DNA of 64,000 bases from Yersinia ruckeri ATCC 29473 (GTDB taxonomy: Bacteria > Pseudomonadota > Gammaproteobacteria > Enterobacterales > Enterobacteriaceae): the NCBI RefSeq assembly GCF_000754815.1, contig NZ_KN150747.1:1767908-1831907 (forward strand), given 5' to 3'. Positions 1 to 64,000 of the stretch are shown one piece after another. Every line of letters begins with the position of its first letter. Positions within the stretch are counted from its first letter, which is position 1. A program made the translations under genes and the position numbers. Under the pieces are notes generated by a model, which saw only the letters and a list, made by a program, of their open reading frames with translations, made no database searches and was not told where the DNA came from.

Positions 1-232
1 GTTGCTGATGGGCTGCTATACGCGCCCTCAGCGCCCCTGTGAAGCGTTCCATTAAACCGGTCTTCAGATTAGGGGTGCAGGCAATACTGTCACCTGTATC
101 GCGGTACTCAGGCAGTCTGAGTACGAAGGTGAAAACGGATGTTCTGGCGTGGGCTTTTGTTGCTTTGCTGATGATTTCAGTAATACGACTCATATAGTCA
201 GAGTTTAGGGGGCCAAATTTACTGTTGGTCAT
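1..232 (-). CDS. Inovirus Gp2/YfjJ-family protein, N-terminal part (cut by window edge)
   Basis: An open frame on the minus strand begins with ATG at 230-232 and stays open to base 1, giving 77 residues that start MTNSKFGPLNSDYMSRITEI. The segment VFTFVLRLPEYRD resembles the N-terminal strand of the YagK/YfjJ inovirus-Gp2-like replication proteins, which recur in CP4/P4-type islands next to AlpA. The rest of the gene, with any catalytic motif, is outside the window, so the call rests on the N-terminal pattern and on the AlpA gene upstream of it. No strong ribosome binding site was seen. Confidence 0.55.
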   Translation of the reverse strand, partial: MTNSKFGPLNSDYMSRITEIISKATKAHARTSVFTFVLRLPEYRDTGDSIACTPNLKTGLMERFTGALRARIAAHQQ

Positions 233-926
233 GAAGATTACTCCTGGGGCATATTTCAATCGTGCGCAGGCCCTGCCAGAGTAAATGGCAGCGATGGAGG
301 CACGAATGAGGGTTAAAGTGACATTAAGTAGAAAGGCATGGTGCTGTAAGGTATGTGTCAACGGTCGATAATGAGAAACTTGACAGTGAATGCTTTTGTC
401 AGTTGAATCTATGCGATGCAGAACAGAGGTGGGTTTAGTTATTGGTGGTCATCATAACTTAATGGATATCATAAGGTGTAAACTATGCTGTTATTATTAA
501 TGATATCTATACCTTCCATTAATTATATTCCAAAAGTGTTTTTTAATGTGCCATGTAATATCCTCGGTGACAAAATTAATATGATTTCGTTTATTTTATT
601 CACTCCTTAACTGGTTGGTTTTATATATTTAGCAATCCATATTCATATGTCTTTCTGTATATTTTATTGTGTATGCTTATCCATGTATGTAATATATATA
701 CTGTATGGGAATAGGATGAAATTACTTTATAGTGCCTTGCAGATAGCGGTTGGACATATTTACTATGCTTAAATTTTACTCCAGGGTTATCAATTCAGAA
801 CTTAAAAGAAAGCATTGTTTTCTGAAAGACCGGGAGCTCTCATGAAACCACTCCTGCTTAATCCATTTTGGGCTTCTGCTAGACCTCACTGGTGATGGTA
901 CAGCCTTTCTTTTTTACCAACATGCT
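233..926. other. AT-rich non-coding stretch between yfjJ-like and alpA-like genes
   Basis: About 690 bases without a convincing gene. The part from 480 to 780 is strongly AT-rich. It probably holds the promoter of the yfjJ-like gene and the end of the AlpA transcript. I see no clear hairpin terminator and no reading frame longer than about 20 codons with a good ribosome binding site. Confidence 0.4.
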
Positions 927-1136
927 TCAGTGACCACGCGAGTCAGTTATACGCTGCTGCACCCAGGCTTCCACTTCACTCGTAAGCCAGCGGGAGCTGC
1001 GCCCCAGTTTGATAGGTTTCGGGAACTGTCCTTCGCTGATGAGTTTGTAGAACCATTTATCGCTGCAGTTGGTGTAGGTAGTTATGAATACCATATCAAC
1101 AAGCTGATCATTCAGCAGAGTAGGTGATGTGTTCAT
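927..1136 (-). CDS. AlpA-family DNA-binding regulator
   Basis: A 69-residue protein of usual AlpA length. It contains the short MerR-like helix-turn-helix of the family (CSDKWFYKLISEGQFPKPIKL, written here only as residues ~24-44) followed by the typical SSRWLTSEVEAWVQQR end. AlpA proteins of P4-like elements activate the integrase or excision genes of the element; that role is inferred here. An AAGGGGA stretch lies ahead of the ATG. It is transcribed toward the yfjJ-like gene, the arrangement seen in CP4-57-like islands. Confidence 0.85.
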   Translation of the reverse strand: MNTSPTLLNDQLVDMVFITTYTNCSDKWFYKLISEGQFPKPIKLGRSSRWLTSEVEAWVQQRITDSRGH

Positions 1137-1420
1137 GGTGGAATCCCCTTTACGTGAAAAGTGAAAGGAGGAATGACTGTTCTCAGTGTTGTGTTGCAGC
1201 CTTCCTCAGAGGATGGGAAGGTCGCGTAAAAAAATAATGATTACGCAATGTTCACTCTGCCTGTTCAGCATCATTACAAAGGTATGGTTGGGCTGAAGTT
1301 GAAAATAGGCAATGCAGATGGCGGAGAGTGAAGGCAGGGAGTTGCTGTTACGGGCAGGGATATCTCATTTTTAGCATCATTATGATAAACATTAAATAAA
1401 ACAAAAGCAGGTCACTTTTA

Positions 1421-1460
1421 TAACCTACTTTAATTTTTATTTACATCTAAAAGTAGGTTA
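1421..1460. repeat. 11-bp perfect inverted repeat upstream of the 1578 gene
   Basis: TAACCTACTTT at 1421-1431 is repeated inverted as AAAGTAGGTTA at 1450-1460, separated by 18 AT-rich bases. It lies about 120 bases before the 1578 gene and is not followed by a T-run, so an operator or recombination-related site is at least as likely as a terminator. The function is not known. Confidence 0.5.
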
Positions 1461-1577
1461 CAATCACGTATTGATGCGACTGCCTGCCAGGAATGTGAGA
1501 TGGATGGCTGAGTGCCGGAAAGCGGTTATCAGGTGGTTTTACTTTTGATGCGGTGGTCATGATAGGAGACGGAGAAG

Positions 1578-2405
1578 ATGGGTTATAAATACAAGGCGAC
1601 GATGTACTATTCTGATGAGGATACAGAGCAGTTTCTCAGGGGAAAGGCAACGAAGCCTAATGGAAAGAAAAGTGCATCGCATTACCTTTATGCGTTAGTT
1701 AGCAGAGAAAGAGAGAACTTGGATATCATTAATACTACTGTAGGTGAAACAGAGGTAATCAAACTGTATCCCCAGTTTACGGTTGGGAAGAGAATTGATT
1801 TCAGTGGCCAGGTTTCTTTTTCGTCATTCATCTCTATCGGTGAAAAGAGAAATAAAACGGCGGATAATAGACTAAAATTAAAAAGCCTGATGGATGCTAT
1901 TGATAATGCAATCGCTTCTGATTTTGCTTTGGACATGCGAAGATTTAAAATATCAGATGATAAAACCGATGAATACAGCTTCTCAGTTATCCTGAAAACA
2001 GAGGTGGACTGCTATTATAACGATGACGTTTTACCAGGTGAGAATTATAAAGGGATTTTTAGAGCTACATGTATAATTATTAATGTCAGCCGGTCTGAAT
2101 GGGGACGGTTGGACGGGAAGTATGATTTTGAGGGGATAAAATATTTTAAATACGAGGAGGTTTTAAAAGCTCAGAATGGAAGGTTTAAAGGGTTATGTAA
2201 AATAGCCGAAATAGATCCCCGAGACAAAATTGGCGCATTTTTCATTCCTGTACGTGTAACTTCAAAAGAATTTCCATATGACAGAATACCTGCAGGTGGA
2301 TTCTGTATTCAGGGGGTTAATGTCGACTTCAACAAGGGAAGAGTGAAACTCAAATCAATGAATACTAGTCAGAAGGAAAGGCATTTCGGATCAGGTATAG
2401 GCTGA
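1578..2405 (+). CDS. Hypothetical island protein, 275 aa
   Basis: The reading frame begins with ATG after a strong GGAGACGGAG ribosome binding site and encodes 275 residues with no signal peptide or membrane segment. It is rich in Lys, Asp, Tyr and Phe, as expected of a soluble protein. I do not recognise the family and see no catalytic motif. It sits between AlpA and the YfjP-like GTPase, where island elements of this type carry variable cargo. The DNA is richer in AT than the GTPase gene downstream, which fits separate acquisition. Confidence 0.7.
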   Translation: MGYKYKATMYYSDEDTEQFLRGKATKPNGKKSASHYLYALVSRERENLDIINTTVGETEVIKLYPQFTVGKRIDFSGQVSFSSFISIGEKRNKTADNRLKLKSLMDAIDNAIASDFALDMRRFKISDDKTDEYSFSVILKTEVDCYYNDDVLPGENYKGIFRATCIIINVSRSEWGRLDGKYDFEGIKYFKYEEVLKAQNGRFKGLCKIAEIDPRDKIGAFFIPVRVTSKEFPYDRIPAGGFCIQGVNVDFNKGRVKLKSMNTSQKERHFGSGIG

Positions 2406-2484
2406 GCCGGTTTAGTTATAAAAATCCACAGACCAATATCATCTCTGTGATAACCAGATTGAATTATTATCACAGGTGATATTG

Positions 2485-3366
2485 ATGAACAACGAACATC
2501 CGGCAGATATGCCGCTGGCGAGGATACTCTCCCGTCTGCCAGCAGATACAGTACGTGAGATACAGCATCATTTCAGTCGTGCCATCTCTTATGAACCCTA
2601 CATCGGACTGATGGGCAAAACCGGTGCAGGCAAATCCAGCCTGTGCAATACGCTCTTTAGCTCTCCTCCTGCAAGCGTCGATGCAGTGAAAGGATGTACC
2701 CATCTTGCTCAACAGTACAAAACCTCTGATGGTCTGCATGCACTTAACATTGTTGATTTTCCTGGGATTGGTGAAACACCAACGCTTGATAAGATGTATG
2801 CCCATTTGTACCAACACTGGTTGAATAGGCTGGACCTGATCGTCTGGGTGCTGAAAGCCGATGACCGCGCATGGAATGATGATATCCGATGTTACCGGCA
2901 GTTGGTTTCTCAGGGCACAGATCCCGCCCGCTTTCTGTTCGTTATCAACCAGGCCGATAAAATCGAGCCTTGCCGGGAATGGGATGCTACAGCCCACCAA
3001 CCTTCTCTGCGGCAGATGCAGAACCTGCAGGAGAAGGTGACTCAGGTGAATACCGTGTTTTCTCCCGTTCATCCTGTCTTGGCGGTTTCTGCCTCTGAAG
3101 GTTTCAATATACCTCGGTGGGTCGAAGCCCTAATCACCGCTTTACCCGACAAAGCCATCAGTGCTGTGACCCGTCATCTTGAGCCTGAGTATCGGACGGA
3201 GAAGGTTACCACTACGGCACAGGAAGGCTTCACCCGCGTTGTAGTTAACATCTTTGACGAAAGCGTGGAGGCCCTGCTTGAGTCACATATTTTAAGAAAG
3301 TGGTTAAAACAGATCCGCTACCGACTGATCTCTCTGGCCAAGTTGCTCTGGCATCGCTTCTTTTAA
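2485..3366 (+). CDS. YfjP/YeeP-family GTPase
   Basis: A 293-residue P-loop GTPase of the Era/TrmE-like group found in CP4-type islands. Visible motifs are G1 GKTGAGKSS (residues ~42-50), G3 DFPGIGE (~91-97) and G4 NQAD (~154-157). The C-terminal third is basic and ends with hydrophobic helices that may touch a membrane. The ATG at 2485 is preferred over a GTG at 2476 because AGGTGA lies six bases ahead of it. The cellular role of these GTPases is not established; the family usually stands beside DUF932, antirestriction and RadC genes, as here. Confidence 0.88.
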   Translation: MNNEHPADMPLARILSRLPADTVREIQHHFSRAISYEPYIGLMGKTGAGKSSLCNTLFSSPPASVDAVKGCTHLAQQYKTSDGLHALNIVDFPGIGETPTLDKMYAHLYQHWLNRLDLIVWVLKADDRAWNDDIRCYRQLVSQGTDPARFLFVINQADKIEPCREWDATAHQPSLRQMQNLQEKVTQVNTVFSPVHPVLAVSASEGFNIPRWVEALITALPDKAISAVTRHLEPEYRTEKVTTTAQEGFTRVVVNIFDESVEALLESHILRKWLKQIRYRLISLAKLLWHRFF

Positions 3367-3391
3367 CGTATGCCCGACAACCTGCCATGCG

Positions 3392-3475
3392 TTCGATCTG
3401 TTTCGCCGATCGAATACAGATAACACATAGTTTTTGGCTATCAATTTAACACTAATGATCGATTTTGCCGATAGA
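3392..3475 (+). promoter_or_regulatory. Two phased 19-bp repeats, candidate operator
   Basis: GATCTGTTTCGCCGATCGA at 3395-3413 and GATCGATTTTGCCGATAGA at 3457-3475 match at 15 of 19 positions and start 62 bases apart, close to six helical turns. The first is also the core of a perfect 7-bp inverted repeat (TTCGATC at 3392, GATCGAA at 3408). They lie directly before the 3613 gene. The spacing and symmetry fit a cooperative regulator site; the regulator is unknown. Confidence 0.5.
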
Positions 3476-3612
3476 TTTGAACGATCGGTCTCGGCTAATT
3501 GATCTTTATTAACGATTATCCCTCCTCATTGTATCCTGATACGATCCCCCTCTGGGGAGGTTGTTCAATCCCAAAACTTTCTAATTTATTATTAATAAAG
3601 GAATATTTCTCT

Positions 3613-4167
3613 ATGTTGAAACCTTATCCGTTTCTCAAGCAAGACACCTACGCCTGGTGTTTGTCCATTGGCCTTCCAATACTCTGGGTACCCTTCGCCA
3701 TTTTCTGCCCTAAAGAGATTGCCCTTGGCCTGTATATGGTGTTTTCCCTTATTTGGGTGCTGCTGGACCGACTCAGCTTGATGAAGCAAGAAAAACTCGC
3801 ACCTTCATTTTTATATTTCCTATTACCGATGGTTTATCTGCGACAACGGGACGAGCGTCAGGGGAAACCTTGGCGTTTGTTACAGGTTTGGCTGATTTGC
3901 ACCGTTTTGTCAGCCGTGGCCGGTAATCATTTTAAAAAGCAGTCGGGTACCGAACAACTTGCAAAGAGCGCCTGTTCTACTGTTAGCCAGATCATGCAAC
4001 GTGAAGGCATTGATGAACGCTGTATTCGCGTAACGGATTTAAAGGAAGAGGTCAGCGGGCGTTTTTATCGGGCTCAGGCACTGATGAACACCGGTAACAA
4101 GGAGCCAATGACCATTGAAGTTAGGGGCAGGGATATTTATGTCGTATTACCCGAACTGGGGGAATGA
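3613..4167 (+). CDS. Membrane protein of unknown function, 184 aa
   Basis: The start at 3613 is chosen because AAAGGA lies about eleven bases ahead; an upstream in-frame start at 3499 lacks a binding site and would run through the non-coding region. Two or three hydrophobic segments occupy residues ~14-55, another ~85-100, followed by a soluble tail of about 80 residues containing one pair of cysteines. The N-terminal membrane block looks like the DUF2628-type layout but I cannot assign a family. It overlaps the next gene by four bases, so the two are translated together. Confidence 0.7.
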   Translation: MLKPYPFLKQDTYAWCLSIGLPILWVPFAIFCPKEIALGLYMVFSLIWVLLDRLSLMKQEKLAPSFLYFLLPMVYLRQRDERQGKPWRLLQVWLICTVLSAVAGNHFKKQSGTEQLAKSACSTVSQIMQREGIDERCIRVTDLKEEVSGRFYRAQALMNTGNKEPMTIEVRGRDIYVVLPELGE

Positions 4168-4661
4168 AAATGACAGATCACTTAAAAAGTATCGCCAGCG
4201 TTCTGCTGTTAAGTACCGGGCTGTTGCTGTCATGTATGAACGCTGCCCAGGCTGAAGGTCAGCGCTGTGCAAAGCCGGTCTTTTATGCGCAGACGCTCAA
4301 CCATAATAAAGAAGTCGAAATCTGCATTAATACCCCATACGTTTCTTATTCCTTCGGTAAAACCGGCGCAACAAATAAAGAGATGGATATCACTGTTCCA
4401 GCGGCCAGCACCACTTACGCGTACCAGAGTAATCAGGTCATCAGTATTCAGGAATTTACTGTGCGAAACGGAGAAACCCGCTACCAGGTATCCGTCGGAA
4501 CAAACGATGAGGGAGAGCCAGTAGCTTCACTTTATGTATTTAAGGGCGCTCCGGACACCGGAAAACTGCTGGCAGAGATAAAGCTCGATTCTCATACGGT
4601 GGTGAACAACATCAGCCACGCATTGGCGGATGACGGTATCGCCCAGGCCGATGGCTTCTGA
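4164..4661 (+). CDS. Exported protein of unknown function, 165 aa
   Basis: The ATG overlaps the stop of the previous gene (ATGA). The first 30 residues form a signal peptide with hydrophobic core SVLLLSTGLLLSC and a probable signal peptidase I cut after AQA. A Cys within the core is badly placed for a lipobox. The mature part has two cysteines (residues ~35 and ~53) that could form a disulfide and alternating polar and hydrophobic stretches typical of a beta-rich domain. No family recognised. It is probably a periplasmic partner of the neighbouring membrane and exported proteins. Confidence 0.7.
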   Translation: MKMTDHLKSIASVLLLSTGLLLSCMNAAQAEGQRCAKPVFYAQTLNHNKEVEICINTPYVSYSFGKTGATNKEMDITVPAASTTYAYQSNQVISIQEFTVRNGETRYQVSVGTNDEGEPVASLYVFKGAPDTGKLLAEIKLDSHTVVNNISHALADDGIAQADGF

Positions 4662-4715
4662 TGCTACATCTGGCCTGTGTGCCAGGATACAAACCGTTGT
4701 TAATAAGGAATTTTA

Positions 4716-5072
4716 ATGATGTTTAAAACCCTGCTTACCACCATGCTACTTGCCGTCGCGCTTCCTGCGCTGGCGGATAATGCACCGCTGTCTGTCAATG
4801 CACAGGAAACTTATCTCCCGAAAGTTAATTTTCCAGTCTGGCAACTGACGCTGACCAGCCTTGAAAATGACATCACTATCCAATCAATCACCCTGAACCG
4901 GGGTAACTGCCTGATTTCAATGTCGGGGAGGGGACAGAATGTGAATAAGCGCCTGGGTTACGGTCAGACACTGTCCTTTACCACTCCTAGTAACAGCAGC
5001 TTCACGCAGTGTCGCCCTCTTGAGCTGAGCGTACAAACAAGTAAAGGCGCTTTTACCTTTAACTGGAAATAA
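4716..5072 (+). CDS. Small exported protein of unknown function, 118 aa
   Basis: Begins with ATG at 4716 or 4719 after TAAGGA. The signal peptide (MLLAVALPALADN, residues ~9-22) is followed by a mature domain of about 97 residues with two cysteines (NCL and QCR) probably paired. Beta-strand-like composition. I do not recognise the family. It lies 54 bases after the previous exported protein and ahead of a strong terminator, so 3613, 4164 and 4716 read as one transcription unit of envelope proteins within the island. Confidence 0.7.
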   Translation: MMFKTLLTTMLLAVALPALADNAPLSVNAQETYLPKVNFPVWQLTLTSLENDITIQSITLNRGNCLISMSGRGQNVNKRLGYGQTLSFTTPSNSSFTQCRPLELSVQTSKGAFTFNWK

Positions 5073-5154
5073 CAGCTTTATCGCATTCTGGATAAAATGG
5101 GTCCCAAATTTTCACCGGTAAATACTTAGCCGGTCATACATTACTGCACTGACA

Positions 5155-5196
5155 GGGCTGTTCCTCCTTCGGGAGGAGCAGCCCTTTTCTTTTTCT
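5155..5196 (+). terminator. Rho-independent terminator
   Basis: GGGCTGTTCCTCC (5155-5167) and GGGAGGAGCAGCCC (5171-5184) form a long GC-rich stem with a TTC loop, followed by TTTTCTTTTTCT. It closes the 3613-5072 unit and separates it from the antirestriction gene group. Confidence 0.85.
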
Positions 5197-5215
5197 ACCC
5201 GATAGGGAGTTAACC

Positions 5216-5344
5216 ATGCGATTAGCCAGCCGCTTTGGATCCGCCAATCTTGTACCCCGTGACCGTCCGCTGATACGTGATGAACTTGCACACTATGTAC
5301 CCAGCATCTTCAGTGAAGATAAACATGAATCACCCATTGACTAA
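5216..5344 (+). pseudogene. DUF932 (YfjQ/YafZ-type) gene, truncated to 42 codons
   Basis: The 42 codons MRLASRFGSANLVPRDRPLI... match, from memory, the opening of the YfjQ/YafZ DUF932 proteins, which in CP4-type islands are about 270 residues long and stand just before the antirestriction gene. Here the frame stops after ...SEDKHESPID, where the family normally continues with the conserved ARYTYIPT region. The next gene begins 14 bases later. An internal deletion removing most of the gene explains this best. A functional short peptide cannot be excluded, since a good GGGAG site precedes the ATG. Confidence 0.7.
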
Positions 5345-5358
5345 AAAGGAGATTCATC

Positions 5359-5811
5359 ATGTCTGCTGAATACAACTCTCACAACAATAATGACGCGACA
5401 ACTACGACAGCGCTTCAGCCCACGCCCGTTGCTGATAGTGCGCGTATTCATTTCTGGCCGGAGCACTTTGGTAGTATCCCGCAGTGGATAACGCTGGAGC
5501 CCCGTATTTTCGCCTGGCTTGACCGACTATGTGCAGAATACCACGGTGACTGCTGGGCATTTTATACCCTGTCCAATGGCGGTGCCTTTATGGTGCCAGA
5601 CACTGAGCAGGACTATGTATTGTTTAATGAACTCAACGGCAACGGGGCCACCGTTAGCCGTGAGGCGGCGGGAGTTGTCGCCTGTCTCATGACGTACAGC
5701 CACCACGCCTGCCGTACCGAGTGTGATGCCATGACGGAACATTATTATCGTCTGCGGGACTACGCCCTTAGCCATCCTGAATGCAGCGGCATCATGCACA
5801 TTATCGACTGA
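5359..5811 (+). CDS. Antirestriction protein, KlcA/ArdB family
   Basis: A 150-residue acidic protein with the family core (residues ~40-85, including EPRIFAWLDRLC, the GDCWAFYTLSNGG stretch and the FMVP motif). ArdB/KlcA proteins relieve type I restriction in the cytoplasm and help incoming elements establish; their mechanism is not mimicry of DNA as in ArdA. A strong AAAAGGAG site precedes the ATG. It is followed by the RadC-like gene after 11 bases. Equivalent to YfjX/YafX of E. coli islands. Confidence 0.88.
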   Translation: MSAEYNSHNNNDATTTTALQPTPVADSARIHFWPEHFGSIPQWITLEPRIFAWLDRLCAEYHGDCWAFYTLSNGGAFMVPDTEQDYVLFNELNGNGATVSREAAGVVACLMTYSHHACRTECDAMTEHYYRLRDYALSHPECSGIMHIID

Positions 5812-5822
5812 GGATTTTTACC

Positions 5823-6302
5823 ATGGAGAAGCAACTGGCTTTGTTTCCGTCCGCACTACCACTTTCAGCGCAGCTGACTATAAAACAGGCACTGGCCTTG
5901 TTGGAGCAGCACTTGTGCGAACCGGGTGCATCATTTACCTCAACCCATGCCACCCGTGACTGGTTACGTTTGAAAATGGCAGGGCTTGAACGTGAGATGT
6001 TTATGGTGCTGTTTCTGGACAACCAACACCGCCTGCTCGAGTGCGAAACGCTGTTTAGCGGCAGTATCAACAGCTCCGAAGTACATCCCCGTGAAATTGT
6101 CAAAGCAGCACTTCGCCACAATGCCGCTGCCGTGGTCCTGGCACACAACCATCCCTCTGGCTATGCAGAACCCAGCGAGGCAGATCGGCAGGTTACTCAG
6201 CGGACAGTTAACGCGCTTACTCTGGTGGAGGTGCGGGTGCTGGATCACTTCGTTGTCGGAGGTAAGGAAGTGGTTTCTTTTGCCGAACGTGGTTGGTTGT
6301 AA
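5823..6302 (+). CDS. RadC-family (JAB/MPN domain) protein, YeeS/YfjY type
   Basis: A 159-residue protein with the JAB metalloprotease-like signature AHNHPSG....SEAD (residues ~109-123), which supplies the metal ligands His, His and Asp, and an upstream Glu. The helix-hairpin-helix of full-length RadC is lacking, as in island-borne YeeS, YfjY and YkfG. Despite the name, no DNA-repair function has been proven for this family. The ATG at 5823 lies just after the antirestriction gene and is preferred to an earlier in-frame start that would overlap it. Confidence 0.88.
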   Translation: MEKQLALFPSALPLSAQLTIKQALALLEQHLCEPGASFTSTHATRDWLRLKMAGLEREMFMVLFLDNQHRLLECETLFSGSINSSEVHPREIVKAALRHNAAAVVLAHNHPSGYAEPSEADRQVTQRTVNALTLVEVRVLDHFVVGGKEVVSFAERGWL

Positions 6303-6305
6303 GAG

Positions 6306-6518
6306 ATGCCAAAAATAGAAGCTTTGTCCGACAGAGAAAGACCCTACGGTCGCCCGGTTACCGATGACGATCTCTGTACCGAATGCTATTACCTCATCCA
6401 TTACCCTGGCAGTTTGTCGTTGTGCAGCCGGTTAGCTGAGGGAAACCGTTGGCCCTGCGCCATCATCGCGGACGGTGACGCGCTTTACTGCGAGCGTTTT
6501 ATCGACTGTCAGGAATAG
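6306..6518 (+). CDS. Small Cys-rich protein between radC-like and yeeU-like genes
   Basis: Seventy residues, three bases after the RadC-like gene and 33 bases before the antitoxin gene. It holds five cysteines, including CTEC, LC and DC at the end, a layout that could bind a metal. In E. coli islands this slot is taken by small proteins such as YeeT/YpjJ, but this sequence does not look like DUF987. The ribosome binding site is weak and it may depend on coupling to the gene before. Function unknown. Confidence 0.55.
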   Translation: MPKIEALSDRERPYGRPVTDDDLCTECYYLIHYPGSLSLCSRLAEGNRWPCAIIADGDALYCERFIDCQE

Positions 6519-6551
6519 CGTGTTTTCCCCTATGACTAAAGGAATACTGAA

Positions 6552-6920
6552 ATGAAACCTACTCCATCCAAAACTATCCCACCGAAGGACACTACCGCCT
6601 GTCTGCAATGGGGGCTTCGGCACGACATCACGCCGTGTTTTGGCGCAAGACTGGTACAGGAAGGCCAACGCCTGCATTTTCTGGCTGATCGTGCTGGTTT
6701 TTGCGGTGTATTCAGCGAGGAAGGGGCCCGACATCTGGATCAGGCTTTCCCACTAATAATGAAACAACTGGAACTGGCATTACTCTCCGGTGAGCTTGAT
6801 CCTCGCTACCAGCGGAGCATCACGCTGAGCCACAATGGCCTGACCTGCGAAGCCGACGCCCTCGGGTCGCACGGCTACGTCTACATCACTATTTATCCGA
6901 CACCTTCAGTAACGGCATAA
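6552..6920 (+). CDS. Antitoxin of type IV pair, YeeU/CbeA/YfjZ family
   Basis: A 122-residue protein with the family hallmarks WGLRHDITPCFGARLVQEG, FSEEGARHLDQAFP and the C-terminal GYVYITIYP strand. CbeA-type antitoxins do not bind the toxin; known members stabilise MreB and FtsZ filament bundles and so counteract the partner toxin. AAAGGA precedes the ATG. The toxin gene follows after 74 bases. Confidence 0.92.
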   Translation: MKPTPSKTIPPKDTTACLQWGLRHDITPCFGARLVQEGQRLHFLADRAGFCGVFSEEGARHLDQAFPLIMKQLELALLSGELDPRYQRSITLSHNGLTCEADALGSHGYVYITIYPTPSVTA

Positions 6921-6994
6921 ACCCCAAAAGTTTATCCTTAGGTTACCTCAACGCCTTCACAGTCCCTTTCCTTTCACATTACGAGATAATAACC

Positions 6995-7315
6995 ATGCAA
7001 ACTTTACCCGTATCTCCGACGCGGGAGGCTCAGCTTGGCCCGTCACCCGCAGCTGTCTGGAAACAACTCCTGACGCATCTGTTTGAGCACCATTACGGCC
7101 TGACGCTCAATGACACTCCCTTCTGCTACGAATTCGTAATACAGGAACATATTGAATCCGGCATTTTGCTGAAAGATGCCGTGAATTTTGTGGTCGAACG
7201 CTATGGCCTTTTACGTATTGATCGCAGTAGTTTCTCCTTTGATGAGCCGTCACCGTTTATTAATTTTACCGATATTCTTCGAGCCAGACGAGCAATCGGA
7301 CTGATGAATACTTAA
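6995..7315 (+). CDS. Toxin of type IV pair, YeeV/CbtA/YpjF family
   Basis: A 106-residue protein with the typical N-terminus (VSPTREAQLGPSPAAVWK), the HHYGLTLNDTPF motif, and the VNFVVERYGLLRID region. CbtA toxins inhibit polymerisation of the cytoskeletal proteins MreB and FtsZ, which leads to rounded cells. Length is near the usual ~120, with a shorter C-terminus than E. coli YeeV. It is the partner of the 6552 antitoxin. Confidence 0.92.
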   Translation: MQTLPVSPTREAQLGPSPAAVWKQLLTHLFEHHYGLTLNDTPFCYEFVIQEHIESGILLKDAVNFVVERYGLLRIDRSSFSFDEPSPFINFTDILRARRAIGLMNT

Positions 7316-7432
7316 ATTCTCAGAGCCCATTTCCTGATTTCCACCCCCGAACTTTCTCTTATTTCTACCCGCCGCATAATGCGCCAGCTATGCCCGGTTG
7401 GCGTGTTTGCTTTTATGCATGGAAAACACATT

Positions 7433-8266
7433 ATGCAGACAGAACCCGAAGTATTAACTGACCATACTGAGCTTATATGCTCGACCAATATTGAGCGCAT
7501 CGTTTCCAGACGTAACGCAGCACTGGCACAGACTGAAGCCCTTATCTGCCAGCTTGAAGGCATCTCGGCAACCACCAGCAGCATTGGCGGTGGAATTGCA
7601 AGAGACTGGGCCATGCGACAAGACTTTCGCTGCGGCTGCTGGCTTATGGAGAAAACAGAAACGGCGATGAAAGTGATCACCTGCAATCTTGATCGCGGTA
7701 TATGGCGAGATTTGATGAAGAAATCGGGAATGCTCAGTTTGATGGACGCTCAGGCAAGGGACCAGTGGAACAAAAGTCTTGAGGATGAGAATATTCCTGC
7801 CATCAGTGAAACCAACATACTCAGTACCTTTGAGCAGCTACATCAGAGCAAAGATGAGGTATTTGAGCGCGGGATTATCAACGTCTTTAAGGGATTGTCA
7901 TGGGATTACAAAACTAATAGTCCGTGCAGCTTTGGGAAGAAGATCATCATCAACAATCTCGTTACTCATAATCGCTGGGGCTTTAGCCTTAACTGGGGTT
8001 GGCGACGGGATCAACTGGCAGACCTGGAGAGAATGCTGTTTCTGCTGGATGGCAAACCCATCCCTGACAACCGGGGTGATATCTCTACCCGATTGATGGA
8101 GCATATCCAGGATAATCCGGCTAAGGACGTTTACGAAGAGGAGTTCTTCAGCATTCGTTACTTTCAGAAGGGAACCGCTCATCTGACTTTTAAGCGGCCT
8201 GAGCTGACTCAGAGAATGAATGATATCATTGCCAAACATTATCCGGGCATGTTGGCCCAGCGATAA
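7433..8266 (+). CDS. DUF4942-containing protein
   Basis: A 277-residue soluble protein, recognised as the DUF4942 protein that commonly follows the CbtA toxin in CP4-like islands. Landmarks are the RDWAMRQDFRCGCW stretch near residue 45-60, WRDLMKKSGMLSLMDAQAR and the C-terminal YFQKGTAHLTF motif. No function is established. The ATG at 7433 is chosen over upstream in-frame starts at 7379 and 7415 because GGAA lies eight bases ahead and the conserved part begins here. It is the last coding gene of the island. Confidence 0.75.
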   Translation: MQTEPEVLTDHTELICSTNIERIVSRRNAALAQTEALICQLEGISATTSSIGGGIARDWAMRQDFRCGCWLMEKTETAMKVITCNLDRGIWRDLMKKSGMLSLMDAQARDQWNKSLEDENIPAISETNILSTFEQLHQSKDEVFERGIINVFKGLSWDYKTNSPCSFGKKIIINNLVTHNRWGFSLNWGWRRDQLADLERMLFLLDGKPIPDNRGDISTRLMEHIQDNPAKDVYEEEFFSIRYFQKGTAHLTFKRPELTQRMNDIIAKHYPGMLAQR

Positions 8267-8692
8267 TGGGCTGTATTTTCTGACAAATTTATCTGTTGGT
8301 ATAAATGTTGGTACAAATTTTATCGAACACGATTTTATCCATATAAAACATATCAATACTTGATGTATTCGAATCCTGTAGGGACCATAAAAATCAATAA
8401 GTTACCCTCTAATTATCAGCAAATTTTTTTTAAAGTGCCAGATTAGTGACATTAATCCCCAATATCGTCCAGAGCTACGCCATATATGGTCTAATCATTC
8501 CGGAGTTAACTCGCATCCTCACTTGTGTGGCTTAGAGACCGAAACCCTGTTCATCAGGCGCACTTCCTCCTGAGGGGTGCCGTAATACAATGAACATAAA
8601 AGCCTTCTTTGCTTGCCAAGATTGAGCGGATTGATCAGAGCGGCGAGTTACAATATTTGGGCTCCCAAATAACGCCAAAGAGTGAAATAGTA
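8267..8692. other. Non-coding stretch with possible island attachment end
   Basis: No convincing gene. It contains the tandem TGTTGGTA motif and the tRNA-3'-end-like sequence described next. A minus-strand frame at 8532-8723 could encode 63 residues ending in RHPSGGSAPDEQGFGL, which faintly recalls short phage Ash-like peptides, but its end overlaps a perfect palindrome and it has no clear ribosome binding site. Confidence 0.4.
8294..8387 (+). repeat. Candidate attachment region: tandem TGTTGGTA plus tRNA 3'-end-like sequence
   Basis: TGTTGGTA occurs at 8294-8301 and again at 8306-8313, a 12-base period like arm-type sites of P4-family integrases. About 55 bases on, TTCGAATCCTGTAGGGACCA (8368-8387) resembles the T-loop-to-CCA end of a tRNA, closest in my memory to tRNA-Arg, but a few bases short. 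The bases before it do not pair, as expected if only the 3' half was duplicated on integration. It stands right after the last island gene. Confidence 0.35.
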
Positions 8693-8725
8693 AATTGAGA
8701 GCCACTTTCATTACGGCTCTCAATT
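8693..8725. terminator. Palindromic hairpin, probable terminator of the small minus-strand gene
   Basis: AATTGAGAGCC (8693-8703) and GGCTCTCAATT (8715-8725) form a perfect 11-bp stem around an 11-base loop. It lies three bases past the stop of the small minus-strand frame at 8728. The T-run is weak on both strands. Confidence 0.5.
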
Positions 8726-8727
8726 AA

Positions 8728-8856
8728 TTAAAAACATTCAGTTATTAAATAAATAATACCAACCAAAGAAACCAATCCGGTAATCAGTAATCCTGCCGCT
8801 ACTGCAGAGTAACTCACTGTTGTTGTCATGAACCAATTTTTAAATATTATCCACAT
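8728..8856 (-). CDS. Putative small membrane protein, 42 aa
   Basis: A minus-strand frame reads MWIIFKNWFM followed by TTTVSYSAVAAG, a hydrophobic helix LLITGLVSLVGIIYLIT and the tail ECF. One transmembrane helix (residues ~17-39) preceded by an aromatic, positively charged amphipathic start is the usual layout of enterobacterial small membrane proteins. GGGA lies eight bases before the ATG; further in-frame ATGs upstream (8862, 8865) and downstream (8829) exist. An 11-bp palindrome just past the stop supports a transcription unit. Not recognised. Confidence 0.4.
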   Translation of the reverse strand: MWIIFKNWFMTTTVSYSAVAAGLLITGLVSLVGIIYLITECF

Positions 8857-9103
8857 AGCCATCATCCCGTTTTGTTTGGCAAGAGAATGACAGTGAAATC
8901 AGAGGGATGAAAACTGGTTGTACAGATCAATAAACGATTATTGATCGTTCAAAACGATCGTTAGCCAGTGAAAAACAATGAGAAAGAAAATGACTCAATG
9001 TGTCATGGTTGCTAACGGTAGTTAGATATTCCTTCTTAATCAATTAGATACAGATTACTACGACTTGCTTTGTTCGATGGAACTAGAACTACACCCTATT
9101 TAA

Positions 9104-9139
9104 AAACATATATATATGGAAAAACATATATGTATGTTT
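9104..9139. promoter_or_regulatory. Candidate ArsR operator upstream of arsR
   Basis: A very AT-rich inverted repeat, AAACATA at 9104-9110 and TATGTTT at 9133-9139, lies some 50 bases before arsR. ArsR repressors bind imperfect inverted repeats in this position and are released by arsenite. The assignment is by location. Confidence 0.4.
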
Positions 9140-9189
9140 ACATAATAATTAATTTCAGTATGATTTCATCAAGCCATAAAGGAACTCAT

Positions 9190-9540
9190 ATGACATTTAC
9201 CCCCTTACAGCTCTTCAAAATTCTCTCTGACGAAACTCGCTTGGGTATCGTGCTGCTTCTCAAAGAGCTAGGAGAGCTGTGTGTGTGCGATCTCGGTGTT
9301 GCGCTTAATGAATATCAACCTAAGATCTCCCGCCATCTGGCTATGCTGCGGGAAAGTGGAGTATTGTTGGATCGCAAACAGGGAAAATGGGTTCACTATC
9401 GTTTATCTCCACATATTCCTTCATGGGCTGCACTGATCGTTGAACAGGCTTGGATAAGCCAGAAAGATGAAATCCAGGTTCTCGCCCATCATCTGGCATC
9501 AGTAAACAGCTCTACCAGCGGTAAAACTATTTGTACCTAA
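9190..9540 (+). CDS. arsR: Arsenite-responsive repressor ArsR
   Basis: A 116-residue winged-helix repressor of the ArsR/SmtB family. The arsenite-binding pair CVCD in [13 protein letters not shown] (residues ~31-43) is present, followed by the recognition helix [15 protein letters not shown]. It represses the operon and releases the DNA when arsenite or antimonite binds the cysteines. The ATG at 9190 follows AAAGGAAC and gives the normal family length; an earlier in-frame start at 9070 has no binding site and would cross the probable operator. arsB follows after about 75 bases. Confidence 0.94.
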
Positions 9541-9572
9541 AAGTTGCACCTAAAAAAGGTGTAGCTAAAAAA

Positions 9573-9592
9573 TTCGCATTAACACATGCGAA
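9573..9592. repeat. Hairpin between arsR and arsB
   Basis: TTCGCAT (9573-9579) and ATGCGAA (9586-9592) form a perfect 7-bp stem with a six-base loop. It may lower expression of the downstream genes or protect the arsB end of a processed message; no T-run follows at once. Confidence 0.45.
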
Positions 9593-9614
9593 AAATCATA
9601 TATATGGGGATTCT

Positions 9615-10904
9615 ATGTTACTGGCAGGAGCTATATTTATTCTGACCATTGTATTGGTTATCTGGCAACCGAAAGGTTTAGGTATTGGCTGGAGTGCCAC
9701 ACTCGGAGCGATCCTGGCTTTGCTGTCCGGAGTGGTTCATATTGCCGACATTCCCGTGGTGTGGAATATCGTCTGGAATGCCACTGCTACCTTTATTGCG
9801 GTAATTATTATCAGCCTGCTGCTGGATGAGTCAGGTTTTTTCGAATGGACTGCACTGCATGTTTCCCGCTGGGGAAACGGGCGAGGTCGTTTACTGTTCA
9901 CGTACATTATTCTGCTGGGTGCTGCCGTCGCGGCATTGTTTGCCAATGATGGTGCCGCACTTATCCTTACCCCGATTGTTATTGCCATGCTGTTGGCATT
10001 GGGGTTCAGCAAGGGCACCACGCTGGCGTTTGTGATGGCCGCCGGGTTTATTGCCGACACTGCCAGCCTGCCGCTTATTGTTTCGAATCTGGTTAATATT
10101 GTCTCGGCAGACTTTTTCCATCTCGGGTTCACGGAATATGCCTCGGTGATGGTTCCGGTGGATATCGCTGCGATTAGCGCTACGCTAGGAATGTTGCACT
10201 TATTCTTTCGCAAGGATATTCCAAAAACCTATGATCTTGAGTTGCTGAAAGTACCGGCTAAAGCCATTAAAGATCCGGCAACGTTCAGAACTGGCTGGAT
10301 AGTTTTACTCCTTCTGCTGGTTGGCTTTTTTGTACTGGAACCACTGGGTATCCCAGTCAGTGCCATTGCCGCTGTGGGGGCATTAATCCTCTTTGTTGTA
10401 GCCAAAAAAGGCCATGCGATCAACACAGGTAAAGTGCTGCGCGGTGCACCGTGGCAGATCGTGATTTTCTCGCTGGGGATGTATCTGGTGGTTTATGGCC
10501 TGCGCAATGCCGGTTTAACGGAATACCTTTCTGGTGTCCTTAATTTACTTGCCGATCAAGGACTTTGGGCGGCCACTATGGGAACCGGTTTCCTGACCGC
10601 ATTCTTATCTTCGATTATGAATAATATGCCAACGGTTCTGATTGGAGCCTTGTCTATTGAGGGCAGTACCGCTACGGGGGTGATTAAAGACGCGATGATT
10701 TATGCCAATGTGATTGGTTGCGATCTGGGGCCGAAAATCACGCCTATCGGTAGCTTGGCAACGCTGCTCTGGCTCCATGTTCTGTCACAGAAGAATATGA
10801 TAATTAGCTGGGGATATTATTTCCGCATAGGGATTATCATGACTCTCCCAGTGCTGTTTGTAACGCTGGCCGCGCTAGCGCTACGTCTCTCTTTCAATCT
10901 TTAG
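9615..10904 (+). CDS. arsB: Arsenite efflux pump ArsB
   Basis: A 429-residue inner-membrane transporter, exactly the usual ArsB length, with about twelve hydrophobic segments. It exports arsenite and antimonite using the proton gradient, or ATP if an ArsA is present; no arsA is seen here. The start [20 protein letters not shown] and the conserved [13 protein letters not shown] and [11 protein letters not shown] motifs are typical. The ATG at 9615 follows GGGGA and is preferred over an earlier frame start that runs through the arsR-arsB hairpin. Confidence 0.95.
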
Positions 10905-10916
10905 TGAGATATTAAT

Positions 10917-11342
10917 ATGAGTAACATTACCATTTATCATAACCCGGCCTGCGGTACTTCGCGTAACACGCTGGATATGATCCGTAACAGTGGTGAAGAA
11001 CCGACAGTTATTTTTTATCTTGAGACGCCACCAGGACGAGATGAACTGGTCAAGCTCATTGCCGATATGGGAATAACAGTACGAGCGTTATTACGTAAGA
11101 ATGTGGAGCCTTATGAACAATATGGGCTTGGCGAAGACAAGTTTACCGATGATCAGCTCATCGACTTTATGCTACAGCATCCCATATTGATTAATCGTCC
11201 TATTGTTGTCACTCCCCTGGGAACGCGTCTGTGCCGCCCCTCAGAAATGGTACTCGATATTTTGCCAGCCTTGCAGAAGCGAGCATTTACCAAAGAGGAT
11301 GGCGAGAAAGTCGTTGATGATGCGGGTAAACGCGTTAAATAA
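10917..11342 (+). CDS. arsC: Arsenate reductase ArsC (glutaredoxin-dependent)
   Basis: A 141-residue cytoplasmic enzyme that reduces arsenate to arsenite with glutathione and glutaredoxin so that ArsB can export it. The catalytic Cys is in HNPACGTSRNTL (residues ~8-19) and the arginines that bind arsenate lie in the RKNVEPY and NRPIVVTPLG regions. It follows arsB by 12 bases. Same size and order as the E. coli chromosomal operon. Confidence 0.95.
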   Translation: MSNITIYHNPACGTSRNTLDMIRNSGEEPTVIFYLETPPGRDELVKLIADMGITVRALLRKNVEPYEQYGLGEDKFTDDQLIDFMLQHPILINRPIVVTPLGTRLCRPSEMVLDILPALQKRAFTKEDGEKVVDDAGKRVK

Positions 11343-11348
11343 ATTGAA

Positions 11349-11366
11349 GGGAGGGGCATCCCTCCC
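11349..11366 (+). terminator. Probable terminator of the ars operon
   Basis: GGGAGGG (11349-11355), GCAT loop, CCCTCCC (11360-11366) just past arsC. The stem is strong but only a short T-rich stretch follows. Confidence 0.6.
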
Positions 11367-11611
11367 GGTTTATCATTTGCTGTGGTGCTAATGCAATATG
11401 CGTGGTGGGCTGGCCTTTAACTTCATTACTTGCTGAGTTCTGCCCGAAACCTCATGACGATAATACCTATTTTGGGAAGTCAGGAATTGCCTAATCCATC
11501 TTGGATGGCTTAGTCGTTTTGTTATTTTAATAAAATGTAACTACTGAATCAGCCTAAGTTTTTCTTAAGTATTCATCATTACACTCCTTATTATCAGTAA
11601 AAGGAGCGATT

Positions 11612-12256
11612 ATGAGCATGAATATTCAGGCACCTTACCAGTTGTTGTTTGCTCAGAATGAGCAAGAAGAAAACCTACTGAAACAATATATACAGCGGGA
11701 GTATAGCCGTGAGTTCAATGCCATTATTCCGCATTTTTTACCTCATTTATTAGGACTCTATCGCGCCGATGGTGTCCTTGTTGGAGCCTGCGGTCTGAAT
11801 CGTGGTGATTCCGGAGCATTATATCTAGAGCGTTATTTGGACGCGCCTATTGAGATGATTATTGCCACGCAAACCAGGCGTTCAGTTTTACGTCATCGTC
11901 TGGTGGAAATTGGTAATTTTGCCTGCTCGGAATCGGGAGATGCGCGAATTATGTTTGCGGCTATTTGCCGGTTGTTATGTGAGAACCAGCTTGATTATGT
12001 GGTATTTACTGGTACCCGAAAATTACGCAATATTTTTCACCGATTAAATCTAAATCCACTGGAGCTAGCCCCTGCTCTGGCAGATCGTCTCGGTGAAGAT
12101 GCTTTAGCGTGGGGGGAATATTACCAGAGCCAACCTTGTGTGATGGTAGGGGATTTAAATCAGGGCCGCCAAGTCCTGAGTAAAACCAGTTTGTTACTTT
12201 CCTTGTTTGCGCCAATGCCCAGTATTTTTACATTTCAGATGAGGACGCAGCGATGA
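11612..12256 (+). CDS. Thermostable-hemolysin-family protein (GNAT-like)
   Basis: A 214-residue soluble protein of the family named after the Vibrio thermostable hemolysin delta-VPH. Its core (LVGACGLNRG, LYLERYLD, LVEIGNFACSESGDAR, YVVFTGTRKLRNIFHRLNL) resembles GNAT acetyltransferase and autoinducer-synthase folds, so an acyl transfer role is more likely than pore formation; this is inference. No signal peptide. A good AAAAGGAG site precedes the ATG. It opens a five-gene run in which each start overlaps the preceding stop by four bases. Confidence 0.8.
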   Translation: MSMNIQAPYQLLFAQNEQEENLLKQYIQREYSREFNAIIPHFLPHLLGLYRADGVLVGACGLNRGDSGALYLERYLDAPIEMIIATQTRRSVLRHRLVEIGNFACSESGDARIMFAAICRLLCENQLDYVVFTGTRKLRNIFHRLNLNPLELAPALADRLGEDALAWGEYYQSQPCVMVGDLNQGRQVLSKTSLLLSLFAPMPSIFTFQMRTQR

Positions 12257-13692
12257 TCCTTTTTGAACGACTGGCGGAAATGGCGGCACAAGCACCGCTA
12301 CGTCCTGCGTTGTGCGATAGCCATCGGGTGATTAGCTATGGTGAATTACTGCCTAAAATAGAAGCACTGGCAGAGCGACTCCGTAATGAAAAAATATCGC
12401 GACTTGCACTCTTTCTGGACAATAGTCTTGATTGGGCTCTTATCGATTTAGCGGGCGCATTAGCCCATATTGTTATTATACCGGTACCGGTTTTTTTCAG
12501 TTATGAGCAACAAAATTGGCTACTGGATAGTAGCGGTGCGGATGCTTTGATTGGCCCAGCACGTGCAGGTTGGATCTCAACCGTATCATTTGAATACAAT
12601 CTACAACGTCGCCAACCGGTATCGGTACCTGAATTACCGCGGCATACCGCAAAAATTACTTATACATCAGGAACTACAGGTCATCCCAAAGGGGTATGTT
12701 TGAGTTGGCAGCATCTGATGCAAGTCAGTTTATCGCTTATTGAGCGGGTGGCTCCTGCCAATGTGCAACAGCATCTCACACTGCTGCCTCTTTCAACATT
12801 ACTGGAAAATATGACTGGGCTGTATGTTCCACTGCTAAGCGGTGCGTGTAGCCGTATCCCCTCGCTTGCTGAAGTGGGTTTTACCGGTTCCAGCCAATTC
12901 TCCTATCCGATCTTGGCTCAGGCTATTCAACAATGGCGGCCACACAGTTTGGTACTGGTACCTGAGCTTTTACGGTTGTTAGTGATGCTGTGCGCCATTA
13001 ATCCAGATTTGGCCGCGAGTTTACGTTTTGTTGCGGTCGGTGGCGGTAAGGTCGCCAAAGATTTAGTGGCTAAATCGCATCAGTTAGGATTGCCCGTTTA
13101 TGAAGGCTATGGGTTATCAGAATGTGGTTCGGTCGTTGCCCTGAATACATTGGGGAGTCTTTTGCCCGGCTCAGTGGGTAAGCCATTAGCGCATTGTCAG
13201 ATCAACATCGCGCAAGATGGAGAAATTCTGATTTCTGGGTCGACAATGCTGGGCTATTTGGGTGAACCTGCACCCGAAAACGCTGTAGCGACGGGCGATC
13301 TGGGGCAGTTTGATCATCAAGGTTTTCTTCATATTACTGGACGTAAAAAGAATGTTCAGATTACGGCATTTGGTCGGAATTTTTCACCAGAATGGGTTGA
13401 AGCCGAAGCGCAAATTTTTCCGGCAATCTCTCGTCTTGTCATCTTTGGTGATGGGTTAAGTGCCAATGTGGCCTTGATTCAACCGACACCGGGTTATGAA
13501 AATAACCTTTCAGATCAAATAGACCAACTGAATAAGCGATTACCTGATTACGCACAGATCCACCATTATCTTCTGGCTCAGTTCAGTGTAGAGAACGGTT
13601 TACTAACCAATAATGGGCGCCCGAAAAGGCAACAAATTCTGGCCGAATATCACACCCGTATCAATCAATTAACTGCAGGAGAGATTGTATGA
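12253..13692 (+). CDS. AMP-binding acyl-adenylating enzyme
   Basis: A 479-residue member of the acyl-CoA synthetase/adenylation superfamily. Motifs: ITYTSGTTGHPKG (A3, residues ~134-146), YEGYGLSECG (A5, ~283-292), ATGDLGQFD (~346-354) and GRKKNVQITAFGRN (A8, ~362-375). The catalytic Lys near the C-terminus may be the K of RPKRQQIL. It would activate a carboxylic acid, probably fatty, as the acyl-AMP and pass it to CoA or directly to an amine. It is shorter than housekeeping FadD (about 560). ATGA overlaps bind it to the genes on both sides. Confidence 0.85.
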   Translation: MILFERLAEMAAQAPLRPALCDSHRVISYGELLPKIEALAERLRNEKISRLALFLDNSLDWALIDLAGALAHIVIIPVPVFFSYEQQNWLLDSSGADALIGPARAGWISTVSFEYNLQRRQPVSVPELPRHTAKITYTSGTTGHPKGVCLSWQHLMQVSLSLIERVAPANVQQHLTLLPLSTLLENMTGLYVPLLSGACSRIPSLAEVGFTGSSQFSYPILAQAIQQWRPHSLVLVPELLRLLVMLCAINPDLAASLRFVAVGGGKVAKDLVAKSHQLGLPVYEGYGLSECGSVVALNTLGSLLPGSVGKPLAHCQINIAQDGEILISGSTMLGYLGEPAPENAVATGDLGQFDHQGFLHITGRKKNVQITAFGRNFSPEWVEAEAQIFPAISRLVIFGDGLSANVALIQPTPGYENNLSDQIDQLNKRLPDYAQIHHYLLAQFSVENGLLTNNGRPKRQQILAEYHTRINQLTAGEIV

Positions 13693-14345
13693 ATTTTTAT
13701 CAACAATTACAGCATGATACTGCGGTGGACAGAGATAAACTCCTTTCTGCGCCAGTGATAGCGGCTTGCCGTAGTGGCAATATTAATACCGAAATGTATA
13801 TCGCCTTTTTGACTCAGGCCTTCTATCACGTCAGTCATACCGTTCCTTTATTGATGACGGCGGGCGGCCGGATGAGTTCAGAACATGAGTGGGTTCGTGG
13901 TGCTATTGCCGAATATATTGATGAAGAATATGGGCACCAAGAATGGATATTAAATGATATTCGCACTTGTGGGGGAAATGCTGAGGCTGTTCGTCATGGT
14001 CAGCCAGTATTGGCGATAGAATTGATGATCGCGTTTCTCTACGACTCTGTCTCCCGGCTTAATCCTATGGGTATTTTTGGCATGGTACATGTCCTTGAAG
14101 GAACCAGTGTTGCTATTGCGACTTCGGTTGCTCAACAGCTCAAACAAGGCTTAGGGTTACCGGAAAAAGCCATGAGCTACCTCAGCTCACACGGTGAACT
14201 GGATAAGGAACATTTGGCTTTTTTTGAATCATTAATGAATCAGGTTGAAAAAACCGACGATCGGGCAGCGATCATTCACTCTGCCAAGGTGGTTTACCAG
14301 CTTTATGGAGATATGCTGCGTGGCCTGATGGGGCAACCGCAATGA
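13689..14345 (+). CDS. Heme-oxygenase-like (TenA/UndA-type) putative diiron oxidase
   Basis: A 218-residue all-helical protein of the TenA/heme-oxygenase-like superfamily. Candidate metal ligands are Glu and His in EYIDEEYGHQEW (residues ~77-88), Glu in HVLEGTS (~135-141) and Asp/Glu/His in ELDKEHLAFF (~175-184), a spacing like that of UndA and other heme-oxygenase-like diiron oxidases. It lacks the cysteine expected for thiaminase TenA and there are no thiamine genes nearby. An oxidative step on an acyl substrate made by the adenylating enzyme is likely but inferred. Confidence 0.75.
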   Translation: MNFYQQLQHDTAVDRDKLLSAPVIAACRSGNINTEMYIAFLTQAFYHVSHTVPLLMTAGGRMSSEHEWVRGAIAEYIDEEYGHQEWILNDIRTCGGNAEAVRHGQPVLAIELMIAFLYDSVSRLNPMGIFGMVHVLEGTSVAIATSVAQQLKQGLGLPEKAMSYLSSHGELDKEHLAFFESLMNQVEKTDDRAAIIHSAKVVYQLYGDMLRGLMGQPQ

Positions 14346-15151
14346 AGCTGAATAATAGCCGTATTCTGCTGACCGGAGCCAGTGGCGGTATTGGTCAGGC
14401 ATTGGCTCACGCATTGGCGAAGCGGGGAGCCTGTTTGATATTGCACGGGCGTAATGAAATGGCTCTTACACAGCTTTTGCATGCATTACCCCATCCGGAA
14501 AAGCATCAAATATGGATCGCCGATCTTTGTGACACTGCGGCATTGGCAAAACAGGTTGAGGTATTTAGAGAACAATCTGGTATTGATATTTTAATCAATA
14601 ATGCTGGCACCAATCACTTTGCGTGGCTTGAGAGCCAAAGTGAACAACAAATAATACAGCAATTATCACTAAATATTCAGGCACCCATATTACTGACTCG
14701 AGCTTTGTTACCCTATATCAATAAACCGGGCATGATTATGAATATTGGTTCCAGTTTTGGCAGTATTGGTTATGCTGGATATAGCGTGTATTGCGCCAGT
14801 AAATTTGCTCTACGTGGTTTTAGTGAGGCACTGGCTCGGGAATTAAGTGGTTCGGCCATTCATATTCTTTATTTTGCACCTCGAACGACACAAACTACGC
14901 TTAATTCAACGGCTGTTTATGCCATGAATGCAGAATTAGGGACAAAAAGTGACAGTGCCGAATGGGTGGCAAAACAGGCCGTTATTGCACTGGAGAAAGA
15001 CGTCACACGGCGGTGGTTAGGTTGGCCGGAGCGGTTCTTTGTTAAATTAAATGCACTTTTTCCCGGCGTTGTAGATAAAGCTCTGGCTAAACAACACGCG
15101 ATTATTGCTCGTTATGCCGATGCTTCCAGTAATAAGAAGGATTCACAATGA
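14342..15151 (+). CDS. Short-chain dehydrogenase/reductase
   Basis: A 269-residue SDR. The cofactor motif TGASGGIGQA lies at residues ~12-21, NNAG at ~85, and the catalytic Ser and YCASK at ~138-158. The length and motifs fit a classical NADP(H)-dependent reductase related to fatty-acyl or ketoacyl reductases. It overlaps both neighbours by four bases, which suggests it works on the same substrate as the adenylating and diiron enzymes. Confidence 0.85.
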   Translation: MKLNNSRILLTGASGGIGQALAHALAKRGACLILHGRNEMALTQLLHALPHPEKHQIWIADLCDTAALAKQVEVFREQSGIDILINNAGTNHFAWLESQSEQQIIQQLSLNIQAPILLTRALLPYINKPGMIMNIGSSFGSIGYAGYSVYCASKFALRGFSEALARELSGSAIHILYFAPRTTQTTLNSTAVYAMNAELGTKSDSAEWVAKQAVIALEKDVTRRWLGWPERFFVKLNALFPGVVDKALAKQHAIIARYADASSNKKDSQ

Positions 15152-15759
15152 AGACGCTATTGCTGTTGCTCACATGTTTTGGCAGTACCGCGGTTTATGC
15201 CCAGAATGAGTTGGCCGATATCCAGAATCAATGGGCTGTTTGCCAATATCAGGTGGCGGCAAAACAAAAAGAATCCTGCTTGGAAAAACTCAGCACTGTT
15301 GCAGATAAAGCCAGTTCAGCCAATGGTTCACGCGCTGATCTATTAATTTGGTCTGCCATCGTTAAGAGTAGTTGGGCGGGAGAGAAAGGGGGACTTGGCG
15401 CATTGGATTTGGTTAAAGATGCGAAAGTTAAGTTGGAACTGGCCATAAAACTCGATGCTAATGCGTTGGATGGATCGGCTTATACCAGCCTTGGAACCCT
15501 TTATTATCAGGTTCCCGGTTGGCCCATTGGTTTTGGCGATAAAAAACAAGCTGAAGTGCTATTAAAAAAAGCGTTGCAGGTTAATCCCACTGGCATCGAT
15601 CCCAACTATTTCTATGGTGATTTTCTATTGGAGCAAGGGCACAAAGCGGACGCAAAAATCTATTTACAGAAAGCGCTAGCGGCTCCGGCGCGTTCAGGCA
15701 GAGAATTAGCAGATAAAGGCCGTCATCAGGATATTCAACAGAGACTCGATAAACTCTGA
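15148..15759 (+). CDS. Exported TPR-repeat protein
   Basis: A 203-residue protein with a clear signal peptide (LLLLLTCFGSTAVYAQ, cut after residue ~19), then three or four tetratricopeptide-like helical repeats, the clearest being DPNYFYGDFLLEQGHKADA. Periplasmic. Four-base overlap with the SDR gene places it in the same operon, possibly as a carrier or scaffold for the product. No catalytic motif is seen. Confidence 0.75.
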   Translation: MKTLLLLLTCFGSTAVYAQNELADIQNQWAVCQYQVAAKQKESCLEKLSTVADKASSANGSRADLLIWSAIVKSSWAGEKGGLGALDLVKDAKVKLELAIKLDANALDGSAYTSLGTLYYQVPGWPIGFGDKKQAEVLLKKALQVNPTGIDPNYFYGDFLLEQGHKADAKIYLQKALAAPARSGRELADKGRHQDIQQRLDKL

Positions 15760-15788
15760 AGTTTCACTTAGGCAAAGGTAGCGCCACG

Positions 15789-16478
15789 ATGCACAGAGAA
15801 CGGCATAGTATAGAAAAGATAGGTTGGCTCCGTGCCGCAGTTCTTGGCGCTAACGATGGGATTGTCTCTACCGCCAGTTTGTTACTGGGGGTGGCGTCGG
15901 CCAATGCAACACACCAGAGTCTTCTTTTGACCGGTATTGCCGGTCTGGTTGCCGGTGCTATGTCGATGGCTACAGGGGAATATGTCTCGGTGTCTTCTCA
16001 GTCCGATACTGAAAAGGCCGCATTGGCACAAGAGCAAGCGGAACTGGATGCTGATTTTCAAGGTGAATATCGTGAATTAACCTCGATTTATGTCCATCGC
16101 GGCCTTGATGTGGCATTGGCCAGACAAGTTGCTGAAAAACTGATGAGTCATGATGCGTTAGGGGCGCACGCGCGTGACGAACTGGGGATATCTGCAATCA
16201 CGGCTGCCCGCCCATTACAAGCGGCGTGGACTTCGGCGATGAGTTTTTCGGCGGGAGCATTATTACCCTTATTGGTCGCGCTCATTGTCTCGGTTGATTG
16301 GGCAATTCCAGCGGTTAGCTTGTCAGCATTGATTTCTTTAGCCATTTTGGGCGGTATTGCAGCGAAAACCGGTGGCGCACCAATACGGCAAGGCATCATT
16401 CGGATAACTTTCTGGAGTGCGCTTGCGATGGGGGTATCATCGGTGGTTGGCATGTTGTTTGGCTTGGTAACCAGTTGA
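15789..16478 (+). CDS. VIT/CCC1-family iron or manganese transporter
   Basis: A 229-residue membrane protein of the vacuolar iron transporter family, with LGANDGIVSTASLLLGVA (residues ~19-36) in helix 1, the GAMSMATGEYVSVSSQSDTE motif with conserved Met and Gly, an acidic cytoplasmic metal-binding stretch EQAELDADFQGEYREL, and three more helices near the end. Bacterial members move Fe2+ or Mn2+ out of the cytoplasm. It starts 29 bases after the TPR gene and may be co-transcribed, which would connect iron handling to the diiron enzyme upstream; that link is a guess. Confidence 0.88.
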   Translation: MHRERHSIEKIGWLRAAVLGANDGIVSTASLLLGVASANATHQSLLLTGIAGLVAGAMSMATGEYVSVSSQSDTEKAALAQEQAELDADFQGEYRELTSIYVHRGLDVALARQVAEKLMSHDALGAHARDELGISAITAARPLQAAWTSAMSFSAGALLPLLVALIVSVDWAIPAVSLSALISLAILGGIAAKTGGAPIRQGIIRITFWSALAMGVSSVVGMLFGLVTS

Positions 16479-16585
16479 AAGCAGAATAAAGTAGAAACCG
16501 AATAATCGAATTTTTATTTCCGATAGTTAATGTTTACTTAATGTAATAGGTATAAATTTAAGTATCAAAATTCAGAGGATGTGTT

Positions 16586-17125
16586 ATGAACAGAAAATTT
16601 GCACCTAGCCAAATTTTATTCCATTGGACTATCTTTATCTTGGTTGTACTCACTTATGCCGCAATGGAATTAAAAGGTTTTGCTGCCAAAGGCAGTGATA
16701 TCCGTGAATTGATGAAGACCATTCATTATACGTTAGGTGTTAGCGTAATGATTTTAATGTTGATTCGCATTATTCTAAAAGTGACACATAAAGATCCAGC
16801 TATCACCCCCACCCCCCCACGTTGGCAACTTGTTCTTTCAAAAGCTGTTCATGGTGTTTTGTACCTTTTATTTATCAGTCTGCCATTGCTTGGCGTTCTA
16901 TCTCTGTATTATGGACATGTCGAATGGTCATTTTTCTCGTATGCCATGCCGGTAGCAGTAGAAAATACTGAAAATAGTATTATGCAGCATGATTTAAAAG
17001 AGATTCATGAATTAATTGCTAATACAGGTTATTTCATTGTCGGCTTACACGCGGCAGCAGCAATATTTCACCACTATATTATGCGCGATAATACGTTACT
17101 CAGAATGCTGCCAGGAAAGCACTAA
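16586..17125 (+). CDS. Cytochrome b561
   Basis: A 179-residue di-heme inner-membrane protein with four helices. Candidate heme ligands are the His in ILFHWTIF (residue ~14), IHYTLG (~48), and LHAAAAIFHHY (~155-163). Homologues pass electrons between quinone pools or to superoxide in the membrane. GAGGATG precedes the ATG. It is a single gene with its own upstream AT-rich promoter region. Confidence 0.88.
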   Translation: MNRKFAPSQILFHWTIFILVVLTYAAMELKGFAAKGSDIRELMKTIHYTLGVSVMILMLIRIILKVTHKDPAITPTPPRWQLVLSKAVHGVLYLLFISLPLLGVLSLYYGHVEWSFFSYAMPVAVENTENSIMQHDLKEIHELIANTGYFIVGLHAAAAIFHHYIMRDNTLLRMLPGKH

Positions 17126-17483
17126 ATTATATAAAATAGATTGTCGGGGCATCGATACTGAAGCCTGTGAACCTTCCCATTGTCACGATATCTTGTCCCG
17201 CGCCTTCCTTGGCGCGGACGCTGGACTTTTCTATCTGTCTTTCCCCCCGAGATCGCCAGTTCGCAGTCTAAAGCACTGGCATGCTTTTTAGTCCGAACTT
17301 TGGATTGAGCCGATGATATGTGGTTTTTTAACGCCCCGGTTTATTTTGACCTGCTCCACAACGCATAAATATTTTTCATCTAAAATCATCGGGTTTAACT
17401 ACAATTGTAGAATGGCTCACACTATCCTACAGTTAAAGGGTTCTAATGTTAAAAGTGAGCCTAGGGTTAGGGCAAGTTAATAC
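17126..17483. other. Non-coding region before the polysaccharide locus
   Basis: About 360 bases without a supported gene. It contains a perfect 7-bp GC-rich hairpin (CCGCGCC 17198-17204, GGCGCGG 17211-17217), a second hairpin AAAGCA-CTGGCA-TGCTTT with four further bases TTTA (17270-17290), and a perfect 12-bp palindrome CTACAATTGTAG at 17399-17410 just upstream of the first gene of the locus. The two hairpins together could be the body and terminator of a small RNA, or the end of the cytochrome message. Confidence 0.45.
17399..17410. promoter_or_regulatory. 12-bp perfect palindrome upstream of the polysaccharide locus
   Basis: CTACAATTGTAG, 74 bases before the first start codon of the locus. 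A candidate operator; a related TCCTACAG follows about 25 bases later. No regulator can be named. Confidence 0.35.
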
Positions 17484-18767
17484 ATGAGGGAGTCAGGCGT
17501 CATCCCTCTTTATCTATCGGTGATTGTTGTGGGGGCGTGGATGATTCACGCATTTGCTGTATCGGATCATAAATGTAGGACTACCGCCGTTTGGATAAAA
17601 TCGTTTCGCTATACATCGCCGGATAAACGTGATCTCAGGATTGATTTTTTAAGAGGGATTGCTTTGGTGATGATGGTTGTCGCCCATATTGAAGTGATTT
17701 CTTTTTTTAATATATTAACTTGGGAACGTTTTGGTTTGACTACCGGGGCTGAGGGATTCGTTATTCTCTCGGGATTTATGCTAGGTGTGATCAACCGCCA
17801 GCGTTTAAAAAAAGAGGCCTGGTTAACGATTAGTTATTCATTGTATAGACGAGCAGTCAAAATATACGTCACTAATTTGTTAATTATACTGACTATTTTA
17901 TTAATAACTAAAATAAGCTTTATAAAGACTTTTGAAGTTACCCATTTTACTGATCGTTTTTCAAAAGTCAGTTATACATTATATCCAATTTATGACCAGA
18001 TAAAAGAGTCTTGGTTTAACATGGTGCTCTATTTACAAATTGGGCCTCATCAGAGCCAAATTTTGGGGTTGTATTTTTATCTATTATTAGTAACTCCTTT
18101 GTTTCTTTATTTATTGAAGCGTGGGTGGGTAAGTATATTGTTATTCTTATCCTTGGCTTTATACATAACTTATCATGTTACTGGGGTAAGAATTACATCA
18201 GCAGAATTTGAGTTTGCTTTCCCACTTTTAGCCTGGCAACTTATTTATGTATTTGGCATGACGATGGGTTGGTATAAAGAAGAATTGCTTTCTTTAGCTC
18301 GTACCCAGGCAGGTTATTGGGGTTTATCCGTTATAGTATTATTTACGCTTTTAATGATGTTTATTGCACAGAATCATACTAATCCATTTATGCCTTATGA
18401 GACTATGCTTCATGTTATAAGTGCGCATAACTTTAATTGGCTCTATGATAATTTTGCTGCAAAAAATGCATTAGGGCCATTACGTGTCATAAATGATTTT
18501 AGTCTATTAATAACATGTTATCTGATGCTGACTTATTTTTGGACGCCTATAAATAAATTATTCGGATGGTTTTTAATAACATTGGGGCAGCATTCTTTAT
18601 ATGTTTTTATCATCCATGTTTATGTGGTTTTATTGGTCAATCAGATGGTGAACTTTAGTTTATGGCATCGAGCATGGTTGCTAAACACACTAGTTCACCT
18701 GAGTGCCTTAATGATTCTATGGTTATTGGCAAAATATGATGTCGGTAGAAGGTTTATTCCTAACTGA
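17484..18767 (+). CDS. OpgC-like membrane acyltransferase
   Basis: A 427-residue polytopic protein with about ten helices, recognised as OpgC family by RIDFLRGIALVMMVVAHIE (residues ~52-70, with the Arg and His conserved in this group), GAEGFVILSGFMLG and the C-terminal LGQHSLYVFIIHVYVVL. OpgC adds succinyl groups to osmoregulated periplasmic glucans; here the acceptor would be the product of the adjacent glycosyltransferase. An unusual first helix (residues ~5-27) precedes the conserved start. It lies 35 bases before the phosphorylase gene. The start codon has no clear ribosome binding site. Confidence 0.8.
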   Translation: MRESGVIPLYLSVIVVGAWMIHAFAVSDHKCRTTAVWIKSFRYTSPDKRDLRIDFLRGIALVMMVVAHIEVISFFNILTWERFGLTTGAEGFVILSGFMLGVINRQRLKKEAWLTISYSLYRRAVKIYVTNLLIILTILLITKISFIKTFEVTHFTDRFSKVSYTLYPIYDQIKESWFNMVLYLQIGPHQSQILGLYFYLLLVTPLFLYLLKRGWVSILLFLSLALYITYHVTGVRITSAEFEFAFPLLAWQLIYVFGMTMGWYKEELLSLARTQAGYWGLSVIVLFTLLMMFIAQNHTNPFMPYETMLHVISAHNFNWLYDNFAAKNALGPLRVINDFSLLITCYLMLTYFWTPINKLFGWFLITLGQHSLYVFIIHVYVVLLVNQMVNFSLWHRAWLLNTLVHLSALMILWLLAKYDVGRRFIPN

Positions 18768-18802
18768 TTTGTATTTTTGAACATAAATTAAAGAGACTCA
18801 AA

Positions 18803-21253
18803 ATGAAAAATACTCCATTGACTCAAGATAAAAATCAGATCAGCGAATTTCGTAATAGTATACTTTACGAACTGAAATATTCTCTTGGGGTGACACGGCA
18901 AACTGCATCATCCAGTGATATCTTCAGTGCGTTAGCATTAGTCGTTCGACGCAATCAAATGGATGATTACCTATGCACACAGGAACGACATTTTCAGTCA
19001 AGAAAAAAACGTATTTATTATATATCGATGGAGTTTTTGATTGGTCAGTCTCTCCGTAATAACTTGATAAATCAAGGTATCATGGAAACGGCCAAAGCTG
19101 CGTTAGAATCTCTCGACGTCGATTTTGAAAGCATTGTTAAAAGTGAAGAAGATGCAGCATTAGGTAATGGGGGATTAGGACGTCTGGCCGCTTGTTTTAT
19201 TGATTCTATGGCAACCTTGGATATTGCTGGTTCGGGTCACGGCATAAAGTATGAATATGGTTTATTTCATCAACAAATTCAAGATGGGAAGCAGATAGAA
19301 AAACCCGATGATTGGCATTCTGCACATTCCCCTTGGCTGATAGAGCATCAAAGTCAGTCGATGATCATTCCGCTTTATGGGCGGATTATGGAGATAAAAG
19401 ATCAGAATGGTCATTACAATCCGATGTGGATGGATTGGAAGATAATCATTGGTGTTCCTCATGACTATCTGGTGTCAGGTTATAATAATAACACTGTAAA
19501 TTCATTACGTTTATACAGTGCTAGTGCTTCGGATTCTTTTGATATTCATATATTTAATCATGGTGATTATCTAAATGCGGTTAATCAAAAAATCGCATCA
19601 GAAAATATCTCTAAGGTTCTTTATCCATCAGATGAAGTACTGGCTGGTAAGGAATTGCGCCTGACGCAAGAGTATTTTTTGGTGGCATGCACATTACGTG
19701 ATGTTATGCATGATTTTTTCTTACATTCTACCCATCTCAATCAGTTGCCAGAATTTGTAGCTATACAACTAAATGATACTCACCCGGCACTCGCCATTGT
19801 TGAGTTAATGCGAATATTGGTTGATGAACATGCTGTTGACTGGGATATCGCTTGGGATTTAACTCAACGAGTTTGTGCCTATACCAATCATACGCTAATG
19901 CCTGAAGCATTAGAAAAGTGGTCGGTTAATTTATTCGAATTATTGTTACCTCGGCACCTACAAATTATCTATGAAATAAACCGCCGTTTCTTATTGGAAG
20001 TACACAGATGGCAACCTGAACGTGAAGACTTATTAGTGTCAATGTCTCTTATCGAAGAAGTGCCAGAAAAGAAAGTTCGCATGGCCTACCTTGCCATTAT
20101 TGGTTGTCATAAAGTTAATGGTGTGGCAAAACTTCATTCCGAATTAATTAAATCAAATCTTGTACCAGACTTTTATCGTTTTATGCCGGATAAGTTCACG
20201 AATCAAACGAACGGTGTGACACCTCGGCGCTGGATTCAACAGGCTAACCCCCGTTTATCTTCATTCTTGGATAGTCACTTAGGTAATGAATGGGTTACCA
20301 ATCTGACTCTTCTCACCAAACTGAAAGCGTTAGCTAATGATAATTGTGTTATTGCTGATTTGGCGGAAATAAAAAAATCCAACAAAATAAAATTAAGTCA
20401 GATCATTACTCGTCAGCAAGGATTGATTATTAATCCGGAAGCGATGTTTGATTGCCAGATTAAGCGTATTCATGAATACAAACGGCAGTTATTGAATATT
20501 CTTTATGTTATCAGTCTTTATCAGAAAATCATTGATGGCGCAGTCTCTATTTACCCTAAAGTACATATTTTCTCGGGTAAAGCGGCACCAGGTTATGCGA
20601 TGGCTAAATTGATCATACAGTTGATTAATCAAGTTGCACTTAAAGTGAATAATGACCCTAGGGTTAATGAACAACTTAAAGTGGTTTTTTTAGAGGACTA
20701 TAAAGTTTCACTAGCGGAACATATTATTCCAGCCGCTGATTTATCTGAGCAGATATCTACAGCAGGAACTGAAGCATCAGGTACCAGTAATATGAAGCTG
20801 GCTATGAATGGTGCGCTAACCATTGGAACGCTAGATGGTGCAAATATTGAAATAAGAGATGCTGTCGGCCATGAGAATTTCTATGTTTTCGGTTTATCAG
20901 CTGAGCAAATTGCTGAAAAAACAGCCAGAGGACGATCGTCGTATGACGAATATTTATCTCATGTAGAACTTAAAGCCGCTATTGATTCACTTATCTCTGG
21001 AACTTTTCATTCTGATAAAAATCTGTTTTCACCCATATTCCATATGTTGGTGAGCCACGGTGATCATTATTTCCATTTGGCTGATTTTGACAGCTATCGT
21101 CATGCACAATATCAAGCGTTAACCGACTATAGTGATACTTACAGTTGGCACAAACGAGCATTGAATACGATCAGTGGTATGGGCGATTTTTCCAGCGACA
21201 GGACTATTCTCGGGTACAGCAAGGATATTTGGGGGGAGGCTAATATTAAGTGA
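18803..21253 (+). CDS. Glycogen/maltodextrin phosphorylase family enzyme (GT35)
   Basis: An 816-residue phosphorylase, the same length as GlgP. It has GNGGLGRLAACF (residues ~112-123), the PLP-lysine segment GTSNMKLAMNGALTIGTLDG (~656-675), and the NDTHPALA motif. It releases glucose-1-phosphate from the non-reducing ends of alpha-1,4-glucan in the cytoplasm. It is not in a glg operon but lies between an OpgC-like acyltransferase and an outer-membrane-type protein, with the next gene overlapping by four bases (GTGA). In this context it probably feeds glucose-1-phosphate to the polysaccharide; that role is inferred. Confidence 0.9.
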   Translation: MKNTPLTQDKNQISEFRNSILYELKYSLGVTRQTASSSDIFSALALVVRRNQMDDYLCTQERHFQSRKKRIYYISMEFLIGQSLRNNLINQGIMETAKAALESLDVDFESIVKSEEDAALGNGGLGRLAACFIDSMATLDIAGSGHGIKYEYGLFHQQIQDGKQIEKPDDWHSAHSPWLIEHQSQSMIIPLYGRIMEIKDQNGHYNPMWMDWKIIIGVPHDYLVSGYNNNTVNSLRLYSASASDSFDIHIFNHGDYLNAVNQKIASENISKVLYPSDEVLAGKELRLTQEYFLVACTLRDVMHDFFLHSTHLNQLPEFVAIQLNDTHPALAIVELMRILVDEHAVDWDIAWDLTQRVCAYTNHTLMPEALEKWSVNLFELLLPRHLQIIYEINRRFLLEVHRWQPEREDLLVSMSLIEEVPEKKVRMAYLAIIGCHKVNGVAKLHSELIKSNLVPDFYRFMPDKFTNQTNGVTPRRWIQQANPRLSSFLDSHLGNEWVTNLTLLTKLKALANDNCVIADLAEIKKSNKIKLSQIITRQQGLIINPEAMFDCQIKRIHEYKRQLLNILYVISLYQKIIDGAVSIYPKVHIFSGKAAPGYAMAKLIIQLINQVALKVNNDPRVNEQLKVVFLEDYKVSLAEHIIPAADLSEQISTAGTEASGTSNMKLAMNGALTIGTLDGANIEIRDAVGHENFYVFGLSAEQIAEKTARGRSSYDEYLSHVELKAAIDSLISGTFHSDKNLFSPIFHMLVSHGDHYFHLADFDSYRHAQYQALTDYSDTYSWHKRALNTISGMGDFSSDRTILGYSKDIWGEANIK

Positions 21254-22131
21254 AATTTTGCAGAACACTCACGGTATTACTCTGCGGGTTACTTTTTTCC
21301 CCGCTAGTGACTGCTGATGAACCAACTAACACCCAAGCGGTTAATTTATTTACCAGCCCTTGGTCTCGCCTTTTCTCTGGTGATGAGGCGAGATTTTCAA
21401 CGGCACTCAGCTATAACTCACCACTGAAAAAGAGTCTGATTAATGTTCCTACCGGAAGGGATTCTTCAGAAAAAGTATACAAATTGAATCAGAAGGGACT
21501 GTTTAGTATGCAATATTCCCCGATAAGTTACTTTTTTGCCAATATGACGGTTCGGGTTCCATTACAAAACACAAATAAATACAGTACCAATTATGTTTAC
21601 AGCTTTGGTTATGATGATTGGCATCCCGGTACTTTTAGCCTGGTGTATGGCAATTACAGCGATAATAATAGTTTTTTCCCTGCGACAGGAACCCAGAGCA
21701 CTCGATTTGAACAAGGTGCCTGGACGCTGGGCTATAAATTTACCTTACCCAAGACGGCAGAGTCTGCGTTATTGATTAACAAAGATGACACGCTGGTTTG
21801 TCAGGTTGGTTATAGCTATGTGCCACGTTACTTTTCTGATGCTTCATCGACTATCAAGGATAATAAACATACCTTGTTAGGGAGTTGTGGTTATACCTTA
21901 CAACAACACTATTTCTTGCGTGTATCGGCTTTTTACTATCCAGATAAGGCTCAGCAGCAACCTTGGAATTATGATTACACCTATAGTTTTGGTTATACCT
22001 CGGGCTATGCCCCAGGCTCTTGGTCAATTCACTATGATAATTACTCGGGGACTCGCTATCCGTGGCGACAGGATGCGAATGCGAATTTTCGGAGTGGGAC
22101 AATCAACCTCAGCTGGACATTACCCTTATAA
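21250..22131 (+). CDS. Exported outer-membrane beta-barrel-like protein
   Basis: Starts with GTG overlapping the phosphorylase stop. A signal peptide (residues 1-22, LTVLLCGLLFSPLVTAD) is followed by a Tyr/Ser/Asn-rich chain with alternating aromatic strands, for example YVYSFGYDDWHPGTFSLVYG and YTYSFGYTSGYAPGSWSIHY, and ends in SWTLPL. This is the look of a 10-14-strand outer-membrane barrel, although the last residue is Leu rather than Phe or Trp. It could be the export pore or an anchoring protein for the polysaccharide. Not recognised as a BcsC, PgaA or AlgE. Confidence 0.65.
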   Translation: MKFCRTLTVLLCGLLFSPLVTADEPTNTQAVNLFTSPWSRLFSGDEARFSTALSYNSPLKKSLINVPTGRDSSEKVYKLNQKGLFSMQYSPISYFFANMTVRVPLQNTNKYSTNYVYSFGYDDWHPGTFSLVYGNYSDNNSFFPATGTQSTRFEQGAWTLGYKFTLPKTAESALLINKDDTLVCQVGYSYVPRYFSDASSTIKDNKHTLLGSCGYTLQQHYFLRVSAFYYPDKAQQQPWNYDYTYSFGYTSGYAPGSWSIHYDNYSGTRYPWRQDANANFRSGTINLSWTLPL

Positions 22132-22288
22132 ATTGAAGGTATAAGAATTTGTGCTACGCTTAATATCGTAGTGAATAGTGAAGTAAGCATGATGTTTTGG
22201 CGAGTATAAAAAGGTCAGGGATGTTGGGCATCTTTTACTGGGAACGATGTTTAATAGAGTGTGTTTACATGCAGCCTTTGGATAACTT

Positions 22289-23575
22289 ATGCAACCTCAT
22301 CCTTCCGTTACAGGTGTCAAATCTATTCTTGTTGTTGATGACTCGGCAAGTTATCGGTTTTTATTGGTTAACTTACTAAAAAACTGGCAATTCACTGTTT
22401 TTGAAGCGGAAAATGGCCAGGATGCATTGATGATCCTTGACAATAACTCGATAAATATGGTGATCAGTGACTGGGAAATGCCTGTCATGGATGGGTTGAA
22501 ACTCTGTACAACTATTCGTAAGCACTATGCTGACCGGTATATTTATTTGGTATTGATAACAGTGAGGCAATCCGTCGAAGATTTGATCGCCGGACTTGAT
22601 GCTGGTGCTGATGATTTTTTGTCAAAACCGATAAATCAAAGTGAGCTGCGCGCACGTTTGCATGCAGGTGAGCGGATATTAATGCTAGAGGCAACCCTCG
22701 CCGCTCGTAATCAGAAACTATCACTGGCCTACCAACAAATAGAAGATGATTTGCATGCTGCCGCGAAGCTGCAACGTAGTGTTTTGCCAGCAGAAAAATT
22801 AATGGTCAACGACTTTCAAGCCGAATGGATGTTTATACCTTCGGCTTATGTTTCTGGTGACTTGTTAAGCTTTTTTCAACTAGGCGATCAACATATCGGT
22901 TTTTATAGTATTGATGTAGCAGGGCATGGTGTGGCCGCTGCAATGCTCTCATTGTCAGTGGCACGCCAATTTCTTAATGGACGCACGGTGGATAATTTAC
23001 TGATTTCACCTTCTGCTACCTCCTCTGGTTATCAAATTACTCCGCCACATAAAGTTGTGGGTGAGCTTAATCGCCGTTTTTGTATAGAGAATGATGACGT
23101 AGACAGTTATTTCACCCTTATTTATGGTGTTATTAATGTGCAAACCGCGTCTGGGGTGCTTTGTCAGGCTGGGCATCCAACGCCATTTATTGTCAGTTGT
23201 TTGGGTCAGATCACCCCGATTGGTGATGGTGGCGCACCCGTTGGATTGATTGATTCAATGGATTATCAGGACTCGGTCTTCAATCTTGCTGCGGGTGATC
23301 GGCTTTATTTATTTACCGATGGCATTGTTGAATGTGAAAACTTTGAGCAAGAGCTATATGGCGAGCGGCGATTACAAGACTTATTGGCCATGAACCCGAG
23401 AAACAGTATCCCAACTGTTTTTCGTCAGGTACAGCAGGCATTGGAAGGTTGGCATTCGTTAGAAAAAAATGAACATCAAAGTGATATTCATAATGGTCGT
23501 TCTATATTTAGTGATGATATCTCGTTACTGGTGATCGAACACAATAATAATTCTCCTCTCCTCACTGCATTGTAA
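22289..23575 (+). CDS. Response regulator with SpoIIE-type PP2C phosphatase
   Basis: A 428-residue cytoplasmic protein. Residues ~10-130 form a receiver with VVDDSASYR, phosphoacceptor Asp in ISDWEMPVMDG and Lys in LSKPIN. A short coiled coil (~140-165) leads to a SpoIIE phosphatase domain whose metal-binding positions are SGDLL, DVAGHG, FTDG and FSDDIS. It would dephosphorylate the STAS protein encoded ten bases downstream, under control of a histidine kinase, probably the large hybrid kinase at 34170. The layout is that of HsbR- or SypE-like partner-switch regulators. Confidence 0.9.
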   Translation: MQPHPSVTGVKSILVVDDSASYRFLLVNLLKNWQFTVFEAENGQDALMILDNNSINMVISDWEMPVMDGLKLCTTIRKHYADRYIYLVLITVRQSVEDLIAGLDAGADDFLSKPINQSELRARLHAGERILMLEATLAARNQKLSLAYQQIEDDLHAAAKLQRSVLPAEKLMVNDFQAEWMFIPSAYVSGDLLSFFQLGDQHIGFYSIDVAGHGVAAAMLSLSVARQFLNGRTVDNLLISPSATSSGYQITPPHKVVGELNRRFCIENDDVDSYFTLIYGVINVQTASGVLCQAGHPTPFIVSCLGQITPIGDGGAPVGLIDSMDYQDSVFNLAAGDRLYLFTDGIVECENFEQELYGERRLQDLLAMNPRNSIPTVFRQVQQALEGWHSLEKNEHQSDIHNGRSIFSDDISLLVIEHNNNSPLLTAL

Positions 23576-23585
23576 GGACGAAATA

Positions 23586-23933
23586 ATGAACTTTGAAACG
23601 CAGACAATTGACAATGTATTGGTGATCACCCCGTTAATTAGACGGCTAGACGCCTCGGTTTCTCTGAAGTTTAAGGAAGATATACAAGCAATGATTGCTC
23701 AAGGAGCCAAAAATATTTTATTGGATTTTAGCCGGGTGGATTTTATCGACAGCAGCTGTTTAGGTGCTCTGGTTTCATTGTTGAAATCCTTAAATGGCAG
23801 AGGAGAACTTGCTATTTGCTCACTGAACAACAATATCCACGGCATGTTCAAGTTAACCCGAATGGATAGGATATTTACTATCGGTACTCATCAATCCGAG
23901 ACATTACAGCAGATGCAGTCCATAACGCGTTAA
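23586..23933 (+). CDS. STAS-domain anti-sigma factor antagonist-like protein
   Basis: A 115-residue single-domain STAS protein. The phosphorylatable Ser lies in DFIDSSCLGALVSLL (residues ~57-71), the site used by SpoIIAA and RsbV. Its phosphorylation state should be set by the SpoIIE phosphatase before it and the RsbW-like kinase at 25114. Since no sigma factor gene lies here, its target may be an enzyme or the glycosyltransferase, as proposed for SypA-type proteins. Confidence 0.9.
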   Translation: MNFETQTIDNVLVITPLIRRLDASVSLKFKEDIQAMIAQGAKNILLDFSRVDFIDSSCLGALVSLLKSLNGRGELAICSLNNNIHGMFKLTRMDRIFTIGTHQSETLQQMQSITR

Positions 23934-23953
23934 TTTGTAAGGGATACCTATTT

Positions 23954-25117
23954 ATGAAAGCCATGATCCTTGCAGCCGGGAAAGGAACCAGAGCCAGACC
24001 ACTGACAACCATACTGCCAAAGCCAATGATCCCATTGATTCGCAAACCTATTATGGAATCGATTGTTGAGCATTTAAGAAAGTATGGTTTTAATCAATTA
24101 ATGGTGAATACCAGTTATCTTTCTGTCGACATCGAAAATTATTTTCGTGATGGCCATGCTTGGGGAGTGGAAATAGGTTACTCCTACGAAGGTGTTATGG
24201 AAGGTAACACTTTTGTCGATAATGTTTTGGGTTCTGCCGGTGGTATGAAACACATCCAAAATTTCTCGGGTTTTTTTGATGGAACTTTTGTCGTTGTGTG
24301 TGGCGACGCACTGATTGATGTTGATTTTGACCAGGTATTGGCTTTCCATCGAGCCAGAAAAAGTGTGGCGACCTTGGTGATGCGCCCAGTATCAGTGGAT
24401 CAGGTAAACAAATACGGAATTGTTGTCACTGATGAGCAAGGCAGAGTCACTAAGTTTCAGGAAAAACCTAAATCCGAAGATGCATTATCAAACAATGCCA
24501 ATACCGGAATCTATGTTTTTGAGCCTGAGATATTCGATTATATTCCTGATAATGTTGAATATGATATTGGTAGCCAGTTATTCCCTAAACTTGCTGAATT
24601 AGGCGTTCCTTTCTACGGTATATCCTTACCATTCCAATGGGTTGATATTGGATCTCTGCAGGATTTTTGGCATGTTAACCGCATGATTCTTAATCAGGAA
24701 TTACCTGATTATCCGATGCCGGGAATTCAAATTGCCCCTCAAATTTGGTGTGGGTTGAATGTTAAAGCTGATTTTTCGACCCTGGATATCGAAGGGCCGG
24801 TTTATATTGGCAGCAGTACAGAAATACAATCTGGAGTGACCATTAAAGGGCCTGCAATCATTGGAGCTGGGTGTTTATTAGAGCAGGGAGCCATTATCGA
24901 TCAAAGTTTTATTGCTGATTATACTCGGGTCGGTGGTATCGCACATTTGTATCAACAGATGATTTTTGCTGGCAAAGTGATCTCGCCGGACGGCATGGCA
25001 ATTGATTTATCTGAAGCGAGTTTGAACTGGCTCATTGATGATCAACGGCGTAAAGATATTATCCTGGCGGAGAAATCTTTGTTCAGTGAGTTTCTAGACA
25101 AAGATGCATTAATATGA
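23954..25117 (+). CDS. NDP-sugar pyrophosphorylase (mannose-1-phosphate guanylyltransferase-like)
   Basis: A 387-residue nucleotidyltransferase. The N-terminal Rossmann-like domain begins MILAAGKGTRARPL with the KPMIPL loop (residues ~23-28), the DALIDVDF metal site (~118-125) and EKPK (~172). The C-terminal part (~260-340) has hexapeptide-like repeats (IGSSTEIQSGVTIKGPAIIG) of a left-handed beta-helix. It would make an activated sugar from a sugar-1-phosphate; GDP-mannose or an NDP-glucose are both possible. It is embedded within the partner-switch genes and overlaps the kinase gene by four bases. Confidence 0.85.
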   Translation: MKAMILAAGKGTRARPLTTILPKPMIPLIRKPIMESIVEHLRKYGFNQLMVNTSYLSVDIENYFRDGHAWGVEIGYSYEGVMEGNTFVDNVLGSAGGMKHIQNFSGFFDGTFVVVCGDALIDVDFDQVLAFHRARKSVATLVMRPVSVDQVNKYGIVVTDEQGRVTKFQEKPKSEDALSNNANTGIYVFEPEIFDYIPDNVEYDIGSQLFPKLAELGVPFYGISLPFQWVDIGSLQDFWHVNRMILNQELPDYPMPGIQIAPQIWCGLNVKADFSTLDIEGPVYIGSSTEIQSGVTIKGPAIIGAGCLLEQGAIIDQSFIADYTRVGGIAHLYQQMIFAGKVISPDGMAIDLSEASLNWLIDDQRRKDIILAEKSLFSEFLDKDALI

Positions 25118-25581
25118 GTTGCCGTCGGAATGACTCACAAGGCTGGCTAATGAGGATAAGTTTGCCTGCGTCACTATCGAGCCTATCCATTCTACATGAA
25201 AAGTTACTTCAATTTATTCAGCCATTGCAGATTGACTCATCCAGCAGTTATGCAATGGAACTTGCATTAAATGAAGCATTTATCAATATTGTGAAACATG
25301 GTGTTAACTATGATGCAACGCAAAATATTATTATTGTGATGCACTATAAAAATAACCAGCTCATTCTGACCTTACAAGATCAAGGGAAGTCCATACCTGC
25401 TGAGTTCTTGCAAAATAAAAGCGGTTTATCTCATTTCCCTGAACGGTCTGCACCAGACTCCTGGCCTGAGAATGGAATGGGGATAATGATGATGTTTAAT
25501 GCTGTCGATGAGCTAAATTATAAAGTTATAGAGGGTGTCAATTACCTGTCTTTGATAAAAAAAATAGAAGATAAAACGTGA
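25114..25581 (+). CDS. RsbW/SpoIIAB-like serine kinase (HATPase)
   Basis: A 155-residue GHKL ATPase. The N box is ELALNEAFINIVKHG (residues ~46-60), G1 is LQDQGKSIP and G2 is NGMGIMMM. Such kinases phosphorylate the STAS partner and bind a sigma factor or other target. The first ATG overlaps the previous stop (ATGA); an internal ATG at 25150 would give a chain starting MRISLPAS, closer to the usual N-terminus. With the SpoIIE and STAS genes it completes a partner-switching module. Confidence 0.88.
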   Translation: MSCRRNDSQGWLMRISLPASLSSLSILHEKLLQFIQPLQIDSSSSYAMELALNEAFINIVKHGVNYDATQNIIIVMHYKNNQLILTLQDQGKSIPAEFLQNKSGLSHFPERSAPDSWPENGMGIMMMFNAVDELNYKVIEGVNYLSLIKKIEDKT

Positions 25582-25677
25582 ATGTTACATTCATTTATAA
25601 AGTAACATTCTCTACATTTTCCCTAAAGTGGGTTGGTTAATCTCGCATATCTTCTTAGATTGATTGAGGTTGTGATA

Positions 25678-27504
25678 ATGGCTTTTTATTTCTCTTCTTT
25701 TGAAAACAGAAAACCACCATCACCATTGAAAACTCATTGGGTTACTGAGTTTTTATGGCAAATACTAGCGGTTGCTGCACTTATCCTGGGAGCAAATTAT
25801 ATCCGTTGGCGCTGGATGAATTCACTTAATTACGATGCGCTTTGGTATTCTATTCCGTTGGTCATAGCTGAAACGCTGGCCTATATTGGTTCTGTTTTAT
25901 TTACTATCAATCTCTGGAAAGTGAGAGATGTTCCGGTCTTGCCAGCACCTGAAACCATCGATGATTGTATTGCTCCTGAAGACAGGGATGAAAAGCGTCC
26001 GATAAAAGTTGATTTGTTTATTGCTACTTATAATGAAGATGTTGAATTGGTTCGCTTATCGATTCGGGATGCACTGGCCGTAATCTATCCCTTTTCCTTA
26101 GATTATCGTATTTATGTGTTAGATGATGGCAAACGAAGTGAAATGGAGGCTGTCGCAACAGAAGAAGGAGTTAATTATTTAAGTCGTGAAAATAATATCG
26201 GTTATAAAGCCGGTAATCTTCGCCACGGTCTGGAAATGACTGATGGTGATTTTATTATTATTTGTGATGCCGATACGCGTGTTTTTCCCACCATACTTAC
26301 TCATACTTTGGGTTATTTTCGTGATGTTGATGTTGCCTGGGTACAGACACCTCAGTGGTTTTATGATTTACCTCAGGGTAAGCGATTGCCTGTGTGGGCA
26401 AAGCAAAAATTAGGTTCAACAGGTTATTTTATTGGCAAAGGTATCGAGAGGTTAGTCGGCCCTCTCACTGTGGGGCATGATCCATTCTTTAACGATCCAC
26501 AAATGTTTTATGATGTGATTTTACGCCGACGCAATTGGGCTAATGCCGCTTTTTGTTGTGGAGCTGCCTCTATTCATCGGCGTGAAGCTATTATGCAGGC
26601 CGCTCTGCGGCGCTATGTTGATAATATAGAAGATGAAATCGAACAGTATACTAATGAGTTAATCGACGGTGAAACCAAGGCTGATTTGGCTCAGGCTATG
26701 TTGCCTTATGTGGCTCATGATACGGAATTGATGCCGTATAAATTTCATGTATCAGAAGATATCTATACTTCTATCGTTTTACACGGTGATCCCGGACGTC
26801 AATGGCGCTCAGTCATGCATCCGCAAATAGAATCAAAAATGCTTTCTCCCCAAGATTTACTGGCATGGATGATCCAGCGATTTAAATACGCTGCGGGTTC
26901 AATGGATATCGCTTTACATGATAGGCTTTTTACCAGTAAGCGGATTAAGCTCAGTTTTATTCAAAAAATAATGTACGGAACCACCTTTTGGTCCTATTTT
27001 GCCTGTATTTGGAACACCGTGTTTTTAATTGCGCCGTTAATTTATTTATTTACGGGCATCCCGCCGGTTTCGACTTACTCATCTCCTTTTTATCTTCATT
27101 TTCTGCCTTTTATGATCATCTCTGAATTGGCATTTATGTTCGGAACTTGGGGTATCTCAGCGTGGGATGGAAAATCATCTTTTCTTGCTTTATTTTCCAT
27201 GAATTTACGGGCACTGGATACGGTGTTGCGGGGAGAGAAAATCAAGTTTCATGTGACCCCTAAAGAACGGCAACAGGGTAATTTTTTATCCTTGGTTAAA
27301 CCTCAACTGGCGATTATCGGACTGACTTTAGTGGGGTTGATTTGGGGCGCTATTCAAATAGCTGAAGGGAACGTAAAAGATCCCTCTGGCTTTGTTATAA
27401 ATATCTTCTGGGGAGCAGCAAACATAGCGGCCATGATACCAATGGTCTTGGCCGCACTTTGGCAACCTGAGTATACTGAATCTACTGTACAGGAGGAGTT
27501 CTGA
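25678..27504 (+). CDS. BcsA-like membrane glycosyltransferase, family GT2, without PilZ
   Basis: A 608-residue processive synthase. Two helices (residues ~25-75) precede the GT-A domain, with DLFIATYNED, VLDDGKR (first Asp), CDADTR (DxD) and the acceptor-site SEDIYTS. The product-channel motif that is QxxRW in BcsA reads QRFKYAAGS here. Four or five helices follow and it ends without a PilZ domain, so direct c-di-GMP activation as in BcsA is not expected. The ATG at 25678 follows GAGG at ideal spacing, while an earlier TTG does not. The next gene starts on the last base of its stop codon. Confidence 0.88.
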   Translation: MAFYFSSFENRKPPSPLKTHWVTEFLWQILAVAALILGANYIRWRWMNSLNYDALWYSIPLVIAETLAYIGSVLFTINLWKVRDVPVLPAPETIDDCIAPEDRDEKRPIKVDLFIATYNEDVELVRLSIRDALAVIYPFSLDYRIYVLDDGKRSEMEAVATEEGVNYLSRENNIGYKAGNLRHGLEMTDGDFIIICDADTRVFPTILTHTLGYFRDVDVAWVQTPQWFYDLPQGKRLPVWAKQKLGSTGYFIGKGIERLVGPLTVGHDPFFNDPQMFYDVILRRRNWANAAFCCGAASIHRREAIMQAALRRYVDNIEDEIEQYTNELIDGETKADLAQAMLPYVAHDTELMPYKFHVSEDIYTSIVLHGDPGRQWRSVMHPQIESKMLSPQDLLAWMIQRFKYAAGSMDIALHDRLFTSKRIKLSFIQKIMYGTTFWSYFACIWNTVFLIAPLIYLFTGIPPVSTYSSPFYLHFLPFMIISELAFMFGTWGISAWDGKSSFLALFSMNLRALDTVLRGEKIKFHVTPKERQQGNFLSLVKPQLAIIGLTLVGLIWGAIQIAEGNVKDPSGFVINIFWGAANIAAMIPMVLAALWQPEYTESTVQEEF

Positions 27505-28865
27505 TGTCATTCAAATATAACCTCCTTAAAGCGAGAAGTTATCTGGCCATGGTGATAGGTATTTTAATCGCGTTTTCTATTGTGATATATGTCGAAAAAA
27601 ATTCTCAAGATGTGGGCGATTCCCGTGTCCATATTCCCTTGAGTGTGGGGCGGCCATTAATACCGACTCCACGCCCCCTGAGCGCGGAAGAAATTATTTG
27701 GGCCAAGACTGCGTGGCAATATTTTATAAATAATACCCAACCGAGTGGTTTAGTGAACTCGGTAGATCAATATCCATCGACCACGATGTGGGATACCAGT
27801 AGTTATTTTATGGCGCTGATTTCAGCTCAACGTATTGGCATTATTCAACAAGATGAATTTGATCAGCGGATCAGTAATGCATTGGCCGCATTAGCTAAAT
27901 TGCCTTTGGTTGAGGGGAAACTACCCAATAAAGCCTATAATACGCAAACATTGGCTATGGTTAATTATAATAACCAACCCAGTTTGCAAGGAATCGGCTG
28001 GTCGGCTATTGATATTAGTCGTATGATGGTGCCATTAAATATATTGGTTTGGAATTACCCACAACATGCTGTTGAGGTAAATAAGGTTATATCTCGTTGG
28101 CATTTAGATGCGTTAGTCGCCAATGATCAATTACAAGGCTCTGCGATTAATGATAAAACTCATACCATTTCTTTGCATCAGGAAGGGCGTATGGGTTATG
28201 AGCAATATGCGGCGAGAACGCTACAGTTGGTCGGTATTAATGTCAGTTTAGCCATTGATTATACTGCACATCTTAAATTTATTAATGTTGAAGGAATATT
28301 AGTTCCTGATGATGACCGGGTCTCTAAAAAAGATGGGGCAAATACATTTATTGTCAGCGAACCCTATATGTTGACAGGATTAGAGCTGGGGTTTGATGAT
28401 AATTCATCTGAATTAGCATGGCGAGTTTTTAAGGCTCAGGAAAATCGCTTTCAACGTACAGGTATTTATACTTCAGTTAGTGAAGATCACGTAGATCAAG
28501 CGCCTTACTTTATTTATAGCACTTTGCATTATGCTGATGAAGACTGGGCAGTGATTACGGAAAAAGGCGAACGTGTTGATCAGCTGCGACAGCTATCAAC
28601 TAAAACGGCATTTAGTTGGTATGCTTTATGGCGCACGCCCTATAGTGAACAAACCCGAAACCAATTAAATCGTTTGATGGATCAAAACAAAGGTTGGTAT
28701 AGCGGTATTTATGAAGTGAACAATAAGATAAATACATCATTTAATGCTAATACTAATGGCGTAGTATTAGAAAGTTTAGCTTTTATCAATAGTGGAAAAC
28801 TACTTTGTATTGCCTGTGCTCAGGCGATACAACCCGTTGGTGCAATAGATAAACAACTAAAGTAG
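27504..28865 (+). CDS. DUF3131 protein, membrane-anchored (first of three)
   Basis: A 453-residue protein with an N-terminal signal anchor (residues ~13-30, LAMVIGILIAFSIVIYV) and the DUF3131 domain from ~60 to 440. Family landmarks are AKTAWQYFINNTQ, STTMWDTSSY (residues ~93-102), LPNKAYNT, HQEGRMGYEQYAA and the C-terminal GWYSGIYE. The fold is probably an alpha/alpha barrel like that of GH144-type enzymes; no activity is established. It overlaps the GT2 gene (TGATG) and so is translationally coupled to it. Confidence 0.85.
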   Translation: MSFKYNLLKARSYLAMVIGILIAFSIVIYVEKNSQDVGDSRVHIPLSVGRPLIPTPRPLSAEEIIWAKTAWQYFINNTQPSGLVNSVDQYPSTTMWDTSSYFMALISAQRIGIIQQDEFDQRISNALAALAKLPLVEGKLPNKAYNTQTLAMVNYNNQPSLQGIGWSAIDISRMMVPLNILVWNYPQHAVEVNKVISRWHLDALVANDQLQGSAINDKTHTISLHQEGRMGYEQYAARTLQLVGINVSLAIDYTAHLKFINVEGILVPDDDRVSKKDGANTFIVSEPYMLTGLELGFDDNSSELAWRVFKAQENRFQRTGIYTSVSEDHVDQAPYFIYSTLHYADEDWAVITEKGERVDQLRQLSTKTAFSWYALWRTPYSEQTRNQLNRLMDQNKGWYSGIYEVNNKINTSFNANTNGVVLESLAFINSGKLLCIACAQAIQPVGAIDKQLK

Positions 28866-28874
28866 GAAGGTTTT

Positions 28875-30467
28875 ATGATGGAAAATCAGTCAGTTTTGAT
28901 AAGATCAAGCACCATGATGAAGGTGGGGTGCTTGATTTTTATTCTCTTGGTTATGCCGTCTATTAAGGCCTATTCTGCATTGCCTAATGATAAATTAGCG
29001 GCAGAAAACTACCCAATACGACACGGTGAGTTAACTCCGCGAGAAATGGCAATTGCCGTTAACGCTTGGCAATATTTTGTACATAATTTTCAGCCTACTA
29101 CGGGGTTGGTTAATGCGGTAAATAATTATCCCTCAACGACGATGTGGGACAGCGCCTCTTATTTGTCAGCACTGGTTTCAGCCCGTGAATTGGGAATCAT
29201 TAATAAAGAAGAATTCGATCATCGAATGCTGCCATTCTTGAAGACCTTGAATAATCTGTCGTTATTTCAGGGGCAATTGCCAAATAAAGCCTATAACACC
29301 ATCACCGCTGAAAAAGTTAACTATATGAATAAACCTGGTGAAATAGGCTTTTCCGCTATCGACAGTGGTCGAATGTTAATTTGGTTGAAGATTATCAAAG
29401 AACGTTACCCTGAATATGCCAATAGCATTGATAACGTTGTCTTGGGGTGGGATTTCTCACATGCTATCGACAGTTGCGGTACGTTATATGGGGCAATTTT
29501 GGACAAAAATAATGTCCCTATGTATGTACAAGAAGGGCGTTTGGGTTATGAAGAATATGCCGCCAGTGGTTTTCAACTTTGGGGATTTTCAACGTGTCAG
29601 GCATCTTTAGCACAACCTTATGATTTAGCTAATATTTACTGCGTATTGGTTCCTTATGATTCACGAGACCCGCGAACTCATTATCAACATAATTATGTGG
29701 TTACTGAATCTTATATTTTACATGGACTTGAAATGGGTTGGGATCGCAGTGACGACCGTGCCAATAAAGTTGGAAGCTACAGCCACCCATGGATGAGGGA
29801 TTTTGCTAATCGAGTCTATCAGGCACAGGAAAATCGTTATCGTGAAACCGGGATACTGACCGCGCGTTCAGAACATCAGTTAGATAAAGCACCTTACTTT
29901 GTTTACGACACTGTTTTCACCGATGGTTATAACTGGAACACGATCACTGACAAGGGGGTTTTTGTACCTGAAGATGCGGCACTATCCTTAAAAGCGGCGC
30001 TGGGTATGTGGGCATTATGGCAGTCGCCCTATACCGACAGGTTATTTGATGCCATAGAGAATGCCAATATTAAGGGGAAGGGTTTCAATGAAGGACTTTA
30101 CGAAAATGGGCAGGGACCAATAAACGAATTTACGGCAAATAATAATGGCATCATGTTGGAAGCCTTATTATTTAAAAAAGAAGGTAAAATACTTCGTTTC
30201 ACCAGTGGTGACCCTAGCCACAGCGACTATATTCCCTCACTGTGGGAAAGGCAGCTTATTAACGCATTTGATGAGAATAACAGTAAAAGAAATCGACCAT
30301 TTATTGATGCAACTCCTAGTTTGAAAGCATTCTGCGATAAAAATGGTCTCGCAATACGTAAAGCGTCAGATTGTAAAAGCTGTCAATGCGCGCAGTGTCA
30401 GGATGAAAACAGCAGCAATAATTTATTTAAATTACCGGCAGCCACATCATCATGCGCAAAACAGTGA
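28875..30467 (+). CDS. DUF3131 protein with Cys-rich tail (second of three)
   Basis: A 530-residue secreted or periplasmic protein with a signal peptide (VGCLIFILLVMPSIKAYS, residues ~18-35). It keeps all the DUF3131 landmarks: AVNAWQYFVHNFQ, STTMWDSASY, LPNKAYNT, QEGRLGYEEYAA and ENGQGPINEFTANNNG. After the domain comes a tail with four closely spaced cysteines (DCKSCQCAQC, residues ~501-510) that may bind a metal or form disulfides. The start follows AGGAAGG. The next gene begins 16 bases before its end. Confidence 0.85.
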   Translation: MMENQSVLIRSSTMMKVGCLIFILLVMPSIKAYSALPNDKLAAENYPIRHGELTPREMAIAVNAWQYFVHNFQPTTGLVNAVNNYPSTTMWDSASYLSALVSARELGIINKEEFDHRMLPFLKTLNNLSLFQGQLPNKAYNTITAEKVNYMNKPGEIGFSAIDSGRMLIWLKIIKERYPEYANSIDNVVLGWDFSHAIDSCGTLYGAILDKNNVPMYVQEGRLGYEEYAASGFQLWGFSTCQASLAQPYDLANIYCVLVPYDSRDPRTHYQHNYVVTESYILHGLEMGWDRSDDRANKVGSYSHPWMRDFANRVYQAQENRYRETGILTARSEHQLDKAPYFVYDTVFTDGYNWNTITDKGVFVPEDAALSLKAALGMWALWQSPYTDRLFDAIENANIKGKGFNEGLYENGQGPINEFTANNNGIMLEALLFKKEGKILRFTSGDPSHSDYIPSLWERQLINAFDENNSKRNRPFIDATPSLKAFCDKNGLAIRKASDCKSCQCAQCQDENSSNNLFKLPAATSSCAKQ

Positions 30468-31828
30468 AATCTGCCGCGATTGCCTGGGTGATGGGTTCAG
30501 GGCTACTAGGTGCTGCGTTTATAGGCGGTATGTCTGTGGGGAGCAGCATTATGCACAGCACCGTGGCCTATTCTGTCCGCAGTGGTGTACTAGCGGATAA
30601 TCAGCAATTGTGGGCGAAAGTTGCTTGGCGTTACTTTATTAAAAATACACAGGCGGGAACCGGATTGGTTAATTCTCTGGATAATTACCCGGTTGTTAAC
30701 CTCTGGCAAATCGGCGATACATTGATCGCATTAACCGCCGCTGCGCAATTAGGACTGATTGAGCGGCAGGAATTTGATCAGCGTTTGTCGCAATTATTGG
30801 CCACAATAGGTCGTTTACCACTGGTGGACGGGAAAGTGCCAAATCAGCGGTACAATACCGTCAATGGACAACTAACTGATTATGCTAACCAACCAAAGCC
30901 ACTGGGATGGTCAGCACAAGATATCGGTCGTTTAATGATCGGCTTAAAAATCGTGGGCAATTTTTATCCTGAATATGCTGAGTATCTGGATAAGATTCTA
31001 TTACGGTGGAATTTTTGTCAGGTAATTGATAATAATGGATTATTATTAAAATCGGCTGCGGTTAATGGTCAGTTTATAACAAAATCGGATGGGGTACTGG
31101 GGTACAGCGAATATACCGCAGGTGCGTTTGGACTGTGGGGTTTTCCTGTAGGAATATCAGCAAATCTTCCTTATAACACTAGATTTATTTATGGCATTCC
31201 GATCGATTTCGATATCAGAGATCCCCGGATAACTCATATGCCATCTGTCGTCGTCAGTTTGCCTTATCTACTGACTGCAATGGAATTAAAGAATACTCCT
31301 ACCTTTAAACAACAAAAAAAACGCATTGAAAATGTCTATCGGGTACAAGAAAAACGCTGGCAAAAAGAACATATATTAACAGCCCGAAGCGATTACTTGA
31401 CCTCAGTTGCACCTTATCATGTTTACGATACGGTATTCGCTAATGGTTACCATTGGAATACGATCGACGAGGGTGGGAAGTTTTATCCAGAACTGGCATT
31501 GGTATCGACACGTGCCGTTTTTGGCTTATGGGTTTTGTGGAATAGCCCTTATACCGATGCATTAATGCAGTTAACCCAGATGCAGTATGATGATCAACGC
31601 GGATGGTATGAGGGGCGTTATGAAAATAATGGATCTTATAATAAGACCATCAGTCTGACGACTAACGCTATGGTATTAGAAACTCTGCTCTATAAAAAGG
31701 TAGGGAACTTAATTAACACTGAACCTACTACGGGATATCTCGACGTACGCATGCGTGATATTTTTTCACGACCACAGTTATGTCTACCGCAGGAAAGAGC
31801 CTCAAGTAGAGCGGTAGCGTCGAAATGA
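30452..31828 (+). CDS. DUF3131 protein, diverged (third of three)
   Basis: A 458-residue protein with an N-terminal signal or anchor (AIAWVMGSGLLGAAFIGG). It aligns with its two neighbours along the whole domain (AWRYFIKNTQ, PNQRYNT, YDTVFANGYHWNTID, GWYEGRYEN), but the strongly conserved TTMWD is VNLWQ and QEGR(M/L)GY is SDGVLGY. It may thus be a non-catalytic or altered-specificity paralogue. It overlaps the preceding gene by 16 bases and the GH2 gene by four. Confidence 0.85.
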   Translation: MRKTVKSAAIAWVMGSGLLGAAFIGGMSVGSSIMHSTVAYSVRSGVLADNQQLWAKVAWRYFIKNTQAGTGLVNSLDNYPVVNLWQIGDTLIALTAAAQLGLIERQEFDQRLSQLLATIGRLPLVDGKVPNQRYNTVNGQLTDYANQPKPLGWSAQDIGRLMIGLKIVGNFYPEYAEYLDKILLRWNFCQVIDNNGLLLKSAAVNGQFITKSDGVLGYSEYTAGAFGLWGFPVGISANLPYNTRFIYGIPIDFDIRDPRITHMPSVVVSLPYLLTAMELKNTPTFKQQKKRIENVYRVQEKRWQKEHILTARSDYLTSVAPYHVYDTVFANGYHWNTIDEGGKFYPELALVSTRAVFGLWVLWNSPYTDALMQLTQMQYDDQRGWYEGRYENNGSYNKTISLTTNAMVLETLLYKKVGNLINTEPTTGYLDVRMRDIFSRPQLCLPQERASSRAVASK

Positions 31829-34047
31829 ACATTAATGGTCGGTATCGTGCTGCTATTTTAAGTTTGGCGCTTCTTTTACTGCTTATCTCGCCAGTTATTT
31901 ATGCTCAGTTGCCGTCCACTACAGATTTGGCCGGTCAATGGCGGGTAAAAGACGGAAATCCACCGGCCACTGAAGCCTGGAGTGGTACGCTGGATGATGA
32001 TTCGTGGCAACGGCTGAAAGTACCCGCTAATTGGTATAGTGAAGGAATCGATCATCAAGGGATATTGTGGTATCGCACTCGATTTACATTACCGGTTTTA
32101 GATACTGATAATATGGCAACCTTAATATTTGATGGCGTCGATTATCAAACAGAGGTTTGGCTCAATAATCAGAAAGTCGGGCAACATAAGGGCTATTTTC
32201 AGCGGTTCAGCATCGATATCACCGATGCTGCTCAGCGTGAGAATGTGCTGGCTATGCGGGTAGATAGCCCTGACGAAACTCCGGGTAAAGTTTGGTCATT
32301 TCATAAACAACTGATTAAAGGGGTGCTCAATCATCATGATACCCGGCCAGGCGGTGCTTGGTCGGCGCACGGACAGGACGCTAATTCGGGCGGTATTTGG
32401 GCGCCGGTAGCGTCACATATCAGCCGCGGAGCGGTGATTGACAACTTACTGGCGGTGCCGGATTGGTCCGAGGGGCTTGAACATCCGATTCTAAAAGTGA
32501 GTGTGGATTATCGGGCTAACCGCAACCGCTCGGTTATTATGCGGCTACGCCTTATTCCCGATAATTTTATCGGGCAATCTTATCAACTGGAAAAAAGTGT
32601 TTCACTGGTTGCCAGCCAGCATAATGCACAAACGCTCACGACTAATTTTCTTATTGATAATCCTGCTTTATGGTGGCCGTCTGGTCATGGTAAACAAAAT
32701 CTTTATCGGCTGGAGGTCAGCTTTTCCGATCGACTTGGGATCATGGATACGAGCCATGTGCGCACCGGATTACGACAAATAGCGATAGATTCGCGAGAAA
32801 AAAGTTGGTCAATCAATGGTAAGCGCCTGTTTATTCGAGGCACTAACTACATTGGTAGCCCGTGGCTGGGAACGCTGGCTCCCGCCGATTATCGTCGTGA
32901 CTTAGTGATGATGATGCAGGCCAATATCAATGCCATAAGAGTACATGCCCATGTTGCAGGACGTGCTTTGTACGATCTGGCTGATGAGATGGGTATACTG
33001 CTCTGGCAAGATTTCCCGTTGCAATGGGGATATGACAATTCAGCCACTTTTGCCAGAGAAGCGGCAAGGCAGGCTGCAGATATGACGCGGCAGTTTGGCA
33101 GCCATCCATCGATTATAGTGTGGTCTGGGCACAATGAACCTCCTTGGGATGCCACTTGGATGCAATATCGTTATTCCGACTGGCGACCGGGTATCAACCG
33201 GGTATTAACCGCGAGTGTGGCGCAGGTTCTCGCTCAGGATAATAGCCGCATCACTCATGCCTATTCAGCAACTGGCGAGCACTACTGGCAAGGTTGGTAC
33301 TCTGGGCAGAAAAGTGACCACCTTAAACCGGCAACGACTTCAATAATTAGCGAATTTGGCGCGCAAGCTTTACCCGATTTACCGACGTTAAAAACCATCA
33401 TTCCCACGGCGGAACTGTGGCCGAAAACGACGGATAAAAAGGATCAGGGCTGGCGCATCTGGGCATATCATAATTTTCAACCTCATGAGACATTTGAATT
33501 AGCCAAAATCACTCGTGGGCCAAATATCAATACGTTTATTACTCATAGCCAACAATACCAGGCAAGTTTAATCCAGCTTGCCGCAGAGAGTTATCGACGG
33601 CAACGTTATCAACCAGTTGCGGCTTTATTTCACTTTATGTTTACCGAAACATGGCCATCAATTAATTGGGGGATAGTTGACTATCTCCGTCATCCCAAAC
33701 CCGGTTATTTTGCTTTGCAGCGAGCTTATCAACCCATTTTACCCTCGATTGAACCTAAAACTGAACATTGGATAGCAAACCAGATCGGACGCATTGGATT
33801 GTGGGCTATTAATGATAACTGGCAGGACTATCCGCAGGCATCATTACATTGGAGAATAACGCAAAATGGAATGGTGCTCTCTGCGGGGATGCAGCCAATA
33901 AATCTAATGGCAGATAGCGGCCAAAAAGTGATTGAATTACAAGTCATACCTCGTAGTTTTCACGAGATAAATGTGACGAGTGATATTATCAATAAGCAGG
34001 AGGAAATATTGGGTCACAATGAAATGCAACTTCAGGTTCAGCCATGA
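31825..34047 (+). CDS. Secreted glycoside hydrolase family 2 protein (beta-mannosidase-like)
   Basis: A 740-residue exported enzyme. After a signal peptide (residues ~8-27) comes the GH2 sugar-binding domain (~30-210), an immunoglobulin-like domain (~211-325) and a TIM barrel. The acid/base Glu is in VWSGHNEPPW (~430-439) and the nucleophile in IISEFGAQ (~509-516). Members act as beta-mannosidases, beta-galactosidases or exo-glucosaminidases; the exact specificity cannot be read here. It is the last gene of the coupled GT2-DUF3131 run and would trim or recycle the polymer in the periplasm. Confidence 0.85.
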   Translation: MNINGRYRAAILSLALLLLLISPVIYAQLPSTTDLAGQWRVKDGNPPATEAWSGTLDDDSWQRLKVPANWYSEGIDHQGILWYRTRFTLPVLDTDNMATLIFDGVDYQTEVWLNNQKVGQHKGYFQRFSIDITDAAQRENVLAMRVDSPDETPGKVWSFHKQLIKGVLNHHDTRPGGAWSAHGQDANSGGIWAPVASHISRGAVIDNLLAVPDWSEGLEHPILKVSVDYRANRNRSVIMRLRLIPDNFIGQSYQLEKSVSLVASQHNAQTLTTNFLIDNPALWWPSGHGKQNLYRLEVSFSDRLGIMDTSHVRTGLRQIAIDSREKSWSINGKRLFIRGTNYIGSPWLGTLAPADYRRDLVMMMQANINAIRVHAHVAGRALYDLADEMGILLWQDFPLQWGYDNSATFAREAARQAADMTRQFGSHPSIIVWSGHNEPPWDATWMQYRYSDWRPGINRVLTASVAQVLAQDNSRITHAYSATGEHYWQGWYSGQKSDHLKPATTSIISEFGAQALPDLPTLKTIIPTAELWPKTTDKKDQGWRIWAYHNFQPHETFELAKITRGPNINTFITHSQQYQASLIQLAAESYRRQRYQPVAALFHFMFTETWPSINWGIVDYLRHPKPGYFALQRAYQPILPSIEPKTEHWIANQIGRIGLWAINDNWQDYPQASLHWRITQNGMVLSAGMQPINLMADSGQKVIELQVIPRSFHEINVTSDIINKQEEILGHNEMQLQVQP

Positions 34048-34169
34048 GCAGCACTGCTTTTTGTTAGTAGAAATCAATTAAGTTAATTTTGAACGCTATT
34101 TTTACTGTCTAAAATGACAGAGTGATCCTAAGCTTTAGCCCATAATCATTATAACTGGATGGATTTTAT

Positions 34170-37100
34170 ATGAATTCTTCTCCGTTCAACGTCCATAAGC
34201 AAAAAGTCCATCCTTCTTGGCTTTCATTTAAGTTACAACAAAACATTCTACTACCACTGATTATTTTTATTATGGGATTGGCTATTTCAGGTGCGGGTGC
34301 CCGATGGCTTTATAATGAAATTGAAGCCAATGCTAAAGTCGATTTCCAACGTAACGTTGATCGAGTTTCTGGTGAGGTTATTCGTCGTTTTTCTCAGCCG
34401 ATATATGGGCTGAATGGCGCTAAAGGGACATACGCGACCAATAACCAATTAACCCGCGCACAATTTCATGCTTATGTGGCATCGCGTAATTTGCCGGTAG
34501 AATTTCCTGGTGTCAGGGGATTTGGTTTTATTCAGCATGTTGAACGTAGTCATTTGAATGACTTTATTGCTGAAACTCGGGCTGACGGAGCACCAAATTT
34601 TGCATTGCGTCAGTTACAGGATAAGCAACATGATGATTTATATATTATTAAATATATTGAGCCAGCAGAAAAAAATCAAGGTGCCGATGGGCTTGATATT
34701 GGTTCAGAGTCCGTCAGACGAGAGGCTGCATTATCAGCAATAAACAGCGGTAAGCCGACACTTTCAGGTACTATCCGTTTGGTTCAGTCAAACGTTAATA
34801 CCCCTGGCGTATTGCTTTTTGTCCCTGTGTATAAATGGGGGACTAATCCTACAACGCCGGCAGAACGGCAGGCATCATTAGTTGGTTTGCTCTATTCACC
34901 CATTGTTATTGCTGATCTATTGCGTGATATCCCAGAGTTTGTAAACGGGAGAGTAGACGTTGAATTGTTTGACAGCCTTAACGAGTTATCGAATCAAACG
35001 CTGGTCTTCGATGCAGATGGTAGTAAATATGCCGATTTTATACCAGATGAAAAGCATACAAATCAAACAATAGCCGCCAGAATATTCCATAATACCAATA
35101 TATTGCCGCTTCCTGGTCGAGAAATGACGCTGCGAGTCAGTAGCACTCCAGCATTTGAAGAGTTGACGCAACGCTATGCACCCTGGTTGATATTGGTTTT
35201 TGGTTTTTTATTAAGTTCAGCGTTGGCATTACTTATCTGGCAGCAAGTTAGCGGACGTAATCGCGCAGAGATGCTGGCTCGGAATATGACCGCCGATCTT
35301 GAACGTTTGGCTTTAGTGGCAAAGAATACCTCTAATGCCGTTATTATTACCGATGTAAACCGTAAAATCGTTTGGGTTAACGAAGGTTTTGAACGTATTA
35401 CCGGATATAGTCGAGCTGAAGCATTCGGCAAGTCGCCGGGGAAATTACTACAATGCAAAGATACCGATCAAGCCGTAGCAAGCAAAATGCGAACCGCGCT
35501 GGATGCGGGTGAATCATTTAAGGGTGAAATAGTCAATCGTGATAAATCGGGGCGGGAATATTGGATTGAGCTGGAGATTCAACCTCGCTATAACGATCAG
35601 AATGAACCTATCGGCTTTATGGCTATAGAATCAGATATCAGTGAACGCAAAGCAACTTATCAACGCCTTGAAGCCGCCTTACGCGAGAATAATGCTTTAC
35701 TTAGTACCCTTAATTTACATGGCATTATTTCTACTGCGGACAGCACTGGGACAATCACGGATGTTAATAATGCATTTTGTAATATCAGTGGTTATAGGCG
35801 CGAAGAACTTATTGGACAGACTTACCGGCTAGTGGATTCTCACACTCATTCAGCTGAGTTTTGGCAATCGATGTGGAATGACATTGCCAGTGGGATATCG
35901 TGGCGAGGAGAGATCTGTAATAAGGCTAAAGATGGCTCTCTATATTGGGTTGATACTACGATTGCACCCTTTAACAATAGTGCCGGGCAGATTGAGCGGT
36001 ATATTTCCATTCAAGTTGATATCACTGCCAATAAAGAGCAACAGGCAAGTTTAATTATCGCTAAAAATCAATTGGTTAGGGCTGCTGATGTGGCTGAGTT
36101 AGGCATTTGGACGTTGAATGTTTCAGATGGCTCACTGTCTTTTGATGATCGAATGAATGATATCTATAGCTTGCCTGAGTCATTGCGTAATACACCTATC
36201 CCTTTAACGTATTGGTATAGTCTTTTGCATCCAGAGGATATTTCTGAGGTTAAAAAAGCGATAGAAACTGCGCTGGAAAATGTCAGTGTTTATCGCCAGA
36301 TTTTTCGTATTTTTGTGAAAAACCAAGTTCATTTTATTCAGTCGACTGGAACAGTAGAACGGGATGAAAATGGAAAAGCGATGTTGATGATGGGGATTAA
36401 TCGGGATATCACGCAACAACGCGAAGCCGAGAATATACTGAAAACAGCAAGAGAAACTGCGGAAGAAGCCAATAAGGCCAAATCTGCATTTTTGGCAAAT
36501 ATGAGCCATGAACTCCGCACCCCAATGAATGCAATTCTCGGTATGCTGACTTTATTGCGTAGAACCGGACTCGATAGAAAGCAGGCTGATTATGCAGCTA
36601 AAAGTGAAACGGCCACACGGACTTTATTGCGTCTATTAAACGATATTCTGGATTTCTCCAAAATAGAATCCGGTAAAATGGCTTTGGAATGTATACCTTT
36701 TGATATTCACGTGATGCTGCGTGATTTGGCGGTCATCTTATCCAGCAATCTGAAGGCGACAAAGGTTGAAGTGTTATTTGATATTGACCCGTCACTTCCC
36801 CAGTTTGTTGAGGGTGATAGCATGCGGCTTCAGCAGATATTAACCAATCTCGGTGGCAATGCATTGAAATTCACCGAACAAGGTGAAGTGGTACTTTTCA
36901 TTAAGGTTATAGATCGGAGTCGCCATCAGGTTAGGTTGCAGTTTGGTGTACGCGATACTGGAATAGGTATTGCCCCTGAGAATCAAAAAACTATTTTTAG
37001 TGGTTTTACACAAGCAGAAGCATCAACAACACGTAGATTTGGTGGCACAGGATTAGGATTGGTGATAAGCCAACGTTTTGTTGCACTCATGGGCGGAGAG

Positions 37101-38738
37101 CTGACGTTAGAAAGCCAGCTTGGTAAGGGAAGTTTATTCCATTTCACCATAATGCTATCTCTGCCTTCAGACACCAATTTGGTTATTAATAATGAAAAAC
37201 CAGATGTTCTGGCAACCAGAGCTTTGGCATTGAATAATTTACGCGTCTTGGTTGTTGATGATAATCCGACGGCTTGTGAGCTCATTAAGCAGATGGGGGA
37301 ATCACTTAAATGGATAGTGGATGTCGCAACCAATGGTAGTGATGCACTACAACGGATAAAACAGCAGTATGATAATGGAGTTGCCTACGGTGCTTTATTT
37401 ATTGACTGGAAAATGCCAGGTTTGGATGGTTGGCAAACCAGTAAATATGTCCGTGAAATGATGCCAGTAGGTAACTTGCCAATGATTGTCATGGTAACCG
37501 CCCATGATCGCGAAATGTTATTACAGCGCAGCGAAGAAGAGCAGGCATTGCTGGACGGTTATCTGGTGAAGCCGATCACGGCTTCTATGTTGTTGGATTC
37601 AGTGATTGATGCATTAAGTGAACATCAACAGCCAGATGTCCCCAAATTGGTCACCGCTGAAGCTTCGCACCGATTGTCTGGTATAAGGCTATTAATTGTT
37701 GAAGATAATTTGAATAACCAACAAATCGCCCGTGAATTACTTGAGGATGAGGGCGCGGTGGTTAGCATGGCCAATCACGGTAAAGAAGCGATTGAAATAT
37801 TAGAACATAATCCATCTTTATTTGATCTCGTCTTGATGGATTTACAGATGCCGGTTATGGATGGGTTTAATGCTACGCAATATATTCGGAAAAGTATTGG
37901 ATTAAAAAACTTACCGATTATAGCCATGACGGCCAACGCCATGGTATCGGACCGCGATGCCTGCCTTGCTGCCGGAATGAACGACCATATTGGTAAGCCC
38001 TTTGACTTGAATAATCTAATACACATTATACGAAAATACACGGGGCAAACAGATGTTATCACTACGGTAAATCGTACCGCATCCTTCACATTATCTCCTG
38101 AGTTGAAAACCGTTGCAGCTACGGCAGGAATTGATGTGGATTCCGCCCTTAATAGATTGGGCGGGGATTTAACGCTGTACCAAAAAATGCTATCGCTGTT
38201 CAGTGATGATTTGGCTAATTTGCCTACTCAGTTGGAGAAATTGTTGGCTAAAGGTGACCTCCTGTCAGCATCCCGTCTGCTGCATACAATCAAGGGACTC
38301 GCTGCACAGTTGGGGGCAAATGAACTCTCTTTGAGTGCGGGACAAAATGAGGCGTTATTGAATAACGGTGTGATGCCTACAGCTGATAGAGTGAATCAGT
38401 TATTGAGTGAAATACGCAATAAAGTCTCCGCTACCCATGCTGGAACAACGGCATTAATTCAAATACTATCGAAAGACCATTCTAAAATTACCTCGGTAGA
38501 GGAGTTTGATATACAAGCTATTGAGCTGGAAGTAAATCGTTTGATATTGCTATTACAAAGCTCAGATATGGCTGCATTAGAGGTAATGAATAAATTAATG
38601 ATAACTTTCGGTAAGCAACTCAATGGAAAGTTATCTACTCTTAATGATGCAGTAAATCAATTGGATTTTGCTAAAGCTATCCAGTTATGCCAAAGCATGA
38701 TGGATAATCTCCCGACTCAAAGAAATGAGAAGATATGA
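34170..38738 (+). CDS. CHASE/PAS hybrid histidine kinase with two receivers and HPt
   Basis: A 1522-residue inner-membrane sensor. Order: helix ~27-46, periplasmic CHASE domain (~85-300), helix ~336-358, three PAS domains (~375-490, 500-620, 635-755), HisKA with SHELRTPMNAILG (~778-790), HATPase (~890-1010), receivers with IDWKMPGLDG (~1077) and MDLQMPVMDG (~1221), and an HPt domain with HTIKGLAAQLGA (~1371). GGATGGA precedes the ATG. It starts 122 bases after the GH2 gene, and the next gene overlaps by four bases. Its likely outputs are the receiver-GGDEF protein and the receiver-SpoIIE protein. Confidence 0.9.
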   Translation: MNSSPFNVHKQKVHPSWLSFKLQQNILLPLIIFIMGLAISGAGARWLYNEIEANAKVDFQRNVDRVSGEVIRRFSQPIYGLNGAKGTYATNNQLTRAQFHAYVASRNLPVEFPGVRGFGFIQHVERSHLNDFIAETRADGAPNFALRQLQDKQHDDLYIIKYIEPAEKNQGADGLDIGSESVRREAALSAINSGKPTLSGTIRLVQSNVNTPGVLLFVPVYKWGTNPTTPAERQASLVGLLYSPIVIADLLRDIPEFVNGRVDVELFDSLNELSNQTLVFDADGSKYADFIPDEKHTNQTIAARIFHNTNILPLPGREMTLRVSSTPAFEELTQRYAPWLILVFGFLLSSALALLIWQQVSGRNRAEMLARNMTADLERLALVAKNTSNAVIITDVNRKIVWVNEGFERITGYSRAEAFGKSPGKLLQCKDTDQAVASKMRTALDAGESFKGEIVNRDKSGREYWIELEIQPRYNDQNEPIGFMAIESDISERKATYQRLEAALRENNALLSTLNLHGIISTADSTGTITDVNNAFCNISGYRREELIGQTYRLVDSHTHSAEFWQSMWNDIASGISWRGEICNKAKDGSLYWVDTTIAPFNNSAGQIERYISIQVDITANKEQQASLIIAKNQLVRAADVAELGIWTLNVSDGSLSFDDRMNDIYSLPESLRNTPIPLTYWYSLLHPEDISEVKKAIETALENVSVYRQIFRIFVKNQVHFIQSTGTVERDENGKAMLMMGINRDITQQREAENILKTARETAEEANKAKSAFLANMSHELRTPMNAILGMLTLLRRTGLDRKQADYAAKSETATRTLLRLLNDILDFSKIESGKMALECIPFDIHVMLRDLAVILSSNLKATKVEVLFDIDPSLPQFVEGDSMRLQQILTNLGGNALKFTEQGEVVLFIKVIDRSRHQVRLQFGVRDTGIGIAPENQKTIFSGFTQAEASTTRRFGGTGLGLVISQRFVALMGGELTLESQLGKGSLFHFTIMLSLPSDTNLVINNEKPDVLATRALALNNLRVLVVDDNPTACELIKQMGESLKWIVDVATNGSDALQRIKQQYDNGVAYGALFIDWKMPGLDGWQTSKYVREMMPVGNLPMIVMVTAHDREMLLQRSEEEQALLDGYLVKPITASMLLDSVIDALSEHQQPDVPKLVTAEASHRLSGIRLLIVEDNLNNQQIARELLEDEGAVVSMANHGKEAIEILEHNPSLFDLVLMDLQMPVMDGFNATQYIRKSIGLKNLPIIAMTANAMVSDRDACLAAGMNDHIGKPFDLNNLIHIIRKYTGQTDVITTVNRTASFTLSPELKTVAATAGIDVDSALNRLGGDLTLYQKMLSLFSDDLANLPTQLEKLLAKGDLLSASRLLHTIKGLAAQLGANELSLSAGQNEALLNNGVMPTADRVNQLLSEIRNKVSATHAGTTALIQILSKDHSKITSVEEFDIQAIELEVNRLILLLQSSDMAALEVMNKLMITFGKQLNGKLSTLNDAVNQLDFAKAIQLCQSMMDNLPTQRNEKI

Positions 38739-39733
38739 CTATACCCCATTCTTTTTCTCAAGATTTGACCTTGAATTTACCCGGGGTGGGAAAGCCCAAG
38801 ATCCTTATTGTTGATGATCATCCGATCAACATTCAGATCCTCTATCAAGCATTTTCTGCCGATTATCATGTGTGCATGGCCACCAGTGGCAAACAGGCTA
38901 TCGACGTCTGTATCAATCAGCATCCTGACCTGATTCTATTGGATATTGAAATGCCTGGCATGAATGGTTTTGATGTCTGTGCCAGGCTCAAGTCATCTCC
39001 AGACACTCAGGATATTCCCATTATCTTTATCACTGCGCATATTGATGAAGAGACAGAAACCCGTTGTTTTAACGAAGGTGCTGTCGATTTTATTAGTAAA
39101 CCCATTAACAGGAATACCGTTCGGGCTAGAGTGAAAACGCACCTGTTACTTAAGGCTCAATCTGACTTACTACGTGAACTGGTATATTTAGATGGATTAA
39201 CCGAAGTACATAATCGGCGTTATTTTGATAAGCAGTTAGATCTAGAGTGGAAGCTGTCTAATCGTAACCATACTTCACTTAGCATGATTATGATTGATGT
39301 TGATTTCTTCAAAAAATATAATGACTTATATGGTCATCAGGGTGGGGATGATTGCTTACGGAGAGTCGCCAAGGTTATTCGAGATGCGCTTAGACGACCT
39401 GCCGACCTGGTTGCTCGCTATGGCGGCGAAGAATTTGTTTGTTTGCTTCCTGATACCGAGCTGGCTGGGGCAATGGATATTGCGGAAATGATCAGACTAC
39501 GAATTCTTGAGCAGAAAATCCCCCATACTGGATCCACCGTTTATCCCTTTGTCAGCATCAGTCTGGGTGTCTGTTGCAAAGAGACTCATAACACTTCCGC
39601 GCCAGCAGATTTATTGCTTCAGGCGGATTCCCAACTCTATCAGGCAAAGGAAAATGGTAGGAATCAAACTTGTGGTGAGTTTTTAGTGTCTTCTAAGGGG
39701 AATTTCCCCGTTTTCAACGGGAACGTTAAGTAG
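38735..39733 (+). CDS. Response regulator diguanylate cyclase (receiver-GGDEF)
   Basis: A 332-residue protein with a receiver (residues ~20-140; VDDHPIN, phosphoacceptor LLDIEMPGMNG, Lys in SKPIN) and a GGDEF domain (~165-315; active-site GGEEF, with IDVDFFKKYND upstream). It makes cyclic di-GMP when phosphorylated. The inhibitory-site RxxD position is occupied by RRPADL. It is coupled to the hybrid kinase gene, like WspR- or PleD-type pairs. The cognate effector is unknown, since the GT2 of the locus lacks PilZ. Confidence 0.92.
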   Translation: MTIPHSFSQDLTLNLPGVGKPKILIVDDHPINIQILYQAFSADYHVCMATSGKQAIDVCINQHPDLILLDIEMPGMNGFDVCARLKSSPDTQDIPIIFITAHIDEETETRCFNEGAVDFISKPINRNTVRARVKTHLLLKAQSDLLRELVYLDGLTEVHNRRYFDKQLDLEWKLSNRNHTSLSMIMIDVDFFKKYNDLYGHQGGDDCLRRVAKVIRDALRRPADLVARYGGEEFVCLLPDTELAGAMDIAEMIRLRILEQKIPHTGSTVYPFVSISLGVCCKETHNTSAPADLLLQADSQLYQAKENGRNQTCGEFLVSSKGNFPVFNGNVK

Positions 39734-39793
39734 AATTATGCCACCTAAACGGCCAAATATACTGGTGTTGACAATATGCGCATGTACGCCATT

Positions 39794-39833
39794 TTCGGGA
39801 GTTTTTATGACTCAAGGCACAAAAACTCCCGAA
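39794..39833. terminator. 13-bp inverted repeat between convergent genes, probable bidirectional terminator
   Basis: TTCGGGAGTTTTT (39794-39806) and AAAAACTCCCGAA (39821-39833) are a perfect 13-bp inverted repeat with a 14-base loop. It sits between the convergent GGDEF gene and the TetR gene. The internal T and A runs fit bidirectional termination. Confidence 0.6.
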
Positions 39834-39873
39834 GGGGCTTCCAGACGGTAAGGGCAACGGATGTTATGGTAAA

Positions 39874-40512
39874 TCAATCGTCTTTGAGTCTGTTTTTACT
39901 GTTAATACTCAGCATTTGCGTAAATTGATGACTGATGTGCAGCAGCGTATCACGCCCCGTTCCCGCCTTAGACTGCATCGCCAGCCCTTTCTCAAACGTG
40001 AGAATAAGGATTGCGGTCTCCTGAGCGGTTCCCATGGTATGAATTTCCTTGTTGGCAATGCCGCGCTCTATCAAAGCACAAAGCGCAGCGAAAAATGCCT
40101 GTCCAGAAGCACGAAGTCTGGTAAATGTTTCTGATGGCTTCTTATGATAAGTAAACAATTCAAATAGAAGCATACAACCATGTGGATAATCTGGTTGAGT
40201 GATTACTTCGATAAAACGGTTCAGAAACAATTCCAGCTTGGCAAGGACTGACAATCCTGGCTCTTCAATGCTAGCGATAACCGGGCTCATATACGTCGAT
40301 ATATAGCGTTCCATTACCAGAGAAAACACCTGCTCTTTACTGCCAAATGATGCATATAAAGTTGGAGGATTTATCCCTGCGACTTTCACAATCTCAGCAA
40401 TCGATGTCCCTTCGTAACCCTGCAACCAGAACAGATGTAGCAATTTGTCCAGTACCTGTTCCCGATCGAATTTTTGTGGGCGGCCCGCTTTTTTATTATT
40501 GTTTTCTATCAT
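39874..40512 (-). CDS. TetR-family transcriptional repressor
   Basis: A 212-residue repressor. The N-terminal helix-turn-helix is GTSIAEIVKVAGINPPTLYA (residues ~35-54), preceded by the RPQKFDREQVLDKLLHLFW helix. The C-terminal domain holds GCMLLFELFT and the QETAILILTFEKGLAMQSK helix of the YcdC/AcrR-like group. The ATG at 40510-40512 has AAGGA six bases upstream; an upstream frame start would lie inside the operator. It is divergent from the DUF417 gene and probably represses it and itself through the palindromes between them. Confidence 0.9.
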   Translation of the reverse strand: MIENNNKKAGRPQKFDREQVLDKLLHLFWLQGYEGTSIAEIVKVAGINPPTLYASFGSKEQVFSLVMERYISTYMSPVIASIEEPGLSVLAKLELFLNRFIEVITQPDYPHGCMLLFELFTYHKKPSETFTRLRASGQAFFAALCALIERGIANKEIHTMGTAQETAILILTFEKGLAMQSKAGTGRDTLLHISHQFTQMLSINSKNRLKDD

Positions 40513-40533
40513 ATTTATCCTTACTAAATAATA

Positions 40534-40611
40534 TTTTGTATTGATCGATACAAAATAAATTGACATGCGTTAATGATCTCATGATAATGTATTGTATCAA
40601 TCACTACAAAA
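40534..40611 (+). promoter_or_regulatory. Divergent promoter with two TetR operator-like palindromes
   Basis: TTTTGTAT-TGATCG-ATACAAAA (40534-40555) is a perfect 8-bp-arm palindrome. A related site, TATTGTAT-CAATCA-CTACAAAA, lies at 40590-40611. Between them is a near-consensus sigma-70 promoter toward the DUF417 gene: TTGACA at 40560-40565, 17 bases, GATAAT at 40583-40588. Binding at either site would block it. Confidence 0.65.
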
Positions 40612-40622
40612 AAAGCGAGATT

Positions 40623-41078
40623 ATGAATTCATTCAAAGGCAATGAGAAAAAAGGTTTTTTAATAAGTTTGTGGGCGACTGCACTTATCTTAATTTGGTTG
40701 GGTATTTTCAAATTTACTCCGACAGAGGCAGCAGCAATTAAACCTTTGGTAGAACATCACTTTTTAATGGGTTGGTTGTACAGCATATTGAGTGTTCAAA
40801 CTGTATCTAATCTGGTTGGGATGAGTGAAATCATTGTAGGTATAGCTCTGTTAGTTGGATTGAAGCAGCCTTTTGTTGGTTTCTGGTCTGGGATCGCTGC
40901 TAGCGTTATTTTCTTGGTAACGTTGAGTTTTATGTTCACCACACCCGGGATTTTTAAAGTGGTTGATGGTGTGCCTGTCACCGAGTTTTTCTTATTCAAA
41001 GATTTGGCATTTTTAGGTATTAGCTTGAGTATTATCGGACGTAATCAAGCAGTTATCCGTCAATTAGCTCAAAATTAA
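40623..41078 (+). CDS. DUF417 (YkgB/RclC-like) inner-membrane protein
   Basis: A 151-residue membrane protein with four helices and the family features LIWLGIFKFTPTEAAAIKPLVEHH (positions ~22-45), MGWLY and GMSEIIVGIALL. E. coli RclC, of this family, belongs to the reactive-chlorine response. No rclA or rclB is visible here; the control by a divergent TetR instead suggests a different inducer. The ATG at 40623 is preferred because a start at 40560 would overlap the promoter. Confidence 0.85.
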   Translation: MNSFKGNEKKGFLISLWATALILIWLGIFKFTPTEAAAIKPLVEHHFLMGWLYSILSVQTVSNLVGMSEIIVGIALLVGLKQPFVGFWSGIAASVIFLVTLSFMFTTPGIFKVVDGVPVTEFFLFKDLAFLGISLSIIGRNQAVIRQLAQN

Positions 41079-41234
41079 TCCATCATGAAAATATCCCGCT
41101 TGTGCGCTTTGATACCTCTGGATGTTTGGGTAAAACATTGAGGGCGATTGAACGAATTTCTGAGCATATTGATTAACCTGCTCACCCCTGTATTTAATCA
41201 GCTTATCTATAGTAGACAATAAGGGCACTCTTGT

Positions 41235-41504
41235 ATGAAGATTTATACCATCGCAGCGACTCTGGCGCTGTTATTTAGTGCAAATTCTGCTTTTGCAGCC
41301 AGTCAGATTAACTCTGAGCAGGCTATGAATCAGCAGCATATTGGTTCTATACGAGTTCAAATTCCTAATGGTACTTTGGATCAGTCTGTGGAGGCCCTAG
41401 CGCAGAAAACGGCTCAACTAGGGGGGAATTACTTCCGTATTACTGGAGCAGGGACTCCCGGCATGGGCAACAGTGCTACTGCTACCGCTGAAATCTATAA
41501 ATAA
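41235..41504 (+). CDS. DUF1471 (YdgH/BhsA/McbA-like) periplasmic protein
   Basis: An 89-residue protein with a signal peptide (ALLFSANSAFAA, cut near residue 22) and one DUF1471 domain; the usual features QHIGSIRVQ, DQSVEALAQKTAQLGGNYFRIT and ATAEIYK are present. Such proteins respond to envelope or oxidative stress and affect biofilm formation; the partner is unknown. It is followed by a strong terminator, so this is a single-gene unit. Confidence 0.92.
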   Translation: MKIYTIAATLALLFSANSAFAASQINSEQAMNQQHIGSIRVQIPNGTLDQSVEALAQKTAQLGGNYFRITGAGTPGMGNSATATAEIYK

Positions 41505-41537
41505 TTACGAATGCTTACTTGTTAATACTTTTACAAT

Positions 41538-41567
41538 AAAAAAGGATCTTCTTGAGATCCTTTTTTC
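41538..41567 (+). terminator. Rho-independent terminator of the DUF1471 gene
   Basis: AAAAAAGGATCT, TCTTG loop, AGATCCTTTTTT. A near-perfect hairpin about 35 bases after the stop codon. Confidence 0.9.
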
Positions 41568-42132
41568 TGCACGTAATCTCTTACTCTGTAAACGAAAAAT
41601 ACACCTGAGGAGGTGCTTTTTCGCAGGTTAAGTCAGTTGAGGAACAGCTTCACAGAATAACTGAGTATACGAGAAGGTAGATACCTTAATTATTCTTTCA
41701 GTTTAGCCTCAGTCAGACTCATTCTTCAAGGGGGGAGTTTGTGCTTTTTGTACGTCTAGCACATTACTGAGTTTGTTCAGTTTATCTAATAATACTAATT
41801 CACGCATACATTAGCATTATTAGAGACGAGTTATTACAGCGGGTTTAAAAGACTCGCTACGTCAGACTACGCCGTATTTTAACAAATATTATCGCTCCTA
41901 AAAGAAACGGTTAGCATCGCGAGACAAAAAATAGGCTTTCCGTACATTATGTTTCGAATTTCAAATACCTCCTTTCGCAATTAATCGCGACGAATGTCAT
42001 TTACCTTATTTGTTATTGTGAATAACAATTGTTTTGTTATATTTTTGATCATTTTTTTTGATAAAATGGCAGGAATCAATGGATCCACTCGTTAGAATTT
42101 GAATATTATCGCTATCGTCCGTGAGGATAACA
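41568..42132. other. Long non-coding region before the DUF1835 gene
   Basis: About 560 bases without a supported gene. The last 130 bases are very AT-rich, with GTTATTGTGAATAACAAT (a short inverted repeat near 42010) and a possible -10 element GATAAAAT at 42060. It could hold a long leader or several promoters. No known riboswitch motif was recognised. Confidence 0.4.
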
Positions 42133-42888
42133 ATGAACAACCGGCATATTGCACTTTGGGGTTCGGCCACTGGTGGTCTACGGGCTGCTTTTCACAAGGA
42201 TAAGGTGATTAGTTTTAATGATAACTTATCCTATGGTCCACTTTACGATGTAGTCAATCAGCAACAATTATCAGCCCGCTTGGAATGGGTGGATAAAATG
42301 TATCGCAAGAAATGTGTGCCTGACTGGCGTGAATATGAACATGAGGCGCGTATTAGTGATGTATCAGTGGCCGAGTTTCAACTGGATTCTGATGAAGAAG
42401 TGACGGTGTGGATTGGTGATAATGCGGATGAACAGTTAATGTTGATGGCATTACTACCAAAACTGGCATTACAACAGGTTGCAATAGTGAATGTAACGGA
42501 TGAAGTAGATCGAAAAATGGTGGCTCTTTGCCCGATTGAAATGCTGGTTCCGTTATGGCAAAAACGTAAGCTTTTGTCTCCAACTGAGCGACAACGGCTG
42601 ATCAAAGAGTGGACTCATTTGCGTAATGAAAATGCACAGCTTCATGTTTACGAACATGGTGTGGTTGTCGGTAAAGATCCAGATTTTTACGATCACTTAT
42701 TGTTCTCGGCCTGTACTGATACTTTCACCCGAGGTTCTAGAGTGATTGGGGATGCCATATGCGCGTCACCAGATTATGTAGAGGATACCCTCCTTGATTA
42801 CCGTATGAGGATCATGGCAGATAATAAATTGTTAATATTGGATAATCCTAAATTGAATATGAATAAGGTGAGTGTAAAACTTGCTTGA
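42133..42888 (+). CDS. DUF1835/DUF3658-type protein
   Basis: A 251-residue soluble protein. The N-terminal half has the DUF1835 pattern (HIALWGSATGGLRAAF, VISFNDNLSYGPL, RLEWVD, VWIGDNADEQLML) and the C-terminal part the DUF3658 pattern (YDHLLFSACTD...GDAICAS...DYRMRIM). No function is known. The ATG at 42133 lies behind GAGG and is preferred to the GTG at 42121. It is a single gene with a terminator behind it. Confidence 0.75.
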   Translation: MNNRHIALWGSATGGLRAAFHKDKVISFNDNLSYGPLYDVVNQQQLSARLEWVDKMYRKKCVPDWREYEHEARISDVSVAEFQLDSDEEVTVWIGDNADEQLMLMALLPKLALQQVAIVNVTDEVDRKMVALCPIEMLVPLWQKRKLLSPTERQRLIKEWTHLRNENAQLHVYEHGVVVGKDPDFYDHLLFSACTDTFTRGSRVIGDAICASPDYVEDTLLDYRMRIMADNKLLILDNPKLNMNKVSVKLA

Positions 42889-42896
42889 TAATCATG

Positions 42897-42916
42897 GCAC
42901 GGTAAGACCGTGCTTT
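42897..42916 (+). terminator. Terminator after the DUF1835 gene
   Basis: GCACGG (42897-42902), TAAGA, CCGTGC (42908-42913), then TTT. A short but clean hairpin right after the stop. Confidence 0.65.
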
Positions 42917-43047
42917 AAATTAACATCTTAGATGTTAATGTGAATCGTAGGTTAGTTGATTTCATTGAATGCTAAAATAGTCGATGACTGGCAGGATGAT
43001 TTATTTTATTTATTGCCCGGTTGAGATCGTATATTTCCTACAGAAAA

Positions 43048-44013
43048 TTAGAAGGATATAAATCGAGATGTAAATTTATTAGATAATAATATACGTGAAA
43101 GTAGCACGGATGCGACAAATACAGAAAGCAACAGTGTAAATCTCAGTTTAATGTCCGATGGGTTATAGGCATTGGATATAAAGTAGAAAATTCCATCGTG
43201 TAGAATATACACCCCGATCATCGATGGGCTTATATAGGCCAATGTTTTTTTGATCCATTCATACTTGGTATCAAAGTTATCAAAAATGACAAAAAGACAT
43301 AAACTAATGATTAATAAATGAAAGTTGTCAAGGAAATATCCAGCATTGATTGTTTTATACACATGTAAGGACATGAAACTTTCATAGAAATACATAGAGA
43401 TAGCGGTAGGCACAATCAGTAATTTTGCCGTGATTCTGACTTTGATGTTTTTGGTCATTTCTTTACATCTATTCGAGCAAAGGAAGCGGCCGACCATATA
43501 GTAAAATATCCAAGTCCATAACCTAAAGTATTGAGGGAAATCGATTAAGTAAGGTTTTTCAGTCAACGTACTAATAATGTCTATTGATACTGAAAATAGC
43601 AATAAAGTGCCTAAGGTAATTAGTGTGCTTTTACGGCTCTTCAGTATTATTGCAATAATAGGGTTGATTATATAGATAAGCGCTATACTAAAGAGTAACC
43701 AACTCTGTAGAAAATATCCTTTTTTGAATCCCTCTTCATCGATAAAGTAAAATAGCACGTTCCAAAAAATTATTATTGTAAGTATTGATTTTATTTTTTT
43801 AAAAATATCATTTTTGGTTATTTCTTTAATCGAGTCGATATAACCTATTATCATAAAGAACAGCGGCGTCGCGATAATGGATAAAAAATAGAGGACACCC
43901 ATGACTTCACCACTTAAAAAGCAGGTGTCAGTGCAGGTTTTACTGGCAGAGTAAAATGTTACTGCTGAAAAGCAACTAAGGCTTTTCAGTGCATGAAGGC
44001 CGACATTTCTCAT
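43048..44013 (-). CDS. WecH/acyltransferase-3-like membrane protein, diverged
   Basis: A 321-residue polytopic protein with about ten helices. ATPLFFMIIGYI, SWLLFSIALIYIINPII, FYYMVGRFLC and SPSMIGVYILHDGIFYF match, in order, the WecH-like acyltransferase 3 family, which O-acetylates surface glycans. In the first helix, where the family has an Arg and an essential His (LRGIACLxVVxxH), this protein reads LKSLSCFSAVTFY, so both positions are substituted. It may be inactive or altered. The DNA is AT-rich compared with the housekeeping genes. Its ATG overlaps the end of a small frame by four bases. Confidence 0.75.
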   Translation of the reverse strand: MRNVGLHALKSLSCFSAVTFYSASKTCTDTCFLSGEVMGVLYFLSIIATPLFFMIIGYIDSIKEITKNDIFKKIKSILTIIIFWNVLFYFIDEEGFKKGYFLQSWLLFSIALIYIINPIIAIILKSRKSTLITLGTLLLFSVSIDIISTLTEKPYLIDFPQYFRLWTWIFYYMVGRFLCSNRCKEMTKNIKVRITAKLLIVPTAISMYFYESFMSLHVYKTINAGYFLDNFHLLIISLCLFVIFDNFDTKYEWIKKTLAYISPSMIGVYILHDGIFYFISNAYNPSDIKLRFTLLLSVFVASVLLSRILLSNKFTSRFISF

Positions 44014-44147
44014 AATGCTAAAGCCAAACAGGACAGTTCATTCAACCTGAATGGCTTGTATTGATCCTGAATTAATGATGCTACCGGCCAAAAGTTATCT
44101 CTGATGTCATTTTGTGGTTTATTTGTTTTTAATTTATTGTTTTTCAT
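44010..44147 (-). CDS. Possible small protein coupled to the acyltransferase gene
   Basis: A 45-residue frame, MKNNKLKTNKPQNDIRDNFW..., rich in Lys and Asn, whose stop overlaps the next start (ATGA). The ribosome binding site is weak and a GTG at 44210 could lengthen it to 66 residues. The coupling is the main evidence. It may be a leader peptide or chance. Confidence 0.3.
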   Translation of the reverse strand: MKNNKLKTNKPQNDIRDNFWPVASLIQDQYKPFRLNELSCLALAL

Positions 44148-44213
44148 CAGAAAATAGTCTGTCTGTCCGTTAGTTAACGATATTTTTACACAAAACCCAA
44201 TTTCTGTCACTGA

Positions 44214-44614
44214 GCAATCCCTATCTGCAAACCAAGGAAGAGCTTATTCATGGATTTTTATCATCTAGATATTGACCATTTCTGCTTATTTTACGCTGAT
44301 TGCTTTAAGAATATCACTACTAAAAAAGGGTGCTTGTTGCTCTATATAGCCTAAAAACATGCTGTGCTTTACTGATTGAACGCAAAATACGGCGGTAACA
44401 TAGCGGTCGCCAATATAGGCACAGCCATCAAAATGATGGGGTGACGCGCGCAGGGTGCTGAACAACAAACCATGTGTTAATGGTGATTTTGTCAACCTTG
44501 CGCCGGTGTTTTATACGCGAGTGTGGGGAGTGCCAGTCGTTCGCAGAAAAACAAACTTTATCGCTTAAAATCAATTAATTATATTTTCGGCTTCATTTTT
44601 TGGATGTGAGCAAA
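44214..44614. other. Non-coding or degenerate stretch upstream of the LuxR-type gene
   Basis: About 400 bases. A minus-strand frame at 44286-44495 (69 residues, TTG start, including GCAYIGDRYVTAVFCVQ) has no clear ribosome binding site and may be a remnant. No other gene was recognised. The 3' part should hold the promoter of the LuxR-type regulator. Confidence 0.35.
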
Positions 44615-45217
44615 ATGATAAGTTGCATGGTGGTTGATAATGATAGATATCTGGCTCTCGGAATCATGTCTATGGTTAAAAAGATTTTTGCAGATACTGG
44701 ATGTAACGACGAAATCAAATTTTATAAACGTTCCAGTTATCCCCTTGATATTGTGTTCATTGGTGTCAATGAAGCTAATTTTTTTGAGGCGTTAGAACGG
44801 TTGGAGAAAGTTGCCATTGATACAAAAGTCTTCTTGATTGCTAATTTAAGGTTAAGCAGTTTTTTCCTGGGGGCACCAGGATTTCACAATGTCACCATGA
44901 TTTATCGTGAAGATGCGTTGGAGGCATTGGAGTCTAAAGTTATCGGCGTAATTAAAAAAATGTTTCATGTTGTCGCTGATACATTCACCGAACGGAAAAA
45001 GCTCCAACCCGAAGTAGTTCAGCATGATGAAATCAGCTTCCTTACACGCAATGAAAATGCGGTTCTTGCCTTATTTAATGAAGGTTTTTCCGGCGGGGAT
45101 ATTGCTAAGATACTAAAGAAAAGCCAAAAAACGGTTAGCGGGCAAAAACGTTCGGCAATGCGAAAGTTGGGTGCCAGAACTGATGTTGAGTTAATAAAGA
45201 TGTTTATGTTTAAGTAG
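44615..45217 (+). CDS. LuxR-type regulator with degenerate receiver
   Basis: A 200-residue regulator. The C-terminal LuxR helix-turn-helix is ENAVLALFNEGFSGGDIAKI, LKKSQKTVSGQKRSAMRKLG (residues ~145-185). The N-terminal domain follows receiver topology (CMVVDNDRY at ~4-12), but the phosphoacceptor Asp is replaced by Gly in LDIVFIGVNEA. So it probably works without phosphorylation, perhaps as an RcsB-type partner like RcsA or BglJ. The ATG at 44615 is chosen for its GTGAG site; upstream TTG or GTG starts exist. Confidence 0.78.
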   Translation: MISCMVVDNDRYLALGIMSMVKKIFADTGCNDEIKFYKRSSYPLDIVFIGVNEANFFEALERLEKVAIDTKVFLIANLRLSSFFLGAPGFHNVTMIYREDALEALESKVIGVIKKMFHVVADTFTERKKLQPEVVQHDEISFLTRNENAVLALFNEGFSGGDIAKILKKSQKTVSGQKRSAMRKLGARTDVELIKMFMFK

Positions 45218-45328
45218 TCGAAATTTGGGTTTAGCCATTGATGGGCAACTGCTCTCTGTTATTGCTTTGTATGTGTACAAGAACCTGGCAGGCTGATTTA
45301 TTTGCTATCAGATTAACTGTTGAAGAAA

Positions 45329-45357
45329 CTCAGTCCCCATAGTGCTATGGGGCTGAG
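45329..45357. terminator. Bidirectional hairpin between convergent genes
   Basis: CTCAGTCCCCATAG and CTATGGGGCTGAG form a 13-bp stem with one bulge around a TG loop. It sits between the convergent LuxR-type gene and the cold-shock-domain gene. Confidence 0.6.
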
Positions 45358-45375
45358 TAGGCACAGAAGGCAGGT

Positions 45376-45858
45376 TTAAATATTTTTCAATTTGGCTAAT
45401 GTACTATCAATATCGATTTCATGGTCAGAGAAGGTATAAGTTACATTTTGGTGTGTCGTCACTGACAGCATTTTTAACGGAACGGTTTTCTCCGCAATAT
45501 CTTCTTCTTGAGGACGAATCTTGTTCATCAACAAACCGACAGAAAGCACGGTGTTGGCTTTATCGACTTCTGCCTGAGCCGGAACTTCTTTTATAAATGT
45601 TTTGAATGACTTAATGCTACTGAGTTTAATTCTTTCATTGGCAATGAAGATATATTTACTTTCAATGGCAACTTTGACAGCAAAGGCGGATAAACCTTTA
45701 TTGTTCGTCGTCGGTTCAAAAGTGACTTCCGCGTTCTTCTTAATCATCTCGGGATTAGCAACTTTAATAACGTGAAAATAACGGTTATCTCCGTTTTCGT
45801 CGGTGATAAAACCAAAGCCTTTATCTTCAAAAAAAGTTGTTATTCTACCGTTCATCAT
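45376..45858 (-). CDS. Cold-shock-domain protein with long C-terminal extension
   Basis: A 160-residue protein. Residues ~1-65 are a cold shock domain with RNP1 KGFGFIT and RNP2-like RYFHVIKV, though the second is less aromatic than in CspA. A C-terminal region of about 95 residues (IFIANERIKLSSIKSFKTF..., DHEIDIDSTLAKLKNI) has no match I recognise; it looks like a separate small alpha/beta domain. It should bind RNA or single-stranded DNA. It is transcribed away from cspE, with about 280 bases between their start codons. Confidence 0.8.
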   Translation of the reverse strand: MMNGRITTFFEDKGFGFITDENGDNRYFHVIKVANPEMIKKNAEVTFEPTTNNKGLSAFAVKVAIESKYIFIANERIKLSSIKSFKTFIKEVPAQAEVDKANTVLSVGLLMNKIRPQEEDIAEKTVPLKMLSVTTHQNVTYTFSDHEIDIDSTLAKLKNI

Positions 45859-46141
45859 GCATCTCGTTTAATTCAGTCTATTAGTTACCTATGATACAGG
45901 GGAATTCAGTACAGATACAGTCTGATACCGTTACAGAGATTTTTCCGTAGCAGGCTGCAACAGATTCGTAACGTAAACCTGTTGTCAGGTAACCTGTTTA
46001 TCCTGATGGTTTGGTTGATACTGGTGCTTTTATCTATTTTTCTTATTTTTGTGATCTGCATTCTGGACAAAATGCGATCCAATTGCTGTACTGTAATTGA
46101 CACGAATATTGTGTCCAACTATTCACGTAAAGGTAAGTTTG

Positions 46142-46351
46142 ATGTCTAAGATTAAAGGTAGCGTTAAGTGGTTTAATGAATCCAAAGGTTTCGGCTTCAT
46201 TACCCCGGAAGATGGTAGCAAGGACGTATTCGTCCATTTCTCTGCCATCGCTAGCAATGGTTTCAAAACTCTTGCTGAAGGCCAGCGTGTAGAATTTGAA
46301 ATCACGAACGGTGCCAAAGGGCCATCTGCTGCTAATGTTATCGCTATCTAA
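46142..46351 (+). CDS. cspE: Cold shock protein CspE
   Basis: A 69-residue cold shock protein, [20 protein letters not shown]..., with RNP1 KGFGFI and RNP2 VFVHF. CspE binds single-stranded RNA, melts secondary structure and acts as a transcription antiterminator. AAAGGTAAG precedes the ATG. A strong terminator follows. In E. coli the gene also lies beside crcB, as here. Confidence 0.95.
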
Positions 46352-46368
46352 GTAGCCAATATTCTTAA

Positions 46369-46397
46369 AAACCCGCCTCAACACTGGCGGGTTTTTT
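46369..46397 (+). terminator. Rho-independent terminator of cspE
   Basis: AAACCCGCC, TCAACACT loop, GGCGGGTTT then TTT. Starts 18 bases past the stop. Confidence 0.92.
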
Positions 46398-46700
46398 ATT
46401 GCCCGAAAACGGCGATTTGAGCTATTTGTTATTTATTTTCAAACTGTGAGCAACGTGATGTGAGCCGGTGGTCGATCAGTATCGCTACGTTGAAAAAATT
46501 AGAATAAATAGGTTTTTAGAAAAAAAACTATAACAAGTAAGCAAAGAGCGACCGTTAGCAATTCAGTATATGTTTTAGGTAATCCGAACATAAGCTTTTC
46601 TCAGTACTTCAGTAACCGTCAGAGGTGACTGTTGTTAGGGTACTGATTATCTGATGTGGATATTAAGAAAACATTAAGATGTGAAAATAAGCGAAGTTAA
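46398..46700. other. Non-coding region between cspE and crcB
   Basis: About 300 AT-rich bases with no supported gene between the cspE terminator and the crcB terminator. No repeats of note. Confidence 0.4.
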
Positions 46701-46727
46701 TCAGGGCGGAGATGTTCATCGCCCTGA
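46701..46727 (-). terminator. Terminator of crcB
   Basis: TCAGGGCG (46701-46708) and CGCCCTGA (46720-46727), a perfect 8-bp stem, 10 bases past the crcB stop on the minus strand. The T-run is weak. Confidence 0.6.
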
Positions 46728-46736
46728 TAAGCGTAA

Positions 46737-47126
46737 TTACTGTGCGGTCCACATATTATTCACTAGCATAAATGCCAGCATCGTCATCGCCAAAGAGCCT
46801 GCAAGGTTAAATAATACTGTCAGGGCTGCCCAAAGGAATCTACTGTCCTGTATCAGATAAACCACTTCTAGTGAAAATGTTGAGAATGTGGTCAGACCGC
46901 CGCAAAAGCCAGTAGTAATAAGCATCTTCCATAGGGGATCGAGATGTGCCATTCGATTAAACAGAGCCAAAGCCAAGCCAATAATAAAGGCGCCAATCAG
47001 GTTTACCGTTAAGGTACCAACCGGCACGTTAGGTGTTATATCGTTTAATTTTAGGCTGATTAACCAACGCAATGTACTGCCTATGCCGCCGCCGATAAAT
47101 ACTGCCAGTAATGTAGTTAGGAACAT
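46737..47126 (-). CDS. crcB: Fluoride channel CrcB/Fluc
   Basis: A 129-residue inner-membrane protein with four helices that forms a dual-topology dimer exporting fluoride. Hallmarks: [29 protein letters not shown] and [17 protein letters not shown], with the conserved Asn, Phe and Thr-Ser residues of the pore. The ATG at 47124-47126 is chosen because AAAGG lies five bases before it and the length matches E. coli CrcB (127); a start at 47144 would add six residues. A fluoride riboswitch lies upstream. Confidence 0.95.
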
Positions 47127-47199
47127 AAATACCTTTTTTGCCAATGGGTAGTTATCAGAACGGCTTGGGCATAACGCTACGCGCCTTTCTGAGAAGGTT

Positions 47200-47251
47200 A
47201 CGTAGACATCATCAGCCTTGAGGGGCGGTTATGGAGGAATGTCATCTCCAG
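47200..47251 (-). ncRNA. Fluoride riboswitch (crcB motif)
   Basis: Read on the minus strand: CTGGAGATGACATTCCTCC, then ATAACCGCCCC, then AAGGCTGATGATGTCTACG. This follows the crcB-motif consensus (GGxGATGGxxTTCxCC stem-loop, AACCGCC, GGCTGATGRxxxCTACG) with the pseudoknot bases in place. It lies 75 bases before crcB on the same strand and would turn on crcB when fluoride binds. Confidence 0.88.
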
Positions 47252-47354
47252 TGCTTTAGACAAAAGCTTACACTGACTTTTTCTTATTTTAAACTGGCAA
47301 AGTCTGATAGCCTGTTTTTAAATGACACTGTATCAAATACATTGAGGAAAAAAA

Positions 47355-47798
47355 GTGAAAATCCGGCAGGCAAGACTTAGCGACGAGATGGCTATATCCC
47401 AATTATTGGTAGCATTAGACTATCCGGGGACTGGGACTTTTTTACAGCAGCGGTTACAGCAACTTATTGAACATCCTGATAGCCGTTTACTGGTAGCGAC
47501 GCTAGGTAGCGAAGTTTGTGGTTTTATTTCTTTGCATTTTATCCCGCAGATCGCGTTAGTGGGGGAGTTTTGCCGTATTAGCTATTTGTGTGTCAGTGAG
47601 AAGGTCAGAGGTGAGGGAATAGGTAAGCAGTTACTGGATGAGGCAGAAAAAATAGCCTGCGAGCGCGGTTGTGATCGTATGGAGTTACATAGCCACTCCC
47701 GTCGGATAAAGGCACATTCGTTTTACGCTCGAGAAGGTTATGAGGAATCGCCTAAATATTTTGTAAAACGCTTACCTTTCATTGCTATTTATCCATAG
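47355..47798 (+). CDS. GNAT-family N-acetyltransferase
   Basis: A 147-residue GNAT. The acetyl-CoA site is SYLCVSEKVRGEGIGKQLL (residues ~77-95) with the RxxGxG loop, and the C-terminal HSFYAREGYEES is the usual beta-alpha end. The substrate is unknown. It starts with GTG after GAGGA. A single gene. Confidence 0.88.
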   Translation: MKIRQARLSDEMAISQLLVALDYPGTGTFLQQRLQQLIEHPDSRLLVATLGSEVCGFISLHFIPQIALVGEFCRISYLCVSEKVRGEGIGKQLLDEAEKIACERGCDRMELHSHSRRIKAHSFYAREGYEESPKYFVKRLPFIAIYP

Positions 47799-47822
47799 CT
47801 ATTTATATTAAAAATCATCCTA

Positions 47823-48941
47823 TTACTTGGCCAGCTCAATACGATCCCGTCCATTGTTTTTGGCATGATAGAGCGCGGAATCTACAGCTTTTAACCATTG
47901 TTGGTAGTTGGCCATCTCAGGTTTGAATTCTGCTACCCCGGCACTTATTTTCAGTTGTAGGCCTGGGGATTGTTTAAACTCTATTTCAGCCAGTTTCCCC
48001 TGGATTCTGGTTAATACTTCACGCGCCTGCTCAGCTGTAGTATTGGGTAAAATTGCACCGAATTCATCCCCGCCATAGCGGCCGACAATATCTATAGCCC
48101 TAAGCCCCAGTAATAGCTCTTCGGCTAATACAGTAATCGCATCATCGCCTACGGTATGGCCATAGGTATCATTAATGGTTTTGAATTGATCAATATCGAT
48201 CAAAACCAGAGAGGAGCAGTGTTTATAACGGCGACAGCTATCAAATTGATTATGAAGCTGATGTTCCCAATGCCGCCGATTATATAACCCGGTTAATCCG
48301 TCGCGCACACTGATACGCAGTAGCTCCTCCTTATTTTCTACTAGCCGCTTGGCAGTATGAAAAGTAACCCATCCCAGAAGTGAAGGATAAATAAAAATCA
48401 TCGGCAGGCAGCTGTAAACTTGACTGATCGTTGTTTCAGGCTGAAACGATAAATTAAATAACCAGAAAACCAATAGACTGCTGGAAATCTGCAGTAACAG
48501 TCCTTTGATGAATAGGGATTTGCCGCCCGAGGCAATGTTATTCATGCTCATCATCGAGAGAATAACAACGGAAGGCAGTGCATTGAATGACATGACTGCC
48601 ACCCATGTGCCACCTAAAATAGAATCGATACTTAGATTAATTAACTCTTGCCGATGGGGGAAATCGGCATTAATAGAGAGTTGGTAAGCGACATGTGGCC
48701 AAATCAGGCCGTTAATCATCAGCAATAGCCAGATCCAGACCGGCATGGCCTGAGTGATGAGGACTGAGGTGACGCATAACATACCAATCCCCAAACCAAA
48801 AATTCGGGGAATATAAATCCGTTTGGCAAAATGTACCCCGGACTGACGCGAATTTGCTCTGCTGTATAAGGACAATTGGTGCCCCCAATTTAATCTGATT
48901 TTAAGGAATGCCGAAAAGCAAGATTCAGAATGAGTCAACAT
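47823..48941 (-). CDS. dgcC: Membrane diguanylate cyclase of DgcC/AdrA type (MASE2-GGDEF)
   Basis: A 372-residue protein with an N-terminal MASE2 membrane domain of about five helices (residues ~40-190) and a C-terminal GGDEF domain (~205-370; active-site RYGGDEFGA). The length and layout match E. coli DgcC/AdrA, which makes the c-di-GMP that activates cellulose synthase. No bcs genes are in the window, although a BcsA-like GT2 lies at 25.7 kb. An orthologue rather than a paralogue is likely but not proven. Confidence 0.85.
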   Translation of the reverse strand: MLTHSESCFSAFLKIRLNWGHQLSLYSRANSRQSGVHFAKRIYIPRIFGLGIGMLCVTSVLITQAMPVWIWLLLMINGLIWPHVAYQLSINADFPHRQELINLSIDSILGGTWVAVMSFNALPSVVILSMMSMNNIASGGKSLFIKGLLLQISSSLLVFWLFNLSFQPETTISQVYSCLPMIFIYPSLLGWVTFHTAKRLVENKEELLRISVRDGLTGLYNRRHWEHQLHNQFDSCRRYKHCSSLVLIDIDQFKTINDTYGHTVGDDAITVLAEELLLGLRAIDIVGRYGGDEFGAILPNTTAEQAREVLTRIQGKLAEIEFKQSPGLQLKISAGVAEFKPEMANYQQWLKAVDSALYHAKNNGRDRIELAK

Positions 48942-49085
48942 TCAGTAATTCAGACTCCTGCATCAATCATAGTTCACTAATGAAATCTGTTACATCTTAC
49001 TATTGTTTTATCCGACATTTTATTCATAAATAACCCACAATTGATTTATCCAGAATTCTTAGTCCTGATCGAATAGAAGGAGTGT

Positions 49086-49286
49086 ATGGAAGGTATCAGT
49101 ATCACGAAACTGCTGGTGGTGGGTATATTGATTGTGCTGTTGTTTGGTACTAGCAAATTGCGCACATTGGGCGCGGATTTGGGTGCTGCGCTGAAAGGCT
49201 TTAAAAAAGCGATGGGTGATGATACAAATCCGCCAGCCAATAGCGCTGAGAGCAAACCTATGCCGCCAGTTGAGCATAAAGATTGA
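49086..49286 (+). CDS. tatE: Twin-arginine translocase subunit TatE
   Basis: A 66-residue TatA-type protein with an N-terminal helix ([16 protein letters not shown]), the amphipathic helix [20 protein letters not shown] and an acidic, Pro-rich tail. TatE substitutes for or joins TatA in the pore for folded proteins. It lies beside lipA as in E. coli. GAAGGAG precedes the ATG. Confidence 0.94.
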
Positions 49287-49420
49287 GTTGCCTGCGCCTG
49301 AATTAACAGCGGGAGTGACATCGGTTGAATAAGAAACGGATATCCCAAAAGGAGGTCCGTTTTTGCTGGTCAGCCGTTTTAGTTGTAATGAATTATGTCA
49401 GGACGACATAATAAATGATC

Positions 49421-49442
49421 AGCCTGAAACTGAATTCAGGCT
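49421..49442. terminator. Terminator between convergent tatE and lipA
   Basis: AGCCTGAA (49421-49428), ACTGAA, TTCAGGCT (49435-49442); it lies eight bases past the lipA stop. Confidence 0.6.
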
Positions 49443-49449
49443 TATTCAA

Positions 49450-50415
49450 TTATTTGACTTCTTCGCCTTTGGCTTGTAAGTCTGCATGGTAAGACGAACG
49501 AACAAACGGGCCACAGGCCGCATGGGTAAAGCCCATCGCCATCGCTTCGGCTTTCATTTCATCAAATTCTTCTGGGCTGACATAACGTTGAACCGGTAAA
49601 TGGTGGCGGCTAGGCTGTAAATACTGACCCAGAGTCAACATCGTCACACCGTGACGTCGCAAGTCACGCATAACTTCAACGATTTCCGCATTGGTTTCTC
49701 CCAGACCGACCATTAAACCTGATTTGGTCGGGATGTTAGGGTGCGCTTCTTTGAAACGTTCCAGTAATTTCAGTGACCATTCGTAGTTTGCGCCTGGACG
49801 AACCTGACGATAGACACGCGGAACGTTTTCCAGATTATGGTTAAACACGTCCGGTGGCGTTACTGTCAGGATATCCAGCGCTCGATCCATGCGGCCACGG
49901 AAATCGGGTACCAAAGTTTCGATCTTGATGGTCGGGTTTTTTGCACGAATAGCAGCGATACAATCAGCAAAATGCTGAGCACCGCCATCACGTAAATCAT
50001 CACGGTCAACGGAAGTGATGACCACGTAACGTAGACCCATATCTTTGATTGTCTGTGCCAGTTTTTCTGGCTCGTTGGCGTCTGGCAGTGTTGGACGACC
50101 ATGGGCGACATCACAGAAAGGGCAGCGGCGGGTACAAATAGCACCTAGAATCATAAAGGTCGCTGTACCGTGGTTAAAGCACTCTGACAAGTTAGGACAA
50201 GACGCTTCTTCGCAAACCGAATGCAGGCCATTTTTACGCATCGCCGCTTTGATGCCTTGAATACGGCTGGAATCAGCAGGAAGCTTGATTTTCATCCATT
50301 CGGGTTTGCGTAACAGCTCCTGACGTTCTGTGACCACGGTTTTCACCGGGATTAACGCCATTTTATCTGCATCACGGTATTTAACGCCGCGTTCCATCTG
50401 AATCGGTTTACTCAT
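49450..50415 (-). CDS. lipA: Lipoyl synthase LipA
   Basis: A 321-residue radical-SAM enzyme. It inserts two sulfurs into octanoyl groups on the E2 and H proteins. The sacrificial cluster Cys are in [12 protein letters not shown] (residues ~68-79) and the SAM-cluster Cys in CTRRCPFC (~94-101). Same length as E. coli LipA. lipB follows upstream by 188 bases, so it is probably a separate promoter. Confidence 0.97.
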
Positions 50416-50603
50416 AATCGTACAGGTTCCAGTTCTGAATCTCTAAAGTGAGATTTTTCATTAAAATCAACGAAATGAGGCATTCGTTAAAAATTTTTTG
50501 AAAATTGTTTAAAAATTATATCATCTTTATCCTGATCCGTTCAGTCCCCAATTTTATATTGGTTTGTACTGCCAGAGTGCAGGATTGTAAGGAAAAAACC
50601 TTA

Positions 50604-51278
50604 TTAAGAATGATAATCCTCTGCCAGCCAGGGCTTCAGGTCGGTACCCTGATAGCCAAGTTGACGAATAAACGCGTTGACCAATATAGGTTGAACATCA
50701 GCGACTGTTATCTCTGGGCATAACGCGCTCAGCTGTGTCATTTCCATTCCGGCATAGCCACAGGGATTAATCCGATGGAATGGTGATAAATCCATATCAA
50801 TATTGAGCGCCAGCCCGTGAAATGAACATCCTTTACGGATGCGTAGCCCCAGAGAGCAAATCTTCTTTTGCCCAATATAAACACCGGGGGCATCAGGACG
50901 TGCGTGAGCTTCAACGCCAAAATGCGCCAAAGTATCTACCACGGTATTCTCGATGGCTGTAACCAACTGACGAACACCTATTTTGGCGCGCTTTAGGTTG
51001 ATCATGACGTACATCACCTGCTGGCCGGGACCGTGATAGGTGACTTGTCCACCACGATCGCTTTGAATAACCGGAATGTCTCCGGGCATCAGCAGGTGTT
51101 CGGCTTTCCCTGCCTGACCTTGCGTAAATACCTGTTGATGTTCGACCAACCAGATTTCGTCCTGAGTGGATTCATCGCGGCATTCAGTGAAGGCGTGCAT
51201 GGCTTGAGATACAGGGGCATAGGGCTGTAACCCCAACTGGCGTAAAATGATCTTGTGTTGTTGCAAGCGAGACATCAT
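50604..51278 (-). CDS. lipB: Octanoyltransferase LipB
   Basis: A 224-residue enzyme that moves octanoyl from ACP to lipoyl domains. Catalytic Lys is in [13 protein letters not shown] (residues ~142-154) and Cys in INPCGYAG (~176-183). [13 protein letters not shown] is typical. The first Met of MMSRLQQHK is chosen as the start because it matches other Yersinia proteins; an upstream in-frame ATG at 51314 is less likely. Confidence 0.95.
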
Positions 51279-51559
51279 CTGGTTACAGAAATGGTGGCGC
51301 CAGTATACCAGCACCGTCGCAGGGAATCAGCGTTGAGAGGTGAAAAAACGGTAGTGAAATAATAATTACTAAAGAATCATGGAGATACAGATAAGATAAG
51401 GTTCTGCTTTATCTTTCACGCTGCGGCTATGTAGGCCACTGTCATTTACCCCGATGACTGCATGGGCTAACCTTTCGGGGACATACAGTTATCACTTGAC
51501 CACAACGCGAAATCTATTGGGTATTCGGTATGAAGACTGAATGGAGAACCATGGCTAAA

Positions 51560-51823
51560 TTACAGAACCATGCGCACCAGTTCGATTTTGCCTAATTCTT
51601 CATACAGGATTTCTACCTGATCGATATGTACCGCATTGATAGTGATCGATACAGAGTGATAGTTGCCTTTGCTGCTCGGTTTCACCTCAGGGGTATAATC
51701 ACCCGGAGCATGGCGCTGTACCACCTCAACCACCTGGTCAACCAGCTGTGGTTCAGCGATGCCCATTACCTTGTAGGTAAAAGAACAAGGGAACTCAAGC
51801 AGTTCGTTCAGTTTAGTTTTCAT
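51560..51823 (-). CDS. ybeD: YbeD/DUF493 family protein
   Basis: An 87-residue protein, [19 protein letters not shown]..., with an ACT-like fold in the family. It lies between lipB and dacA as in E. coli. No proven function. The ATG gives the usual length of 87; an upstream in-frame start at 51874 would run into the dacA terminator region. Confidence 0.93.
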
Positions 51824-51894
51824 GTGCGCTCCTGGGTTGTGGCCGGACAGTGTATAAAGCGAAATGCAAATCACTTCCAGCTATAAAAGTATAA

Positions 51895-51912
51895 CTCCCG
51901 CCTGAGCGGGAG
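51895..51912 (-). terminator. Terminator after dacA
   Basis: CTCCCGC, CTGA/TCAG loop, GCGGGAG, followed on the minus strand by TTATACTTTT. It lies 53 bases past the dacA stop. Confidence 0.8.
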
Positions 51913-51965
51913 ATTCATATTAATTATAATATGGGGATAGCTTTTAGACTTTCAAGCCCGTTAGC

Positions 51966-53177
51966 TTAACCGAACCAATGATGGAACATCAGTTTGATAT
52001 AATCGACCATGCGGCTGAAGATACCGCCTTCTTTCACTTCGTTCATCACCACCAGTGGGCGTTGATCGATAGTTTTGCCATCCAGTTGGAAGTTAATGCT
52101 GCCAACAACCTGATTCTTGGCCAGTGGTGCATGAATTTCTGGGGTATTCAGCACATAGCTGGCTTTAAGGTCTTTCATTCGGCCACGTGGAATCGTCAGG
52201 TAAACGTCTTGATCTACGCCTAACTGTACGCGATCGGTATCGCCGAACCAAACGGGTTCAGAAGCAAATTCCTTGCCTACTTTCAATGGTGCTACGGTTT
52301 CAAAGAAACGGAAGCCCCAGGTCAGCAGTTTTTTGCTTTCGGTTTCACGGCCTTTATAAGTATGACCACCAAGTACGGCTGAAATCAGGCGCATCTGGCC
52401 TTCAGTGGCGGATGCCACCAAGTTATAACCCGCAGCATCAGTATGACCGGTTTTGATGCCGTCGACATTCAGACTGGTATCCCACAGTAAGCCGTTACGG
52501 TTCATCTGACGGATGTTATTGAAGGTAAATTCTTTTTCTTTGTAGATGGCATATTCGTCTGGAACATCACGAATCAACGCCTGACCAATCAACGCCATAT
52601 CGCGCGCGGAGCTGTATTGACCTTCAGCATCCAGGCCGTGAACCGTTTTGAAGTGGGTATTTTTCAGGCCTAGCGCGTTGACGTAGTTATTCATCAGATT
52701 CACGAAGGAATCTTGGCTGCCAGCAACATAATCGGCCATAGCGACACAAGCGTCATTACCTGATTGAAGATTGATACCACGAGTTAGCTTGGATACGGGA
52801 ACCTGATCGCCAGGTTTCAGGAACATCAATGATGAGCCTTGGAACACTGGGTTGCCAGTCGCCCAGGCATCTTTACCGACGGTAACCATATCTTCGGGGC
52901 CGATTTTGCCTGATTTGATTGCCTGACCAATAACATAACTGGTCATCATTTTAGTCAGACTGGCAGGGTTGCGGCGCGCATCGGCATTCATTTCTGCCAA
53001 TACTTTCCCGGAGTTGTAGTCAATCAGTACATAAGCTTCCGCGTCGATTTGTGGCACGCCGGGAATCATGGTTTTCATATTGACGTCATCGGCGTTGGCA
53101 ACGGAAGTTGCGCTTATGACGATAACGGTGCCGAGCGCTATGCTCTTGATAAAACGAGGGGTAGTTACATATTTCAT
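51966..53177 (-). CDS. dacA: D-alanyl-D-alanine carboxypeptidase DacA (PBP5)
   Basis: A 403-residue enzyme that trims the terminal D-Ala of peptidoglycan pentapeptides. Signal peptide ~1-29. Active-site motifs: SLTKMM (SxxK, residues ~73-78), SGND (SxN, ~139-142) and KTGHTD (KTG, ~242-247). The C-terminal amphipathic helix [18 protein letters not shown] anchors it to the inner membrane. In E. coli it is the major carboxypeptidase and determines cell diameter. Confidence 0.97.
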
Positions 53178-53412
53178 GATCAGGATAACAACATCCGTGG
53201 GAGTAAGTTAAGAACGTGCCACACTATAGCAGATGAGGTGTTGGCAGACATCAGACAATCCCTATCTCTTGCGGCGTTTACACATTTTTACTTGTGAGCC
53301 ATAATCCGATATTTTATAGCCTAACCTATTGTTTAAAAACAGATTAGGCCATTTTTTGTTAAAAGAGAAAAATTGCTACAAGGCATTTCTGAACAGCATG
53401 GGTCATCAGCGA

Positions 53413-54489
53413 TTACGGTGCAGCGATAATAAACGACTGCTGCTGGGCTTCAGCGGATAAGCGTTGTTGCAATTCCGTTGCTTGCTGACGGCTACTGAAT
53501 GGCCCCAGTTGTACCCGATGGACGTTACCTGCGCTGGACACTTTACCTGGCACGTCAAATCGCTGACTCAAATCTTGCTGCCAACTCGCGGCACGTTGAG
53601 CATCGGTCAATGCACCAACCTGAACGATATAGGTACCGGATGCCAATGCTGCGGCGGGTGCCACAGCAGCTACGCTGGCGGCTGAACCTGAATGACTGAC
53701 AGCAGCTGGTACCACAGGCTCGGTTGTTTCCAGAATGCCAGCGGGTACAGAAGAAGGGGCGCGCAGAAAACCACTGCTTTGCGGTGCTACAGGTTGCGCG
53801 GCATCATCACCAGACAGTTTACTGTTATCAATGGGCAGCGCGGGAACGCTTTCCGCTGGTGCATCTTGCTGGATGGGGTTACCCATTGGGCCTGAGGCCA
53901 AGTCAGGCCGGCTTGGCAGAGCATAACTCTGTTTAGCGATGGTGGTGCCCACCATTCCCGGGCCAGAGAGTGAGCCATCCGGTGCGACGTTGATAAAGTC
54001 GATCTTGACCTTAGTGTTGTTTGAGATATTCAAACGATCAGCGGCAGCCTTGGATAAATCGATTACACGACCTGGCGTATAAGGGCCGCGATCGTTCACT
54101 CGCACCACAATTTGGCGACCATTGCTGACGTTGGTAACTCGCACATAACTTGGAATGGGCAAAGTAGGGTGAGCGGCGGTCAGCGCATTTGGATCAAAAA
54201 TCTCCCCAGTTGCGGTGGTATTGCCATTGGCTTCTTCACCATACGAGGAAGCAAGACCGATTTGGCTGAAGTTTTGCGCATCTTTTATCACGCTGTACGA
54301 TTGACCATTAACCTTATAATCCTGATTGAAGTTAGGATTGAAAGGTTCGTAACGAGGTTCGGCACCACCGATCTCTTCGACCGGGCCATTATAGGTTTGC
54401 TGCGCCTGTTCAATAGGTGCTTGATTTTCGTTAGTACAAGCTGATAACAGCACGCTGACGACGCCGATCCAAAGCCATTCCTTACGCAT
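53413..54489 (-). CDS. rlpA: Septal ring lytic transglycosylase lipoprotein RlpA
   Basis: A 358-residue outer-membrane lipoprotein. The lipobox is LLSAC (Cys at residue ~18). A double-psi beta barrel (~75-170; GLASSYG, VRVNDRGPY, VIDLSKAAADRL) is followed by a Pro/Ala-rich linker and a C-terminal SPOR domain (~285-355) that binds denuded glycan at the septum. It lies nine bases after mrdB, as in the family operon. Confidence 0.95.
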   Translation of the reverse strand: MRKEWLWIGVVSVLLSACTNENQAPIEQAQQTYNGPVEEIGGAEPRYEPFNPNFNQDYKVNGQSYSVIKDAQNFSQIGLASSYGEEANGNTTATGEIFDPNALTAAHPTLPIPSYVRVTNVSNGRQIVVRVNDRGPYTPGRVIDLSKAAADRLNISNNTKVKIDFINVAPDGSLSGPGMVGTTIAKQSYALPSRPDLASGPMGNPIQQDAPAESVPALPIDNSKLSGDDAAQPVAPQSSGFLRAPSSVPAGILETTEPVVPAAVSHSGSAASVAAVAPAAALASGTYIVQVGALTDAQRAASWQQDLSQRFDVPGKVSSAGNVHRVQLGPFSSRQQATELQQRLSAEAQQQSFIIAAP

Positions 54490-54498
54490 TGCTCACCT

Positions 54499-55611
54499 CT
54501 ATAAATTCTTGGATAACATTTTCCGATGAGTATGTATCGACATCACGATACCAAACCCGGCCATCAGAACTATCAGTGCCGAGCCTCCATAGCTGACCAA
54601 CGGCAAAGGTACGCCAACAACGGGCAAAATTCCACTGACCATCCCGATGTTAACAAATACATACACGAATAAGATCAACATCAGACCGCCGACCATAACC
54701 CGGCCAAAAGTAGTCTGCGCGTGAGCGGCGATAACCAGCCCACGCATAATAGTGCATAAATAGAGCGCTAACAGAATCAGTACTCCTACGAGACCCAGTT
54801 CTTCAGCCAAGACGGCGAAAATAAAATCGGTGTGGCGTTCCGGCAGGAATTCTAACTGCGACTGGGTGCCTTGCAACCAACCTTTACCGACTAATCCACC
54901 GGAACCGATAGCGATTTTAGATTGAATAATATGGTAGCCCGCGCCCAGAGGGTCGCTTTCCGGGTCTAATAGCATCATGACGCGGTCTTGCTGGTATCCA
55001 TGCATCAGGAAGAACCAGAGAATAGGGATAAAGCAGGCGAGTAGAATCGCCGCAATAGCAATCAAACGCCAGCTCATGCCAGCCAAGAAAAGCACAAATA
55101 ACCCGGAGGCGGCAACCAGAATCGACGTGCCCAGATCTGGCTGGGCGGCGACCAGCAGCGTTGGCATAAAGATGAGAATCAGTGCGATACCGGTATTTTT
55201 TAGGGTTGGTGGACAAACATCGCGGTTCATAAAACGCGCCACCATCAATGGTACGGCAATTTTGGCAATTTCCGAGGGTTGGAAACGAACGAATCCAAGA
55301 TCCAGCCAGCGCTGCGCACCTTTACTGATCTGGCCGAACGCATCCACTAATACCAGTAAAATCACACAAACAATATAGAGATAAGGTGCCCAACTTTCAT
55401 AGACGCGGGGCGGGATCTGCGCCATGACGATCATGACGCACAGACCGATGGCGATTTGCCCGAGTTTGCGCTCCATCATGCCCATATCCTGACCGCTGGC
55501 GCTCCACATGACAAAGGCGCTGTAAGCCAGTAGTGAAAGAATGCAGATCAGGAACGGTAGGTCGATATGCATTTTGGACCACAGAGATCCTTTTTGTTGG
55601 CTTTCAGTCAT
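54499..55611 (-). CDS. mrdB: Peptidoglycan glycosyltransferase RodA (MrdB)
   Basis: A 370-residue SEDS-family polytopic enzyme of the elongasome. It polymerises lipid II with PBP2. About ten helices, with the family signatures GHQ-equivalent region [20 protein letters not shown] (residues ~95-115) and [13 protein letters not shown] near the end. It lies eight bases after mrdA. Confidence 0.97.
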
Positions 55612-55619
55612 GATGTACC

Positions 55620-57515
55620 CTAATCACCTTCAGTGCCGGGAGGCGTCGGTGCCGCATCCGGTAGTTCAGTATTGTTGTCTCCCAACAGGATGTGATCGAG
55701 GATCTGGCGGGTAATGGTACCCACTGCCGGACCCGCGCCGCCATTTTCCAAAATAATGGCGACGGCAACCGTTGGATTCTCGTAAGGCGCAAAGGCCGTC
55801 ATCAGTTTATGGTCACGTAAATGTTCGGCCACTTTGTGGGCATTATAGGTTTCATAACTGTATACCTGAGCTGTACCTGACTTGGCTGCCGCTTTATACG
55901 GCGTGCCTTCAAAAAACTTGCGTCCGGTTCCGTTAGGACGATTAGCCACGCCATACATGCCGTCTTTTGCCAGCTCCCAGAAACCGGAGTGAATATCGCC
56001 GATCTGGATCTGTTCTTGCTGACGATAAGGTACCAGTACGCCATTTATCTTGGTGCTTTGAAGCAAATGGGGAGTTTTGATATTCCCGTCGTTGATCAAT
56101 GTCACCAGCGCCTTGGCCATTTGAATCGGTGTGGCTGTCCAGTAACCTTGCCCTATACCCACAGGGATAGTATCTCCTTGATACCAGGGCTTTTTGTGAC
56201 GTTTTTGCTTCCATTCTCGCGTCGGCATAATGCCAGCGCGTTCTTCCGACAAATCGATGCCAGTATATTCGCCGTAACCAAATTTGCTCATCCATTCGGA
56301 TAAACGGTCTATCCCCATATCATAGGCAACCTGATAGAAGAAAGTATCTGCCGATTCTTCAATGGCTTTGGTTATATTGAGGCGGCCATGACCCCATTTT
56401 TTCCAATCGCGGAAACGTTTTTCTGAACCAGGCAACTGCCACCAACCGGGATCGAACAAACTGGTATTTTTATTGATGACGCCAGCACTTAATGCGGACA
56501 CGGCAATATAAGGTTTGACCGTAGAGGCTGGAGGATAAACCCCTTGAGTGGCCCGGTTGATTAACGGGCGATTCGGGTCGTTCAGCAGGCCTTGATAATC
56601 TTTGTTGGAAATACCGTCAACAAAGAGATTGGGGTCGTAGCTGGGATTGGATACCAGAGCCAGAATTCCGCCAGTTCGCGGATCGGTAACGACTACGGCT
56701 GCGCGACTGCCGCTGAGTAACTGCTCAATATAGGTTTGCAGATGCAGATCCAGCGTCAGGTAAATATCTTTTCCGGCTTGTGGCGGCTGCTCATGTAATT
56801 GTCGGATTACGCGACCGCGATTATTGACTTCGACTTCTTCATAACCGGTTTTGCCATGTAATACAGATTCGTAATAGCGCTCGATGCCCAACTTGCCGAT
56901 ATCGTGAGTGGCAGCGTAGTTTGCCAGAATGCCTTCTTTGTCCAGGCGTTCGACATCTTTGTCGTTTATTTTCGATACATAGCCAATTACATGGGTCAGA
57001 GCGGAACCATAGGGATAGTAGCGGCGTTGATAGCCTTTGACTTCAATTCCGGGAAAGCGAAATTGGTTGACGGCAAAGCGGGCGACCTGAACTTCGGTCA
57101 GCGGAGTTTTTACCGCAATAGAGGTAAAGCGTCGCGAACGTTTCCGTTCTTTCTGGAAGTTGGCGATATCTTCATCGGTAAGATCGACAATAGGACGCAA
57201 AGCTTCCAGTGTCGCTTTCAGATTTTCGATTTTTTCCGGCATCAGTTCGAGCTGATAAATCGTACGATTCATCGCCAAAGGAACGCCATTTCGATCGTAA
57301 ATCATGCCGCGGCTAGGGGCGATGGGCACCAATTTGATACGATTGTCATTAGAACGGGTGCGATAATCTTCGAAGCGAACGATCTGTAAATTATACAGAT
57401 TGGCGATCAGCACGCCGATAAGCAAAAGAATACCAATAAACGCCACAAGCGCGCGGCGCACGAACAGGGCTGATTCAGCCGAATAATCGCGAAAAGGGTT
57501 ACGTTCTTTTTTCAT
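55620..57515 (-). CDS. mrdA: Penicillin-binding protein 2 (MrdA)
   Basis: A 631-residue transpeptidase for elongation. One N-terminal helix (residues ~20-45), a dimerisation domain, then the transpeptidase with PPASTVKP (SxxK), EESADTF (SxD) and KSGTAQ (KTG equivalent). The ATG at 57513-57515 ([14 protein letters not shown]) matches the family start; a TTG nine bases earlier is possible. Confidence 0.96.
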
Positions 57516-57571
57516 CCCGCTCAATACTTACTCTGGTCAAAGTCACCACGTTGCTCAGGTACATCACCTGA

Positions 57572-58042
57572 TTATTCACGGTGATAAGGATGATTAGTCG
57601 TAATACTCCAGGCACGATACAGGCTTTCTGCGACCAGAACGCGCACTAAAGGATGAGGTAGCGTCAGCGGAGAGAGCGACCAGCTCTGCTCGGCGGCGGC
57701 TTTACAGGCCGGAGCTAAACCTTCCGGCCCACCAATAAGCAGACTGACATTGCGGCCGTCCTGTTTCCAGCGTTCCAACTGTTGAGCCAACTGAGGCGTC
57801 TCCCAGGGGGTTCCTGGGATATCCAGAGTGACAATGCGGTTGTTCTTGCCTACCGCAGCCAACATCAGTTCGCCTTCTTTTTCCAGAATGCGCTTGATAT
57901 CTGCATTCTTGCCCCGTTTCCCCGCGGGTATTTCTATCAGCTCAAAAGGCATATCTTTGGGAAAACGGTGCAGGTAATCCATAAAGCCGGTCTGCACCCA
58001 GTCAGGCATTTTTGTGCCGACGGCAACCAGTTGCAGTTTCAC
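57572..58042 (-). CDS. rlmH: 23S rRNA pseudouridine-1915 N3-methyltransferase RlmH
   Basis: A 156-residue SPOUT methyltransferase that modifies 23S rRNA helix 69 in assembled ribosomes. The SAM-binding trefoil knot motif is LLIGGPEGL (residues ~102-110), with the [20 protein letters not shown] end. It lies three bases after rsfS. Confidence 0.97.
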
Positions 58043-58045
58043 CGT

Positions 58046-58363
58046 TTAACTCCAGAGTTTTTCAAGTTCATACAGGCGACGGCTTTCTTCTTGCATCACA
58101 TGTACGATCACGTCGCCCAGATCAACAACGATCCAGTCGGAAACCCCCTGGCCTTCGATACCTAATGGAATCATGCCAGCTTTGCGAGATTCCTGTACCA
58201 GATTATCAGCCAGAGCCATAACATGGCGGGTAGATGTACCGGTACAGATAATCATGCAATCAGTGATGCTTGACTTCCCTTTAACGTCGATGGAAAGAAT
58301 ATCCTGGCCTTTCAAGTCATCGAGCTTATCGATAACAAATTCTTGGAGCGCTTTACCTTGCAA
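58046..58363 (-). CDS. rsfS: Ribosome silencing factor RsfS
   Basis: A 105-residue protein that binds L14 and blocks subunit joining during stationary phase. The DUF143 features [34 protein letters not shown] and [16 protein letters not shown] are present. The cobC gene that precedes it in E. coli is absent; 200 non-coding bases separate it from nadD. Confidence 0.96.
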
Positions 58364-58562
58364 AGGTTCCCCCTCGGGTGATTTATGTCCATAACCTTCG
58401 TAAATAATACGTTTTGCCGGGATTTCTTCCCAGTATGCAATCTGTTACGAAAAGTTATGCTGTATTTATCGGCAGGATGCCGCTGAAAGCCAACTGCTTA
58501 CTGCATTTCTACAGGGGTTTTCAGCGAATACCTAAAATTAAGCGGCGAAGTATATCATGGGA

Positions 58563-59243
58563 CTAAGGCTCGCGATATAAACCCTGTAATTCGATATATT
58601 GCTGAACTTTGCGCGGTAACAGGTCATCACAGCCTAGCCCATTGCGCCGCCGTCGGCGAATCTCAGTGGCGGAAATATCCAAAAGTGGTGTGTCAGCCAG
58701 ATAAATAAATCCCTGTGGTTGCTGGCTCAGTTTTTCTGCCTGCGTGACCTGATGTTGCTCCAACCAGCGTTGAAGCGCCGGTGTATCCAGTGTTTCGGCA
58801 TAGCCGGGGCGAGCACATACCAGCAAATGACAAACCTCCAGCAGGGATTGCCAACGGTGCCATTTATGCAGAGTAAGCAATGAATCCTGACCGATAATAA
58901 AGGCGAGTGGTAATTCAGGCCCTGATTCGGCTCGCAGTGATTCCAGTGTATCTATGGTGTAAGACGGCGTCGTGCGCTGTAGCTCCCGGTCATCAACGCG
59001 GAATAACGGGTTGCCTTCGATCGCTAACTGCACCATTTTTAGTCGTTGCTGAGCAGAAGCCTCAGGCTGTGGACGATGAGGCGGAACACGGTTGGGTAGC
59101 AAAATAACCTGCTGTAACCCAACTTGCTGCGCCAAGGCTTCAACCGGATGCAAATGACCAAAATGGATCGGATCAAAAGTGCCACCAAACAGGGCATGTA
59201 AACCAGGATCTGGCGCCGCTTTATCCGCGTATTTATCCGGCAT
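58563..59243 (-). CDS. nadD: Nicotinate-mononucleotide adenylyltransferase NadD
   Basis: A 226-residue enzyme of NAD synthesis. [14 protein letters not shown] (residues ~20-33) is the nucleotide-binding GxFxPxHxGH motif and [11 protein letters not shown] the ISxTxxR motif. The ATG at 59241-59243 (MPDKYADK) overlaps the holA end by 11 bases and follows GAGAG; an earlier start at 59273 overlaps more deeply. Confidence 0.95.
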
Positions 59244-60267
59244 TAATGAAGCTCTCAGGTAATATTTTTCCACAGATCAGCATAGATAACGTCTCCAGCT
59301 CTGGCCAGACTGATTGGCCATAATCCTGTTTGAGGCAGATTTCTATTCGTGTCAGTAAATGAACCGCTTGTTGTAGTTGCTGTAGCGTCAGGCGCTGTAG
59401 TGCCTGCGTTATCAACTGACGGCGGTTTTGCCACACTTTGTGTTGATCGAATAACGTACGTAGCGGCGAGTTGGCCATTTGCCGTTTCAGTGTGAGCAGC
59501 AATAGCAGTTCCCGTTGTACAGTTCTCAACAAGATAATCGGCTCACTGTCTTCTTGCTGAAGTTGTTGCAGAATATGCCATGCGCGTTTGCTTTTGCCCG
59601 CGAGCAGTGCATCCAGCCAATGATAGGGCGTAAAATGTGCGGCATCGTTGACCGCTTGCTCCACTCGAGGCAATGTCAGCTTGCCATCAGGATAAAGTAG
59701 GGACAGACGCGCCAAAGCCTGCGATAAGGCCAGCAGATTGCCTTCGTAACAGTAGCAAAGCAGTTGAACCGCCGCGTCATCAACATCGAGATGGATGCTT
59801 TTTGCCCGCGTCTGAACCCAGCGAGGAAGCTGAGCTTGTTCCGGTGCCAGACAATTCACCAAGGCACCGTGAGGGCTAAGTGCCTTAAACCAGGCGCTAT
59901 TCTCCTGTGCTTTGGTCAGCTTGTTAGCGCGCAGCATCAGAAGAATATCTGGATGCAGCAGGGTCGTCAGCTTGACTAACTGTTCGCTCATCGCTGCCGT
60001 TAAACCCGTATCAGGAAAAACCAAGAGTAAGGTTTGGCGATTGGCGAAGAGGCTCATGGCCTGACAAATACCGAAGATAGAATCCCATTCAGTATGGGTG
60101 TCTAAGGTCATGGTGTAATGTTCGGTGAAATCTTGTTGGATAGCCGCTTGGCGAATGCGATCCTGGCTTTCCTGCAATAACAGTGGCTCATTGCCACATA
60201 ATAGGTAGCAAGCGCGCAGCCCCTCATGGAGCTGCGCGGCGAGTTGTTCAGGATAAATACGAATCAT
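59233..60267 (-). CDS. holA: DNA polymerase III delta subunit HolA
   Basis: A 344-residue clamp-loader subunit that opens the beta clamp. The N-terminal [20 protein letters not shown] stretch and [16 protein letters not shown] are typical, and the chain has the three AAA+-like domains. It overlaps lptE by four bases and nadD by 11. Confidence 0.96.
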
Positions 60268-60842
60268 GGGGCTGAAGTAGCACTGGTCACTGATTTGGCC
60301 GTAGTTGTAGCCGTTTTGATGCTTTCTTCCTGGGTCTTTTTAATGTCCTCTGCATGTACGGTCAGTAATTTCCGTACCAACTGCTGAGCGGCCTGTTCAC
60401 GCATTTCCTGTGCAATAATGTCGCTTTCTGCTGTTTTTGCCAGGGCAGTCAACGGGTTATCAAAGAAAGAGCGGAAAACTGTCACATTAAGTGGATAAAT
60501 GTCATGCCCTGGAATCAAGACTTGCGCTTGAACGTGCAGAACCATTTGGTATTCTGCCGTTACGCCGTTCTGGAATACCGAAACGGTATCCTGACTTTGA
60601 TTTGATCCCAAAATACGCAGAGTCGGCAGATCCTTACGCATGGCATCGTCAACAATAGTGACGTTACTCAGCCGTAATTGCTGACGAACCGAACGAGCCA
60701 GCGGCCCATAAGGGTCGCCACTCTCCAACAGCAGTGTTTGCAGTTCCTGAGGCACTTGTGTTGTGCCTCGCAGATGAAAACCGCAGCCAGCGGTGACTAG
60801 CACCGCTAACCCCAGCAACAGCGTCAGAATACGATGTCGCAC
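60264..60842 (-). CDS. lptE: LPS-assembly lipoprotein LptE (RlpB)
   Basis: A 192-residue outer-membrane lipoprotein with lipobox VTAGC (Cys at ~20) and the [13 protein letters not shown] start. It plugs the LptD barrel and helps insert LPS. The tail after residue 165 is a Thr/Ser-rich low-complexity stretch, as in Yersinia. It lies 14 bases after leuS. Confidence 0.96.
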
Positions 60843-60856
60843 AACTCCTCCTTGTC

Positions 60857-63439
60857 TTAACCTACTACCAGGTTAAGCAGTTTGCCTGGGACATAGATCA
60901 CTTTACGAACGGTAACCCCATCCAAATATTTTGCCACCAGATGTTCCTGACCTGCGCGTTCACGCACGTATTCTTCAGTTGCATCGGCTGGCACTGTGAT
61001 TTTGCCACGAACTTTACCGTTTACCTGTACCACCACCAGCTTGGAATCTTCCACCATCGCTTGTTCATCAGCCACTGGCCATGGCGCGGTATCAATATCA
61101 CCTTCACCACCCAATGCCTGCCACAGTGTGAAGCAAACGTGAGGCGTGAACGGATACAGCATACGAACCACGGCCAATAGCGCTTCTTGCATCAATGCGC
61201 GGTCTTGTTCGGTTTCCTGCGGCGCGCGACCCAGTTTGTTCATCAACTCCATCACCGCTGCAATGGCAGTATTGAAGGTCTGGCGGCGGCCAACGTCATC
61301 GGTCACTTTAGCGATGGTTTTATGCAGATCGCGGCGCAGTGATTTCTGATCTTCTGTCAGCTCGGCAACAACCAGCGGCTGGGTGGTACCTTTATGGGAG
61401 TGGTCAAAGACCAGACGCCATACGCGTTTCAAGAAGCGGTTAGCCCCCTCGACGCCAGATTCTTGCCATTCCAGCGTCATTTCTGCCGGTGAAGCAAACA
61501 TCATAAACAGACGAACGGTATCTGCACCGTATTTCTCAACCATGACTTGAGGGTCGATACCGTTATTTTTCGATTTCGACATTTTGCTCATACCGGCATA
61601 AACCAGTTCGTGGCCTTCGCCATCTACGGCTTTAACGATACGGCCTTTCTCATCACGCTCAACGATGGCATCAACCGGAGAAACCCAGATACGCTCGCCA
61701 TTAGTGCCGCTGTAGTAGAAGGCATCGGCCAGAACCATACCCTGACACAACAAGCGCTTGGCTGGCTCATCAGAATCCACCAGACCCGCATCGCGCATCA
61801 ACTTATGGAAGAAGCGGAAGTACATCAGATGCATGATAGCGTGTTCGATACCACCTACATATTGATCCACTGGCAGCCAATAATTCGCTGCAGCGGGATC
61901 CAGCATGCCTTCATCGTATTGTGGGCAGGTATAACGTGCGTAGTACCAAGATGATTCCATAAAGGTATCAAAGGTATCGGTTTCTCGCAGACCCGGCAGG
62001 CCGTTGACAGTGGTTTTTGCCCACTCAGCATCGGCTTTAATTGGGCTGGTAATGCCATCCATCACCACATCTTCCGGCAACAGAACTGGCAGCTGATCTT
62101 CCGGCGTAGGCACAACGGTACCGTCTTCCAGTGTGATCATCGGGATTGGCGCACCCCAGTAACGTTGACGAGAAACCCCCCAGTCGCGCAGGCGATAGTT
62201 GACTTTACGTTGGCCAACGCCCAAAGCAACCAGCTTATCGGCAATAGCATCAAAGCTGGCCTGGTAATCCAGGCCGTCAAACTCACCTGAGTTGAACAGC
62301 GTGCCTTTTTCGGTCAGTGGCGCAGTGCTTAAATCTGGTGCACTACCGTCAGCGGACAGAATCACGGGCTTGATCGGCAGATTGTATTTGGTTGCGAATT
62401 CCCAGTCGCGCTGATCGTGACCCGGAACGGCCATTACTGCACCAGTACCGTAGTCCATCAACACAAAGTTGGCGACCCAGATAGCCACGGTTTCACCGGT
62501 TAACGGATGGATGGCCGACAGGCCGGTAGCCATGCCTTTCTTCTCCATCGTAGCCATTTCGGCCTCAGCGACTTTGGTATTGCGGCATTCATCAACAAAC
62601 TCGGCCAGTGCCGGATTGGTTTTAGCGGCTTGCAGTGCCAAAGGATGACCCGCAGCAACGGCTACATAGGTCACACCAAAGAAGGTATCTGGGCGGGTGG
62701 TATAGACCGTCAGTTTTTCTGCGCTATCGGTGACATCAAAGGTGATTTCCACCCCTTCAGAACGGCCAATCCAGTTGCGCTGCATGGTTTTCACCTGCTC
62801 TGGCCAGCTTTCCAGCTTATCCAGATCGTTCAGCAACTGATCGGCATAATCAGTGATTTTGATAAACCACTGTGGAATTTCTTTGCGTTCGACTTTGCTA
62901 TCACAACGCCAGCAGCAACCGTCGATAACTTGTTCGTTTGCCAGAACGGTCAGATCGTGCGGGCACCAGTTCACCGCCGAGGTCTTCTTGTAGACCATGC
63001 CTTTTTCGTACAATTTGGTGAAGAACCACTGTTCCCAACGGTAGTAGTCAGGCTTGCAGGTGGCAATCTCGCGATCCCAATCATAGCCGAAGCCCAGTAG
63101 TTTCAACTGGTTCTTCATATATTCGATGTTGTCGTAAGTCCAAGGCGCTGGGGCGGTATTGTTTTTAACCGCAGCCCCTTCTGCTGGCAGACCGAATGCA
63201 TCCCAGCCAATCGGCTGTAGGACATTTTTACCCAGCATGCGTTGGTAACGGGAGATTACGTCGCCGATAGTGTAGTTACGAACGTGCCCCATATGTAGGC
63301 GGCCAGACGGATAAGGCAGCATAGAGAGGCAGTAATATTTCTCTTTGCTTGCGTCTTCAGTCACTTTGAAAGTTTGCTTCTCTTGCCAATGAAGCTGAAC
63401 TTGCGATTCGATATCTTCCGGGCGGTATTGCTCTTGCAT
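60857..63439 (-). CDS. leuS: Leucyl-tRNA synthetase LeuS
   Basis: An 860-residue class I synthetase, same size as E. coli LeuS. The HIGH motif is in [15 protein letters not shown] (residues ~42-56), the KMSKS motif in [11 protein letters not shown] (~617-627), and the editing domain with [15 protein letters not shown] (~247-261). It is the first gene of the leuS-lptE-holA-nadD operon. Confidence 0.98.
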
Positions 63440-63722
63440 GGCAGCCAGTGGTCCTATAGTTAAAACAGCTACGCCTGTAGCATCATCTGTTTATTATCAT
63501 AAAGTGAGATCCGCATAGCATAGCTGATAAGCGGCAGCCGCAACAACACTCAGCAGGCCACAGAAACGTTTTTCTGCGTAGCGGATAGCATTAATCTTCA
63601 GAGTGAGGGCGGTCACAACCCGAGGAACCCACGACATCATATATTTACGACTAAAATAAATAGAGATAACTTTAATTATCAGGCTAAAGAAAAGTCGTAT
63701 CACAGGTTAACGAGGAGGGCGT

Positions 63723-64000
63723 ATGAACAAGGTGGCTCAGTATTATCGTGAATTAGTGGCATCGTTGACTGAACGCTTGAAAAATGGAGAGCGTGATATC
63801 GATAAGCTGGTGGTCAGCGCTGAACAACGACTCAAGGCGGTGGAGGAACTGACACATAGTGAGGTCGATCAGATCACCCAGGCTGTTCGACGCGATTTGG
63901 AAGAGTTTGCCCGCAGCTATGAAGAAAGTAAGGACGAAATTACTGATAGCGTTTTCATGCGTGTCATTAAAGAGAGTTTATGGCAAGAGTTGGCGGATAT
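63723..64000 (+). CDS. ybeL: YbeL-family (DUF1451) zinc-ribbon protein, N-terminal part
   Basis: The frame opens at ATG 63723 after CGAGGAGG and runs to the window edge (92 residues). MNKVAQYYRELVASLTERL and the acidic helical segment that follows match YbeL. The C-terminal zinc ribbon lies outside the window. It is divergent from leuS, as in E. coli. Confidence 0.92.
   Translation, partial: MNKVAQYYRELVASLTERLKNGERDIDKLVVSAEQRLKAVEELTHSEVDQITQAVRRDLEEFARSYEESKDEITDSVFMRVIKESLWQELAD

Follow-up and report, generated by a model that had tools for sequence, protein, structure and literature searches.

Within the 64,000-nucleotide stretch of the Yersinia ruckeri ATCC 29473 genome that we analysed (the window; source assembly 3.77 Mb, two contigs), there is one block of genes in which a cellulose-synthase-like glycosyltransferase stands among the components of a regulatory partner switch, which raises the question of what the block makes and what the switch controls. 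The block spans positions 17484-39733 and comprises 14 genes, all on the + strand, of which 13 can be attributed to Pfam families, the exception being the barrel protein (Table 1). GT2, DUF3131 and GT35 are encoded by separate genes. The first-pass annotation had described co-directional genes with overlapping start and stop codons, and the coordinates bear out both points: with the GT2 start taken as 25678, six of the 13 junctions overlap, by 1 to 16 nt, and the widest intergenic gaps are 157, 122 and 96 nt. Scans of positions 17100-36000 returned fewer promoter sites (43 versus 57.3 in shuffles) and fewer terminator sites (13 versus 16.1) than shuffled sequence, and no Rfam family reaches its gathering score inside the block. 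We favour, with fair confidence, the reading that the block is an exported-glucan locus of the synthase-dependent type that encodes its own partner switch. A bolder version, in which bacteria of several phyla share a new class of glucan system whose glycan synthase is under the direct control of an RsbU/V/W switch, seems to us possible at best and rather doubtful.

Table 1. Genes of the block, with ORF coordinates in the window and the evidence for each assignment
Product	Position	Strand	Evidence
OpgC-like membrane acyltransferase, 427 aa	17484..18767	+	PF10129 E 1.2e-53; 37/80 related loci
GT35 alpha-glucan phosphorylase, 816 aa, accessory	18803..21253	+	PF00343, TIGR02093 above cut-off; 9/80 loci
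Predicted outer-membrane beta-barrel, 293 aa, N terminus signal-like by eye	21250..22131	+	Predicted model is a beta-barrel
Receiver + SpoIIE/PP2C phosphatase, 428 aa	22289..23575	+	PF00072, PF07228; conserved residues
STAS anti-sigma-antagonist-like protein, 115 aa	23586..23933	+	PF01740, TIGR00377 above cut-off
NDP-sugar pyrophosphorylase, 387 aa	23954..25117	+	PF00483; 27/80 loci
RsbW-like kinase (HATPase_c_2), 155 aa	25114..25581	+	PF13581
GT2 processive synthase, QRFKY motif, 608 aa	25678..27504	+	Pfam; relatives' alignment; solved-structure matches
DUF3131 protein D1, N terminus hydrophobic by eye, SGL-clan-like (alpha/alpha)6 barrel (predicted)	27504..28865	+	PF11329 E 5.6e-138; model pLDDT 94.8
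DUF3131 protein D2, cysteine-rich tail	28875..30467	+	PF11329 E 2.4e-123
DUF3131 protein D3, weakest score of three	30452..31828	+	PF11329 E 3.1e-104; subgroup differences
GH2 glycosidase, 740 aa, N terminus signal-like by eye	31825..34047	+	GH2 Pfam domains; 55/80 loci
CHASE-PAS-HisKA-HATPase-receiver-receiver-Hpt hybrid kinase, 1522 aa	34170..38738	+	Pfam
Receiver-GGDEF diguanylate cyclase, 332 aa, accessory	38735..39733	+	Pfam; same place in 4/4 congeners fetched that far

The GT2 gene more likely starts at ATG 25678, where the conserved part of its relatives begins, than at the listed TTG 25633, as judged from the alignment. Five of the eight known GT2 copies (its own and seven relatives) were used for the GT2 alignment, and the GT2 profile matches cellulose synthases alone among solved structures at E 0.001, the E. 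coli BcsA chain at E 6e-40. QxxRW is the acceptor-site motif that defines the cellulose synthase BcsA; GT2 does not carry it, and has QRFKY where BcsA of the same genome has QRIRW. Specifically, QRFKY is present in 79 of 83 GT2 frames, QRYKY in one and neither in three, some of the frames being fragments, while the other GT2 motifs are conserved. Among the 20 listed of 185 matching plasmid records, 17 are 54-72% identical and the next is 27% identical. Because the protein is BcsA-like but misses the NCBIfam CelA cut-off (187.6 versus 699.1 bits), shows no PilZ among its Pfam matches at E 0.001, carries QRFKY, and is separated from other proteins by this drop in identity, it looks like a discrete GT2 subfamily. 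At the DNA level, a blastn search of 5,426 E. coli genomes with the GT2 of an Enterobacter relative gave no match at E 1e-20.

The polymer that GT2 makes is not readable from its sequence, and a variant cellulose (beta-1,4-glucan) locus has to be weighed, in which GT2 makes a cellulose-like polymer, the DUF3131 proteins stand in for BcsZ and the barrel for BcsC. BcsA is the best match of GT2 (26% identity to BcsA of its own genome, in addition to the E. coli chain), and six of the 17 close plasmid records among the matches listed are labelled 'cellulose synthase catalytic subunit'. We nevertheless consider the cellulose variant unlikely. Identities as a cellulose, poly-GlcNAc, OPG or syp synthase were rejected, since GT2 reaches no NCBIfam cut-off among the matches listed, and for OPG and cellulose also since the genome carries OpgG and a full BcsA elsewhere.

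Consistent with a functional unit, the block recurs in the genus. Strong DUF3131 matches were found in five of 24 other Yersinia genomes searched; four of the five keep the full 14-gene order, with 79-94% protein identity, and the fifth (Yersinia aldovae, G010) keeps most of it in a fetched stretch (L033) that stops inside GH2. The block is therefore more than a chance assembly. In the Y. aldovae strain the frames of GT2 and D3 are broken, which suggests decay of the system there.

To look beyond the genus, a collection of species genomes was scanned with the GT2 alignment, which confirmed 350 relatives, and the best 80 of the 350 by GT2 similarity were kept with flanks of up to 10 kb (17 of the 80 shortened by contig ends). 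When profiles of the window proteins were run against them, all of these best 80 loci proved to contain DUF3131: 47 have three frames, 19 have two, seven have four and seven have one, a broken gene counting as more than one frame. The other components were found as follows: STAS and RsbW in 71 each, receiver-SpoIIE in 70 (as is the phosphatase domain alone), the barrel in 60, GH2 in 55, OpgC in 37, the pyrophosphorylase in 27 and GT35 in nine. A hybrid-kinase count of 53/80 was set aside as unspecific, as any receiver or kinase can match. STAS and RsbW are missing from nine loci, five of them shortened by contig ends; the other four (Serratia L043 and L044, Edwardsiella L057 and L062) are full length and carry GT2 and DUF3131 with neither STAS nor RsbW within 10 kb, indicating that the switch is not obligatory or is located elsewhere. 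Grouped by organism name, the loci come from Enterobacterales, Photobacterium, Shewanella, Ferrimonas and betaproteobacteria, and further from Thiothrix, Leucothrix, Rhodobacter kin, Desulfoluna, and Kapaibacterium and Ignavibacteria MAGs; carriers include Yersinia, Serratia, Enterobacter, Edwardsiella and many environmental bacteria.

An independent linkage test used 295 genomes of the order, including the source genome, with a GT2 threshold of E 1e-60. GT2 was found in ten genomes and a DUF3131 match in 12, and all ten GT2 genomes are among the 12, so that GT2 never occurs without DUF3131 in this sample; the two DUF3131 matches left over are weak, at E 9e-5 and 8e-4, and one falls within a frame of 2,873 residues. 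A sample of 369 genomes of the class gave 12 with a DUF3131 match, including the source genome; the sole strong new match adjoins a GT2 of 42% identity, and the other ten are weak, six of them in frames of 2,827-2,956 residues. A fourth DUF3131 gene, encoded on the other strand some 16-21 kb away from the cluster of three, is present in seven genomes (G055, G449, G540, G553, G556, G577 and G598).

The first-pass annotation had named a neighbourhood not conserved in other genomes as the result that would speak against it; both the 80 GT2 loci, all with DUF3131, and the order sample show the opposite. Its picture of a self-contained unit for glycan synthesis, export and trimming likewise fits the gene content and the conserved linkage. 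In contrast, GT35 and GGDEF, which it had taken as marks of the system, do not define it: GT35 occurs in nine of the best 80 loci and a GGDEF protein within 10 kb in one, although a 10-kb flank ends short of the position that GGDEF has in Yersinia (loci L040, L041 and L063 are uninformative on this point). A diguanylate cyclase ends the block in all four genus genomes fetched that far. Two general rules were rejected on the same counts, namely a glycogen-fed system and a c-di-GMP gene as a central part. The core of the system is a GT2 with QRFKY plus DUF3131, usually accompanied by the partner switch, the barrel and GH2; this definition and its spread are new.

PF11329 is found at three places in the whole genome, all of them in the block. 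The DUF3131 alignment comprises 92 of 112 non-redundant stretches (from 208 matches) plus the three of the window. Against solved chains, the DUF3131 profile matched 8wy1 at E 7.2e-8 and Cgs at E 1.1e-4, followed by a pilin at 0.04; the absence of a fold from such a match list proves nothing. The predicted (alpha/alpha)6-barrel of DUF3131 (D1 model in Table 1) superposes on members of the SGL clan (GH144/162/189/192-194). Using hhalign, the N-terminal part of DUF3131 aligned with the clan at probabilities of 96.1 and 96.9 over 98 and 205 columns, whereas the C-terminal half gave no alignment (6.5 and 0.2). For comparison with Cgs-like loci, seven of eight were aligned, L128 being omitted for a stop in frame. 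D1 residues Glu227 (Glu in 86 and Asp in three of 95 sequences) and Asp170 (Asp in 89 and Glu in five of 95) are predicted to align at E211 of CpSGL/E1356 of TiCGS and at the E142-type position. Since the C-terminal half is unaligned, both the register of the catalytic residues and the two further residues that mark the clan are candidate assignments; the clan-defining Phe and Tyr are F286 and Y367 of XcSGL in the available part of the clan's description (PMC12102758). The same part includes one clan group with no known substrate (PMC12102758), and hence the fold does not fix the linkage. Taken with the model, these matches probably link DUF3131 to the fold, and to the probable chemistry, of beta-1,2-glucan enzymes, a link that is new. 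A literature search on PF11329/IPR021478, with subscription journals mostly outside its reach, returned no papers. A domain of unknown function is thereby placed beside enzymes of known chemistry, which makes a clear assay possible. At its end, after the DUF3131 domain, D2 has a cysteine cluster (C500, C503, C505 and C508).

The remaining enzymes would supply, trim and modify the chain. Two further GT35 genes occur in the genome, and the one in the block shares 45 and 46% identity with them; it retains the stretch around the lysine that we take to be the cofactor lysine, and it may feed glucose-1-phosphate. The pyrophosphorylase reaches no NCBIfam cut-off among the matches listed (25 of 36). 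GH2 residues Glu438 and Glu510 are present in all 52 sequences over 400 bits, window included. For OpgC, succinylation would be the expected activity. The barrel protein has no Pfam match at E 0.001, and its profile (31 of 36 stretches, from 52 matches, plus the window) finds none of the solved chains at E 10. Its predicted structure forms a beta-barrel, with 14 strands at least three residues long, and sugar porins, FapF and autotransporters are tied as its fold matches. The best barrel matches include the uptake porins KdgM and NanC, hydrolysis is the activity of GH2 and of most SGL-clan enzymes, and GT35 is degradative; the block could accordingly scavenge an external glycan, taking up oligosaccharides through the barrel and degrading them with GT35 and GH2. 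This degradative reading is very unlikely: a synthase-type GT2 with DUF3131 is present in every one of the 80 loci (as the query determines), the order sample has no GT2 without DUF3131, the block contains neither a sugar-transporter nor a PTS match, and the genes for GT2 and D1 share one base.

The partner-switch module of the RsbU/V/W type is intact at the STAS serine, the RsbW ATP site and the PP2C aspartates. Specifically, STAS Ser56 and Ser57 are present in 72/72 sequences, RsbW-like Glu54, Asn58 and His62 in 72/72 and Asp89 in 71/72, and Asp19 and Asp154 of the phosphatase stretch in 71/71 and 72/72, the window included throughout; presumably these are the functional residues of such a module. 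A receiver is present on 62 of 72 phosphatase frames, and the RsbW-like protein is the genome's best HATPase_c_2 match. PP2C and RsbW are separate genes in the block, and in none of the 80 loci do their profiles fall in one frame. The switch might serve sigma-factor control and merely neighbour the glycan genes, much as P. aeruginosa HsbA works via the anti-sigma factor FlgM in the available part of its description (PMC5085249). We regard such a role as quite unlikely, as Pfam identifies no sigma factor among the 14 genes, the switch is linked to GT2 in loci of Enterobacterales, betaproteobacteria, Desulfoluna and Kapaibacterium, and the genome's sole SpoIIE match lies in this block.

Starting from the gene content, the conservation, the intact key residues and the folds, we infer an order of signalling, a substrate, a linkage, a cell compartment and an export route for the exported-glucan locus. 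The hybrid kinase, through its Hpt domain, would phosphorylate the PP2C phosphatase on its receiver, and this phosphatase and the RsbW-like kinase would set the phosphorylation of the STAS serine. Because the block has no sigma factor, STAS or the kinase would act on synthesis, most likely on GT2 or, in Yersinia, via the diguanylate cyclase. The pyrophosphorylase would supply the NDP-sugar, fed in some genomes by GT35 phosphorylase drawing on glycogen, and GT2 would polymerise and extrude the chain. DUF3131 enzymes may then cut or transglycosylate the chain in the periplasm, GH2 may trim its ends, OpgC may add acyl groups, and the barrel may let the product out.

GC content is 36-47% in the block and varies between 36 and 50% over the whole window, and the DNA on the block's right-hand side (40-48 kb) is equally AT-rich, so composition alone is not evidence of recent transfer; AT-richness as proof of recent arrival was rejected for that flank and because the block has 41-45% GC in other Yersinia. 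Patchiness in the genus (5/24) accords with horizontal spread, and so does the presence of GT2 relatives, among the matches listed, on Pantoea, Chimaeribacter and Salmonella plasmids. Two large Salmonella enterica plasmids (CP074295.1 and CP053577.1) each carry a GT2 relative of 71% identity. In the GT2 block with DUF3131 on a Pantoea stewartii plasmid (L145, 8759-22503), a globin gene separates D3 from the kinase, an IS66 element separates the phosphatase from STAS/RsbW, and the OpgC match is in two pieces with no annotated gene. Public records annotate such pieces separately (in P. stewartii as 'cellulose synthase catalytic subunit', 'DUF3131 domain-containing protein' and 'SpoIIE family protein phosphatase'), and the present definition joins them as a recurrent glycan system. 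Around the block, the window also contains an ArsB-type arsenical pump upstream (9531-10904, +), a cspA-type thermoregulator RNA (45949-46400, +) and a fluoride riboswitch (47196-47258, -), both above the Rfam gathering score, and a second diguanylate cyclase (MASE2-GGDEF, 47823-48941, -) about 8 kb off the block.

Several known systems share parts of this arrangement. Like bcsABZC, the block combines a GT2 catalytic core with adjoining (alpha/alpha)6-barrel proteins, but it has no PilZ, BcsB or BcsC matches, carries QRFKY and misses the CelA cut-off. It resembles Cgs in that the DUF3131 fold and N-terminal sequence match the GH189 domain of Cgs, and in uniting a glucan synthase, a phosphorylase-type gene and OpgC (37/80 loci) in one unit; unlike Cgs, it has separate proteins and a BcsA-type GT2 in place of a single 2,800-aa enzyme, and GT35 replaces the GH94 part. 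SypE fuses partner-switch domains in one protein. In the available description of Vibrio fischeri, the serine kinase SypE and the STAS protein SypA govern a polysaccharide locus, there of 18 genes, with an unknown output; if the switch of the block acts on the synthase, it would define a role for kinase/STAS pairs without a sigma factor that is relevant also to SypA.

The nearest worked-out parallel to the switch is HptB-HsbR-HsbA-HsbD of P. aeruginosa, which, in the available part of its description, links a phosphorelay through Hpt, a receiver phosphatase, a STAS-type anti-anti-sigma factor and a diguanylate cyclase in biofilm control (PMC5085249). There, HsbR is kinase and phosphatase in one, HsbD has no receiver and that part describes no glycan synthase (PMC5085249), whereas the block has separate genes and a cyclase with a receiver. 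The first-pass annotation knew of no described enterobacterial locus with this combination, which was too strong. Accessory block 3b of K. pneumoniae, a set of linked accessory genes from a 2026 population study whose available part gives no function for it, likewise contains a cellulose-synthase-like GT, three DUF3131, OpgC, a hybrid kinase, and an anti-sigma factor with its antagonist, while GT35, the pyrophosphorylase and the receiver-GGDEF are unnamed in that part (PMC12974863). Compared by gene list, block 3b is probably the same system. A literature search for opgC, cellulose synthase and SpoIIE together, with subscription journals mostly outside its reach, returned no papers. A very similar gene set has been listed once before, in the available part of the K. 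pneumoniae study (PMC12974863); new here are the way the core is defined, how widely it occurs and, for DUF3131, the connection with the fold and likely chemistry of beta-1,2-glucan enzymes.
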